Assembly: GCA_021442155.1 (NCBI GenBank)
Contig: CM038221.1
Span: forward strand, 148,853,601 to 148,917,600
Origin: Cymbidium sinense
Taxonomy: Eukaryota > Streptophyta > Magnoliopsida > Asparagales > Orchidaceae
Length of the DNA: 64,000 bases
Reading direction: 5' to 3'
This document shows positions 1 through 64,000 of the stretch, piece by piece. Each line of letters opens with the position of its first letter. Position 1 is the stretch's first letter. Position numbers and translations under genes: made by a program. The notes under the pieces are model-generated. The model was given only the letters and a program-made list of their open reading frames with translations, was not told where the DNA came from and did not search any database.

Positions 1-449
1 GTTTTATTTTTAGTTTATTTTAATTTATTTAGTTTAGGTTTAGGTTCAGTTTATTTTATTTTAGGTTTAAGTTTTTTATTTATTTTATTTTTTAGGTATA
101 TTTTATTTTATTTTAGGATTATGTTTTTTTTTAGTTTTAGGTTTAGGTTTTATTTCTTATTTATTTTAGGTTTATATTTAGAATTTTTTTAGGTTTAAGT
201 TTTATATAGTTTGTATTTTATTTTATTTTAAGTTTTTATTTTAATTTAAGTTTATTTTAATTTTATTTAGGTTTTAAATTTTATTAGTTTCATTTTGTTT
301 TTATTTATATTATTATTTTATTTATTTTATTTGATTTTCTAGGCTTAGGTTTAGGTTTAGTTTATGTTTGTATTTTATTTTATTTTATTTTGGTTTAGGT
401 TTTTTATTTATTTTATTTTTAGGTTTTATTTAGTTTAGGTTTAGGTTTA
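1..449. repeat. AT-rich low-complexity repeat (TTTTA/TTTAGG-like)
   Basis: The stretch consists of short, irregular runs of TTTTA, TTTAGG and TTTATTT. There is no coding potential. The motif grades into the telomere-like block to its right, so it may be a degenerated form of the same array. A closely similar AT-rich stretch follows that block. Confidence 0.8.
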
Positions 450-1002
450 GGTTTAAATTTATTTTAAGTTTAGGGTTTAGGGTTTTTAGGGTTATGGAGT
501 GGTTAGGTAGGGTTTAAGGCTTAGGGTTTAGTTTAGGGTTTAGGGTTTAGGGTATAGGTCAAGGTTTATGCTTTAGGGTTTAGTGTGTTTAATCTTTAGG
601 GTTTAGTTTTGAGTTTTAGGGTTTAGGGTTTAGAGTTTAGGGCTAGCTTAGGGTTTATGATTAGTTTAGAGTTTAGGAATTAGAGTTTAGAGTTTTTAAG
701 GTTTAGAGTTTAGAGTTTAGGGTTAGTTTAGGTTTTTGAGTTTAGGGTTTTAGGGTTTAGGGTTTAAGGTTTAGGGTTTAAGGTTAGGTTTTGGGGTTTA
801 GGGTTTAGGGTTTGGTTTAGGTTTGGTTTGAGTTTTTTAGGGTTTAGGGTTTTAGGATTAGTTTAGGGTTTAAGATTTAAGGTAGTTTAGTTTTAGTTTA
901 GGTAGGGTTTAGGGTTTAGGGTTTAGGGGTTTGGTTTTATAGGTTTAGGGTAAGTTTTAGGGTTCAGGGTGTAGGGTTTACCGATAGGTTTAGGTTTATT
1001 TA
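450..1002 (+). repeat. degenerate telomere-like TTTAGGG array
   Basis: Many units of GGGTTTA/TTTAGGG, the plant (Arabidopsis-type) telomere repeat, occur here, interrupted by variants such as TTTAGAG, TTTAAGG and TTTTAGG. The array is imperfect. It reads as a subtelomeric or interstitial telomeric block rather than a functional chromosome cap. The G-rich strand is the plus strand. Confidence 0.85.
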
Positions 1003-1195
1003 CTTTATTTTGTTTATTTCATTTATTTTTATTTATTTTAGTTTATTTTATTTTTTATTTTTAATTAGGTATATTTTTTTATTTTTATTTAGTTTAGTTT
1101 ATTTAATTTAAGTTTATTTATTTTAGTTTTTTTTTTATTTTAGCTTTATTTATTTTAGTTTATTTTTATTTTAAGTTTTATTGTTTTATGTTTAA
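1003..1195. repeat. AT-rich low-complexity repeat
   Basis: TTTATTTTA-type low-complexity DNA flanks the telomere-like array and runs directly into the assembly gap, which suggests that the assembler stopped in this repeat. Confidence 0.75.
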
Positions 1196-1295
1196 NNNNN
1201 NNNNNNNNNNNNNNNNNNNNNNNNNNNNNNNNNNNNNNNNNNNNNNNNNNNNNNNNNNNNNNNNNNNNNNNNNNNNNNNNNNNNNNNNNNNNNNN
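1196..1295. other. assembly gap (100 N)
   Basis: Exactly 100 consecutive N. This is the usual placeholder for a scaffold join of unknown size, so sequences on the two sides need not be adjacent in the genome. Confidence 0.99.
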
Positions 1296-1751
1296 AGTGA
1301 GAGAGCCCCGCCGCGCACTGCTCAATGATGATAGTTGTTTAATCTCAAATCAGATCCAGCTTAGTGATTACAAGCAACCAAGATCCAAGAGATCTCTCTA
1401 CTTGATCGATAGATCAAGGAGATCTGAGGAAATGCTCAATTCAAAGCTACCTCAAATCAATCTTCATATTACCGATAAGGTGATATTTCAATATATTCTC
1501 AAAATCAAGCTTAAAACACATATCAAAGTCTATCTACTCATCAAGTCCATCAAAGCAGAAAGCACAGGACCAAGGAAGCAATTCCATAGTTCATACAAAG
1601 CTGATGGCCAAACTAAAAGAATTTTATGGTTATTCACATAAAGCATGCTACGAGACTAATAACTCAACATTGACCCTATATAAGCTGGAAGGCTGGGTCA
1701 TCTGTATGTATCCTTCAACGAATCCATCAAAGCAGCAAGCACAGGATTCAT
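1296..1751. other. non-coding DNA next to the gap, unassigned
   Basis: About 450 bases rich in short GATC- and ATCAAG-containing phrases. An open frame crosses it, but it shows no domain, has unremarkable codon use and starts at the gap edge. It probably belongs to the TE-X copy that follows, but the second copy does not contain this part, so it is left unassigned. Confidence 0.4.
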
Positions 1752-4248
1752 GGAGTGCATACACTTCTTGACAAGTCCATAGGGACAAATCAGGTCAGTT
1801 CTTCATCAAGTTCGCCAAGCTCAAAGCTAGACGTAAGAATTTCAAATCAAGCACAAACCGATTCTAGTGGAGTCCTTCATCAAAATAAGTAGAACAATTC
1901 CTCCATCAAGCCCAACCAAGCATGAAGCTAGGGTTGGAGGAGACTTAAATCTGCAAAGACATTAAAGAAAGATACATCTTCAAAGAAAGCCATCAAGGAT
2001 AAGGCAAGAACTCTTATCAACTGATAAGTCAATCATTCACAAGCTCATCATTTAGCATATCTTGAATAAGGCAGCATACCAATGACAAATCCTATCAAAG
2101 CTCCGTAAGTTATTGCAATCAAAGCTAAAATGATCCAAGCTTTGTGGCCATCCCAAAAGGTCAAGTAGTTTTCAACAAACGTGACTCACTCTATGTGCAA
2201 ATCACATTTTTTGGGGGACATTTGTTGACCACCAAATATGCGTCATAAGTCAAGTCAAGCCCACAAGCCAAATTCGACGGACTTCAGAAGCAATAGTGCG
2301 CAAATCAGGGTTCAAAATGCACTGGATGTCACCAAAAATGATCGAAATGACCTCCGATTGATGAATGGACTTCTCCATCCCATTCATAACATCAAAATTG
2401 GTTGAAATATAAATATTGCAAAATCTAATGATCAATCGATTAAGCACTCAAGCTATCAATGTGTTGACACACATATCAAAGTCAAGAAGCTACGATGATG
2501 TCCAAATGACCTCCGTTCATAAAATTGATCATGTTGTTAGCTTCAAAATATCAAAATATATTAAATGATACTATCCGTGCTCAATTCAGACAAGTCTGTG
2601 CATATGTTGAATGATTTGAAGTAACAATGTGTAAATCGAGGCTGAAATACACAGGACGTCACCGAAATCAACTCAAAGGACCTCCGATTGATGAACTTCC
2701 GTCACATGTTTGAAAAAATTGGTGATATAAATATTATTGATGATGATCAACCAGCGCTTCATCAACACGCCGCATATCATATCAGGTGCGATCAAGAATC
2801 AAACGATCTCCATTCGTGAAACTGATCATGCCACTGGCTTTGAAACGTTGAAATTTATCAAATGAGACCATTCGCACTCAATTCGGACGAGTCTATGCAA
2901 AATTCGAGCAGTCAAAAGCGGTGACGTGCATTTCGAGCTTAAATTGACTCAATTTGGCTCTGACTCAAACCAAACGGCCTCTGATCGTGAAACGGACAGT
3001 GCCATTGTATTTAGAATAATAGAATTACCCTAAATCGATATATATATATTTACTATGTTCATTTACCGACGTGAAATCCACGTTTAAAAAATTTAATAAA
3101 TTTAAATTTATTTAAAAATTCCCAAATTAACCCCATACTCTCCCCTATTTTTTAGTTTTCAAAAGGAAATTAAAAAAATTAAAAGATAACCATTCCTCCC
3201 ATTCTGCAACTTCCTCCTCATTCTCTCCCACTCTCCTCTCTCTCCCCATGTAACTCTTTCTCTCACATCTAAGAAGAAAAGGTAAGGTAATTCCTCTCCT
3301 CGACTTGTTTCTACCAACATAATCCGGTGAAACCAGACTATTTGACTCAGACCACACTGTCATAGTCTGATCACCGCGGATGGATTTCCTCAACTCACCC
3401 ATCATCCATCCAACTGACTCTCCATCAAAATCGTACAAGCTGAAGACGACTGGCCCGATCCGCCAACCCGCCGGCATCACGACACCCCACTCGCTGCCCT
3501 CTCTTCCATACGCGACCGACGTGATCCGCTGAGCAGGTGACCTACTCCCCACGATCCCATGGCACCTTTAAACTCAGGCCAGCTCTGATGACCCTCTTCT
3601 CGCCGCCTAACCGGAACCACTGTTGCCGCTGATCCTCGTCAGATCTATTTTGCTGACCGCCTGATTCACATTTCATCTCCTGAAATAAGGTCTGCTTCAT
3701 TCAAAGCTCACCCTTATCTAGTCCAGTTCTCACCCACATTCAAATAACTAGCCAATCGCTCGCTAGCCTCCTTCCTACCTCAATAAAATCAGATAGCCAC
3801 GCCCGACAAGAAACCTCCTTCCTTCCTTGCGCCCCATTCTCGCAATCCTTCCCAAGAAGCACATCCAAATTTTGTCATTCGTTGCAAATGGAAGAACATC
3901 GCCGAGACGAATCCTTCCTTCGATTTTGACGCGACCCTCGCTTTAGCCATCCCGTTTCCATTATGCTCAAATCGGGAAGAACATCGTCGCCAATTCTTCC
4001 TTCAATTTTCGTTGCACCCTCGCTTTAGTCGTCTGTTTTGCTCCACCAAATCGGGAAGAACATTGTTAGCGTGACAAATTCTTCCTTCGATTTTGACGTC
4101 ACTTTGCTTATCCCTTGTCAGAAGAAATAAATCAATAGGAGAATTCTTCTTCTGATTTTCGGAGTCGTAGCCCTTACCATACATTCCCAATCACATACCC
4201 AACCCAATCCTTTTGCCAAGCAACCAAAAATGCACGAACATGTGAATG

Positions 4249-4392
<144 letters not shown>

Positions 4393-5479
4393 ATTTTATT
4401 TCTTGTGTTTGAAGACCTCATCAAGTATGACGGGATGAGTAGAAAGATGGTGTCAAGACACCACGCTTGGGCATGCAAGTAAGCCAAAACACCCCCGATG
4501 CTGCCCCCTTACACAGGGATGACGCCGGGAGGTTGCCAAAATTGCGTCAAATCTTTTGATTTAGAAAAATGAGAGAGTAAAATGAGCTGACTTAAGAATG
4601 CTAAGTAGGAAAACTTGTAGTTAATACTAAACTAAAAGCGTCAAACAAAAAAAAAGTGGGGAGGGGGAGCCTTTAAAGAAAATTTTGGAAAGAATAGAAT
4701 ATTCATTTAAAATCTAAGTGAAATTTGGGGTAGGCTAATATTAAACTCACAAACTTTGGGAGAGGCTAATATTAAACTCACAAACTCTAATTGGAATCCC
4801 CTATGGCTTAAATTAAAGCGGTAAAGTGAGTTCCCTTTTCTTGTAAATTCCTCAAAATTAAGCAAGCTTTAATTGGAATTGAGGGGGGACTAATGCCAAA
4901 CTCGTAACAAACTTGCAATAAACTCAAAATCTAAGGATAAATCCAAATTGAGTTTAATAACTCTTTTACGAATGTGGAGGTGATTACTATGCTAGTCGAT
5001 AAGCATGAGTAGGGCTAAAGCAACAAACACTGAAATTGACATAACTTATCAAAATTGATGTGAATTGAGCATAATCAAGCTCAGAGAATTGGAAAAAGTC
5101 AATAAATGAGCTAAGTGCCAGTTGTGTTTTAAACTACAATCTAAATCAAAATACCTTCTTCGCCACCGGATCTGCAACCCTTTGTATAAGCAGACAGAAG
5201 ACGATATTAAATCAAATGCTACAAAAATCATAAGGCTTCCTTTAATCAAAAATTGTGAGATTTCATTCTAAATATGAATTTTAAAATCAATGAAATCACT
5301 AATTATGTGAAATTAGCTAAGCTACAAAAAAGCTGCATGTGCTCGGACATAGAGATTTCAAGTGTAAATTTTAATGTTTGAAAAAGTTGTGCAGGCTAAA
5401 GTTAAAATTAAATGAAAATACATAATCAATCTTATAAATCAGAAATAAAAACTGCCTAAATTTTTAAATATACACCCGC

Positions 5480-5960
5480 ATGGGCCCTGACACTACGTTG
5501 AATGTTAAATTCAAGTGTGCGAGGATGCTGTGGTTGCTTCCCGCTTTAATCTTAGAGGTCAACAAAACAATATAAAATCTATAATAAGAGTTTCAAATCA
5601 GTGAAACATCTGAGAAATTAATTTTGTCAGGTGACAGTAGATCTAATCTTCCGTTAGTAGCTAAATAGAGTTGACAGGATCTAAAAGCTCTTAAACATAT
5701 GCAAATTAATCGATATTTTTCAAATCAAATTAAATAAAAATCTGAAATCAATCTCATAACTCAAAAATAAAAGAACTACCTAAATTCTTAAGTACACCCG
5801 GACACGTCAATGCTTAAATTCAAGTGTTTAAGGATGCTACGTGGGTTGCTTCCCAGTTTAGTCTTAAGACTGGGTCCAGGTTAACAAAATCTAAAAATCT
5901 ATAATAAGAGTTTAAAATCAATGAAATATCTGAGAAATTGATTCTTTCAGGTGACAGTAG
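5480..5960 (+). repeat. two-unit direct repeat inside TE-X copy 1
   Basis: Two units of about 310 bp share the phrases TACACCCG, GGTTGCTTCCC and CAGGTGACAGTAGATCTAAT, followed by AAAGCTCTTAAA. TE-X copy 2 has a single unit near 23170-23400, so the duplication is specific to copy 1. Confidence 0.7.
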
Positions 5961-7734
5961 ATCTAATCCTCTATTAGCAGCTAAACAGAGTTTATAGGAT
6001 CTAAAGCTCTTAAATATATTCAAATTAATAAATTTTTCAAATCAAATTAAGTAGCAATCTTAAGTTGCTTAAATGAAATTCTATCATTAAAAAACTTAAA
6101 TCAAACTCAATCTATCCATCCACCTTCCGCATTGTATCTGAGGTGATAAACTAAAACCTCAGCTCACAAAGGAGCCAATGTTAAATCAAGTGTTCTACTG
6201 TTCACTCTCAATCAATCTCTTGCCAAGGATGTGGCGTGTCCTGACCGTGTCTTGGCCAATAGGCTCTGGATGAAGCAATTAATGACTAGTTCGACGGTTT
6301 GGCCCCGACTCCATTATATTATGATCACGACCGTAACCCATATGCTCCCCAATGGCTCTACCCTTTGAGTTGTGAATCATAAGGTATACTTGATAGAAAA
6401 AATAACCCTCATTAAGGACTTAAGCTTCAGACAAACACCACCCCAGGTCTACAAGAATTTTTTGGATGACGTAACCCATGTGTTGCTAATGAGGATCCTT
6501 CTGTCATGTTGGGTTGACTACCTTCTCTTACTAAGTAGGCTAGAGACCGCGACTGCCCGGGATGACAGAACCATGGGATCTAGATCAGGCATGTCATCAT
6601 TCCCCCAACCATCCTGTTTAAGCTATAATGATGAATTTCATATCTTAAATTCTGAAACTCTACATACTGCTACTATACGCTACGCATTCAACGACCTAAT
6701 GACTAGCCTTAATCAAAAGTTCTCTCTCACTTATTGAGAAGGGTAATTAACTATAGGGGCTTGCGCCTATAGGAAACCTAGAACCAGATCTAAAGTCCTC
6801 ACAAAATGAGGATGAAATCTCTAGGTAGTGTCTTATCTACTATTCCATCTGCCTTCTGAAAGTTACACTGCCACTTTTAAACCACTCTTTTCATCAAAGA
6901 GGTCAGTGAAGAATTTTTGGAGCCCACAATGATCAACCTATTACATGTGTGTATTGTTTGTTTTAAACAAGAAAATGAATATTATTAAAAGGTGATTATA
7001 CTTCTAATATATATTAATTAGTTGATTGTAGCATGATTTGTGCTAGTGGATATTATACATATGTTAGTATCAATGGTGTTATTTATATATAGTTCCTATT
7101 TATTTTAGGTTGCAAAATAATTATTGATGTCACCCTCATGGATAATGATAATGTATGTATGATTTCTTTCTAATAAAATATATAAATTTTATTTTAATAG
7201 TTTGGTCATTGTATAAAACTAAGTAACCAATGTATATAAATTCTTTTGGACTATTAACAATACAATCTTATAAATAAAATATATTGATATTTTAATTATT
7301 ATTTATATTTTTTTTATTAATTTAATGGCTATATGTTGCATATGTAAATTAGAGAAGTTTAATCTCTAACATATTTTGGTTTTTACAAGAATTTGTTATG
7401 ATATAATATGAATATGTGATTTTACATGAATGTATTGAGGTTCTCTTCTTAGTATCACTCCTTAGTTGATGTAATATGTCAATATGTAGGGTTTTTATCA
7501 AGTTAGGGCAAAAGTTAAAAGTGGTATTAGAGTAATGTTAAGATTAATGAATCATGGTAGTTTCCTAGAGTTTAGGATGAGAATTATGAGTAGGAAGAAT
7601 AGATTAGAAAGATAAAACTTAATATATAGTGTAACCAAATGTTGATATTTAGATTTATAGTTGAGATTGGATAAGTGTCAACCTTTATACTACATGTTAT
7701 GAGTAGATTTCATTTTATGATATCATTTGATGTA

Positions 7735-7885
7735 ATGTCATTGATTCATTGATTTTGCAATGTCATTGGTTCATAGATTTTGCAATGACATTGATTATGT
7801 GTCTAATATGGTATGGTGTTTAAGTATACTTATGTATCATATTAAGCAACATCTACATGACAATGTATCATATTAAGAAACATCT
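7735..7885 (+). repeat. short tandem duplications
   Basis: Repeats of ATGTCATTGATTCATTGATT-like phrases with TTTTGCAATG, followed by two units of about 35 bp containing GTATCATATTAAG and ACATCTACATGAC. Both are also present in unit B (43970-44120), so they predate the duplication. Confidence 0.75.
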
Positions 7886-8034
7886 ACATGACATATTATA
7901 AGTGATATATGGCAAGCGAGATGAAACATAATCTAGAAAACATACCTAATAGCAACATGGTACCATAGTATAATCTAAAAGAAATTGAGAATTTTAATAG
8001 AATGGTATATATATCAACTTTAATAATGTCAAAT

Positions 8035-8055
8035 ATACACACACACACACACACG
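8035..8055. repeat. (CA)n microsatellite
   Basis: Short AC dinucleotide run. A shorter version is present in unit B near 44259-44272. Confidence 0.9.
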
Positions 8056-9753
8056 GACTTTCTTCTTGAATAATTTCATATACATGAAATTACAAAAATA
8101 CATAAATATAAGTAATATAATTAAGTTTATTTAAGATTTTTTACAAATATAAAATAAATAAATTAAAGAATGTATCTTTCAAATGATTATGTCTATCTAT
8201 ATTTACATGAATCACTGACTCTTCTATCAGATGCCAGGTATATATGTAAATGCTCAATTGAGTTAAAAATGTTCATAAAATTTTTTTTTCTAATTAAGAA
8301 GTTCAAAAATTGTCATTCTCTTTTCTTTTCCATACATTCAATATCGATTGCCACATAAAGCTTAAAATTTTTTTCTTAGTTTCATTTATACATTATACAT
8401 TATCTTGTGAAGTTGATCACGAGATGTGATGGGCAATAACTTTGGCATAAATACATGATAATTATGTACCATCATACCATATAAAGTAAAATCTTATATA
8501 TTTGCAAGTCATTTTAAATTTAAAGAATATATGTCTAAAAATTTAAATGTTTTTAATTAAAAGTATATCTCCTTCTTTATTCCATTGTCAAAGCATATGA
8601 TCCTATAAGTTAATTTCTACATAAAATAATTATAAAGATCACAACAAAGAAAAGTTTAGCTTTGGACTAATCTTCTCAAATGAAATTAAATTTAAAATTA
8701 TAGATAGTACTTATTTTTATAATCTCTTATTCATCTAATCTAATAAATAAAACACTAAACAATAATGTTAGTATGCAACAAGATTTCAATAAATTATCAA
8801 AAATCACAGGAACTTATTTCCTACTAGTAATATAAATTAACTAATAGCTTTAAGTGAAATTTTAAAATTGCTTATTTGATACAAATTCTTGGATAAAACA
8901 CAAATTAAGAAATAAAAATGCTAAATGAAGAAGCACTTCAGACTGGTTTTAAAATTTATTCCCAATCAATATAAAGTAGAGTATGCCATGTAAAGTAAAA
9001 TTTAAAAGTATATATATAATAAAGGAGTCTGAGAACTTTGCTATTAATTCTCATTTGATAACTAATAAAAGAATAAATGTGCTATTAGTGTAACTTTTGT
9101 GCAATTAAGAATATAATCATCTACAAAAGTCTCTCTATTCCATAATAGTTTATATTTTTTAGAACAAGCAACATACATTTTATCATTATAAGAACTTAGA
9201 AAAGAATCAAAGAAAGAAACTATTAGTCCATGTATAATATTACCAACATTTCTTGATTGCTAAGAGGATGAGTTAGAAGATAGGGTTATAGACAGGATGA
9301 AGAGAGAAGGTGGAGCTGTAGGTGGTGAAAGTGAGAAGACTGAGCCATTGGTGATGTGTGATTGTGGATTCAGAGTAGACATCATGCGATGCAGTTAGGA
9401 TTTAGTGACAGATGAAATAAAAAAAGTATTTCTTCAATCAATTTCCCAATTTTTAGGTTTTTGTGATGGATTTGCAACGACATATTATTTTTGTCTCAAC
9501 ATCCTACACTTTCTTATTTATGCTTCTCTCCATTGTTGTGATGAAGAATTTATACGTCATAAGTACTTCACATATTTGAGGTGGGAAAATCAGTTACAAA
9601 ATGATTGCAACATAATTTGGAACAAAAAAATATATGTCATAAATCTGATGTAATGTTGAGATGAGACATTATGACAAATAGTTGTTCAATGAAAAATTAA
9701 AGGTTTACAACGTGCGAGTTGCAAGAATATTGAAATATTTTAACATACATTTG

Positions 9754-9756
<3 letters not shown>

Positions 9757-9832
<76 letters not shown>
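9757..9832. repeat. (AT)n microsatellite, about 76 bp
   Basis: Pure AT repeat. At the matching place in unit B (about 45990-46000) only a few AT units exist, so the array has expanded in A or contracted in B. Confidence 0.97.
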
Positions 9833-9834
<2 letters not shown>

Positions 9835-10699
9835 AATTTGTAAAAAAAAATTTGAAATTTGCTATTTTTTGGGACCTATTTGCTTGCTTTTAGGAGAGAA
9901 GACAATGCAAGCTACCCTTACTAGTGATCCTTGGATGCATGTTCCTATACTAGCTAGCTAAAGATTATTGCTCAATCTTGAGATGAAGAAGAACGTTGAA
10001 CCTTGATTAAAATATATCTAATACCAGTGTTCTACCATGTAGTGGCAGAGCTAAATTTCTTTTAATTGGGGCATAAAACTTAATTTTATCAAGGCATAAA
10101 AATTTATTTTTTAATAGATCATAAAACATTATTTTTAAAATCGTTATATAATGATATAGAGAAGAAGAAGAGGAACAATTGATGAAAAGAAATGTTGGGA
10201 AGACTGGAGAGAAGAAGGCTGAGCAAGCTGTGAAACTTAAATAAGTTTCAAATTTCAGATCAGCTTAATGAAAAGAACAATCTTCAACACTCCTATGATC
10301 ATGAGCATGAACATAAATATGTAGTAAAATATAAGTAAGCATCCTGCAAACATTTAAGAGAACTGAATATGTAGTAGAAATATAAGAACTAAACAACCAT
10401 CAATAACAATAATATAATAAAAAATTGGTTGTCTATTACAACATTTTTTAAGATAAATCTCTATCATTAACATTAAGGCTATCCATAGAAACTAACTTTA
10501 GGTAGTTTACAATATCTCCACAGTGAATAAAAACTTGTTAGTTTCATTCCTTTGAAATTTTATTAATTGTTCTATGTATTGAATTTTAAGTTCTATTGGG
10601 TCTAAGTAATTTGCAGATTCACCACATAAAGTTAGCAACTCCAAATGAAATATTAATTGAGAGGAAACATGAGATGAGAGAAAGAAAGACTGATGAGCA

Positions 10700-10822
10700 T
10701 GGTTGGGAAATAGAATTGGGCAAATCTCTTTGGCGAAGGTTTTGCACTCGCTTCACACTACAGGAGTGGTAGTTGACGCACTTACAACTTCTGCCAAAGG
10801 AGAAGTTGCACAGCTATTCACT
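10700..10822 (-). ncRNA. MIR399: MIR399 locus A1, decayed hairpin (minus strand)
   Basis: On the minus strand two arms can pair. The 5' arm at 10812-10791 contains CTTCTCCTTTGGCAG, and the 3' arm at 10735-10716 corresponds to mature miR399. The intact copy in unit B (46890-46910) has TGCCAAAGGAGATTTGCCCA in this position. Here the first base is C and one G of the GG pair is missing, giving CGCCAAAGAGATTTGCCCA. The deletion falls in the region that pairs with the target and would bulge the duplex, so this copy is probably not a good miR399 source. Upstream on the minus strand are a TATA-like box and two P1BS motifs, still intact. A plus-strand reading also gives a miR399-like arm (10792-10812), but the promoter elements lie on the minus-strand side. 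Confidence 0.75.
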
Positions 10823-10917
10823 CTTTCCATTAATTTCTTTTCTTTTCTTCTTCATCTTCTTCTTCTTCTTCATTGTAACATAGACTATCTTGAGTTGAAC
10901 AAAGGCTTACAACCTCT

Positions 10918-10970
10918 TATTTAAAGGCTTGGATGCTAAGGAATATGCCTAACTTCCAATCGGCATATCC
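10918..10970 (-). promoter_or_regulatory. P1BS x2 and TATA-like box for MIR399 A1
   Basis: On the minus strand, GNATATNC motifs lie at 10963-10970 (GCATATCC on plus) and 10941-10948 (GAATATGC on plus). A TATA-like CTTTAAATAA follows at about 10917-10926. P1BS is the known binding site of PHR1-type MYB-CC factors in phosphate-starvation genes. The spacing to the TATA-like box is about 15-45 bp. The same module is found at B1 and, in part, at D. Confidence 0.7.
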
Positions 10971-13280
10971 ACCAAAGAGCCACATAGCATAAGTTCATCA
11001 ATTTGAAACACTTTCACTTGTATAGTGGTATTTTATCCTTCATATGATAATTTATTTGGTTGGATAGAATTATACCCAAGTGTAATGACTAACTTTGATT
11101 GGATTAACATCTATGTGAGGGTTTATAAAAATATCGATTTTAAGAGAGAGATTAAAATATAATCAAATCAAATTTTTGAGTCTCTAACTTTGCTAAATAT
11201 ATCAATTTATTCATTATTATACTAATAAGATTTCCTACAAAATTGTGAGAGATCCAAAACATGCTATATGATTTTGTGAACTCAATATGAATGGATATTC
11301 TAAAAGATTAATTATGTGAGAGGTGTCTAACCTTATCCAAATTTCTCAACCTAGCTCATGATTAGTCATTCAAGTTCAATCATTTCGAAAGAGTGTTTTG
11401 TGAGACATCAAATCTCTCTAGTCCTTCAATATAATTTTATCTCCTCTTATTTCTATAGCTTTAACCTTTTGTTGTATATTATCAAATCTCCTTGCTATTT
11501 TTCATTGTGTACCCTAGCTTCGATAAATGATGTAACTATAGTCCTTTTAATTTAACTATTCTCCATTCTTCATTTATGTCATAAGTCTCAAAATTTTCTC
11601 TTTTACCATCCTTAATTTGACATACAATAACATGCTTTTGTGTTCCTAATGCTGACCACTAAACACATTTTATTTTAAATCTAAATATTAAAAAAGAAAA
11701 AATTAAACAAAGTGAACCCAAATAGCCCTTAAATGAATCTTTGTTGTTAAAAAAAAATTTCTTTATTTGTTGATTATTTCAAGTTATCTTAAAGTGAAGG
11801 TTAATAACTTTTTTTTAGCATAGTAAGCTTTAGGGATAGAGGAGCTTTCATGCATTTGAAAGGATGGCAATAATGTAACCTAGCTTTCAAAAATTTCAAA
11901 TATCCTCTTATTCATTAGCATATGCCTCCATTACTCTCTCCAAGTACTAAATTTCAACCAAGAACTAAAAAGTTAAGAGGATTTGCAAATCAATAAAATC
12001 AAGATTGAAAGAGCATCAATAGGGAAGATCCATAGAATGTTCTGCCATGCATTCTTCAACACCAATAAAAAAAGTTGCTAAAAAGTGATTGAAAAATATG
12101 ATTCCTTTGCTAACTCAAAAGAATTTTTCTATTTCTTAAGTAAATAACTTTTTCCATTCATAATAAAGATATTATAAGAGATTTTGAAAGAGATTATAAT
12201 TCACATCTCAATGTATCAATTGGTCTAGATAAGATAATAAAATAAAATAAAATTATGCTCATAAAAACTATTTAACTAGCTCAAGAGTTGATTAACTCCG
12301 GAGTCAATATAGTGGAGCAGCACCATGATGTTTTTTACAGACAAAAGAATTTCCAAAGTATAAAGGTTCATATGCATCCAACCCATGAGAATTCAATTCT
12401 TTATAAAGCCATATAAAGAGTATTACAAAAGCATAATCAACATCCAGATGTGAATTATCATAATTATAGAAATCTTGAGTTGAATACCTAATGATTCTTG
12501 GTATTTTTCACATAAATCGTATACGACTAAGAGGTTTATTAAGCATAAATGCTTTCTTAAAAGAATGTTTCTCCAAACCATTAATTTAATGATTTAAAGT
12601 TCTCATAATTTCTATATTTTGATAGCCCTTATCATGCAACCCAATATATGCGTTGTTCCATCATAGACTAATGGATGTGATTTTTAACTTATATATTGTG
12701 TGGTCGTATGCAATGCATGCTATTTCTGCATGGATGTAATATTCTACTCCCATATGTACCTTTATTTCCCTCATGCATTCAGTTGAGTTATGAAGTTAAT
12801 GCAAAATAAATTGTTTTCATGCCGATAATTAGCTTCGTTTTGTTCTTTTTCAAGTATATATAAAATATGATAAATGAAATATTTTAGTTCATAGTTTATT
12901 TTCTCACAAATCTACAGGAAAGCAAATAAAATGATCGTATATATTCTGCACGTGTTTACGTTGCCTTTAAAATAAACCAAATCAAACAGTCCGCCAGATC
13001 TAAACCTGAGATCAATACCTTAAAACCAACAGTATAAAACTAGAGCCCTTCCAAAAGACGTAAGACAAATATGAAGGAATTCAGACATACTGTAGGTATA
13101 AACTACTGCATTATAGATTGTTGGATACAATAAAAAGCATAAATTAATAATTCATTAATGAAAGATACTTATAAGCTTGAATGCAACAAGAATAAATTTT
13201 CTGTTGAAGGTAGAATAGATAATTTGCTTTACGAAGGAATAATAGGGAATGAGGACCATTGTGATGGATGCCGCTCAAGA
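10971..13280. other. spacer between divergent MIR399 promoters
   Basis: About 2.3 kb of AT-rich DNA lies between the minus-strand MIR399 A1 promoter and the plus-strand MIR399 A2 promoter. It contains only short chance frames. The same spacer is conserved in unit B (47150-49400), and recognisable pieces exist in half-unit D on both sides of the Mutator-like insertion. No gene is seen. Confidence 0.7.
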
Positions 13281-13290
13281 ATAGTCCAAA

Positions 13291-13342
13291 GCATATCCTG
13301 TAGCATATCCATTCCAATTTTACTGCTTCATAGCTATTTAAG
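13291..13342 (+). promoter_or_regulatory. P1BS x2 and TATA-like box for MIR399 A2
   Basis: Two GCATATCC motifs (13291-13298 and 13303-13310) fit GNATATNC, the PHR1 binding site. CTATTTAAG at 13334-13342 is a likely TATA box. The hairpin starts about 65 bp further downstream. Two adjacent P1BS followed by a TATA box is the layout expected of a phosphate-starvation-induced MIR399 promoter. Confidence 0.8.
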
Positions 13343-13404
13343 TAGTCAACAAATGCAGAAGTTCGACAGTGGCATCAAGTAAATAATAATATTATAGTGT
13401 GGAG

Positions 13405-13525
13405 TTTCAGAATAACAGGCAACTCTCCCTTGGCAGAGAGAATAGACACAACGATGGCATCGTTTAGATCAAGCTGTGTTTTTTTGTCTTTCTGCCAAAG
13501 GAGAATTGCCCTGCTATTCAACCAC
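13405..13525 (+). ncRNA. MIR399: MIR399 locus A2, canonical hairpin (plus strand)
   Basis: The 3' arm at 13493-13513 is a 21-nt sequence beginning TGCCAAAGGAGAATTGCC and ending CTG, which as I recall it equals the miR399 of rice a/b/c type. The 5' arm at 13418-13438 (GGCAACTCTCCCTTGGCAGA) pairs with it over almost the whole length, leaving a loop region of about 54 nt. This is the normal MIR399 layout: mature strand on the 3' arm, star on the 5' arm. miR399 guides cleavage of PHO2/UBC24 mRNA under phosphate starvation, releasing phosphate uptake and transport. Two P1BS motifs and a TATA-like box lie just upstream. Its partner A1 is head to head on the minus strand, 2.6 kb to the left. The mature sequence is intact, so this is the likely active member of unit A. 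Confidence 0.93.
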
Positions 13526-14149
13526 ACAGGAACAAGAAAACTTTTCTGCTAAGGATGGAAAAGTTTACGTAAAAAATAAGGTAAATCTACTTCTAAAGCT
13601 CGACAGGACTGATGGCTTTTGTTCTCTGGTTTCTTCATTGATGATTTTCTAGCTAAAGATCTGAAATGTTTTTTTTTCTAGGCTGGAAGAAAAATAATGA
13701 AAAATAAATCTTAACATGGTAATTTTTGATTTATTTCATAATGCCAAGTTCATAGATATGTTGTAACGTTTCAAACATCTAAAAAAAGTACCAGAAGTTC
13801 GCAGAAGCTGATCTTAATTTTTTTCTTATTAATATGTTCAATTAGCAATTAGAATTTGTTATGTATCCCATCTAGCTGTGCTGTCTTTCTCACCGTATAG
13901 CTAGATTTTCTTCCTTGAAATATTTTCGGTTAATTTTAATACTGTTTAAGCATAATTTACAAAGATGTAGAAAGCATGTGTTCTAATAATTTAGAATTTA
14001 GCAAATTTTTTTATCAGAATGATAGAAAAATAATATCGATTGAACAAAGACTACTCATATGTAAGAAATATATTTGGTTTTAAATTATAATGTATAGCAT
14101 AAAATTATGATCGCTATATTACAAATAGGTACTTTATATGCATTGAAAT

Positions 14150-14160
14150 CACACACACAC

Positions 14161-14252
<92 letters not shown>

Positions 14253-14280
14253 TTGTATATATGTATGTATGTATGTGTGT
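14150..14280. repeat. (CA)n-(TA)n-(GTAT)n compound microsatellite
   Basis: CA run 14150-14163, then an AT run to 14242, then ATGTATAT and GTATGTAT variants. The unit B copy (50275-50345) has the same composition but is much shorter in the AT part. Confidence 0.95.
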
Positions 14281-14589
14281 ATAGTGTGAAGTATAAAGAT
14301 CACAAAGTCATGTGACTTTAAATAATTGCATCATAACTATAAGTTTAGTGTTATATTTATCTAGAAATTTTCATGAAGTCTATACATACCCGTGTGATAA
14401 TTTTAGAATAACAACTATGCTATTTGAGCTTACAAACTTCTACCACCATTTTTATTAACCTGTTCAATCTATCTTGATCCTTATATTTCTTCTAATTTCT
14501 ATAGAAGTTTTATTAAAGCTTAGCAATGGATATAATAATAATTATACAATCATTATATCATTGTCAAGCCAATACCAGTTATGAGAGTT

Positions 14590-15680
14590 GGGGTCTTCAA
14601 AGCGAAGACTTATTTTGATTCCTACACATTTGTGAAGTTGTTTATGATTGTTTTATGAAGCCACAAGAAAGAGATGTGTGGCTTCACCGCTTTAAAAAGT
14701 GATGCTCCCTAAGGAACTTAGAGGAATGTTAAACAATCATATATTTTATTTATCAAGTGATATATTATCAATATTCAAGAAAGTTATGAGGTTACAATTC
14801 CATCCTTATAAAGGAGTCCACATCAAAGAGTGTTCACCTCAAGCACAATGAGAAAAGTTTGAAGCTTTACATAGGAGGTGCCAAAATGTGTTACGCATTA
14901 CATTTCATAAGTCTTCAATACAATTAACTTTTTAAGAAAGAATTACAAAACTTTGTAAGACTTCCAAATTTTAAGAGAAATTATATTCTTGTGAATATAA
15001 AGTTTGAATACATTATAGTGGCTAGTGAAGAGTACAAGGACTTCAGTCCATGATGATTAAGAAGCTTATGGGTTTATCATAGAGATCTGAGCAAAGGCTA
15101 ATAAAGAAGAAAAAGCCTTTAGAGAAAGTTCTTCAAACATAGGTTTCTTAAAAAAGGTTAAAGAAAATTATATAAATGAATGCAAAGGCCATAATAATAA
15201 GAGGATGTAAAAGGCTATAATAATAAGAGGATGTAAAAAAGCAAAGATCAAATGTTATGATTGCAAAAAAAAAAATATGATCATTATGCTTTAGATTGTT
15301 GGTATAAAAGATTTCAATCAAGTTAATAAAATTTGAATTTTATAAATAACCAAAGATGTCGTTTTCTTATTAGAATGAGAAGAAGAAGAAATTAATGAAC
15401 AATCTATATAATATTTATACGCCAGAATAATCATGCCCATGTGCAGCTACACAAAAAAAAAAAAAAAAGTTTTGGGCCTAGCTAGATGAATTTGTATATA
15501 AAAGTCTCTTTTGGTGATTCTTCCAAGGCATGGGTAACCGGTAAAAGTAATAATCTCACACATTGGGAAGATAAAAGTTACCAATTTATTTCCAATGTTT
15601 ATTCTATCAAGTATTTGGTGTTTAGAAAAACTTTTGGATAAATATTACAATATTTATATGAAGTAGAAAAGTATATATTT
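14590..15680 (+). pseudogene. Ty1/Copia gag-protease relic in unit A
   Basis: Heavily broken frames resemble a plant Copia polyprotein in order. A gag helical part lies at about 14840-15120 (EKFEALHRRC; FEYIIVA-like and KDFSSMMIKKLMGL phrases). A zinc knuckle lies near 15245-15300 (CYDCKK, then DHYALDCWYK). A stretch near 15490-15560 resembles the segment after the protease (VSFGDSSKAWVTGKSNN). Frames are interrupted by stops, indels and an A-run. No LTR is seen, and reverse transcriptase and integrase are absent. The relic is shared with unit B and so predates the duplication. The frames run in the same direction as MIR399 A2. Confidence 0.6.
15180..15240 (+). repeat. two-unit 29-bp tandem repeat
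   Basis: Two adjacent copies of a unit containing GGCTATAATAATAAGAGGATG lie inside the Copia relic. Both copies are present in unit B (51245-51300). Confidence 0.8.
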
Positions 15681-15964
15681 AAGAGGCTAAAATGATAAGT
15701 TATTTGTTAATGTAAAATGCCAAATAGTCTTTTATTCTCATTATTTATCAAGTATGTTAATCTACTTATATCAAATATTCTTCTTGATTATGATATTTGA
15801 GATTAGGCATCTTCATTTTAATGATCTCCGACAACTACCGGCAATCAAACACATGAGAAATATATTATCACATATCAATTCTCCAAAATAATTATATGAA
15901 TAGTGTGTTATTATTAAGCAAGTGAGGAGAAACTTCACGTAAGAGGCATGTAGTTCAACAAAAC

Positions 15965-16125
15965 CAATATTTATAAACCCATTGTGGGCTCCAAAAATTC
16001 TCCACCGATCTCTCGACACATGAAGCGAGTATGATTTAAGTGTAGGTATAATTCTTAGAAGATAGATGTAATAGTAGATAAAACACTACCCAGAGATTTT
16101 GCCCTCATTTCATAATTACTTATTT
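15965..16125 (-). repeat. inverted fragment of TE-X terminal block
   Basis: Reverse-complementary to the end of TE-X copy 1. ATTGTGGGCTCCAAAAATTC here corresponds to GAATTTTTGGAGCCCACAAT at 6911-6930, and AAACACTACCCAGAGATTT corresponds to AAATCTCTAGGTAGTGT. Unit A is therefore bracketed by TE-X terminal blocks in opposite orientation. The fragment is also present in unit B (52015-52170). Confidence 0.7.
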
Positions 16126-16554
16126 ATGAATTTAATACTTTGAGTAATATTAAGAGGTTCTATTCATAAACAAACATCAACTCAATATCCACTCATTAAG
16201 TTTTAAATTTTATTTAATAAGCGGACTTCAAATTATCTTAATCTCTTGTGAGTTTGGTTTGTGCCGGAGGAATTCAAGTTTATTTCCAAATTTTATAGGT
16301 TCAAAGTTGATCTACATTTTCTTACTTGAAATATGATTTTTAATTTTATTTGTACTCAAATCTTTTTCGAATTCATTTCCAGTTCATTTATATTTAATTT
16401 TCAATTAATTTCTTTAGAACTTTATATTTTATATTTAACATAATCTTAAATTATTATTTTTTGTTAAGTCCAAAAAAATTAGACAAAATTTTGTAACAAT
16501 TGTCGGTATTTACGCATCATCCTCGCATAAACTACATCAGTATTATTTTGGCAA

Positions 16555-16895
16555 ACTTGTCACGCCATCATGGCGTGGTTTTTTTAACCTGAGTAATCCG
16601 ATCTCGTTACGATGAATAGCAGGGATCATTGATAAAAAAATATTTGCAAATATTCTTCTCTCCTTTTTTTTCTATGCATTTGTCAAAATTTCGATAACAT
16701 TTCGGCTTAAGGGACTGCATCTAACTATTTATTTTTTAGGCTTATCCGTCACACCCTGATGAGCGTGACGATTGGTGTTTTGAAACATCTAAATCGATTT
16801 TCATCTCGTCATGTCTTGATGAGCGTGATGATTGGTGTTTTGAAACATCTAATTCGATTTTCATCTCGTCACACCTTGATGAGCATGACGAGGTC
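16555..16895. repeat. about 61-bp tandem repeat with internal palindrome, unit A
   Basis: Three tandem units start near 16747, 16808 and 16868. Each begins with CGTCACACCCTGATGAGCGTGACG or a variant, an interrupted palindrome of CGTCAC and GTGACG, followed by ATTGGTGTTTTGAAACATCTAA. A related isolated palindrome (CACGCCATCATGGCGTG) lies at about 16561-16577. Unit B carries five units. The function is unknown; each palindrome could form a short hairpin. Confidence 0.8.
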
Positions 16896-16896
16896 T

Positions 16897-17571
16897 TCAA
16901 ATCTGAAGTACAACTGAGTTTATCATATCTGCATATTTAACAGCCAAATTGAGTGACATACACCTAGCTGGTGCTATTGTATAACATCAAACCCTCTTTT
17001 TTGTCAAGATTACCCAATTTTTTCTATTCTGAACAACCAGCATTGCTAGCATTGCTGCTACACCAGAACCAAGAGAATGTCCAGCAAAAGTGAGGGTATA
17101 GTTAGGATACTTAATCCAGCAACTCTTTTATAGCATCACATTCTGCATTCAACACCCATGCAGCAGCCTTTAGTAGCCCATGAGAACATAACCTCCATCA
17201 ATTTTCCTCTTTCCAAGTCTGTTATCAAGTAGTAGAGCATAATCGCTTTCCTTCGCCAAATTTAAGCCTCTTATTGCAAGAACAATATCGGCATGGTCAT
17301 GATCAACATAGAGCAAGTAAAGTGTCACTCGACCGCGAGTTTCATCATATGTTTTGCGGCAAACAACCGACTGAGGATTCAGGCCATAGCCTCTTGGTGG
17401 TTCCCACTGAGGGTGTTGCACAGATTCAAATTCTTCAATTGTGGCAAGGGCCCAGTTTTCACTGTCGTGGCCGGCATTATGGATGTAACGCTTCCAAGCC
17501 CAACGGGCACAGGCAAGGCAGTAGACACACTCAAGGAGGGGCAGATCGAAGGCAAATGACATCTGGGACAA
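16897..17571 (-). pseudogene. class 3 lipase (DAG-lipase-like) gene fragment, broken
   Basis: Minus-strand frames reproduce a plant class 3 lipase of the mono-/diacylglycerol-lipase-like group in order: [18 protein letters not shown] near the start, YVDHDHADIVLAIRGLNLAK and SDYALLLDNRLG in the middle, then KAAAWVLNAECDAIKELL, the nucleophile elbow TLTFAGHSLGSGVAAML (GHSLG, complement of about 17037-17093), and finally IAPARCMSLNLAV and ADMINSVVLQ. Intact family members are several times longer. At least three frame breaks separate the blocks (near 17178, 17110 and 17005). About 15 residues between EEFE and the PPRGYGL block are missing compared with the family as I know it. No introns are visible between the blocks, so it may derive from a spliced copy. 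It is followed directly by the palindromic repeat and preceded by the ABCE fragment on the same strand. It is not functional. Confidence 0.88.
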
Positions 17572-17589
17572 ACGGCTAGAAGTTGAGCT

Positions 17590-17882
17590 GGTAGCCTATG
17601 CAGCTCGAATGTGTTTGGTCCACAACGATGCGTTGCATCTTTGTCAAGATCCTTTGGTAGATTAATAATTTGAATTGCCTTAAAAGGACAATTCTTGACA
17701 TAGAGACCACATCCAATGCATAATTATTCAGAAATGAAAGCAATTCTTGAGGAAGATATAACCTCTATGCAAAGTTTGCATGTTTTCACCACAGGACAAC
17801 TCTTCTTGCACTCTTGGCGGCATTTCTTCGGCTTACACCCATCGGAACTGACGATGGCGATCCGAGTCAGTCTATCAGCCAT
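17590..17882 (-). pseudogene. ABCE/RLI 5' fragment with N-terminal iron-sulfur domain, broken
   Basis: The start codon is at 17882-17880 on the minus strand. The frame reads [18 protein letters not shown], then [47 protein letters not shown] and finally [11 protein letters not shown]. This is the N-terminal ferredoxin-like [4Fe-4S] region of ABCE (RNase L inhibitor, Rli1), the essential ribosome-recycling ATPase. Only about 95 codons remain; the two ATPase domains are absent. An in-frame stop stands before LCIGCG, where a glutamate is expected. After HRLP the frame runs into the lipase fragment, 20-30 bases away on the same strand. Most cluster cysteines are still present, so the decay is fairly recent. 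It is not a functional ABCE. Confidence 0.9.
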
Positions 17883-18370
17883 CTCGCCCCGCCAAAACCA
17901 ACTGATCCAGAATTAGAAAACCTGATCTCCCACACGCTGTCGCAACGAGTCCAAGGACTGATAAAGAGATCGAAGGCGCAAACACAGCGAATAAGAGATT
18001 CGAAGCACCGCCTCTCCCTGCTTTCCTCCTAAGCAGAAGCCCTTCGCAACGTCTCCCTTCTCTTTTCCGGGCAGCAGCGAAGCGGAGGAACTAAAGAAGG
18101 AGAACTTACGGTTTGGCTTGCGTGCGGCTTGGACGAGAGGGGGAGAAGGTGAGGGAACCGTGCAGTTGGACCCACCAGAGCTCGAAGCCTTGCGGTTGAG
18201 GGAAGAAATAAAGCCGAGAGGGGGGAACGGTTGCTCGGCTGGGAGGAGGCGGGATCGTTTGTTGGACTTCGAATGCAAAGGGGGTGGAGGAAGTCGAAGC
18301 CTTGCGTTCCATCTGTTGGGCTCGCGTGAGCAGAGGGATCAGGTCGTGCGTTTAGTCGGCCGTGAATAGG
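17883..18370 (-). promoter_or_regulatory. probable 5' leader of the ABCE fragment with UTR intron signals
   Basis: GC-richer DNA lies directly upstream of the ABCE start on the minus strand. A strong donor (GTAAGTTCT, complement of 18101-18109) and an acceptor-like CTGGATCAG (complement of 17902-17910) would bound a 208-bp intron ending 20 bases before the start codon. This suggests that the fragment carries its original genomic 5' leader and perhaps its promoter, rather than being a simple cDNA copy. The open frames here on both strands are GC-driven and not considered coding. Confidence 0.5.
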
Positions 18371-18479
18371 GAAATTAGGGTTAATTTTGGGTTATTAAGA
18401 ATAAATAGGCATTTTAAATTAATTTCATAAACGTTTAATTAGTCTTTATATAAATTTTACGCCGACATTAATATAGGGT

Positions 18480-18988
18480 TAATATATATGTTGATTCAAG
18501 ATTATTCTGATGTTCCGGACACAACGACGTAGTCCATTTCATGATCGGAGACCATTTGGTTCAAGTCGGCGTCAAATCGAGTAGATTTCAGCTTAAAAAT
18601 GCGCATCACCGCTTCCAATCGCTCGACATTCGCACAGACTTGTCCGAATTGATTTCAAATAGTCTCACTTGATAGATTTTGATGTTTCAAAACTAACAGC
18701 ACAATCAATTTCATGAACGGAGGTCGTTTGAGCATCGTCGCAGCCTCCCGACTCCGATATACGTGTAGACACATTGACAGCTCGATCGGTTGATCGTTAG
18801 ATTATACAATATTTATAATCTGACCAATTTCGATGTTCTGAACGTGATGGTGAAGTCCGTTCGTCGATCGGAGGTCATTTGGGCATCGTCGCAGCCTCCC
18901 GACTCTAATATGCTCGTCGACACATTTGCAGCTCAATTGCTTGATCGGTTGATTGTTAGATTATGCAATATTTATATTCCGACTAATT
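18480..18988 (-). repeat. TE-X inverted arm preceding copy 2
   Basis: Reverse-complementary to about 19630-20370 within TE-X copy 2. For example, GACCATTTGGTTCAAGTCGG and TGATGTTCCGGACACAACG mirror the phrases near 20260-20320. It contains its own internal duplication of about 150 bp, with GCATCGTCGCAGCCTCCCGA at about 18733 and 18883. Together with copy 2 it would fold into a stem of several hundred bp. A chance frame crosses it. Confidence 0.75.
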
Positions 18989-20639
18989 GGAGTGCATAAA
19001 CTTCCTGACAAGTCAATAGGGATAAATCAAGTCAACCCTTCATCAAGTCCGCCAAGGTCAAAGCTAGGTGAGAAGGAATTTCAAATCCGTTCAAGCATAG
19101 ATAAATCGATTACCCAGTGGAGTCCTTCATCAAAACAAGCAGACTAATTCCTCCATCAAACCCAACCAAGCATGAAGCTAGGGTCGGAGGAGGCTCAAAT
19201 CTCCAATGACATAAAAAAAAGAGATCTTCGGCAAAGCAATTGAAGCAACTAGTAGATGGTACAAGAACTCTTATCTATTCGATAAGTCGGTTCTAACAAA
19301 TCGGTCAATCCCCATCATTTAACATGTCCTGAATAAGACAACATACTAATGACAAATCCTGGCAAAGCTCTGTAAGCTATTATAATCGAAGCTAAAATGA
19401 TCCAAGCTCTGTGGCCAGCCCAAATGGTCAACCAGTTTTTAACAAATGTGACTCGCTCCATTTGCGAATCACATTTGTTGGGGTGCATTTGTTGACCTCC
19501 ACATATGTTTCATAAACCAAGACAAGCCTGCAAATCAAATTTGACGGACTTCGGAGGTGATAGTGCGCAAATCAAGATTCAAAATACACTGTACATCACC
19601 GAAAATGGTCGAAATGACCTCTGATCGACGAACGGATTTCATCGTCACATTCAGAACATCAAAATTGATCAGAATATAAATATTACAAAATCTAATGAGC
19701 AATTGTTTAAGCGTTCCACCTATCAATGTGTCGACACGTATATCAGAGTTGGGAAGTTATGATGATATCCAAATGACCTCTGTTCATAAAATTGATCATT
19801 CCGTTAGCTTTAAAATAACAAAATCCATCAAATGAGACTATCTGTGCTCAATTCAAACAAGTCTATGCAAATGTCGAGTGATTTGAAGTGACAGCGCGTA
19901 AATCGAGGCTGAAATATATTGGAAGTCGTTGAAATTAACTCAAATGACCTCTGATCGACGAACGGACTTTGCCATCACGTTTAGAATGTTGAAATTGGTC
20001 AGGATATAAATATTGCATGACTTGATGAGCAACCGATCAAGCGCTCGAGTCGTCAATGCGTCTACATGCATATCAAGGTTAGGAGGCACCGATGCAAGTC
20101 AAATGACCTTCGTTCACAAAATTGATCGTGCCATTGGCTTCAAAACACTAAAATATTTGAAATAAGACTATTCGCACTCAATTCAGATGAGTTTGTACGA
20201 TAATCGAGCGGTAAAAAATAATGACGCATAATTTTAGCTGAAATTGACTCGATTTGGCGCAGACTCGAACCAAATGGCCTCCGATCATGAAACGGACCGC
20301 GCCATTGCGTTCAGAAAAATGGAATTACTCTAAATCAATATATATTGACTATGTACATTTATTGATGCAAAATCCACATTAAAAATATTTATAAATGTAA
20401 AATTTATTAAAAAAATTCTTAAATTACCCCCATGCTCAACCGTTCCCCACTATTTTCAATTTTCTGAAAAAGAAAATAAAACTGAGAAGAAAACCACTCC
20501 CCCCATTTCCAGCAGTTCCCCCCTCATTCTCTCTCGCATTTCTCTCTCCTGCATTTTTCCTCTCACATCCAAGAAAAGGTAAAAAATCTCTCCTCTCCTC
20601 TCTCTGAATTTTCCAATTTAGGATGTTACGGTAAAATCC

Positions 20640-21210
20640 GCATTTTGCCGCTATTCCGCATCTCGTCCATGCATGATATTTTGTCAACGTAATTCCATGC
20701 ATTTCCCCTCCACCGGTGATGTCCCGCGCATGCCGCAAAAGTAATTTCGTGCATGGCTGGCCGGCAAAAAGCAGCGTCTCGCCCGCCTTCAGCGTTCAGT
20801 GTGACCCTATGCCGCCAGCCATTCCACGTGATCCGAACCGTCGACTGCTTCCTCCATTCTGCGACCGAATCCGTAGGCCGCTGACCGGTCGCTTCTCGCC
20901 ATCGTCTCAATCGGCGACCAGCCGTGCGTGATCCGCCCGCTCCTTTACCTTTTGTAAGACACATCGACCCTCCATCCGTCTTCCGATCCAACCTTGCACC
21001 CAAACGGCCCGGCTTATCAGCCCCGGACCGGCTCCTTAACCGTTCCGCAGGCGGTTTCGCCGACCCGCCCGCCTTCTTCTAGCCACCAACCTTCTTCCCT
21101 CAGAGGCCCTGACTCCTCCCTGACCCACCATTGATTACGGTGCGGTAAATCCAATTGCAAACCTTGCCCATTCTGTGCAATCTTTCCCATAAGCTCACAA
21201 CCCATCCAAA
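20640..21210. other. GC-rich block inside TE-X copy 2
   Basis: The base composition rises sharply compared with both sides. Long frames occur on both strands, but they lack recognisable domains and are not maintained in copy 1 (3300-3870). I treat them as non-coding. The block could be a promoter-like region of the element. Confidence 0.5.
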
Positions 21211-21234
21211 TTTTATCATTTTCGCTTCACCGTA

Positions 21235-21660
21235 ATCAGGGGAAGAACATTGTTAAGAGTCAAATTATTTTTTCGATTTTCGACGTTGCATCCCTTGCTT
21301 TAGCCGTCCACCTTTCGCTTCTCCGTAAATCGGGGGAAAAACATCATCAAGAGGCGAATTCTTCCTTCTATTTTTGGTGTCGCATGCCTCGTAGCCCTTC
21401 CAGTTTTTTCTTCGCCGCAAATCGGGGGAAGAACATCGTCAAGAGGTGAATTCTTCCTTCAATTTCTAGTGTTGCACTCCCCGTAACCCTTCCAACCTTT
21501 GCTGCATTACAATTGGGGGAAGAACATTATCAAGAGGTGAATTCTTCTTTCGATTTCTAGCGTCACATTCCTTGCTTTAGTCTTCCTACCTTCGCTTCGC
21601 CGTAAAACAAGGGGAAGAACATCGTCAAGAGGCAAACTATTCTTTCGATTTTCAGCATCG
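21235..21660 (+). repeat. tandem subrepeats, about 75-90 bp, in TE-X copy 2
   Basis: Five units share GGGGAAGAACAT, then CAAGAGGCGAATTCTTCCTT and TTCGATTTT, ending in variants of CACTCC. Copy 1 keeps about three units at 3880-4100. Confidence 0.8.
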
Positions 21661-21769
21661 CACTCCTTACCTTACATTCTCAACCATATACCTAACCCCG
21701 CCTTTTCATAAGTTACCAAAAATAAGTCAGAAAATGTGGGATATGTGAATGGATATATATTGTATGCTT

Positions 21770-22410
21770 GTGTTTCTTTGCAGGTTTGAAGACCTTGTTA
21801 TGCTCAAGAGAGCATGATGGGATGAAAAAATAGGCTGTGGTGTCGCAAGACACCGCTCGCTACGCTCAAGAGGGTGTACCGAGTAAGCCAAACACTTGTT
21901 GGATGTTGATCCCCCTAGACGAAATGTTACCGAAATTTTGTCCAATTTCCGGACTTAGAAAAAAAAGGAGGGAATGAATATATATTGCATTTATTTTCTT
22001 TGCAGGTTTGAAGGCCTTATTGTGCTCAAGAGGGTGTGAAGAGATGAAAACTCGGTTGTGGTGTCGCAAGACACAACTCACTACGCTCAAGAGGGCATAC
22101 CGAGCAGGCCAAAATACCCCCGATGCAGCCCCCTACATGGGGATGACGCCGGGAGGCTGCCAAAATTTTGTCTGATTTCTAGACTTAAAGAAAAGGGGGC
22201 ATTGAATATATATTGCATTTGTCTTCTTTCAGGTTTAAAGGCCTCGTTATGCTCAAGAGGGCGCGACGAGATAAAAAACTGGCAACGGTGTCGCAAGACA
22301 TCACTCGTTATGCTCAAGAGGGCGTACCGAGTAGGCTAAAACATCCTCGATGCAGCCTTCTACACGGGGATTATGCTAGGAAGCTGTCGAAATTGCGTCA
22401 AATTTTTTGA
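21770..22410 (+). repeat. tandem subrepeats, about 190-250 bp, in TE-X copy 2
   Basis: Three units share CAGGTTTGAAG, GCTCAAGAGGG, GTCGCAAGACA, a second GCTCAAGAGGGCGTACCGAG and a distal GATGCAGCCCCC with GGGATGACGC. Copy 1 has one unit at about 4400-4560, so the array is variable between copies. Confidence 0.8.
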
Positions 22411-24345
22411 CTTAGAATATAAAAAAGGAAAGCGAAATGAACTGACTTAATAATGCTAAATAAAGAAACCTGTAGCTAATTTAAAACTAAAAGTATCAAA
22501 GAAAAAAAGAGGGGAGCATTTAAAGCAAATTTTGAAAAGAATAGAACATTCATTTGAAATGCACATAAAATTTGGGGAAGCTAATATTAAACTTACAAAC
22601 TTTGGGGGAGGCTAATATTAAACTCACAAACTCTAATTACAATTTTCTATGACTTAAGTTGAAGTGGTAAAGTGAGTTCCCTTTTCTTGTAAATTCCTCA
22701 AAATTAAGCAAGCTTTAATTGTAATACTAAGCTCATAACAAACTTGTAATAAACTTAAAATCTCAGAATGAATCCAAAGTGAGTTTAATAATTCTTATAC
22801 GAATGTGAATGTGATTACTATGCTAGCTAATAAGCATGAGTAGGGCAAAAGCAACAAACACTGAAATCGGTATAACTTATCAAAATTGATGTAAATTGAG
22901 CATAATCAAGTTGGGAAAATTACAAAAACTCAACAAGTAAACTAACTATAAGTAGTTTATTGAACTACAATCTAAATCAAAATGTCTTCTTCGCCACCAG
23001 ATCTGCAACCCTTTGTAAAGCAGACAGAAGGCGATATTAATCCAATTATACAAAAAATCAGAGGGCTTCCTTTAATCAAAATTAAGAAATTTCATTCTAA
23101 TTATGATTTTCAAAATCAATGATTTCATTAATTAGATGAAATTATCTAAGCTATAAATATCCTCATGGGCCTTGACACTATGCTGAATGCTTAAATTCAA
23201 GTGTCTAAGGATGCTACGCGGGTTGCTTCCCGGTTCAGTGTTAGGACTGGATCCGGGTTAACAAAATCTAAAAACATATAATAAGAGTTTCAAATCAGTG
23301 AAATATCTAAGAAACTGATTCTGTCAGGTGACAGTAGATCTAATTCTCTATTAGCAACTAAACAGAGTTGACAGGATCTAAAGCTCTTAAACATATTCAA
23401 ATTAATCAATTTTTCAAATCTAATTAAGTAGAAATTTAAAATTTCTTAAATGGAATTCTATCATTAAAGACTTAAATCAAACTCAATTCATCCACCTTCT
23501 GTAACTGTTTATTGAGGGTGATAAATTAAAAAAACTCTAGCGCACAAAGGAGCCAATGTCAAATCAAGTGTTCTGTTATGTTCACTCTCAATTAATCTCT
23601 TGACAGTAAGAACGTGACATGTGTCCTCTGACTGTGTAGCTTGGCCAGTAGACTCTATAGATGAAGCAATTATGATCAGAGTTCTCTGATCATATTGTTT
23701 GGCCAGTCTGGCTCCATTATATTACGATCACGACCGCAGCCTGTATGCTCCCCAATGGCTCTGCCCTTTGAGTTGTGAATCATAGGGTATACTTGATAGG
23801 AAAAATAACCCTCTGTCACCTAAGGTAGACTTAAGCCTATCTCCTTAGATAAACACCACCCCATGTCTACAAGGATTTCTTGGGCGACGTAACTCATATG
23901 TTGCTGATGAGGATCCTTCAGTCAGGATGGGTCGACTGCCTCCTCTGATTAAGTAGACTAGGGATCACAACTGTCCGGGATGAAGGAACCATGAGATCTA
24001 GATCGGGCACATCATCATTCCCCCAACCATCCAGTTTATGCTAAAATGATGAATTTCATAATCTTAAATTCTGAAATTCCATATGTTGATATTATACGCT
24101 ACGCATTAAGCATTCAAATGACTAGTCTTAATCAAAAGTTCTCTCTCACTTACTGGGAGGGGTAATTAACTATAGGGGTTTGCGCCTATAGGAAACCTAG
24201 AACCAGGTCTAAAGTCCTCACAAAATGAGGATGAAATCTCTAGGTAGTGTCTTATCTAATATTCCATCTACCTTCTGAAAATTACACCGACACTTTGAAT
24301 GACTCTTTTCATCGAAGAGGTTGGTGGTGAATCTTCGGAGCCCAT

Positions 24346-27300
24346 AGTAGACCTTTAGGTGTTTAGTAGCCTAAAGAGGGTTAATGAAATTATGGTTAGC
24401 TCACATGTGTGAGAAAACTATAAAAGTAATTAATAAATTCTTTAAGCTTAATTAATTAATGATTGTATGCTAATTGTATTAGGCCCCTTTTATTTCATAG
24501 GATCATTACTATTTACCTTTCAATTCATTTACATATTGTATTGGCTTATAATCATTTGATTAATTACCTTAAAGTAATATAGGTAAAGGTTAATTAATTG
24601 ATTTAATTCATACTTTAACTTAATTAATCCATAAAATCAACTTAATTACCTCTCATTAAACTAAATTAACTCACACATGAGGAATGAGATTAGGATTAGG
24701 AAACCTCTTCTCAAATCTCATAAATTAAATCAAACATGAAATTAAAAATGATATTAAGAAATTTTGGTTTATTCTAAATGAACTTATTTAATATGATTGT
24801 CCTTAAGAGTTAATTGGATAGAATGAAATCATGTTCTTATGTTCCTTTATTTCTTTTCAATCATATTAAATATTGTATGTCACTTGATTCATGCATTCAT
24901 CTCTTGCAAAATCGATTAAATTAAATGGTTTCCTTTATGTCAAGCTTGCATGTGTTGATTTAAATTTAACATTATGTGTGGCTATTATCATTAATAAATC
25001 AAAAATATTTTCAAAATATATATAATTCAATTATAACATATGGAGTGATGACAATTATTATTATTCATAAGCTTGCATGTGCCTATAGCTTAGAACATAT
25101 GATATGGAGTTCTTTTTTTCTTTAATCTTCATGGATTTACATAAAAAAATGTGAATATTAACAAGTGTATAGTTCATTTGAAAAGAACAATTTGTTTGGA
25201 TTCATTCTTATGTATCTCCATGTTAGAATTTAGATAGAACTTTAGCTCACATGTATAAATAATTCAATTAAATCAACATATAACTTTTGCATGATTTTCA
25301 TTCTTGTAGTCACTTGTACATTCATGTGTATTTAAGAATAACGGGCATATTTAGTGTGGGTATTCCGGGGATGCACGACTTTAAGTAGCCCCAATGAGGT
25401 CTTTACCTCACTCCCCTAGTTAACAATGGCGAAGTACGACGATGCACAACTTTTGAAATGACTTAAGGTAAGGATGAAAGAGAGTAATCCTCTCTTTTTT
25501 TTCTCTCTTTATAACACTTAGTTGCTAAGTGTTAATCAAATAAAAGAAAATAAATACTAAGTAAAATTCTCAAAGCATTTAAACCACTTGAAGTGAAATC
25601 AACCTCTTATGATTAAATGCCCTTTCAGACTTAGAAAATATAACTCCAATGCTTAGTTAGGACATGTCATTTCTAGTTTTATGTTAGGGTGGTGCATGGT
25701 ATAATGTATATTTTATTTGTGATGTATTATTTTAGACTGGATGTTAGAGTGTATATTTCGTAGACTGGATGTAAATATAAATGCTCTTTTGCAGGTTGCT
25801 TAATCCTCTAAGCATAATCCAAATTAGGATAGGTGGGCTTGGTTACCCATGTGTAGAGTGCTAAGTTCAAATTATACATATAACTGTTTGGGTTGTATGG
25901 TGTGTTTAGCTAACACTTATTTTATATGTGTAGTTAGAATTACTTTTTCTATTTTTAATGTAATTTTGCATTAGAAATTAATATTAGTATTATGGGGGAT
26001 TAGGATGAGCAGTGGCTAGAAGGCTTTGGCCTGGGAGGCCTTGTGATGCCTTTAAAACAAGCATATCCAAATCAAAGAAGACATGATGATATGAAGTATG
26101 AAGAAAAGAAGACCCCCATAACACTTATTCATTTATAAATTATAATTATTCTTTTATATTCTAGATTGTATAAGGATATATTACCCAATTTCTCTTTCGT
26201 TGTAATGGTACCCGGACTCTATACTTTTGCACCAGTTATCAAATTATTTGATGTTATGTTTAACTTGTGCATTAGAAATGGTATGCATCTTCATAGTTTC
26301 TTTATGATTGGTGTTTGTTGTATGGTCTGGATGCGATTAGGCTCTTAGAAAAAAATAAATCTTTTACCCAACTACAACTCATAACTAAAGTTTTAAATAA
26401 TTCAGAACCTTACAATAAAAGCCTATTCATTAAATAAGATAATTAAAAGATTTAACAATCCCTTAGCTGAATGTTATATATTTCATATCACACATGCATA
26501 TTCTTTCTCTCTTGAAAATAAGGGATTTTCATCCTTACACGACAGGAGAATGCTTGACCTGTGAGGGCATCCCTTATGGTGGAAAATACCCCTTCTCGAT
26601 GTAATAATCTCATTTCATCATGCATTTAGACATATGAAAATCCCATGGCCTTTGTCAAGATGAAGTGTGAAAAATCAAATAAAAATTGAAAATATTTACA
26701 TTAGACTAAGCCATTACTCATACCACTCATGCTCTAGTCTCTGAGGGAGTGGGTTTAAAGAGTTTAATTTATTTCTAAATAATAACAACTTAACTATGTT
26801 CCAAAATCATAGGACTTTCCTACATAGTTTTAAAGCGTAGGAGAAGTTAGCTGACTGCCACGTTAGGCATTTATAAGTCCAGCAGTCGGGTGGTCTACTC
26901 TCTTTGTAGAGGTAAACCATATGCCCATTTTTGCTTAGATTTAGGTCATATTTTAGCTCTTGCTAAAGCTCCCTAGATTTAGGATCTAAGGTTGTTGTTT
27001 CTTTTAGGCTACAATCATAAATCCTCACCTCTTAGACATTCCCCTAACCCTATGTTGGTGGATTGTAAGCCCTAGTAATCAAATAAAGTTTTAACTCAAA
27101 TAAATAATTCTTCTCACTTTCAAACATATAAAGCTCAACTATATGATAGATTAGAATGCTCACTATGCCTCATAGTATAAAGATCATTTCCTACTTATTC
27201 CCTTTGGCTTCCAAAATAAGTATCTCCTTTTGAACTATGCCATTTTATTTTTCAAACAAAACAAATTTGTTGATAGTCTTACCCTTGAAATCTTTGGAGA

Positions 27301-28040
27301 CAACAATTGCCTACTTTAATCGAGAGTATTCCGAAGGAACTCACCTTCCTTAGGATGTAATTAACTATAGGGGTTTGCCCCCATAGGAAACTTTAGAACC
27401 CAGTTTAATATAAATTCTACTTTATTCATCCAAGTAAAGTAGGAAAAAAATCTTTGGTATATTCAAAGACTCATCATGCCTTAGGAATCCTTATTAGGTG
27501 ATTAGGTCCATTGAAGGGTGATGCCTCTATCTTTTGAGATAGTATATAATACCTCAATATCATACCGACCACTTCAATAAGTACACCTTGACTGCATGGT
27601 GTCCCCATATACATATCCAAAATAAACACCACACTTCCAAAATAAGTCTCTCCTTTTGAACTATTTCATTTGATTTTTCTAAACATAACCAATTTGTTGA
27701 TAGTCTTACCCTCAAAATCTTTGGAGATAATCATTTCTTACTTTGATCGAGAGTATTCTTAAGGAACTCACTTTCCTTAGGAAGTAATTAATTATGAGGG
27801 CTTACCCTCATAAGGAACTTTAGAACTTAGTTTAATATAAACCCTATTTTATTCATCTTTGATATATTTGAAAACTCATCATGTCTTAGGAGTCCTTATT
27901 AGGTGATTAAGTCCATTGAAGGGTGATGCCTCTATCTTTCGAGATAGTACATCATACCTCGTAATTTTTTAATAAGTACCCTCGATCAATGGTGTCTATA
28001 CATTCCAAAAATAAACATCAAGCGAATGATGACGTCATCA
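24346..28040. other. AT-rich spacer without recognisable genes
   Basis: Non-coding AT-rich DNA with several short GC-richer stretches (25350-25440, 26540-26590, 26850-26920) that I cannot assign. Phrases related to the TE-X terminal block (AATTAACTATAGGGG) recur at about 27359 and 27787, so part of this spacer derives from that family. Confidence 0.5.
27209..27990 (+). repeat. two-unit direct tandem duplication, period about 424 bp
   Basis: CTTCCAAAATAAG starts at about 27209 and again at about 27633. Both units continue with TTTGTTGATAGTCTTACCCT, a TAATTA-GGG-TTAC/TTGC phrase, CCTTATTAGGTGATTA and GGGTGATGCCTCTATCTTT. The second unit has short deletions. Confidence 0.85.
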
Positions 28041-31000
28041 AGATCCCATGGTTCCATCATCCGAGGCTGTCGTGGTCCCTAGTCTACTTAGTTAGAGGAG
28101 GTAGTCGACCCAACCTGATCGAAGGATCCTTGTTAGCAGCCATGGGATGCAACATCCAAGGGAACCTTATAGACCTAGGGTGGAGTTTGTCTAAGGGGAG
28201 AAATACAAGTCAACCTTAGCTAACAAAGGACTTTTCCCCCAATCAAATATATCTTATAGTTCATAGCTCAAAGAACAAAGATGTTGGGGAACATACGGGC
28301 TACGGCCATGACTGTAATTTAGTGGTGTCATTTTGCGACAAGCCACCTGGTCAGAGGGCTCTGGTCATAACTGTCATTTATGTAATATCATTTTATTATA
28401 AAATCATGCAGATAGAGGACACGGGCCACGTCCTTATGGGCTTAAGATTATTTGAGCATGAAAAAAGTTATGTATTTGATTTGATATTGGCTCTTTGTGA
28501 GCAAATTTTTTTTTTAATTTGTCACCCTCGACAAATGATTGCAGATTGGTGGATGGATTTTACTTTAAATTTAAATAATTAATTTTATTTAATTTATATT
28601 TTTGAATTTGAATATTTGATCATTTTATAATTGATTTGAATTTTAACATATAAAGATTGATCAATTAAACCATAGTAGTAATAGCTTTTTGATCGCATGA
28701 CTATTGTTGCCTAATAGACCATGTCAACTTTACCTCTTTTCTATAGAGGAACGGGTCTAAATTCTAAAGATTTATAATCATCTAAAACTTGTCAACTCTA
28801 GCTTGAGCGTAGAGGATCGAGTTTGGAACTTTTCACTTGAGAGCTTGAACATGAGAAGCCATGTCAATGAGTTTATTTTTTGTAATTGTATGACAAAATT
28901 AGCTTATCAGATATTATTAAATTAAATTTTTTATAACATCATAATTGGGTTTTTTTAGGTTTTGTTAACCAGGACACAGTCCTAAGACCAAACTGGGAAT
29001 CAACCCGCGCAACATCCTCAAATACTAAGTTTAAGAATTCATCATAGTGTTAGGGCCCATGTGGATTTTTTCTTTCAATTAAAGTGTTCATATGAACTTT
29101 CAAATAATTTAATATATTTTGATATCAACGATTTGATAGGAATTTTGAACACTTGAATTAAATTAGGCGTTTATCTTATGATACATGCATATCAAGTTAA
29201 ATTCATCTGGATATTTATATGAATTTTAAAAAATATCCAAGTTGAATTTAATAAATACTTTATGAAGCATGTGAGGTTTGTTTAGAACTGAAATTAATGT
29301 CTTCTGTTTGCTTGTATGATGTGTTGTGAATCTGGTGGTGTTATTATTATATACTTATATTGCAATTCAAATCATTGCATTCTTTCTTGCATTTAAATTA
29401 TTAATGAGCTAAATGTAAGCAAGAAAGTTATTTAGCTTCTCAAGAAAGAATAATTGAGTTTGCAACATCTTGCAACTCCTATTCAACTCTTTCATATCAG
29501 AATGCTAGCTTTCAAGCTTGTTAAAAGCTTCCTATGATCCAATTGTATGTTTAACTAAATTTCTCTTTATATCATTTAGAGTGAGATATTATAGGAGATG
29601 CACCCAAATTCATTGATGAGTTGTTAATTTATTGTGAGTCTCATTTAAGTATTCTAAATTTCTTTTTTTTATTATGTAATATGAGTTATAAAACATGATG
29701 TATGTGCACATATGAAAGTCTTGGCTATGCTCATAGACAAACTACTTGGCTCCACCATAGATCATTGATGCATAAGATGCAACATAATCCAATCATTCAT
29801 TAAGGAGCTTTAGCTATGCTTGCCAACATGTTAGCTCCTCCATAAGTCTCTTTTGAATCTCATTCGATTTCTTCTCTCTTTTTTTTAAACATGACACTCA
29901 ACAAATTTCCTATGATTTTAGTTTTACATTAAAATACAAACTCATATTGACTTTGAGAGTGTAGTATTCATGACTATCAACAAGTCATCAAGTTATGCTT
30001 ATGAGTAAGCTATTGAATCTTTCATAGTCATTTATTCTAAGTTTGAATCAATCTAGCTCTTTTAATATGCAATATTATTTGAATCCTCACAAGTTTCATA
30101 GTCATTAAGTGATTTCCCAAGTCCTTTATGATCCAGCTTTGCCATTAATCTTTGTTTAAAATGATTTTTCAAGTTTATTATACACTATTTTCTTTATAAG
30201 CTTCATTTGAATTCTATTATTACTTATATGAGAGCTATTGGATCCCATGATCGGTTCAATTTGACCTCGGCATTATATGGAGGATCAAGTTCGTTGAGAG
30301 AAGGTTAAGAAGTTCGATCCTTCGGCCTAGGCGGTCGTTTGATCCTCACGGCGACACATGGGCTCACATGACTCACGCTACTAGAGGAAGAAATAGATGA
30401 AAGGGGAGGGAGTTCGATCTTGGCCTTTGTTTTTTTCGTCAAGGGAAAACGAAGCGAGTTCGTTTCAATCCGGAGAAGAGGAAGAGGAAGGCTTGGGTTT
30501 TCTGTCCGTTTTCCTTGCTTGTGTGAGGATGACGGGATAAAATGGTATGGGAGGGATGATGTGAGGGCCTGTTATTGGTGGAGGCATAGGATGCGGCTGC
30601 GAGTTCTAAGGTATTGACTGGAAGTGATAATTAGATAAATTTATCTCGAAATACGTGATAATCTTATTCAAATTTTAAGTGTGACAATATTACTAAAATT
30701 AGATGTCTATTCTAAGTAATTTTGATGTTCCAGATGCAACAACACAGTCTGTTTCGCGATTGAAGGTCATTTGGTTCAATTTGGCGATGAATTGGGTCAC
30801 TTTTAATTCAAAAATGTGCATTATTGCTTTAGATCACTCAACATTCGTGTATACTCGTCTGAATTGAGCGCGGACAGTCTCATTTGATAGATTTCAATGT
30901 TTCAAAGCTAACGGCGCAATCAATTTCACGAACGGAGATCATTTGGGCATTGTCGACCCAACTCGATATGCGGTGCGCTTTAATCGACCTCTTGATTAGT

Positions 31001-31240
31001 TAACCATCGGTTATACAAAATATATATTTTGATCAATTTTGATGTTCTAAACACGATGACGAAGTCCGTTCGTCGATTAGAGATCGTTTGGACCAATTTT
31101 GGTGACTCCCAGTGTATTTTAGTTTTGATTTGCACTATATCGCATCCAAAGCTCGTCGAATTTCTCTCATGAGCTCAACTCGACTTATGTAGTATACATT
31201 GAGGTCAACACAGTGCATACAAAATTTCAGTATACGTACT
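28040..31240 (-). mobile_element. TE-X copy 3, inverted and diverged
   Basis: The blocks appear in mirrored order relative to copies 1 and 2. A terminal block (28040-28340) contains CCTAGTCTACTTAGTTAGAGG and GGATCCTTGTTAGCAGC. The reverse of the GGTTGCTTCCC block follows at 28960-29060. A G/A-rich, GC-richer block (30240-30620) mirrors the C/T-rich block. The start block (30690-31190) matches the inverted arm at 18480-18988. Much of 28570-30240 is AT-rich and no longer alignable by eye. No coding gene is seen. Confidence 0.6.
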
Positions 31241-31549
31241 ATTCTTTAAAGTGAGGGTCATACTCGAGTAATTCCAACTTTAGCTCTTATTATTACGAAC
31301 CTCCTTGAATTCAGGTGTGTTCAGAAAGATTCATTAAAAGGTTAAAAGGCATTAAAAAATCATTTATCAACGAAAGGTAACAACCATGAAAAAATACGAG
31401 AATATAATATTTTGAAGATGGAATAAATATTTTGCTTTTGCGAGGAATGATAAAGAAAATTTGGACCAGATGATCGTGTTCGAGATAGAAAAGAAAAGCA
31501 AAGGGCACAATAATGGAAGCTCCTCAAGAATAGTTCAAAGCATATCGTA

Positions 31550-31591
31550 GCATATCCAAGCCGTATTCTGTGATTCACCCACCCTTATAAG
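31550..31591 (+). promoter_or_regulatory. P1BS and TATA-like box for MIR399 C
   Basis: GCATATCC at 31550-31557 fits the P1BS consensus GNATATNC. The neighbouring upstream motif is GCATATCG (31540-31547), which has lost the final C. CTTATAAG at 31584-31591 is a TATA-like box. The layout matches A2 and B2 with one P1BS lost. Confidence 0.7.
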
Positions 31592-31669
31592 TAGTGAACA
31601 TATGAAGCGAACTTCAATAATGGAATCAATCAAGTTCTTAAATTGTCGAGTGAAGGGAAGTGGCCTGTG

Positions 31670-31795
31670 GGGTTTGAATAAGGCAAATCTCCTTTGGCGG
31701 AAAGAATAGAAAATTCTTGTAGTATTATTTGTATCAAACTATAAGTTTTTTATTTATTAATTCGTGCCAAAGGAGAATTGTCCTGTTATTCAACA
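31670..31795 (+). ncRNA. MIR399: MIR399 locus C, hairpin with variant mature sequence (plus strand)
   Basis: The 3' arm at 31765-31785 starts TGCCAAAGGAGAATTG and then has T instead of C at position 17 of the 21-nt mature sequence. The 5' arm at 31682-31701 (GGCAAATCTCCTTTGGCGGA) pairs with it. The loop region is about 63 nt. Positions 1-16, including the seed and the cleavage centre, match the consensus, so it could still act on PHO2-type targets. One intact P1BS and a TATA-like box precede it. An LTR retrotransposon is inserted about 105 bp beyond the hairpin at 31900, so the primary transcript probably ends in, or is influenced by, transposon sequence. Confidence 0.85.
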
Positions 31796-31894
31796 ACACA
31801 AAAACAAGAAGGATACATGAATGCTTACCGGGTAATTATGATGGAAGACTTTCCAACTAAACAAGGTTAACAAAACTTACTTACAGACACATTA

Positions 31895-31899
31895 AACGT
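31895..31899 (+). repeat. target-site duplication AACGT (left)
   Basis: AACGT directly before the TG of the left LTR is repeated at 39176-39180 directly after the CA of the right LTR. A 5-bp duplication is standard for LTR retrotransposon insertion. Confidence 0.92.
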
Positions 31900-32640
31900 T
31901 GATATGGTGCTCAAAATACCGCTAATCAAAGTCCGAATCTTAATATCAAAAGCTCGATTTGGTCAAGACCGACGAGATTAAGCACTTGAAATATCCTTGG
32001 AATCTTTGGGATATCAATTACATCCCAAAATAGCTCTTAAATATAGAGTGTTTATAGTCAAATCGGCGTCTCGACGAGCGGATCTAACGAGCCTAAGATC
32101 TTATAATTCTGACTTCATTTGGGCATCCAAATGCTCAAAATACATCAAATGATCGAAGGAACCATTCTAAGCCGTCCGATCAAGAGGAGCAGGACTTTGC
32201 ATACAAATGCCCTCCTCCCATCTATAAATAGAACTATCCCTCACATGAAGGAGAGGAAAAAGTGAAGAAGAAGAGGAGGCAAACAAGTAAAGAAGAAGAG
32301 AAAGAAACCAAGCAAGGAAGAAAAGAGGCCATCGACCACCCACCAGAAATTACCCGCATCGGTTACCCGCATCTATCATCATTATTTACTAATCATTGTT
32401 ACATAGTTATTGTTCCTACCTCATACACCATCTTGTAATCCCACATTGGGAAGAATTTGTACTTTGCAACATATCCATAGTGGAACATTTTTACTGGGCA
32501 GCCGTGGTTTTCCTCTTTCGAGGTTTTCCACGTAAAAATTGAAGCTCCTCACTGGCTCTTTAAATATCTCTGTGTGCTCGATTATCGACAAGGCTAAGAC
32601 ATAAACTCTTACTCTACGCATCACGATTTCTAGCATAGCG
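31900..32640 (+). repeat. left LTR of the Tat-like element
   Basis: Begins TGATATGGTGCTC, includes the promoter-like CATCTATAAATAGAAC (about 32219-32234), and closely matches 38461-39175. The expected terminal CACGCAACA is altered to CATAGCGG, so the exact right border is approximate. Confidence 0.88.
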
Positions 32641-32662
32641 GTTTGGCCGTCAGGATTGAACC
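32641..32662 (+). other. degenerate primer-binding site region
   Basis: GTTTGGCCGTCAGG directly follows the LTR. It resembles the TTTGGCGCCGTC phrase commonly found after LTRs of plant Tat/Athila-type elements, with a short internal deletion. Assignment to a tRNA is not attempted. Confidence 0.45.
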
Positions 32663-32699
32663 ACGACCACATGGTTAAAAGCGGTTTTTCAGCGAGAGG

Positions 32700-34500
32700 A
32701 AGATGGGACACAAATTTATTATGTAAAATTCTCTCGATATAGAAAGTCGTTATCCACTTGCGGATAGGATGGCTCTGGCATTAGTTTTTTAGCTGCGTCC
32801 ATACTTTCAAGCTCACACCATGCGTTTGCATTTACCATTAAGAGCCATCTCTGAAACCGTAAGCATCACGGAAGATTAATCAAATGGTCTAGAGGCGGAG
32901 AATTTGATATAAATTTTCTACCGCATGATAAAGTCTCAAGTACTTGCGGACTTTATAGTGGAATGCACCAACCCAACTCTAGGAGCTATCACGCTACTTG
33001 CTTTCGTCTCCCCTGGACCCTCATGTGGGAGCTTGGAAATCTGTCTGGTCTTAATCTTCCCCAGTGATACCTTAGAGTATGGACTTGCTTAAAATTCCTG
33101 CCAATAATATGGTGAATATGAAGCTCATCGCGATTGAGACTCAATTAGCTCTTAGTAATTCATACTAACTCCCACTTGTTGCCTCCCAAGTTGGAGGAGA
33201 TTTTAATACTCACAATCCTCAAGCACAATATCTTCACTTGGTAAAATCCCTTCTTACTCATTTCAAAACATATCAAATCATCCACATACTCAGAGAAGAA
33301 TACCGGTACTCTTGCTAAGCTTGCTACTTCTAGGAGATCTATTTAAGAGAAAGCATGTTGAAGAAATACATTATCCTAGCATCCAAGGGTCATGGGAAAT
33401 TCAAACTATTGATGAGGAAAAAAATATTCATGGATAAACCCGATCTATCTTTTTTCTGAGGAACCCTTCCAAGATCCAACTTCCCTTGCCTCTCAAGACA
33501 AGCTTCAAACTTTCTTTGTTAGGAGGAATTATACAAGCGAGCTTTCTCGTTGATCTCAAATGCCTTTGCCTTGAGAGGTGCAGCGTTAAAGAGGTCCACT
33601 TAGGAATATGTGGAGAACACCTTGGAGGAAGAGCATTGGCCTTTAAAATCATGAGACAAGGGTTTTATTGGCCTACAATGAAACAAGGCATGAGTTCACA
33701 AAAAATGTGCAAGTTGTCAATTGCATTGAACCTCCCTCACATACCGCATACTAACTCTCATCCATTCAAAGCCCGTGGCCTTTGCTCTGGGATTGATATC
33801 ATGGGACCTTTCCCAATCGCGTGACGAAGTTCATCATTCTAGCGTCGACTACTTCACCAAATGGGTAGAGGCGAACCACTCGCCAAAATCACGAGGCAAA
33901 TGCTAAACAATTTGTCGGAAAAATATAATATGTCGATTACCTTCCGCAAAGATCATCACAGAACTCAATTCTTGGAAAAGTCTTTCGTCCTTTTGCAAAG
34001 ATCTTCACATTCAACTGCGCATTATAGCATATCCTCAAACCAATAGGAAGTTACCAATAGGACTATACTCAAAGGACTAACGCGTCTTGAGAAGGCGGGG
34101 CAATGGGTTGATGAACTTCCAATGTTCTTTGGGCTCGCCATCACGCACACTGAAATGCCATATAATTTGTGTTTTATACGTATCATACCTGGATATCGGG
34201 GTTCCAAGTCCAAGAGTCCAATTTTTGATCATGGTAGTAATGAAGAAAACTCCGACACCTAGATCTACTCAAACTCATTGATATGGCCTGCCTTGCTTCA
34301 TATCACCACGGGTGGCTCGCCACTTCAACAAGAGTAAAACCTCGCCCCATATCTGTGACTTGGTCTGCAGTCTTGAGTGCAGAAAAGGCCCTCAACACAA
34401 TAAACTCTCACCTCTGGATGGCCATATGTGGTTATAGCTATGCGAGCCAAGCGTTCAAGCTCAGGACCAAGAACTCTACCTCGAACTTGGAATACTAAGA
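32700..34500 (+). pseudogene. RT tail, RNase H and integrase of the Tat-like element, broken
   Basis: Sense frames in order: the end of reverse transcriptase and start of RNase H (32705-32990; LRLHLPLRAI, then GEFDINFLPR and SQVLADFIVEC). Then the RNase H end (33190-33310; SQVGGDFNTHNPQAQYLH, then THFKTYQIIHI). Then the integrase zinc-binding region (33590-33680; HLGICGEHLGGRALAFKI, RQGFYWPTM) and the catalytic core start (about 33750-33890; FKARGLCSGIDIMGPFPIA, then YFTKWVEANH in another frame). Last is the C-terminal part (34270-34400; VKPRP). Numerous frame breaks and stops interrupt it. Confidence 0.85.
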
Positions 34501-35800
34501 ATCTTAAATATTATCGTAACTCTCACTACATGATTGTGACTTTTATCTCGCTTGTCATTTCACCCTTGTATAACCCCACGGTGGGGTCAAGACTTTGTTG
34601 TTCTTGTCACTATTATTGTTGCAGGTATTGTTGTCATTTTCTCTTGAAGTTTATACGCATCATATGATTATATCATTGAACTAGTGAATTTGCAAGCTCT
34701 TAACAAGATTGGTCGCTTTTCCTCCCACTTGAAATACACAACTCATGTTTTATCTCAATGGCGATATAATCAATCCAGGGGACTTGATCGACCTCTTATG
34801 TGTTAATGTCATTAAGCAAAAAATTCGACAAACAACCTAGAAAGGTCAAAAGTCCTTGGTGGACTTCCCACGATCTCTCTTCCATACGTTAACGCCATCG
34901 AAAGTAAACCTAACAACCTGATAGTCGAAAATCCTGGATCCAATTCATCCATATTAGCAATGTCAAATAATACTCACCAATTACCGAATGGGCAAGAACA
35001 AGATAAGTGGGTGCAAAAAAAAAAAAAAATAAATAAAAATAAGACGAAAAAAGAAGAGGATATATCCGATATTATTGACAAAGATCAATATGATGATATA
35101 AGAAGAAATTAAGTTCCTGATACACGTTAATGATATTGCATAGAACAAATGACAATTGATACTACATAATATCAACATCCTCATTCTCACTAGAGAAGCT
35201 CCTGAGCCCACTTACCACTCCTTCATCTTCCGAATGCGAAGGATCTTCGATGCTTTTGGGGATATACCCTCTATCTTAGCTCTGCCTTATACCACACGGA
35301 TTCCTTTTGGAACCCTAATGAAGCCCTCCTCTAAACACTGCTGTTCCAAGTCCTTCACTTCAATATCAAAGATATGATTACGAGCTTCCTGAACGAAGTC
35401 TTCGATAAGGCCACGATAAGCCAGAGAATTCTTGAAGTCTTCTACTGCCTTCAAGGAGATCTCACTTGCCTCCGCTTCTGACATTCTATGCTCCTTTTCA
35501 GAAAGACGATCTTGTAATACTTATCTGATACAAGTGTCCTGATTTTCTTCTCCTTACGAGTCTCGCTCGCCAATCAATCATCACGAGCTGCGTTCGCCTC
35601 GACACTTGAGAGAAAAGAAGTCGACATATTCGCCACCGCTTCTACACTCACAACTGATCCTCCAAGGTCGCCACCTCTTTAACTTTAGCATTCAGCCTTC
35701 GCTCATACTCGCCTCGCAGATATTTTATCTTTACAAATTCGGTATTCCATTCATCTAAGGCAACACCCAAATGAGCCATCATTCCTAATGACTGGGTTAC

Positions 35801-35879
35801 CTAAAAAAAAAAAAAAAAAAATTCAGTACCAATATTATATAAAGAAGGAAGAAGAAGAATAGAAGGAAAAATAACGCAC
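35801..35879 (-). other. apparent spliceosomal intron 2 (79 bp) of the antisense frame
   Basis: Minus-strand donor GTGCGT begins at 35879. The acceptor is a long T-run ending in TAG at 35801. Both flanking exons are in frame (phase 0). The A-run at 35804-35820 on the plus strand is the polypyrimidine tract of this intron. Confidence 0.7.
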
Positions 35880-36812
35880 CAATTCATCTGCCCGTTGACG
35901 TCCAGTACATATGTGATTTAATATCTCTTCAGGAATTTGTGGCTTAGAGTAACGAACTCCCCCATCATGAGTCAAAACAGCTAAACTCTCAGATGCCAAG
36001 GGAACATTATCTCCGTAAATATCTGACGTAGCCATTTCAGCACGAGTCTCTATTTTCTGTAAAGATGGAACATTGCTACCACCGTGATCCTGACTCTGGA
36101 AAGAACCTTATGAACATGAGGAGACTTCTCAACACCTTTGCTCGACCTCTTCAATGGAAGAGCATGAGATCTTCCCGCCTGAAAAAGCCAACCTTGTACA
36201 TCCTATCTTCTATTGTATATTTTCCAATATGATGCAACTCATGCCGCAAGCTCTCTACATCAGGAATATTAAGGGTTGCTAGAATCTCGCTCTCTGATAT
36301 TGAAAACGGATCTGGGAGGTCATTCAACCTTCCCCATCTCTCCGGGAGGCCCCACTCATTCTTCACAAAAAAGAATCCACTAGACCAATTCTTGGAGGGA
36401 TCCCGCCAAGAACTCTATCCAATTTTTTATGGCTCGATAAGAACGCGCCCGAGCATCACATGTAAATCTACACATTCGATAAGTATTGAATATTCAAAAT
36501 AACGCCACGCTCAAAAGACAAACCGACGATGACCACTAAAGCCAAAATGAAAAATGGCGTGATGAGCCACCACATGTCTTGAAGATCTCAATCATTTCGG
36601 GAGCTAGAAATCATAATCCGACGCGTAAAATCATCTGAGCGGTAAGTATCTGGTGGAGGCGAACGGGCTCGATCAGACCTCTTGGCAGCTATAGCCACTA
36701 AATCATTGGGAAAATGAAATTTTTTGCGAAACACTATTAAGCTGTCTGATGTAATAAGGGACGGTCTATCATCTGCAGCTGTCGTAATATTAGGCCTCTT
36801 CCGGCCATCGCT

Positions 36813-36891
36813 CTGTGCAAATATATTATGAATAAGTAGAGGAAGGGAGAAACATCAAAAATCTAAGAGTTTTGTAAAGCTGCTCACTCAC
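36813..36891 (-). other. apparent spliceosomal intron 1 (79 bp) of the antisense frame
   Basis: Minus-strand donor GTGAGTGAGC starts at 36891 and acceptor TTTGCACAG ends at 36813. Joining keeps the frame. A further acceptor-like site lies at 36982 (ATGCATAG) behind a run of about 28 T on the minus strand, suggesting another upstream exon. Confidence 0.7.
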
Positions 36892-37154
36892 CCCCTTGCT
36901 TGGACATCCCTCTTTTTGACTCTGCCGCTCGCGGACTTTAGCTAGAATTTTTCGTCTCCGATCTAACAAAAAAAGACGTGCCTATGCATAAAAAAAAAAA
37001 AAAAAAAAAAAAAAAGGAGAGGGAAAGGCGAGACACTATTTCTCCCCAGGAGTATGAGAACTACCTCTAAACTTTCGACTCATGCAAGTGACGGCTCGAT
37101 TATTGTTTCTCCCATCTTGACAATCGTGGCCATGGAATCATGCATCAAGCACCC

Positions 37155-37720
37155 TGTCTTGATCGCCTTCGATCCGGTCGGTCCGTAGGTTAATTTATAC
37201 CCCTTTCGGGGCGGAGCCTTCTTGCCGGTATTTGTCTTGATCGCCTCCAATCCGGTCGGTCCGACTAGGTTAGTTTACACCCCTTTCCGGGAGAAACTGG
37301 AGCCTTGTCGTATGAACGCGGGTCTTGATCGCCTCCAACCCCGGTCGGTCCGACTAGGTTAGTTTACACCTTCGGGGCGGAGCCTTGTATGCATTACGGG
37401 TCTTGATCGCCTCAATCCCGGTCGGTCCACTAGGTTAGTTTACACCCCGGAGCGGAGCCTTGTGTATTTACGGGTCTTGATCGCCTCAATCCTCGGTCCG
37501 GGTTAGTTTACACCCCTTTGGGGGGGCTAGCCGTATGACTTCGGGTCTTGATCGCCTCAATCCGGTCGGTCAGGAGGTTAGTTTACACCCCTTTCGGGAG
37601 GCGGAGCCTTGTCGTATGAGCAGCGGGTCTTGATAACCTTCCCTTCGGTCCGGTTAGTTTACACCCCTTCGAGCTGGAGCCTTGTGTATGGCCAGAGGTC
37701 TTGATCGCCTCTCGATCACC
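37155..37720 (+). repeat. variable tandem repeat, about 75-85 bp units, inside the Tat-like element
   Basis: About eight units share GTCTTGATCGCCTC, CCGGTCGGTCCG, GGTTAGTTTACACCCC and GGAGCCTTGT. Units differ by many small deletions. The array lies upstream of the antisense frame and may be its promoter-proximal region. The high indel rate between units could be biological or a consensus problem in the assembly. Confidence 0.88.
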
Positions 37721-37839
37721 ACCAAAGTACTTTCACTCAAGAAGAAGGGAGAGGGAAAGGTATGCCTTTCTCCCTCACCTTAGGGGTATTTATAGCCCTC
37801 ACAAGGGTAAAGGGTAAAACCCTCAAAATATTAAATTCC

Positions 37840-38272
37840 TTAAAACTCCGGTCAGGGCCAGGTGGTATGCGAACCCGTGGTAGCCTTGATATACAGCATA
37901 CCATGGTAGCGCATGGCCGCTGACCCGAGGGCATCGGAGCGACCGAACCGTCAGCATGACGAACCGTCAGCGACCCGAACGCAGCAGCGACACGGACCGC
38001 CAGCGACCGACCGTCAGCGACCCGGACGTCGCCGACGACCCGCCGACGACCCGCCGACCAACCGTAGCGCCGTCGCCAGCCTGCATGAGCGGCCATGGTT
38101 TCACCAGCCCGGCAGCTTCCGTTCAGCGGCCGACATGAAGCCCGGCCCGTTCAGCGACCATGCGTGGGTCGACCCGATGGGCCCCCGCCATCGGCGTATT
38201 CAACCTGCGCCCGGTCCACGCGCCGCAGCCGTCGTCGCCCTCGAGTAGATAGCGCCCGCGGGTACGGACCCC
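37840..38272. other. GC-rich region of the Tat-like element
   Basis: Strong GC enrichment with repeated GCGACC, CCGTCAG and GACCCG phrases. Open frames appear on several strands at once, which is typical of GC-rich low-complexity DNA. No domain is recognised, so it is treated as non-coding. Confidence 0.6.
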
Positions 38273-38447
38273 CAAAAAAATGCTCGAAAACTTTCGTGAG
38301 CATCCAAATAAATTCATAATCTCAGAATCTCATGCCAAAGACCGTAGATTTGCTTCCATAATCGTAATCTTGGATTTATATGAATATTTGAAATATATTG
38401 GTCATGGGTTGGCGATATATTTTAGATGATTAAGACAATCTCATCCA

Positions 38448-38460
38448 AAAATAGGGAAAG
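38448..38460 (+). other. polypurine tract before the right LTR
   Basis: AAAAATAGGGAAAG-type purine-rich run immediately upstream of the right LTR, the usual plus-strand priming site of LTR retrotransposons. Confidence 0.6.
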
Positions 38461-39175
38461 CGATATGGTGCTCAAAATACCGCTAATCAAAGTCGAATCT
38501 TAATATCAAAAGCGACCGATTTCAGTGACCGTCGAGATTAAGCACTTGAAATATCTTGGAATCTTTGGGATATCAATTACATCCCAAAATAGCTCTTAAA
38601 TATAGAGTGTTTATAGTCAAATCGGCGTCTCGACGGCCGGATCTAACGAGCCTAAGATCTCATAATTGACTTCATTTGGGCATCCAAATGCTCAAAATAC
38701 ATCAAATGATCGAAGGAACCATTCTAAGCGTCCGATCAAGAGGGTGGCGGACTTTGCATAAATTACAACGCTCCTCCCATCTATAAATAGAACTCTATCC
38801 CTCACATGAAGGAGAGGAAAAAGTGAAGAAGAAGAGGCTGAAACAAGTAAAGAAGAAGAGGAAGAAAAGAGGCTGCCATACTATAAATTACCCGCATCTC
38901 TATCATCGGCCCTTACAACCTAATCATTGTTACATAGTTATTGTTCTACCTCATACACCATCTTGTAATCCCACATTGGGAAGAATTTGTACTTTGCAAC
39001 ATATCCATAGTGGAACATTTTTTTCTTGGGCGGGCCGTGATTTTTCCTCTTTTGGTTTTCCACGTAAAATTCGAGCTCCTCTCTCTCTTTAAATATCTGT
39101 GTGTGTGCTCGATTATACGACAAGGCTAAGACATAAACTCTTACTGTACCGCATCACGATTTCTAGCACGCAACA
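38461..39175 (+). repeat. right LTR of the Tat-like element
   Basis: Matches 31900-32640 from GATATGGTGCTC onward. The first base is C instead of T. It keeps the canonical end CACGCAACA, followed by the AACGT target duplication. The TATA-like CTATAAATAGAACT is conserved. Differences from the left LTR are mostly small indels. Confidence 0.9.
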
Positions 39176-39180
39176 AACGT

Positions 39181-41851
39181 AATGGATTTTTTTTTCTTCT
39201 GATTTCTGTAAATGGTATCGATGGACAAATAAAACAAGACGTACGTGCATGCATGAACAATAAAATTTTAATATATATATATATATATATATGATTAAAT
39301 TTCTATTATTAATCACATACTTTTTAAAAGGAGTGGCTAAAATTATAATTTTATTACATTAAGGGTCTATTTGGGGAAGTTGGTTGTAAAGCAAATGTGG
39401 AGAAAGCGACTTTTTGAAAAAAATTTATTTGTATTATAAATAATTTTTTGTTAAAAATTAAAAAAACCTTTTCTGATAGTCACAACACTAACAGTTCTGA
39501 TACTCAAAATAATTTTTTCTCCACAAAACTTTCTGAAAAGCGGCCAAAAAACTGGTAGTCAAACGAAGCTATTTTGCTTTCTGGCTATTTTCTGAAAAAA
39601 TAAAGTAATAAAAAATTATCTCAAATACACCCTAATATTAGAGAAATGCTTTAATATAAGTGCACTTTTTAACACTAGTTCAATAAATAATGAATAAAAA
39701 AATATATGCATTGCAATGCATTATATGATTGATCATTTATCTATTAATTATGTATTGTTATGGGGTTGAAATTTTGAAGTAAAATAATACACTTTAACTT
39801 CAGTCCATTTTTCAAAAGGGGGTATTGATGCTTCTGTGGTTGAACAATATTTTCATAAAAATAAGATTAAATCTTTTTAATCACACATCAATCATATTTT
39901 TTTCAGAAGGTGTGATTATATGATTAAAATTGTGGCTATGTGTGTTAGTTTCAGCCAAAATTATTAAAAACTCGTGACTAAAATTTAATATTCAATCATA
40001 TATTTTCAGGTAAGATATAATTATAGCACAAAATTATTTTTCTAAATGAAAAATGAGATTTCAAACACAAAATTTCATATTATCAATTAATTTTCATTCA
40101 GTTGAAGTTCAAAACATCTAAATACATTATGAGATTCTGATGCATTTTTAGGCTATGAGCGTATGATAGATATGCTCAAAATAGAATAATATTTGTGAAA
40201 AAAATAAAAATTACTATTTTTTTAGATTAAAAAAGTGTTTGAATGTCTTTTTGTAGCATAAAAAATCGTCTTGCAGTTATTTTATAAATATATTTTAAAA
40301 TTTTGTTATTTTTGTTTTGATTATTTCTTGCAGTTATTTCTTGCAGTTATATATAAAAAAATAACGTCTAAACATTAACTGCTGTAGAACTCAGCAAAAT
40401 ATACGATTACTAAACGGACAGTGATGCTTGAATTTCACTTGCTTTGTACTATAAATAGTTATATAAAACATGAAAAGCTGACCATAAGCTCGAATAATCT
40501 CTAGATTCACATTAAAAAAAATGACGTATCTGCTGCGGAGACCATCTTGTACATATATGAAAAAAAATGAGTAAGGATATCCTAATGAAAAATATTTGAC
40601 TAGTATATATGAATTTTAAATAAACCTATGGTAATAGATTTGTGATGAATTAATGCATTATAAGATTTAATTGATTGTTCATGTATTACACTCTTCTTGA
40701 AGAAAATTTAGAAGTTTAAAATATATTTTAGTTAAATTTTGATTAAAATATTCTAATATAACCTTTTTCTTGTTTAGGTGAGGACATAAGCTCTTTACCC
40801 TTGACATTCTCTAGAAACTGTCACATTTTTAGTCGATGCACTTTTTGCATGAGAGCCACTTGATGCAGATGAAAAGAATAATTGTCATATCTATGTAAGC
40901 AAGAGGCCATCAAAGCTATGTTGATGGCAGCATTGATATGAATAGACGGTCCCCTTCGTACTTTCTCCCATTGTGCCTATAATACATGTTTCTTTTTAAT
41001 ATGATCAACATATTGCATAATCTATAACCTATCTTTGATTTTCCATGATTATAATTTTTATAAGAGCTCTGTTATGTAACACATACTGTCGAATATCATT
41101 TAGACTCTATGATGTATACTTCATTTGATATAATATGCTATGTAATTCTCTATGTTTAAGGTCATTTATTTTTCTTTCATATGATTCCCAAAATTTCTAT
41201 GAATTTATATGTGACTCTCCATAATCGTTAGCTTATGATTCAATTTACACATTGTTGGTGTTTAGCATAGTGATGTGATGTGGCATGGTGACTTGCATAG
41301 CAATAAGTGCATGGCATGATTGAGCGAACCATATATACACTTATGATTTTGGATGTTTAATAATTCAACATATCTTTTGATTTCATGTCTATTATTCATT
41401 TTATCGCATGATGAAAGCTTGAAGCTATGATTATGAATAGTGTTTATTATTATTCTATCTCTTTTATGAATGCCACATATTATATGAGATGTTTGCTTGA
41501 AGCTATTAATAAAAATAAATAATAGTTACACAAAAATGTGTATTAAATCATAGCTTTGTAGATGAGTGAGTTGACAAACCCTATTTGAAAAAATTAAGGA
41601 GGAACAAGTGTTGTCCATTTTGGGAAGATAATGATGTAGTCTAATAATGCATATAATTATTGATATAATTTATGATGTATCATGAAGATTTATATGTTTT
41701 TTAGTTCCAATCAAATGATATTAACTAATGATTATCTAATTTCAAGAAACTTAATGAATAATTTGACATTATTTGATATGATCTATGCATGATTATTATA
41801 ACATTACTTTGATCCTAAAATCATGCTCTATATATGATTTTGTTTCTATAT
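39181..41851. other. AT-rich spacer, continuation of half-unit C
   Basis: No recognisable gene or transposon. A short TA repeat sits at 39270-39291. Some phrases resemble DNA downstream of MIR399 A2, but the similarity is weak. Confidence 0.5.
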
Positions 41852-41856
41852 ATTCT

Positions 41857-42713
41857 TGATACATCCTCAGAAAATTAATCTGATCAAGCACGAATCTCAA
41901 GGCATTTTCAGAAATATTTCGATCTAATCACCGATTTGACAAGCTTACGGTCTGGCGAGCTGATGAGGCGAACATATAGCATCAAGCATGATACGTCAGG
42001 AATAGGCTTCGGTCAGTATCGAACATGAAAATGGATTGATCCATGATGGTCTCAAAGCGACATATTTATAATGTCGGCGGCTTCGTCGAGGATCCAGAAT
42101 CCAAGATCACCCAATTCGACATCATTAAGGCAGGATCATCAAATACACCCTCGATCAAGGGATCATCCGATGGGAATGGTTGGAGTTTTCCGCAATTTAC
42201 AAGTGCCACTCCCAAAATCTATAAAGAGCTTCATTCTCACCTTAGGGGGGAGGGAATGCGATTTGAAGACCAGGGAGCTCGAGACCACTTGGCCATGGCG
42301 ATCTTTTCACCAGGTGCCACCAGGTAGTGCACGAAGATCAGCTTCGCCCATAGGAGATCACCCAGGGGGTAGAAAGACCGAGGTTCAGCTCCTTTCTCAG
42401 AAGATCGAGGTTGCTCCCGGAAGATCGAGTTCTGCAGCTTTTTTGGAAAACTTCTCCTTGGGTTGGAGTTGGCCGATGTTGTCTTTTCTACACTTGGAAT
42501 GTTGTTTCCTTGTAAATACCTTCTTCTCCAGAACCGAAGCAAGGACCGTATCTTTTGAACACATAGTGAAAGTTCTCTGGGCAAGGCCAGTGGTTTTCCA
42601 TGGGTTTTCCACGTATAACCCTGTGTTCATATCCCACCTTGTGTGTTGGATAATTTTTTGGGCTCTGACGAAGATCTAGCATCTACCGGAATAAAATTCT
42701 CTAGCACGCAACA
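41857..42713 (+). mobile_element. solo LTR (857 bp) with target duplication ATTCT
   Basis: Begins TGATACATCCTCAG and ends CTAGCACGCAACA. ATTCT occurs at 41852-41856 and again at 42714-42718, directly flanking the TG and CA ends. No internal region is present, so this is a solo LTR from recombination between two LTRs. A TATA-like CTATAAAGAG lies near 42219. Its terminal CACGCAACA is shared with the Tat-like element, but the rest differs, so it is a related but different family. The frames it contains are not transposon proteins. Confidence 0.93.
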
Positions 42714-42718
42714 ATTCT

Positions 42719-43161
42719 TAAAGATTTGATTATGATATAAAATTAAAATGCATATTAATAAATTTCTATTTAGTATTTGAGTATACATGATTTCATTGAA
42801 ATATATGTGATCTTATTGATACCCATTATGTTATTATATATTGATAGTTGATTAAATTTATTTAACATAACCTTTAACATAAATAGAGAACTAGTTTTAT
42901 ACATGATATTGTAGGTTACATTATCATAGAAATGATCATGACATGGTATTAATTTATGCTTAAGGATAGATTGTATTTAATGATTTTAAAACATGTGATC
43001 AAGCTCGAAATCATTAGGCCCATTTTAGTGTGACTCTTTTATTTATTATACTTAACATAAACACGACATATTTGCATATATAATATGATTAAAGTCATGA
43101 ATTTATGCATTTTGTTCTCTTAAATTTTGCATTGAATTCTCTTGCGATCTATTTGTGCATC
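42719..43161. other. AT-rich spacer between solo LTR and unit B
   Basis: No gene or repeat recognised. It ends where the similarity to unit A begins. Confidence 0.6.
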
Positions 43162-46100
43162 ATGATCAACCTATTACATGTGTGTATTGTTTGTTTTAAA
43201 CAAGAAAATGAATATTATTAAAAGGTGATTATACTTCTAATATATATTAATTAGTTGATTGTAGCATGATTTGTGCTAGTGGATATTATGCATATGTTGG
43301 TATCAATGGTGTTATTTATTTATATATAGTTCCTATTTATTTTAGGTTGCAAAATAATTATTGATGTCACCGTCATGGATAATGATAATGTATGATTTCT
43401 TTCTATAAAATATATAAATTTTATTTTAATAGTTTGGTCATTGTATAAAACTAAGTAACCAATGTATATGAATTCTTTTGGACTATTAATAATACAATCT
43501 TATAAAGAAAATATATTGATATTTTAATTATTATTTATATTTTTTATTAATTTAATGGCTATATGTTGCATATGTAAATTAGACAAGTTTAATCTCTAAC
43601 ATCTTTTGGTTTTTACAAGAATTTGTTATGATATAATATGTATATGTGATTTTACATGAATGTATTGAGGTTCTCTTCTTAGTATCACTCCTTAGTTGAT
43701 GTGATATGTCAATATGTAGGGTTTTATCGGCAAAAGTTTAAAAGTGGTATTAGAATAATGGTAAGATTAATGAATCATGGTACTTTACTAGAGTTTTGGA
43801 TGAGAATTATGAGTTAGAAGAATAGATTAGAAAGATAAAACTTAATATATAGTGCAACCAAATGTTGATATTTAGATTTATAGTTGAGATTGGATAAGTA
43901 TCAACCTTTATACTACATGTTATGAGTAGATTTCATTTTATGATATCATTTGATGCAATGTCATTGATTCATTGATTTTGCAATGTCATTGGTTCATTGA
44001 TTTTGCAATGACATTGATTATGTGTCTAATATGGTATGGTGTTTAAGTATACTTATGTATCATATTAAGCAACATGTACATGACAATGTATCATATTAAG
44101 AAACATCTACATGACATATTATAAGTGATATATGGCAAGCGAGAAGAAACATAATCTAAAAAACATACCTAATAGCAACATTTTACCATAGTATAATATA
44201 AAAGAAATTGATAATTTCAATAGAATGGTATATATATCAACTTTAATAATGTCAAATACACACACACACACAGATTCTCTTGTTGAATAATTTCATATAC
44301 ATGAAATTACAAAAATACATAAATATAAGTAATATAATTAAGTTTATTTAAGATTTTATACAAATATAAAAAAAACAAATAAAAGAATGTATCTTTCAAA
44401 TGATTATGTCTATCTATATTTACATGAATCACTGACTCTTCTATCAGATGTCAGGTAAATATGTAAATGCTCAATTGAGTTAAAAATGATCTTAATTTTT
44501 ATTTCTAACTTAAGAAGTTCAAAAATTGTCATTCTCTTTTCTTTTCCATACAATCAATATTGATTGCCACATAAAGCTTAAAATTTTTTTCTTAGTTTCA
44601 TTAATACATTATACATTATCTTGTGAAGTTGATCACGAGATGTGATGGGCAATAACTTTTGCATAAATACATGAAAATTATGTACCATCAAACCATATAA
44701 AGTAAAATCTTATATATTTACAAGTCTTTTTAAATTTAAAGCATATATGTCTAAAAAATTTAAATGTTTTAATTAAAAGTATATCTCCTTCTTTATTCCA
44801 TTGTCAAAACATATGATTCTATAAGTTAATTTCTCCATGCCACCATAAAATAATTATAAAGAGCACAACAAAGAAAAGTTTAGCTTTGGACTAATCTTCT
44901 CAAACGAAATTAAATTTAAAATTATAGAAATTACTTATTTTTATAATATCTTATTCATCTAATCCAATAAATAAAACACTAAACAATAATGTTAGTATGC
45001 GACAAAATTTCAATAAATTATCAAAAAGCACAAAAACTTATTTCCTTCTAGTAATATAAATTAACTAATAGCTTTAAGTGAAATTTTAAAATTGCTTATT
45101 TGATACAAATTCTTGGATAAAACACAAATTAAGAAATAAAAATGCTAAATGAAGAAGCACTTCAGACTGGTTTTAAAATTTATTCCCAATCAATATAAAG
45201 TAGAGTATGCCATGCAAAGTAAAATTAAAAAATATATATAATAAAGGATTCTGAGAACTTTGCTATTAATTCTCATTTGATAACTAATAAAAGAATAAAT
45301 GTGCTATTAGTGTAACTTTTGTGCAACTAAGAATATAATCATCTACAAAAGTCTCTCTATTCCATAATAGTTTATATTTTTTAGAACAAGCAACATACAT
45401 TTTATCATTATAAGAACTTCGAAAAGAATCAAAGAAAGAAACTATTAGTAGCCATGTATAATATTACCAACATTTCTTGATTGCGAAGAGGATTAGTTAG
45501 AAGATAGGGTTATAGATAGGCCGATAGAAGAGAGAAGGTGGAATTGTAGGCTAGTGAAAGTGAGAAGACTGAGCCATTGGTGATGTGTGATTGTGGATTC
45601 ATAGTAGACATCATGCGATGCAGTTAGGATTTAATGACAGATGAAATAAGAAGAAGTATTTCTTCGATTGATTTCTCAATTTTTAGGTTTTTGTGATGGA
45701 TTTGCAATGATATGTTATTTTTGTCTCAACATCCTACACCTTCTTAATTATGCTTCTCTCCATTGTTGTGATGAAGCATTTATATGTCATAAGTATGTCA
45801 CATATTTGTGGTGGGAAGAATAAGTTACAAAATGATTGCAACTTAATTTAGAACAAAAAACTATATGTCATAAATCTATTGTAACGTTGAGATGAGACAT
45901 TATGACAAATAGTTGTTCAATGAAAAAATAAAGGTTTACAACGTGTGAGTTGCAAGAATATTGAAATATTTTAAGACTAATTCCGAAAATATATATATAT
46001 CAAATTTGTAAAAAAATTTGAAATTTGCTATTTTGGGGGGACCTATTTGCTTGCTTTTAGGAGAGAAGACAATGCAAGCTACCCTTACTAGTGATCCTTG

Positions 46101-46874
46101 GATGCATGTTCCTATACTAGCTAGCTAGATTATTGCTCAATCTTGAGATGAAGAAGAACGTTGAAACTTGGTTAAAATATATCTAATATCGATACCATGT
46201 AGTGGCTCATTTAAATTTCTTTTAATAGGGGCATAAAACTTAATTTTATCAAGGCATAAAAATTTATTTTTTAATAGGTAATAAAACATTATTTTTAAAA
46301 TCATTATATAATGATATAGAGAAGAAGAAGAGGAACAATTGATGAAAAGAGATGCTGGGAGGACTGGAGAGAAGAAGGCTGAGCAAGCTGTGAAACTCAC
46401 TAAAATAAGTTTTAAATTTCAGATCAGCTTAATGAAAAGAACAATCTTCAACACTCCTATGATCATGAGCATGAGCATAAATATGTAGTAAAATATAAGT
46501 AAGCATCCTGTAAACATTTAAGAGAACTGAATATGTAGTAGAAATATAAGAACTAAGCAACCATAATAACAATACTATAATAAAAAAATTGGTTGTCTAT
46601 TACAACATTTTTTAAGATAAATCTCTATCATTAACATTAAGGTTATCCATAGAAACTAACTTTAGGCACAATATCTCCAGTGATTAAAACTTGTTAGTTT
46701 AGTTCCATTGAAATTTTATTAATGGTTCTATGTATTGAATTTTAAGTTCTATTGGGTCTAAGTAATTTGCAGACTCACCACATAAAGTTAGCAACTACTG
46801 AAATGAAATATTAATTGAGGAGACAAAAACATATTAGATGGAGAGAAAGACCAGACAAACTGAGCATGGTCGGC

Positions 46875-47000
46875 TGGGAAATAGAATTGCTGGGCAAATC
46901 TCCTTTGGCAGTAAGGTTTTTCACACACTTCACACTACAAGAGTGGTAGTTGATGCACTTAAAACTTCTGCCAAAGGAGAAGTTGCACAGCTATTCACTC
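46875..47000 (-). ncRNA. MIR399: MIR399 locus B1, canonical hairpin (minus strand)
   Basis: On the minus strand the 3' arm (complement of 46890-46910) is a 21-nt sequence that starts TGCCAAAGGAGATTTGCC and ends CAG, which as I recall it is the miR399 e/f/g type of rice. The 5' star arm (complement of 46968-46989, GTGCAACTTCTCCTTTGGCA) pairs with it. The loop region is about 57 nt. A TATA-like box and two P1BS motifs lie upstream on the minus strand at 47091-47144. Expected role: phosphate-starvation-induced silencing of PHO2/UBC24. This copy is intact, whereas its counterpart A1 has lost one base in the mature region. Partner B2 lies 2.6 kb away, head to head. Confidence 0.92.
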
Positions 47001-47090
47001 TTTCCATTAATTTCTTTAATTTTCTTCTTCATCTTCTTCTTCTTTATTGTAACATAGACTATCTTGAGTTGAACAAAGGCTTACAACCTC

Positions 47091-47144
47091 TTATTTAAAG
47101 GCTTGGATGCTAAGGAATATGCCTAACTTCCAATTGGCATATCC
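47091..47144 (-). promoter_or_regulatory. P1BS x2 and TATA-like box for MIR399 B1
   Basis: Minus-strand order: GNATATNC motifs at 47137-47144 (GCATATCC on plus) and 47115-47122 (GAATATGC on plus), then TATA-like CTTTAAATAA at 47091-47100, then the hairpin about 90 bp further. Identical to the A1 module. Confidence 0.78.
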
Positions 47145-49408
47145 ACCAAAGAGCCACATACAACTGTGCATAGATTTATCTATTTATGAACACTTTCACT
47201 TGTATAGTTGTATTTTACAGTCCTTCATATGATAATTTATTTGGTTGGATAGAATTATACCCAAGTGTAATGACTAACTTTGATTGGATTAACATCTTTG
47301 TGAGGGTTTATAAAAATATCAATTTTAAGAGAGAGAGATAAAATACAATCAAATCAAATTTTTGAGTCTCTAACTTTGCTAAATATATCAACTTATTCAT
47401 TATTATACTAATAAGGTTTCTTACAAAATTGTGAGATGGACAAAACCTACTATATGATTTTGTGAACTCAATATGACGGATATTCTAAAGATTAATTATG
47501 TGAGAGGTGTCTAACCTTATCCAAATTGCTCAACCTAGCTTATGATTAGTCATTCAAGTCTCCCTAATCCTTTAATATAATTTTATCTCCTCTTATTTTT
47601 GTAGCCTTAACCTTTTGTTGTATATTATCAAATCACCTTGCTATTTTTCACTATGTACCCTAACTTCGATAAATGATGTAACTATAGTCCTTTTAATTTA
47701 ACTATTCTCCATTCTTCATTTATGTCATCAGTCACAAAATTTTCTATTTTATCATCCTTAATTTGACATACAATAACATGCTTTTTGTATTGCCCAATGC
47801 TGACCACTAAACACATTTTATTTTAAATCTAAATATTAAGAAAAGAAAAAATGAAAAAAAATAAACAAAGTGAACCCAAATAGCCCTTAAATGAATCTTT
47901 GTTGTTAAAAAAAATTTTCTTTATTTGTTGATTATTTCAAGTTATATTAAAGTGAAGGTTAATAACATTTTTTAGCATAGTAAGCTTTAGGGATAGAGGA
48001 GCTTTCATGTATTTGAAAGGATGGCAATAATGTAACCTAGCTTTCAAAAATTTCAAATATCCTCTTATTCATTAGCATATGCCTCCATTACTCTCTCCGA
48101 CTAAATTTCAACCAAGAACTAGAAAGCTAAGAGGATTTGCAAATCTATAAAATCAAGATTGAAAGAGCGTCAATAGGGAAGATCCATAGAATGTTCCATG
48201 CCATGCATTCTTCAACACCATAAAAAAGTTGCTGCAAAAAAGTGATTGAAAAATATGATTCCTTTGCTAACTCAAAAGACTTGTTCTATTTCTTAAGTAA
48301 ATAACTTTTTTCATTCATAAGAAAGATATTCTAAGAGATTTTGAAAGACATTATAATTCACATCTCAATGTATCAATTGGTCTAGATAAGATAATAAAAT
48401 AAAATTAAATTAAGCTCATAAAAACTATTTAACAAGCTTAAGAGTTGATAAACTCCGGAGTCAATATAGTGGAGCAGCACCATGATGTTTTTACAGCAGA
48501 CAAAGAATTTCCAAAGTATAAAGGTTCATATACATCCAACCCATGAGAATTCAATTCTTTATAAAGCCATACAAAGAGTATTACAAAAGCATAATCAACA
48601 TCTTGATGAGAATTATCATAATTATAGAAATCTTGAGTTGAATACCTAATGACTCTTGGTATTTTTCACATAAATCGTATACGACTAAGAGGTTTATTAA
48701 GTATAAATGCTTTCTTAAAAGAATGTTTCTCCAAACATTAATTTAATGATTTAAAGTTCTCATAATTTCTATATTTTGATAGCCCTTATCATGCAACCCA
48801 ATATATGCGTTGTTCCATCATAGACTAATGGATGTGATTTTTAACTTATATATTGTGTGGTCGTATGCAATGCATGCTATTTTCTGCATGGATGTAATAT
48901 TCTACTCCCATATGTACCTTTATTTCCCTCATGCATTCAGTTGAGTTATGAAGTTAATGCAAAATAAATTATTTTCATGCCGATAATTAGCTTCGTTTTG
49001 TTCTTTTTCAAGTATATATAAAATATGATAAATGAAATATTTTAGTTCATAGTTTATTTTCTCACAAATCTACAGGAAAGCAAATAAAATGATCGTATAT
49101 ATTCTGCACGTGTTTACGTTGCCTTTAAAATAAACCAAATCAAACAGTCCGCCAGATCTAAAAACTAGAGCCCTTCCAAAAGACGTAAGACATATATGAA
49201 GGAATTCAGACATACTGTAGGTATAAACTACTGCATTATAGATTGTTGGATACAATAAAAAGCATAAATTAATAATTCATTAATGAACGATACTTATAAG
49301 CTTGAAAGCAACAAGAATAAATTTTCTGTTGAAGGTAGAATAGATAATTTGCTTTCGGAAGGGGGAATGAGGACCATTGCGATGGATGCCGCTCAAGAAT
49401 AGTCCAAA

Positions 49409-49460
49409 GCATATCCTGTAGCATATTCATTCCAATTTTACTGCTTCACAGCTATTTAAG
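49409..49460 (+). promoter_or_regulatory. P1BS x2 and TATA-like box for MIR399 B2
   Basis: GCATATCC at 49409-49416 and GCATATTC at 49421-49428 both fit GNATATNC. CTATTTAAG at 49452-49460 is the TATA-like box. The second P1BS differs from unit A by one base that the consensus tolerates. Confidence 0.78.
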
Positions 49461-49524
49461 TAGTCAACAAATGCAGAAGTTCGACAGTGGCATCAAGTAA
49501 ATAATAATATTATGGTGTGAAGTT

Positions 49525-49645
49525 TCAGAATAACAGGCAACTCTCCCTTGGCAGAGAGAATAGACACAACGATGGCATCGTTTAGATCAAGCTGTATTTT
49601 TTTGTCTTTCTGCCAAAGGAGAATTGCCCTTCTATTCAACCACAC
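49525..49645 (+). ncRNA. MIR399: MIR399 locus B2, hairpin with changed 3' end (plus strand)
   Basis: The 3' arm at 49611-49631 starts TGCCAAAGGAGAATTGCC and ends CTT; only the last base of the 21-nt mature sequence (G to T) differs from locus A2. The 5' arm at 49536-49556 (GGCAACTCTCCCTTGGCAGA) pairs with it, with a loop region of about 54 nt. The final base usually matters little for target pairing, so this locus may remain functional. P1BS motifs and a TATA-like box are in place upstream. Confidence 0.9.
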
Positions 49646-50274
49646 AGGAACAAGAAAACTTTTCTGCTAAGGATGGAAAAGTTTACTTAAAAAATAAGGT
49701 AAATCTACTTCTAAAGCTCGACAGGACTGATGGCTTTTGTTCTCTGGTTTCTTCATTGATGATTTTCTAGCTAAAGATCTGAAATGTTTTTTTTTTCCTA
49801 GGCTGGAAGAAAAATAATGAAAAATAAATCTTAACATGGTAGTTTTTGATTTATTTCATGTATCGCCAAGTTCATAGATATGTTGTAACGTTTCAAACAT
49901 CTAAAAAAAGTACCAAAAGTTCGCAGAAGCTGATCTTAATTTTTTTTTCTTATCAATATGTTCAATTAGCAATTAGAATTTGTTATGTATCCCATCTAGC
50001 TGTGCTGTCTTTCTCACCGTATAGCTAGATTTTCTTCCTTGAAATATTTTCGGTTAATTTTAATACTGTTTAAGCATAATTTACAAAGATGTAGAAAGCA
50101 TGTGTTCTAATAATTTAGAATTTAGCAAATTTTTTTATCAGAATGATAGAAAAATAATATCGATTGAACAAAGACTACTCATATGTAAGAAATATATTTG
50201 GTTTAAATTATAATGTATAGCATAAAATTATGATCGCTATATTACAAATAGGTACTTTATATGCATTTGGAAAT

Positions 50275-50285
50275 CACACACACAC

Positions 50286-50322
<37 letters not shown>

Positions 50323-50345
50323 ATGTATGTATGTGTATGTGTGTG
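50275..50345. repeat. (CA)n-(TA)n-(GTAT)n compound microsatellite, unit B
   Basis: Shorter counterpart of 14150-14280: CA at 50275-50288, TA at 50290-50318, then GTATGTATGT. Confidence 0.95.
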
Positions 50346-50639
50346 AAGTATAAAGATCACAAACTCATGTGACTTTAAATAATTGCATCATAACTATAAG
50401 TTTAGTGTTATATTTATCTAGAAATTTTCATGAAGTCTATACATACCCGTGTGATAATTTTAGAATAACAAACTGTGCTATTTGAGCTTACAAACTTCTA
50501 CCACCAGTTTTCTTAACCTGTTCAATCTATCTTGATCCTTATATTTCTTCTAATTTCTATAGAAGTTTTATTAAAGCTTAGCAATGGATATAATAATAAT
50601 TATACAATCATTATATCATTGTCAAGCCAATACCAGTTA

Positions 50640-51730
50640 TGAGAGTTGGGGTCTTCAAATGAAGACTTAATTTGATTCCTACACATTTGTGAAGTTGTTT
50701 ATGAATGTTTTATGAAGCCACAAGAAAGAGATGTGTGGCTTCACTGCTTTAAAAAGTGATGCTCCCTTAGGAACTTAGAGGAATGTTAAACAATCATATG
50801 TTTTATTTATCAAGTGATATATAATCAATATTCAAGAAAATTATGAGGTTACAATTCCATCCTTATAGAGGAGTCCGCACATCAAAGAGTGTTCACCTCC
50901 AAGCACAATGAGAAAAGTTTGAAGCTTTACATAGGAGGGTGCCAAAAATGTGTTACAAGGTACATTTCATAAGTCTTCAATACAATTAACTTTTTAAGAA
51001 AGAATTACAAAACTTTGTAAGACTTCCAAATTTTAAGAGAAATTATATTCTTGTGAATACAAAGTTTGAATACATTATAGTGGCTAGTGAAGAGTTCAAG
51101 GACTTAGAGTCCATGATGATTAAGAAGCTTATGGGTTTATCATAGAGATCTGAGCAAAGGCTAATAAAGAAGAAAAAGCCTTTAGAGAAAGTTCTTCAAA
51201 CATAGGTTTCTTAAAAAGGTTAAAGAAAATTATATAAATGAATGCAAAGGCTATAATAATAAGAGGATGTAAAAGGCTATAATAATAAGAGGATGTAAAA
51301 AAGTAAAGATAAAATGTTATGATTGCAAAAAAAATATATGATCATTATGCTTGAGATTGTTGGTATAAAAGATTTCAATCAAGTTAATAAAATTTGAATT
51401 TTATAAATAACCAAAGATGTCGTTTTCTTATTAGAATGAGAAGAAGAAGAAATTAATGCACAATCTATATAATATTTATACGCCAGAATAATCATGCCCA
51501 TGTGCAGCTACAAAAAAAAAAAAAAGTTTTTGGGCCTAGCTAGATGAATTTGCATATAAAAAGTCTCTTTTGGTGATTCTTCCAAGGCATGGGTAACCGG
51601 TAAAAGTAATAATCTCACACATTGGGAAGATAAAAGTTACCAATTTATTTCCAATGTTTATTCTATGGCAAGTATTTGGTGTTTATAAAACTTTTGGATA
51701 AATATTACAATATTCATATGAATTAGAAAA
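50640..51730 (+). pseudogene. Ty1/Copia gag-protease relic in unit B
   Basis: Counterpart of the relic at 14590-15680 with the same order (gag helical part, zinc knuckle CYDCKK, VSFGDSSKAWVTGKSNN phrase). Several indels differ between the two copies, as expected for neutral decay after duplication. Confidence 0.6.
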
Positions 51731-52014
51731 GTATATATTTAAGAGGCTAAAATGATAAGTTATTTGTTCATGTAAAATGCCAAATAGTCTTTTATTCTCA
51801 TTATTTATCAAGTATGTTAATCTACTTATATCAAATATTCTTCTTGATTATGATATTTGAGATTAGGCATCTTCATTTTAATGATCTCCAACAACTACCG
51901 GCAATCAAACACATGAGAAATATATTATCTCATATCAATTCTCCAAAATAAGTGTGTTATTATTAAGCAAGTGAGGAGAAACTTCACATAAGAGGCATAT
52001 AGTTCAACAAAACC

Positions 52015-52170
52015 AATATTTATAAACCCACTATGGGCTCCGAAAATTCGTCATCGATCTCTCGACACATGAAGAGAGTATGATTTAAGTGTCGGTGTAA
52101 TTCTCAGAAGATAGATGTAATAGTAGATAAGATACTACCCAGAGATTTCGCCCTCATTTCATAATTACTT
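52015..52170 (-). repeat. inverted fragment of TE-X terminal block, unit B
   Basis: Counterpart of 15965-16125 (CACTATGGGCTCCGAAAATTC and ACTACCCAGAGATTT). It shows that the fragment was present before the segmental duplication. Confidence 0.65.
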
Positions 52171-52624
52171 GTTTATGAATTTAATACTTTGAGTATTCAA
52201 TAAGAGGCTCTATTCACATAAACAAACATCAACTCCAATATCCCTAACTCCACATTAAGTTTCATATTTATTTAATAACTGGACTTCAAATTTATCGTAA
52301 GTCTCTTGTGAGTTTCGGTTTATGTACCAGAGGAATTCAAGTTTATTTCAAGTTTTATAGGTTCACTTAAGTTCGATCTCTATTTTCTTACTTGAAATAT
52401 GATTTTCAATTTTATTTGTCTTGAAGTCTTTTTGAATTCATTTCCAGTTCATTTATATTTAATTTCCAATTCATTTCTTTAGAACTTTATATTTTATATT
52501 TAACATAATCTTAAATTTTTATTTTTGTTAAGTCCAAAAAAATTGGACAAAATTTCGGCAACAATTAGTCAGTATTCCTGCGTCATCCTCGCGTAGGGAA
52601 CTACATCGAAACTATTTTGACATA

Positions 52625-52998
52625 CCCGTCACGCCCTGATCAGCATGAAGGTTGGTGTTTGAAATACCTCGGCTGAATTTCAATCCAGTTACACCCTGAT
52701 GAGCATAACGAGACCTTCAATCACTGCATAAAAGCAAAAATTTATGCAAATATTCTTCTCTCTTTTTTTTTTCTATGTCCAAATTTCAGTCAAAATTTCG
52801 ACAACATTTCGACTTAAGGAGTTGCATCTAACTATTTATTTTTTGGGCTTACCCATCACACCCTGATGAGCGTGACGATTGGTGTTTTGAAACAACTAAA
52901 TAGATTTTCATCTCGTCACGCCCTGATGAGCGTGATGGTTGGTGTTTTGAAACACCTAATTCGATTTTCATCTCGTCATGCCTTGATGAGCATGAAAG
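52625..52998. repeat. about 61-bp palindromic tandem repeat, unit B (five units)
   Basis: Units with CGTCACGCCCTGATGAGCGT or close variants start near 52628, 52688, 52853, 52915 and 52976, with ATTGGTGTTTTGAAACA between them. Between 52725 and 52850 there is a non-repeated segment that in unit A lies at about 16630-16740. Confidence 0.8.
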
Positions 52999-53019
52999 GT
53001 CTTCAAGGCAACGAGTTTA

Positions 53020-53420
53020 TCACATCGCATATTTAATGACCAAATTGAGTGACATACACCTAGCGGTGCTATTGTATAACATCAAAACCTCTTTTTTATC
53101 AATATTACCCAATTTTTTTCTATTCAACAACGACATTGCTAGCATTTACACCGAACCAAGAGAATGTCCAGAAAAAGTGAGGGTATAGTTAAGATACTTA
53201 ATCCAGAACTCTTTTATAGTATTCGCATTCAACACCCATGCCAGCCTTTAGTAGCCCATGAGAACATAACCTCCATCAATTTTCCTCTTTCCAAGTCAGT
53301 TATCAAGTAGTAGAGCATAATCGCTTTCCTTCACCAAATTTAAGCCTCTTCTTGCAAGAACAATATCGGCATGGTCATGATCAACATAGAGCAAGTAAAG
53401 TGTCACTCGACCGCGAGTTT
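53020..53420 (-). pseudogene. class 3 lipase fragment, unit B copy, truncated
   Basis: Counterpart of 16897-17342 on the minus strand. It retains parts of the GHSLG region (about 53150-53185) and the KESDYALLLDN region, but with extra small deletions. It is cut at 53420 by the start of an LTR. The N-terminal half of the lipase fragment and the ABCE fragment are missing. Confidence 0.82.
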
Positions 53421-54160
53421 TGATACGTCCTCAGAAAATTAATCTGATCAAGCACGAATCTCAAGGCATTTTCAGAAATGCTTCGATCTAATCACCGATT
53501 TCAGCAACCTTGCAAAGACGCCGATGACGAGCGAAGAACATCAAGCATAGTCGATCGAGCTCGAATCGACTTAGATCAAGCTATGAACATGAAAATGGAT
53601 CTGATCCGCCAAATGGTCACCAAAAGCGACATATAGTCGATCGAGGCCACAAGAAATCCAACGAATCCAAGATCACCCAATTCCATCATTAAGGCACCGG
53701 ATCATCAAAATACACCGCCGGAGGGATCGCCGTCCGATGGGAGTGGTTGGAGTTTTCCACAATTTACAAAGTCACTCCCAAAATCTATAAATAGAGCTTC
53801 ATTCTCACCTGAGGGGACCGAATCGATTTGAAGACCGTGAGAGCTCGAGAACCTCCAACGACCTTGACGCAGCATCTAGCCACCAGCCACCACCAGTCAA
53901 GACCGGGAGCTCGCCTGGAGATCGCCCTGAGGACTAGAAAAGACCGTTGCGCTCCTTTCTCAAAGATCAAGAGGTTGCTCCCGTAAGATCCGCTTTTGGG
54001 AAACTTCTCCCTTTTGGAGTTGACCGATATTGTATTTTTACACTCGAAATATTGTCGCCTCAGAAACACCTTCTTCTCCAACTAACGGAAGCAAGGACTC
54101 AGATCTTTGAACACATAGTGAAAGTTCTACAGACTGGGCAAGGCCCCATGGTTACGTATC
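53421..54160 (+). mobile_element. truncated LTR, same family as the solo LTR at 41857
   Basis: Starts TGATACGTCCTCAGAAAATT, the exact start of the solo LTR family, and follows it through GATCACCCAATT, AAAATCTATAAATAGAGCTT (TATA-like, about 53779-53797) and GAACACATAGTGAAAGTTC. Similarity stops at about 54150, before the CACGCAACA end. No matching target duplication can be seen. Confidence 0.88.
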
Positions 54161-54200
54161 CTTCTCCTTGATCACCTAATTGTGATATCTTTCACACACT

Positions 54201-54201
54201 C

Positions 54202-54236
<35 letters not shown>

Positions 54237-54370
54237 CCGCGCACACGCGCACGTCTACACACACACACACACACATCCGCGCGCACATCTACGCACACAC
54301 ACACACACACACACAGCGCGCGACGCGACGCGACGCGACGCACGCATACATTCACACACACACATGTGCA
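54201..54370. repeat. CA/CG-rich compound microsatellite
   Basis: (CA)n runs alternate with GCGCACACGCGCAC and a GCGACGCGACGCGACGC block, then more CA. Long alternating purine-pyrimidine DNA of this kind can adopt the Z form. A threonine/histidine-rich frame through it is an artefact. Confidence 0.93.
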
Positions 54371-55700
54371 TGTGTGCATAACACAACTCTTGGAGTGGTA
54401 CTCTCAAAATGCTGTCACTTCACTCTTATATATTCACTCACTTCACAAGAAAAATAAGAAAGAAAGAAAAATATCTGAAAAAATTCCTTTTGCCTTGTAA
54501 ATGTGCCTTTTATATAGCTTATACATAGCCTTGGTCAGGTTTCCTGACACTCCTATCATAACCACCCCGAGAACTGCATGAAATCATTGTTGAATCATCA
54601 TGAAATTGCTCTCGTAGAGCCATAGCGCCTTGACGCTGGTTCTATAGTGCCTAGGTGTTGAACTCTCTAATTTTTTTATTTTAAAGTTTTTATTCTTGAC
54701 GTTATAATGTAGTGTCTCGATGCTATAAATTTGGCATAGCAGCACTGTCTTCTATGTTCTACACAACCTTTTCTTCTGATACTAGCGCATCAACTTGTAA
54801 ATATAGCTCCACGATATTGTATTGTGATTCTGCATTTTCTTTTCTTTTCTAATAAGAGAGTTTTTATCATAAACACTTAAAATTATGAAAATAAATTATA
54901 AAATAATAAAATTGTTACTTAAAATGCATGCTAATTTAACTGAACTTTATCACTCATTAAAGTGCTAGAAAGCAAAACTAATTTTTTGATTAAGCATTCT
55001 ACAAATTGTATAAGAGTTATAATTATAAGAATCAAGTTATATTTATGAATGTTTTTAAAATAGCTAATGCATGGATGAAGTAAACAAAAAATCATGAGTA
55101 TACCTAGGATTAATTTGAATTTAAGGATGTGACACATAAATAATTTGGTCAAAATTCCTTATTTAAACTTGTAATGTATATAAAAAACTCTATGGTGTCT
55201 TTATATATGTATTAAATATTTTGAAATAGTGATCATTGCGCCTTTCATTAATCATAACTTATGTCAAAATTTGTGAAATGTTTTAGAAATATGTATCATG
55301 CCATCAAAGATTTGACTTCAAAATATGTAACTAATTGTAATGATTATAATAGTCAGAGATAATTGACAATCAGATTTGAGTCTATCATTATCGCTACAAA
55401 ATAAAAATAAAAAATAAAAAATAAAAATCTAGTTGTTGTAATCATTGTCATCCCATTTACATATGTGCGGCAATTAAAACTGTTGTAACTAATAGTGAGT
55501 ATAATCATTGCAATTCTATATTACTATATAATAAAAGAAATTATTACTGCTGCAATATTTGTTAAGAGCATTACAATGATTATTTAAAATCTTAAATTTA
55601 TGTAGATGGCATTAATTTTAATCGCCTTAAATAATTATTATAATATTATATGCTTATATACATAATCATTACTAAATTTTACTTCATAACGGTTAAAACA
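54371..55700. other. AT-rich spacer without recognisable genes
   Basis: No domain-bearing frame, RNA gene or known repeat is recognised. A short GC-richer stretch at 54510-54660 could be a remnant of the neighbouring retroelement. Confidence 0.5.
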
Positions 55701-56089
55701 ATCACAGTACACCCTAACCAGGGAATATTATGGAAGTGATCTACGCGCGATTCCGCAAAATGAAGAAGAAATCGGAGAATGCAGTGGTGAGAGCAGAAGT
55801 CTGATTTCTTCTTTATTTTGGAATCGATCGATCTAGTGGACTCCGCACGTAATATTTCCCCCTAACCAGCAGTATCAAGATCGTTACAAAGGAAAAAAAG
55901 CAATGGCAACGTTTGTGTGGAGGTTTCTCTATTATAGAAATTAAAATGGTGCCAATATTGCTGGCTTTATATATCAACTTCTACTCTCTAAGTATTCAAA
56001 ATCTCTGCATGCATGATCTATATTAAGTTAATAACTTCTAAATGCCAAATTAAAGGGATAGAGAAGTATGGCTTCCCACGTTTTCCGGT

Positions 56090-56215
56090 GAAGAGAAATT
56101 GCTGGAGAAATCTACTTTGGCAGAAAGCATTTTACAGTCGCTCCACACTCCGAGAGAGGAACTTGACGCACTTACAGCTCCTGCCAATGGAGAAGTTGTC
56201 CAGCTATCAACTCTT
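56090..56215 (-). ncRNA. MIR399-like locus D, variant hairpin (minus strand)
   Basis: On the minus strand the 3' arm (complement of 56102-56122) starts TGCCAAAGTAGATTT and ends CTCCAG. Compared with locus B1 it differs at position 9 (G to T), 16 (G to C) and 17 (C to T). The 5' arm (complement of 56183-56203, GACAACTTCTCCATTGGCA) pairs with it, also with changes. Position 9 is next to the slicing site, so targeting of ordinary PHO2 sites is doubtful. One P1BS and a TATA-like box remain upstream on the minus strand. It could be a decaying MIR399 or a miRNA with altered specificity. Confidence 0.7.
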
Positions 56216-56300
56216 CGCCATATCTCCAGCTCCTCTTCTCGTTCTTCATGGTAATACTTAAGACTCTCGACTTTGAGTCCATCAAAGGACTTCAGCCTCG

Positions 56301-56354
56301 TATTTAAAGGCATGGAAGCTAAGGAATAAGCCAAAGCTTCGTTGCAGCATATCC
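56301..56354 (-). promoter_or_regulatory. P1BS and TATA-like box for MIR399-like D
   Basis: GCATATCC at 56347-56354 fits P1BS. The second motif of the B1 type is changed to GGAATAAGCC and lost. TATTTAAAG at 56301-56309 gives a TATA-like CTTTAAATA on the minus strand, as in A1 and B1. Confidence 0.65.
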
Positions 56355-56483
56355 ACTAAATGAAACAAATCTATTGTATTTCACCACAATTGCCAGATAC
56401 ATTTATAAGAAAATTCTTTCATCATTTTCTGACTATATCTATCGATTACCACGTACTAGAAAGTAACGAGGATTTGCAAATCT

Positions 56484-56493
56484 TATCAAATTA
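56484..56493 (+). repeat. target-site duplication TATCAAATTA (left)
   Basis: The 10-bp sequence TATCAAATTA lies directly before the left inverted repeat and again at 63145-63154 directly after the right one. A 9-11 bp duplication is typical of Mutator-like elements. Confidence 0.93.
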
Positions 56494-56846
56494 GGCAATT
56501 TTTTTAAAATAGGTACGGTTAAAACTGAAATTAGCTAATTGAGTATTGATAAAAAAAAATTTAAGAATAGATACGCATATCTGGGCGCTCACGCCGAAGA
56601 CGAGTCGCGAATGTGAAAGAGTAGCGATGAATTGTGCGGAGAGCCGCCCTTATCACTGGTACCGCCACTAATTGGGCGACTCGACACGTTTTAGGGCGAC
56701 CCCGATCGCCTCGCCTCGGTTTTCCTCGATTTCTCCTCAACTCGCTCTCGGTAGAACGCCGACCGGTCAACCGCCAGAGCACCTCCGCCCTCTCGAACTT
56801 CTGGGGCGTAGGTCTCACCGCCGATTGCTTTTTTTTCCACCGTTTA
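56494..56846 (+). repeat. left terminal inverted repeat of the MULE
   Basis: The outer 100 bp are almost identical to the reverse complement of the right end. The inner part is GC-rich and aligns with indels through CCTCGGTTTTCCTCGATTTC and GTAGGTCTCACCGC to TTTCCACCGTTT. Open frames here are GC-driven. Confidence 0.92.
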
Positions 56847-56999
56847 AATAGAAACCTTTATTTTTCCGATTCGCTTTGACGACGTTTAACTACTTCTCTC
56901 ATTTAACCGTTGGAAGTCAACTTTAGTGCAAGATGAATAGAGAATTTGTTTCCTACTTTTCTATGGAGAACCGAGTATCGATGACACCCAAGTTATGTG

Positions 57000-58900
57000 G
57001 GAGGTCGTCCAAATCAGCGCCAGACTTACGGCATTGAAGAAATGAGAAGCACATCGATCCGAGTGCCATACTCTAATACGTTATCCGAGTAGCGGATTTA
57101 TAGCGTCATATCTCACATGACGAAGTTACACTTGACAAGCTTCCGCCGATGTTGGTGTTGTATGTCGAAGTGGAAGATGTTAATATTGCATCCACATCAC
57201 CGATCCGGTAGTAAGGTCGAGATATACCGCTAACGCACGGATTTCATTAAGAACATCCGGGATACAACGCTTCGATGAGTTTATTCCCGTGTAGTTTATT
57301 GTCATAATTTATCTCGGATTAAACTTGTAAATACTAATATAATTAGTTGTCAACTTTTAAGTTATGTGGCTGATGATGATGTCACCGCTCGGATGAACCG
57401 AAACCTAGAGTGCCGCAATGGAGATGAAAGTATCGACTATGAGTAAGGAGTCCGGTGCGGGGTGAGATGATGACAAGTTAATGGGTTAGAAGCCACTGCA
57501 TTCAGAATATAGACAATACTCCGAGAAATCACTATTTCGCAATGCTGACAAGTGAGAGTCAAATGTTGTCCACAAACGAGTATGTCCGAATGTGTAAAAC
57601 TACGAGGCAGTGGGACAACGATGTTTACTTTGACGCCCATCCGACTAAAATCTTCTAAATGATGAAATTGAAATTCCAAATGACATTCGAATGTATGTGT
57701 TTTGCAAGTAAACGAGTTTGCAATTTGCTATTGTCGGTGGTCCATAGTAAATAATGTACAATTCGAGCTTACACCTCTAACCGTAAGAACTACACCTTGT
57801 ATGGCAGACGATAGTCATACAAGGCCCTGTAATTTACATTGTAGCATCGCCAGACGATTAGGGGTGCTTGGAGAATATCAAAAGTTGGTGAAAATCATAG
57901 ATGTGTCAATGCGTAAGTTCATCCGGTCATCCGGTAGTTTCATAGCATACTACATCAAACCGTGATCGCACCGTGATTGATTTGAAACCTAGAGAGATTA
58001 TAGGTAGGATGGAGTCAAAATTTAATGTTAAAGTTTCATAGGCATTGTTTGCGTCATTTGCGTGAGAATTTTAAAAAAGTCGTACGCAGACTAGGAATTG
58101 CTGATGTTGAGTTTGTATGCCAAAAGATGTACATGGCTAACACGATGATGTTTCAATTCAACCATTTGATGCGGACATTAAAATGTGAGCGAAGCATACA
58201 ATTGGCTTGTGACCCAGTAAATGGTCACTTGTGCGATGGTGCGCGTTATGGGACAATGACGAATCTCGAGTGCTTTAACGGTGTCAAGCGCACGCGGGTT
58301 TACCAATTGGGTTTAATCCGCTATCTACTATAACTTAGTAGCTTTGTTCATGAAACGATTATCCATCGCAGAAGAGGAACTAAACTTGTCTATTTATACC
58401 CAGAGGTTCTCCACACTTATACAGCGTACTGAAAGGGAGGCTAGGCATTTCCCTGAACCTGTTAATATAAACCCACATGAGATGCAGGGTTTTGATAGGT
58501 CCAGCCGATCGTTCTGAGTTGATTTATTAGATAATGGCCTGTGTGTTTATAATTGTGGTAGAACAATCATATATCATTGTCCATGCCCACATGTCATTGT
58601 CGCATTGGGATTTCGACGGTTAAACCACCTCACGTGCGTGTCACAGTACTACACTCTGCAGCTATATAAGCTGACATACATAAATGAATTTCATACTCTA
58701 CCAGATCGCTCTGATTGGCCATCCTTCAGTGAAGAGCTTGGATTAGTCACGTTGCCCTAACTTTCGTAGAAGGTCAGGCCGACCATACGAACGAATAGAT
58801 TCAGAAACACAATGGATGAAAAGTTCAAGTCGAGAACTTGTAGCATATGCAAAATATCCGTCACTACAGGTCATCGCCCCCATAACATTAATGACGGTAT
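57000..58900 (+). pseudogene. MULE transposase (MURA-type), broken and internally deleted
   Basis: Recognisable plus-strand blocks, in order: an N-terminal remnant ending SSGSFIAYYIKP (about 57920-57962), and a block typical of the end of the MULE transposase domain (58031-58310; FHRHCLRHLRENFKK, then DGARYGTMTNLECFNGV). A SWIM zinc finger follows (about 58535-58640; NCGRTIIYHCPCPHVIVALG), with the usual following sequence FHTLPDRSDWP. Last is a C-terminal MDEKFKSRTCSICKIS (58812 on), which matches the zinc-knuckle tail of plant MULE proteins. The segment between 57962 and 58031 should hold the catalytic DDE core of more than 150 residues but is almost absent. Stops and frame shifts also separate the blocks. 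It is not functional. Confidence 0.85.
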
Positions 58901-59359
58901 ATTTTCCAATAGGACAATGCTTGTTTTTCCCTTTCAAGATTTTACAATATTGACACTAATTTATTTGAGATTCTTTCTTTGTCAGAATGATGGTAGGGCC
59001 ACCGCGCATGCTAATCTTTGACGGCATCTGCACTGAGGACAAATGATAGTAATATGGTGTTGGTTTTAGGACAATGTCAGTACATTTTATTTTTTTGGTT
59101 TGATAACCAACTTCATAGTCATGTACAAGTTAACAACTAGATAATGAACATTTGTTTATTGTCCATTTGTGAAATGAATTGGGTGATTAGTGTATGTTTG
59201 CTCAAATTGAGAATTAAATGTGCCAACTTCGATAGGATGGAATATGCTTCTAAAATGTTGTATGAAAAGAATTTGATATGATACAAAATACTAACTATTT
59301 TGTTCTTATATACTTAAATCATTATCCAAACAGTCCAACTCTTAAGCACAAATGCACCT

Positions 59360-61560
59360 CGGTTCATTGATGAATACTCCAAAGAGATGATATTTTCTGC
59401 AGCCCGAAGGTCAAAGCGGACGGATTTTGATAATCAAGCATTGGGCGATTGCTTCACGTCATAATTGGTGACACGAATCCGCCCATCGTCGATAGCATGA
59501 ATCGGCACCGCTTGACCGAATCGTTTCGAAGCGGCCGCTTCAAGAATCAAGGCGTGAATCAACAACTGCTCGCGAAGCTGCCGCTTAAGCAGCCCCCCGA
59601 CGGCGACCTTTAAGCTGGCAATACCGCCATCGCTCTCAATTTCATTTGGTCAGTATGGCGATCCGAACTACAAGGAGGGTAAAAGTCGTTTCATTTTATT
59701 GATATCTTTGGCGGGTAATATCACAAAAAACTTTCTTTGAGCATTATCGAATTTCTTGGCGTAATTAAACATAAGTTAAAGTTTAGACTTTTGGTTAAAC
59801 ATTTTCTATTTTGGTTAAACTTTCTTTGAGCATTATCTACCATGTCGCGACACCGTGCACCGATCCGTAATATGTCGCCTATATGTACCGATCAAGGTCT
59901 CGATATCACCTCGTATCTATCGACACATCGCTGTAAGTGGTGATCATCGACAGCACCGAAATATGGCTGAAATATGTCCCGTGTTGCCGCGATATGGTCC
60001 GCCTATGCAAAAAAAAAGGTATGTTAAATTATCACTTTCAAAAATATTGAATATTTCCTATATATCATAACTTACATAAAGACGCTCCACTGGTGCTCTA
60101 GCGTAGTATGTGGTAGGTGGATCTATCGGGGCAGCCAATAAGTACAAAGAAGCCCATGATTTGAACCAACGCATGTATAGTGATTGCCCATACTATCTAA
60201 CCCATCGACGAGGCAATCCGCGAATCTCCCAAAAGCTATGTATGTGGTGGTACAACCCGCAGACTGCTTTACCACCATCGACCCCTTTTGAAACTAGGGT
60301 CAACCGGGGCTACATCTACTGGGAGTAAACCAAAAGACTGTCGGTACCACTCAACCCTCTTCCGATAAGAGGGACTCGTTAACCATATGTCGAGCCCAGA
60401 GCATACAAATGATAGAGATTGTCGACTTCATTATCCCTCACACTACATGATAAAAGTATGTTAAAACATAATGTAAATAATAGTATTAAGGCTACAATGT
60501 TAAATGCAGATTCAACGTGTGTCCAACCATCTAGCGTTCGTTCACAACAGCTAAAGTGCCGCTATACTTGTCATTCCACGCACACGAAAAGCTTTAAACA
60601 TACATAAGCGCATAATTTGAAATTGTAGTTAACACGCACTCAAACCAACGCCGCACAGAAGCTCTGCGGATATGGGACATGTAAAGTCGCCTACCTACAT
60701 GAATATGCTCCCAAGCCCAAATCTGGTAGGTGTGTAGCAACCGACCATGTTGGCCCTGGTGGGTCTAATCGACTCGTGCAACTCTCTATATAGATGAGCC
60801 AAGACTGCTCCACCTATAGACATCATGCTAAAATCATCCATCCTTCAAGAGTGGTCATCGTAGGTGGACCTCAACTGACGTGACGCAATAAGAGCCAATC
60901 GAAATAAAATATAAGCGGGCGTGTGGAAGAAGTCATCTGTACCTATCATATGACTCTCTAGAAAGTCCACCTACTGGCATGCATGCATGCACGCATCCGA
61001 ATGTCGCCGATATTGGATAGGGTCATGATACATCACGCCGTAATGGGTGTCGCCCTAACAAATCATCAATCAAACCAAGTGTCCCATCTCTTCCCTCGCC
61101 AATCACAATCGCCTATGATAGGTGGTCCATCAATCAGACCTAGAATCATCGCCACGCCCGTCACGTCATCTCTCACCTACAACGAGGTGGAAGGTATTGT
61201 GGAGACCATCTCTCAACCAAAAGCAATGATGATGAAGCGATGACTCACGCAAAGCGTGCCCCTAGCGCCCGGATGAATCTCGTGCATGTAATGGGCCACT
61301 CCTTCAGCATAAGCAAATGTGATGCGGCCTCAAGTACGGTGCTCTGAAAAGAAAAATGTAAGTTAGTGTCCCAAATAAAAGGTAAGTGTGAACACATTCT
61401 CAGAATAACAAATTCACTTACAAGATCGTGGTGAGCTGATGTCGCCCCACGTAGGGAGGCAATACTAGATGAACCTCGGCGGTGCCTACCAATGGTGGTC
61501 CTCCTAACGCCTACGCCGACGCCTAGTCACTGGCGGTTCTCCGCCATCGATTCACAAAAA
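59360..61560. other. unassigned internal region of the MULE
   Basis: Composition is more GC-balanced than the surroundings, and several medium frames occur on the plus strand (59855-60070, 60110-60328, 60983-61243). The sequence is rich in CGATC, ATCGTC and CACCAATG-type phrases. No domain is recognised by eye on either strand. It could be a second element gene or captured host DNA in decay. Confidence 0.4.
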
Positions 61561-61569
61561 GTAGAAGAT

Positions 61570-62780
61570 TATTGTTTACAATTACCTACATACCGCAAAT
61601 TATGATAAATAATGGATCAACAACTAAATAAAAGCGGGAAATTAATCTTAAGATAATGAGTGGGAAATCCACATAGACAAGTGCTTTTTTTGAAGAATAA
61701 TTCGACTACATGAGAAGTATCAACAATCTTATAAATTACAAATAAATTATTAATAAAAATGAACTACTTAGTTAAAAAAAGGATTACTATGTAGATTTGG
61801 TAGGATAATTTTAAAACTATAATTTTCATTTTCACAAAAAATAGTTTGAAAACTGGTCTCATTATCCATTGATTCATCATCAAAAAAGTTTTCTCATCAT
61901 TATTAATGTAGATTTAGGAGAAGATCCCATTTGATAAGAAGACAAATCCTCTTTGTCTATTAAACGCGAATTATCACTAAGAAGTACCATAAAAATAATA
62001 GTTAAAGAAGGGTAGAAACTAATTTATTAAGCAAAAAAATACTTTGTCGCACATTATCAAGAAGCTCCATACAATCATGCTTGCCCAAATTCAAAGAAGA
62101 TATAACAAGATTTTCTTTTAAATATTTTATTAGGAAAAATATAAACCATTATCTAGATTTTCAGCAACACGAATCTCCTTATAATCTGAAACTAAAACAA
62201 AAAATCATCCACTTGCAAATTTTCAGGAATAATACAAATAATAAGCTGAAACTTGATTACTCTCAAAATACTTCAACAATAATTTCACTACAAGCTTATC
62301 ACTACAACTTACATTACATTGAGGACACCATTCAAAAATTAGGAACAACATTAAAAACACCAATAATATCATTCATAACACCATTACTATTTTCTTTTAA
62401 AGCGCTTTTCTTTTATCATAGTTTTATATTATACAAGAAACTTTAGTAGGATAATTTTAGTAGGATAATTTTAGTAGAATAAGTTTCTTGTATCATAAAA
62501 GTTTCAAGGTTATACCTATGCAACATCACCTAACAAAACTGAAATGCAAAAGAAATAAGAAATCAAATGTAGAAAATGACATTTCAAAATGGTAGAGACA
62601 AAGAAGCATATTTGATATTTGTGTTGTAAGCATTATAAAATAAGAATAATATCAACTCCCAAACAATGGCATGAATGTGGAACTTAAACTTATGCTATAT
62701 GTTGAAATCTTTAACATGTTCTCTCGACTTAGTGCAAACGAGATCGAGTGATAGCAATAGTAAAATACCTAGAAGAAGTC
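61570..62780. other. AT-rich internal region of the MULE
   Basis: AT-rich DNA without a recognisable product. A 121-codon frame at 62081-62446 is composed of AT-driven residues and is not considered a gene. GTAGGATAATTTTA is repeated three times at about 62445-62480. Confidence 0.5.
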
Positions 62781-62783
62781 GTG

Positions 62784-63144
62784 AAACGGTGGAAAAAAAC
62801 GCAATGCGCGGTGAGACCTACGGGCCGAAGTTCGAGAGGGCGAGGATCTGCTCTGCGGTCGGCGCTCCTACGGGAGAGCGGAGTTCGAGGAAGAAATCGA
62901 GGAAAACCGAGGCCTGGGGCCGATCGATCGCCCTAATGCAGTCGCCGCCAATGATCGGTTCACATCGAACCGCCCGATGCGGTTAGAGCGGCCGCCATCG
63001 GGCGACCGCTACTCTTTCATCGCCACGCCCACGCCGTCCTCGACGGCGAGCGCGATCAGAATCGTATCTATTCTTAAATTTTTTTTTATCAATACTCAAT
63101 TAGCTAATTTCGGTTTTAACCGTACCTATTTTAAAAAAATTGCC
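62784..63144 (-). repeat. right terminal inverted repeat of the MULE
   Basis: Reverse-complementary to 56494-56846: AAACGGTGGAAAAAAACGC at the inner border, GGTGAGACCTACGGGCC, GAAATCGAGGAAAACCGAGG and the outer AATTGCC end. Differences from the left repeat are mainly small indels in the GC-rich inner part. Confidence 0.92.
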
Positions 63145-63154
63145 TATCAAATTA
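63145..63154 (+). repeat. target-site duplication TATCAAATTA (right)
   Basis: Right copy of the 10-bp duplication generated by the MULE insertion. Confidence 0.93.
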
Positions 63155-63685
63155 CGATATAAATAGAACAATCTTTGGGAAGATCCAAAGAATGTACGAA
63201 GCATTGCACTCTTTATATATATATATATATATATATATTCCTTTGCTCGAAAAGGATTAATAGTGGGCCAATGCATATATTTAGCATTTTACTTATGTAG
63301 TTGCATAAGGTGCAAGTTATTAGCAACCAGCAGTATTTCTACATCCATATATAAGTAATTATGTTTTCTCATATATTCATTCTTTTGAGTGAAAAGTTAA
63401 TGTCAAATAACTAATTTGTTTATGAAGTATAATTTTTTTTTACTATTTTATTGGGAATAAATATGAAAATTTTAAGATAGTTTACTTCATAGTTCATTTC
63501 TAAGAAAATATATAGTCAACATGTCGCATTTACTTTGCATGAATTTAGTCCATTTTAAAATGCATAAAACCAAACAAACCACATTAAAAAAGAAAAATAA
63601 AAAACATAATAATTCAATAACAAGGCAATAACATCTTGCAGAAGTTTTACAACACACTTGCATAGAGCAGACAAGATTTTTCCAA
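63155..63685 (+). repeat. MIR399 half-unit D, right part
   Basis: Continues the unit interrupted by the MULE. GGGAAGATCCAAAGAATG corresponds to GGGAAGATCCATAGAATG at 12019, and later phrases (TCCTTTGCT, AAGTTAATG, TAGTTCATTTCTAAGAAA) follow the order seen at 12095-12920. A TA microsatellite lies at 63214-63238. The unit breaks off before the position where the plus-strand MIR399 partner would be expected. Confidence 0.65.
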
Positions 63686-63689
63686 TTCA

Positions 63690-64000
63690 GATTGTGGACC
63701 TACATGTATGCTCCATTAGTCAAGTCGAGCTCACGAGCCGAATTCAACGGACTTCCGATGCAATGATGCGCATATCAAAACTAAAATATACTGGAAGTCA
63801 TCGAAACTAGTCGAAATGATCTCCGATCGATGAGCGGACTTCGTCATCGCATTCATAACATCGAAATTGATCAGAATATACATATTTCACAATTCGACGG
63901 TCAACCGATTAAGAAGAAAATCTATCGATGCGCTTACGCGCATATCGGAGTCGGGAGATTGTGACGATGCTTGAACGATAGCCGTTCGTGAAATTGATCG
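63690..64000 (+). mobile_element. TE-X copy 4, start block, continuing beyond the window
   Basis: GTCAAGTCGAGCTCACGAGC, CAACGGACTTCCGATGCAAT, GGAAGTCATCGAAA and TGATCTCCGATCGATGAGC follow the same order as 2250-2500 and 19510-19770. It begins inside the family's start block and runs out of the window. Confidence 0.75.

Follow-up and report, generated by a model that had tools for sequence, protein, structure and literature searches.

miR399 is listed among the clustered plant microRNA families (PMC2812943), and closely spaced MIR399 loci are described in Arabidopsis and rice (PMC2358906), where the several neighbouring copies are attributed to duplication. In barley, the two MIR399 genes of each of the pairs hvu-MIR399b/e-1 and hvu-MIR399-3/-4 point the same way and lie about 2 kb from each other (PMC3878733). 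Of the nine grapevine members, five are listed on one chromosome, and the mature sequence is on the 3' arm; the passages that describe the family give no distances, and the text contains none of the terms tandem, duplicat- and P1BS (PMC10931670). In Arabidopsis, miR399 is controlled by PHR1 (PMC2936532); there, as in N. benthamiana, each MIR399 promoter contains one to three P1BS sites (PMC6296076).

We analysed a 64-kb stretch of DNA (the window) and found six miR399-type foldbacks spanning about 46 kb on both strands. They share with the MIR399 family (Rfam RF00445) the 3'-arm mature sequence, the foldback shape and upstream P1BS sites, but four of the six fall below the Rfam cut-off, and two (A1 and D) have altered cores. 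As in the pairs of barley, a monocot, closely spaced MIR399 genes occur here two by two, but A1/A2 and B1/B2 each form a divergent pair, and the whole pair has been duplicated. Several neighbouring copies are found as in Arabidopsis and rice; the six here extend over ~46 kb and two strands. The grapevine family is similar in having several members on one chromosome and a 3'-arm mature sequence. We consider it very probable that the six loci are separate MIR399 genes with individual promoters, in a local cluster enlarged by duplication. That MIR399 clusters exist in other plants, as a sequence-only reading of this DNA had stated, is borne out by published work (PMC2812943, PMC2358906, PMC3878733), and the present cluster is a fresh example of an already known sort of gene cluster. 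No report of this particular cluster was found among the matches listed from open-licence PMC papers, which is weak evidence of absence.

Foldbacks and mature sequences

The sequence-only reading had placed paired miR399-like arms at six positions, each with a strand. Such arms are present at all six, and folding of each region gave a foldback every time (sense z from -2.9 to -7.3):

10709..10823, minus strand: A1 foldback, MIR399-type, probably damaged; mature-equivalent 10716-10735 (Rfam RF00445, folding z)
13406..13523, plus strand: A2 foldback, looks intact; mature 13493-13513 on the 3' arm (exact miR399 21-mer, Rfam, z)
31672..31795, plus strand: C foldback, probably intact; mature 31765-31785 (Rfam E, z)
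46880..47000, minus strand: B1 foldback, looks intact; mature 46890-46910 on the 3' arm (exact 21-mer, Rfam, z)
49524..49641, plus strand: B2 foldback, probably intact; mature 49611-49631 (Rfam E, z)
56092..56213, minus strand: D foldback, MIR399-type, probably damaged; mature-equivalent 56102-56122 (Rfam, z)

The further claim of complete mature sequences, of known miR399 types, in A2 and B1 was also upheld, both being exact 21-mers. The A2 sequence, TGCCAAAGGAGAATTGCCCTG, is identical to the Rfam model consensus across those positions, and that of B1, TGCCAAAGGAGATTTGCCCAG, is already printed in at least five papers. By simple arithmetic, about 3e-8 exact matches to such a 21-mer would be expected by chance in 64 kb on both strands. 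Single differences were observed in B2 (position 21) and C (position 17), so that four of the six loci carry a mature sequence of known type on the 3' arm, exactly or with one change. The remaining two are altered. Relative to the B1 type (TGCCAAAGGAGATTTGCCCAG), D is changed at positions 9, 16 and 17. The A1 arm, read by eye, is GCCAAAG-AGATTTGCC, with the core short by one G; the aligner instead gave four substitutions and two 3-base gaps. Unpaired mature positions numbered six in D, two to three each in A2, B1, B2 and C (two in C), and two in A1; pairing alone is thus no mark of damage in A1.

Against the curated cut-off of 57 bits of the Rfam model, two of the six loci scored above it in the sense orientation (B1, 68.6 bits; A2, 64.1 bits). 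Below it were B2 (56.7 bits, E 1.3e-10), C (43.5 bits, E 9.8e-07), D (43.4 bits, E 1.1e-06) and, lowest, A1 (32.4 bits, E 0.0018), with E below 0.01 at all six. Sense folding z values were -4.1 (A1), -6.9 (A2), -7.3 (C), -5.8 (B1), -4.4 (B2) and -2.9 (D, the weakest). When the miRNA/star duplex was checked automatically for a single helix, C and B2 passed and A1, A2, B1 and D failed, possibly through an edge effect. The covariation term from RNAalifold was slightly unfavourable (+0.36); two-sided changes affected 9 of 24 pairs, all in the inner loop helix and none in the arms. A2, B1, B2 and C look intact, or probably are; damage is probable in A1 and D. The conclusion of six MIR399 loci in the sequence-only reading holds as regards type, but given the probable damage to A1 and D the six are not equal genes.

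Promoters and strand

Upstream stretches of 200 bp on the predicted strand were searched for P1BS, the PHR1-binding motif GNATATNC, and at least one site was found at each of the six hairpins. The promoters fall into two classes, A1/B1/D and A2/B2/C:

10918..10970, minus strand: A1 promoter; P1BS 10963-10970 and 10941-10948, TATA-like TTTAAATA 10918-10925
13291..13341, plus strand: A2 promoter; P1BS 13291-13298 and 13303-13310, TATA-like TATTTAA 13335-13341
31550..31592, plus strand: C promoter; P1BS 31550-31557, TATA-like TATAAGT 31586-31592
47092..47144, minus strand: B1 promoter; P1BS 47137-47144 and 47115-47122, TATA-like TTTAAATA 47092-47099
49409..49459, plus strand: B2 promoter; P1BS 49409-49416 and 49421-49428, TATA-like TATTTAA 49453-49459
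56301..56354, minus strand: D promoter; P1BS 56347-56354, TATA-like TTTAAATA 56301-56308

Ten of the 26 P1BS sites in the window lie inside these six stretches, against 0.47 expected (naive p 1.6e-11). When A and B were treated as copies, leaving four units, the chance of at least one site in each was ~5e-6. The variant GCATATCC, read on the plus strand, occurs nine times, seven of them in these promoters. At D, the counterpart of the second A1/B1 site is altered. The TATA-like matches, present upstream of all six hairpins, are to patterns picked post hoc, and one such match occurs in 24% of 90-bp stretches drawn at random from the window.

The Rfam model also matched the opposite strands of A2 (61.0 bits, over the cut-off), B1 (56.1), B2 (55.9) and C (41.1), weakly that of A1 (24.7 bits, E 0.34), and not that of D up to E 1. 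Opposite-strand folding z was better at A2 (-8.7), B2 (-6.5) and D (-4.0), and worse at A1, B1 and C. Neither the model nor the fold decides the strand, which was assigned from the exact mature sequences and the side carrying the P1BS sites. On this assignment the A pair and the B pair are each divergent, as had been proposed, with nearest neighbours 2.5-2.6 kb apart on opposite strands. A polycistronic cluster, with close hairpins on one strand in one transcript, was rejected because the two genes of each pair diverge and a separate P1BS lies upstream of every locus.

A duplicated pair and two solitary relatives

Two blocks in the same orientation contain the pairs:

6929..17342, no strand: Block A, left copy of the duplication, containing A1 and A2
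43162..53420, no strand: Block B, right copy, containing B1 and B2

They are 95.0% identical over 10102 aligned bases, with 469 gap columns. From this comparison, a direct 10.4-kb segmental duplication copied one divergent pair, which is now present as A1+A2 and B1+B2; the copied unit comprises one gene of each promoter class with about 2.6 kb between hairpins. In blastn, the likeness of C to A2/B2, and of D to A1/B1, is confined to promoter and hairpin; on that likeness, they are more distant single relatives of the pair, one per class. Profiles of the two promoter-hairpin classes, each built from three loci, were used to seek missing partners of C and D, and gave no convincing extra member: the best match outside the six loci (10156-10226) had E 0.026 with strong composition bias, and the rest E of at least 0.45. 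The 'nested divergent cluster' of the sequence-only reading is therefore right about divergence, but in place of nesting there is a direct duplication of one pair plus two solitary relatives.

Over 96 aligned bases (10880-10975), the A1 and B1 promoters differ by a single substitution, against 5.2% across 7000-12400 (one-sided p 0.04, for a stretch picked post hoc). Divergence in the A1/B1 hairpin (8.3%) is no lower than around it (5.2% and 6.3%), and that in the A2/B2 promoter (1 in 46, 2.2%) is no lower than upstream (2.2%). Upstream sequences of plant miR399 genes were reported, in the barley study, to lack high similarity (PMC3878733); the promoter likeness seen here may thus reflect recent shared origin as much as function. 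With D as outgroup, derived substitutions numbered seven in A1 and seven in B1, with five unresolved; gap columns inside the cut were six in A1 and three in B1 (five end-of-cut columns left out).

Repeats make up much of the window and adjoin the block edges, and a run of 100 N (1196-1295), beyond either block, marks an assembly gap. We scanned 124 of 133 open frames of at least 68 aa against Pfam, leaving out nine AT/CA-repeat frames by hand and, by script, frames with at least 10 N-derived residues. Lipase3_N (E 3.6e-10) and Salyut (E 0.0045) were found in one frame each. The Lipase3_N match belongs to a remnant, interrupted, that lies at the right-hand edge of each block, adjoined by an ABCE1/RLI1-like fragment. 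Of 87 candidates for the lipase fragment, 77 passed E 0.001. Among the 87, Vanilla planifolia scored highest (70% identity over 91%), magnoliid, dicot and Ginkgo-like entries came close behind, and shorter local matches were more alike (for example, Aegilops tauschii and wheat, 80% over 35%). Of two candidates for a second fragment, one matched, a Dendrobium chrysotoxum protein (70% over 43%), and a third query did not match its one candidate. These matches, from candidate sets limited by the length of the queries, are weak evidence that the DNA may come from an orchid. Integrase- or transposase-like stretches noticed by eye had no Pfam match. Outside the hairpins, the window contains no PHO2-like target site at up to 6 mismatches and no IPS1-like target mimic with 2-4 inserted bases and few mismatches. 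These results fit the earlier view of the hairpins as the only plausible functional genes, within a limited scan that would miss spliced genes with short exons.

Three other readings of the hairpins and blocks were weighed. That all six are active genes, A1 and D giving variant miR399s, is unlikely. Both retain a foldback and at least one P1BS, A1 leaves just 2 mature positions unpaired, and its derived substitutions equal those of B1; on the other side stand the G missing from the A1 core and its lowest Rfam score, and in D the three changes, the six unpaired positions and the weakest folding z. Two haplotypes of one locus misassembled onto one contig would account for the 95.0% identity, and the window does hold a 100-N gap, though outside both blocks (1196-1295). 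Such an error is very unlikely, as the block starts lie 36.2 kb apart with 25.8 kb and C between the blocks, the flanks differ on both sides, and divergence along the block is uneven (2.0% to 12.5%). The repeats that fill much of the window and adjoin the block edges are what one might expect if the hairpins were inverted-repeat or transposon debris merely resembling miR399, an idea made hardly credible by two exact miR399 types, Rfam family support and P1BS upstream of all six.

Predicted role in phosphate control

A cluster of separate MIR399 genes, enlarged by duplication, is most likely induced by phosphate shortage and would silence PHO2, as the established miR399 pathway suggests. Under shortage, a PHR1-type MYB factor would bind the P1BS sites, each locus would produce its own primary transcript, and a Dicer-like enzyme would excise the 21-nt miRNA from the 3' arm; silencing of PHO2 would then increase the uptake of phosphate and its transfer to the shoot. 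A2, B1, B2 and C probably still perform this PHR1-to-PHO2 role; A1 and D have probably suffered damage. In the moth orchid Phalaenopsis, the targets listed for miR399 include PHO2 (PMC3920020).

The loci might also be transcribed both ways, the sense strand giving canonical miR399 under starvation and the antisense strand a second, distinct miR399-like product or a damping of the sense gene; the duplicated divergent pair would then act as a unit of dosage and cross-talk. Strong MIR399 model matches on four of the six opposite strands favour this, and barley MIR399 loci are described as yielding antisense small RNAs, though unresponsive to phosphate (PMC3878733). We regard this dual-strand reading as quite unlikely.

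The cluster alters no principle. It is a clear case of growth in a nutrient-response microRNA family, in which a whole divergent pair was copied together with its promoters, some copies being kept and others apparently decaying. Orchids are a family that relies on fungi for nutrients. If the source is an orchid, the cluster would bear on phosphate control in a fungus-dependent family.

Upstream motifs of the MIR399 hairpins

All six MIR399 hairpins that the sequence-only reading had placed within 46 kb were recovered by pattern search at the predicted positions and on the predicted strands (from left to right, A1, A2, C, B1, B2 and D; A1, B1 and D minus, the others plus). Four of them lie in two copies of one segment, as follows.

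6929-17342, block A, carrying A1 and A2: direct duplication with block B
43162-53420, block B, carrying B1 and B2: direct duplication with block A

The upstream P1BS sites (PHR1-binding motifs) are the strongest new evidence. Of the 26 P1BS in the window, 10 fell in the 200-bp regions upstream of the six hairpins (0.47 expected), with at least one at each locus. Because A and B are copies, a count on four units is fairer, and the chance that every unit has at least one P1BS was then ~5e-6. TATA-like boxes were found between P1BS and hairpin at all six loci, using patterns chosen after the sequence had been seen; 24% of random 90-bp stretches contained a TATA-like match. PHR1 is reported to control MIR399 (PMC2936532), and one to three P1BS per MIR399 promoter are described for Arabidopsis and N. 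benthamiana (PMC6296076). Against this, the authors of the barley study did not find the upstream sequences of plant miR399 genes to be highly similar (PMC3878733).

Alignment separated two promoter types, A1/B1/D and A2/B2/C. The window's only two GCATATCC sites not upstream of a MIR399 hairpin lay at 26061-26068 and 34027-34034, and neither matched either promoter-hairpin class profile at E <1.

Mature sequences, folding and strand

The pattern search detected an exact miR399 21-mer at A2, and the mature sequence of B1 was identical to a second miR399 type. The mature sequence of B2 differed from the known type at the last base only, that of C differed solely at position 17, and the mature-equivalent of D had three changes. 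Judged by eye, the A1 core was short by one G; as aligned by program, it contained two 3-base gaps and four substitutions. Unpaired mature positions numbered 2-3 at A2, B1, B2 and C, 2 at A1 and 6 at D. Only C and B2 passed an automatic check for a single-helix duplex; A1, A2, B1 and D failed it, possibly through edge effects.

B1 and A2 exceeded the curated score of the Rfam MIR399 model (RF00445), B2 was 0.3 bits short of it, and C (E 9.8e-07), D (E 1.1e-06) and A1 (E 0.0018) were also below it. Sense-strand folding scores (z) ranged from -2.9 to -7.3 across the six loci. Good matches to the model were also obtained on the opposite strands of A2, B1, B2 and C, while the opposite strand of A1 matched at E 0.34 only and that of D gave no match up to E 1; z was better on the opposite strand at A2, B2 and D. 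Since opposite strands also match the model or fold well, the strand call rests on the mature sequences and promoters. Covariation in the arms (RNAalifold, six loci) gave no support.

Duplication, divergence and neighbouring sequence

Blocks A and B were 95.0% identical over 10102 aligned bases. Their divergence was uneven, at 5.2% (7000-12400), 2.0% (12400-15900) and 12.5% (16000-17342), with p 6e-15 for 5.2% versus 2.0%. One possible reason is gene conversion, perhaps over A2/B2 (12400-15900). C and D matched their own classes only across ~250-300 bases of promoter and hairpin, as would be expected if selection kept those parts.

The A and B copies provide weak tests of constraint. In the A1/B1 promoter core, 1 of 96 bases had changed, versus 5.2% around it (one-sided p 0.04, for a stretch picked after seeing the sequence). 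The A2/B2 promoter (1 change in 46) showed no reduction relative to its surroundings, nor did the A1/B1 and A2/B2 hairpins. When D served as outgroup, 7 derived base changes fell on A1 and 7 on B1, and gap columns inside the cut numbered 6 in A1 (11 with the 5 left out at the end of the cut) and 3 in B1. As derived changes were equal, rate is not a ground for calling A1 damaged; that call rests on its altered core and low Rfam score.

Elsewhere the window is gene-poor as far as open frames were scanned (124 of 133; at least 68 aa, against Pfam); the scan yielded the N-terminal region of a lipase and a single weak match. Both blocks have remnants of a lipase-like gene at their right edges, on the minus strand: similarity spanned 16867-17562 at block A, where it continued past 17173, at which the open frame stops, and only 53026-53418 in block B, stopping at the block border. 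Beside the former was a 46-residue ABCE1/RLI1-like stretch (~17586-17723, minus); it and the lipase remnant are possibly captured gene pieces. The best-scoring named relatives of two fragments, the lipase one and a second, were from Vanilla planifolia and Dendrobium chrysotoxum, respectively. The source may thus be an orchid, but shorter grass matches to the lipase fragment were more alike than the V. planifolia match.

A repeat starting TGATAC began at 53421, exactly where block B ends, and a 75% alike copy was present at 41857, left of that block; this repeat could be an LTR or another kind of element lying at the break. A ~130-bp repeat ending in GGAGCCCA occurred at 6804-6931, 15980-16110, 24223-24348 and 52030-52159, two copies per orientation, one adjoining the left edge of block A. 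Collinear repeats at 1751-6926 and 18988-24344, whose main pieces are 77-84% alike, with one piece at 69%, are probably mobile-element sequence. Degenerate TTTAGG/TTTAGGG-like repeats (2-1194) precede the single run of N in the window (1196-1295); they are perhaps an old telomere-like repeat bordering an assembly gap.

Comparison with known MIR399 clusters

Closely spaced MIR399 loci are reported in Arabidopsis and rice (PMC2358906), miR399 is named among clustered plant miRNA families (PMC2812943), and two MIR399 pairs are described in barley (PMC3878733). As such clusters are already published, the present one adds to a known type. It probably comprises four MIR399 genes that work, each under its own promoter, and two that are damaged. 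Under phosphate shortage, these putative genes would be predicted to raise miR399 and lower PHO2.
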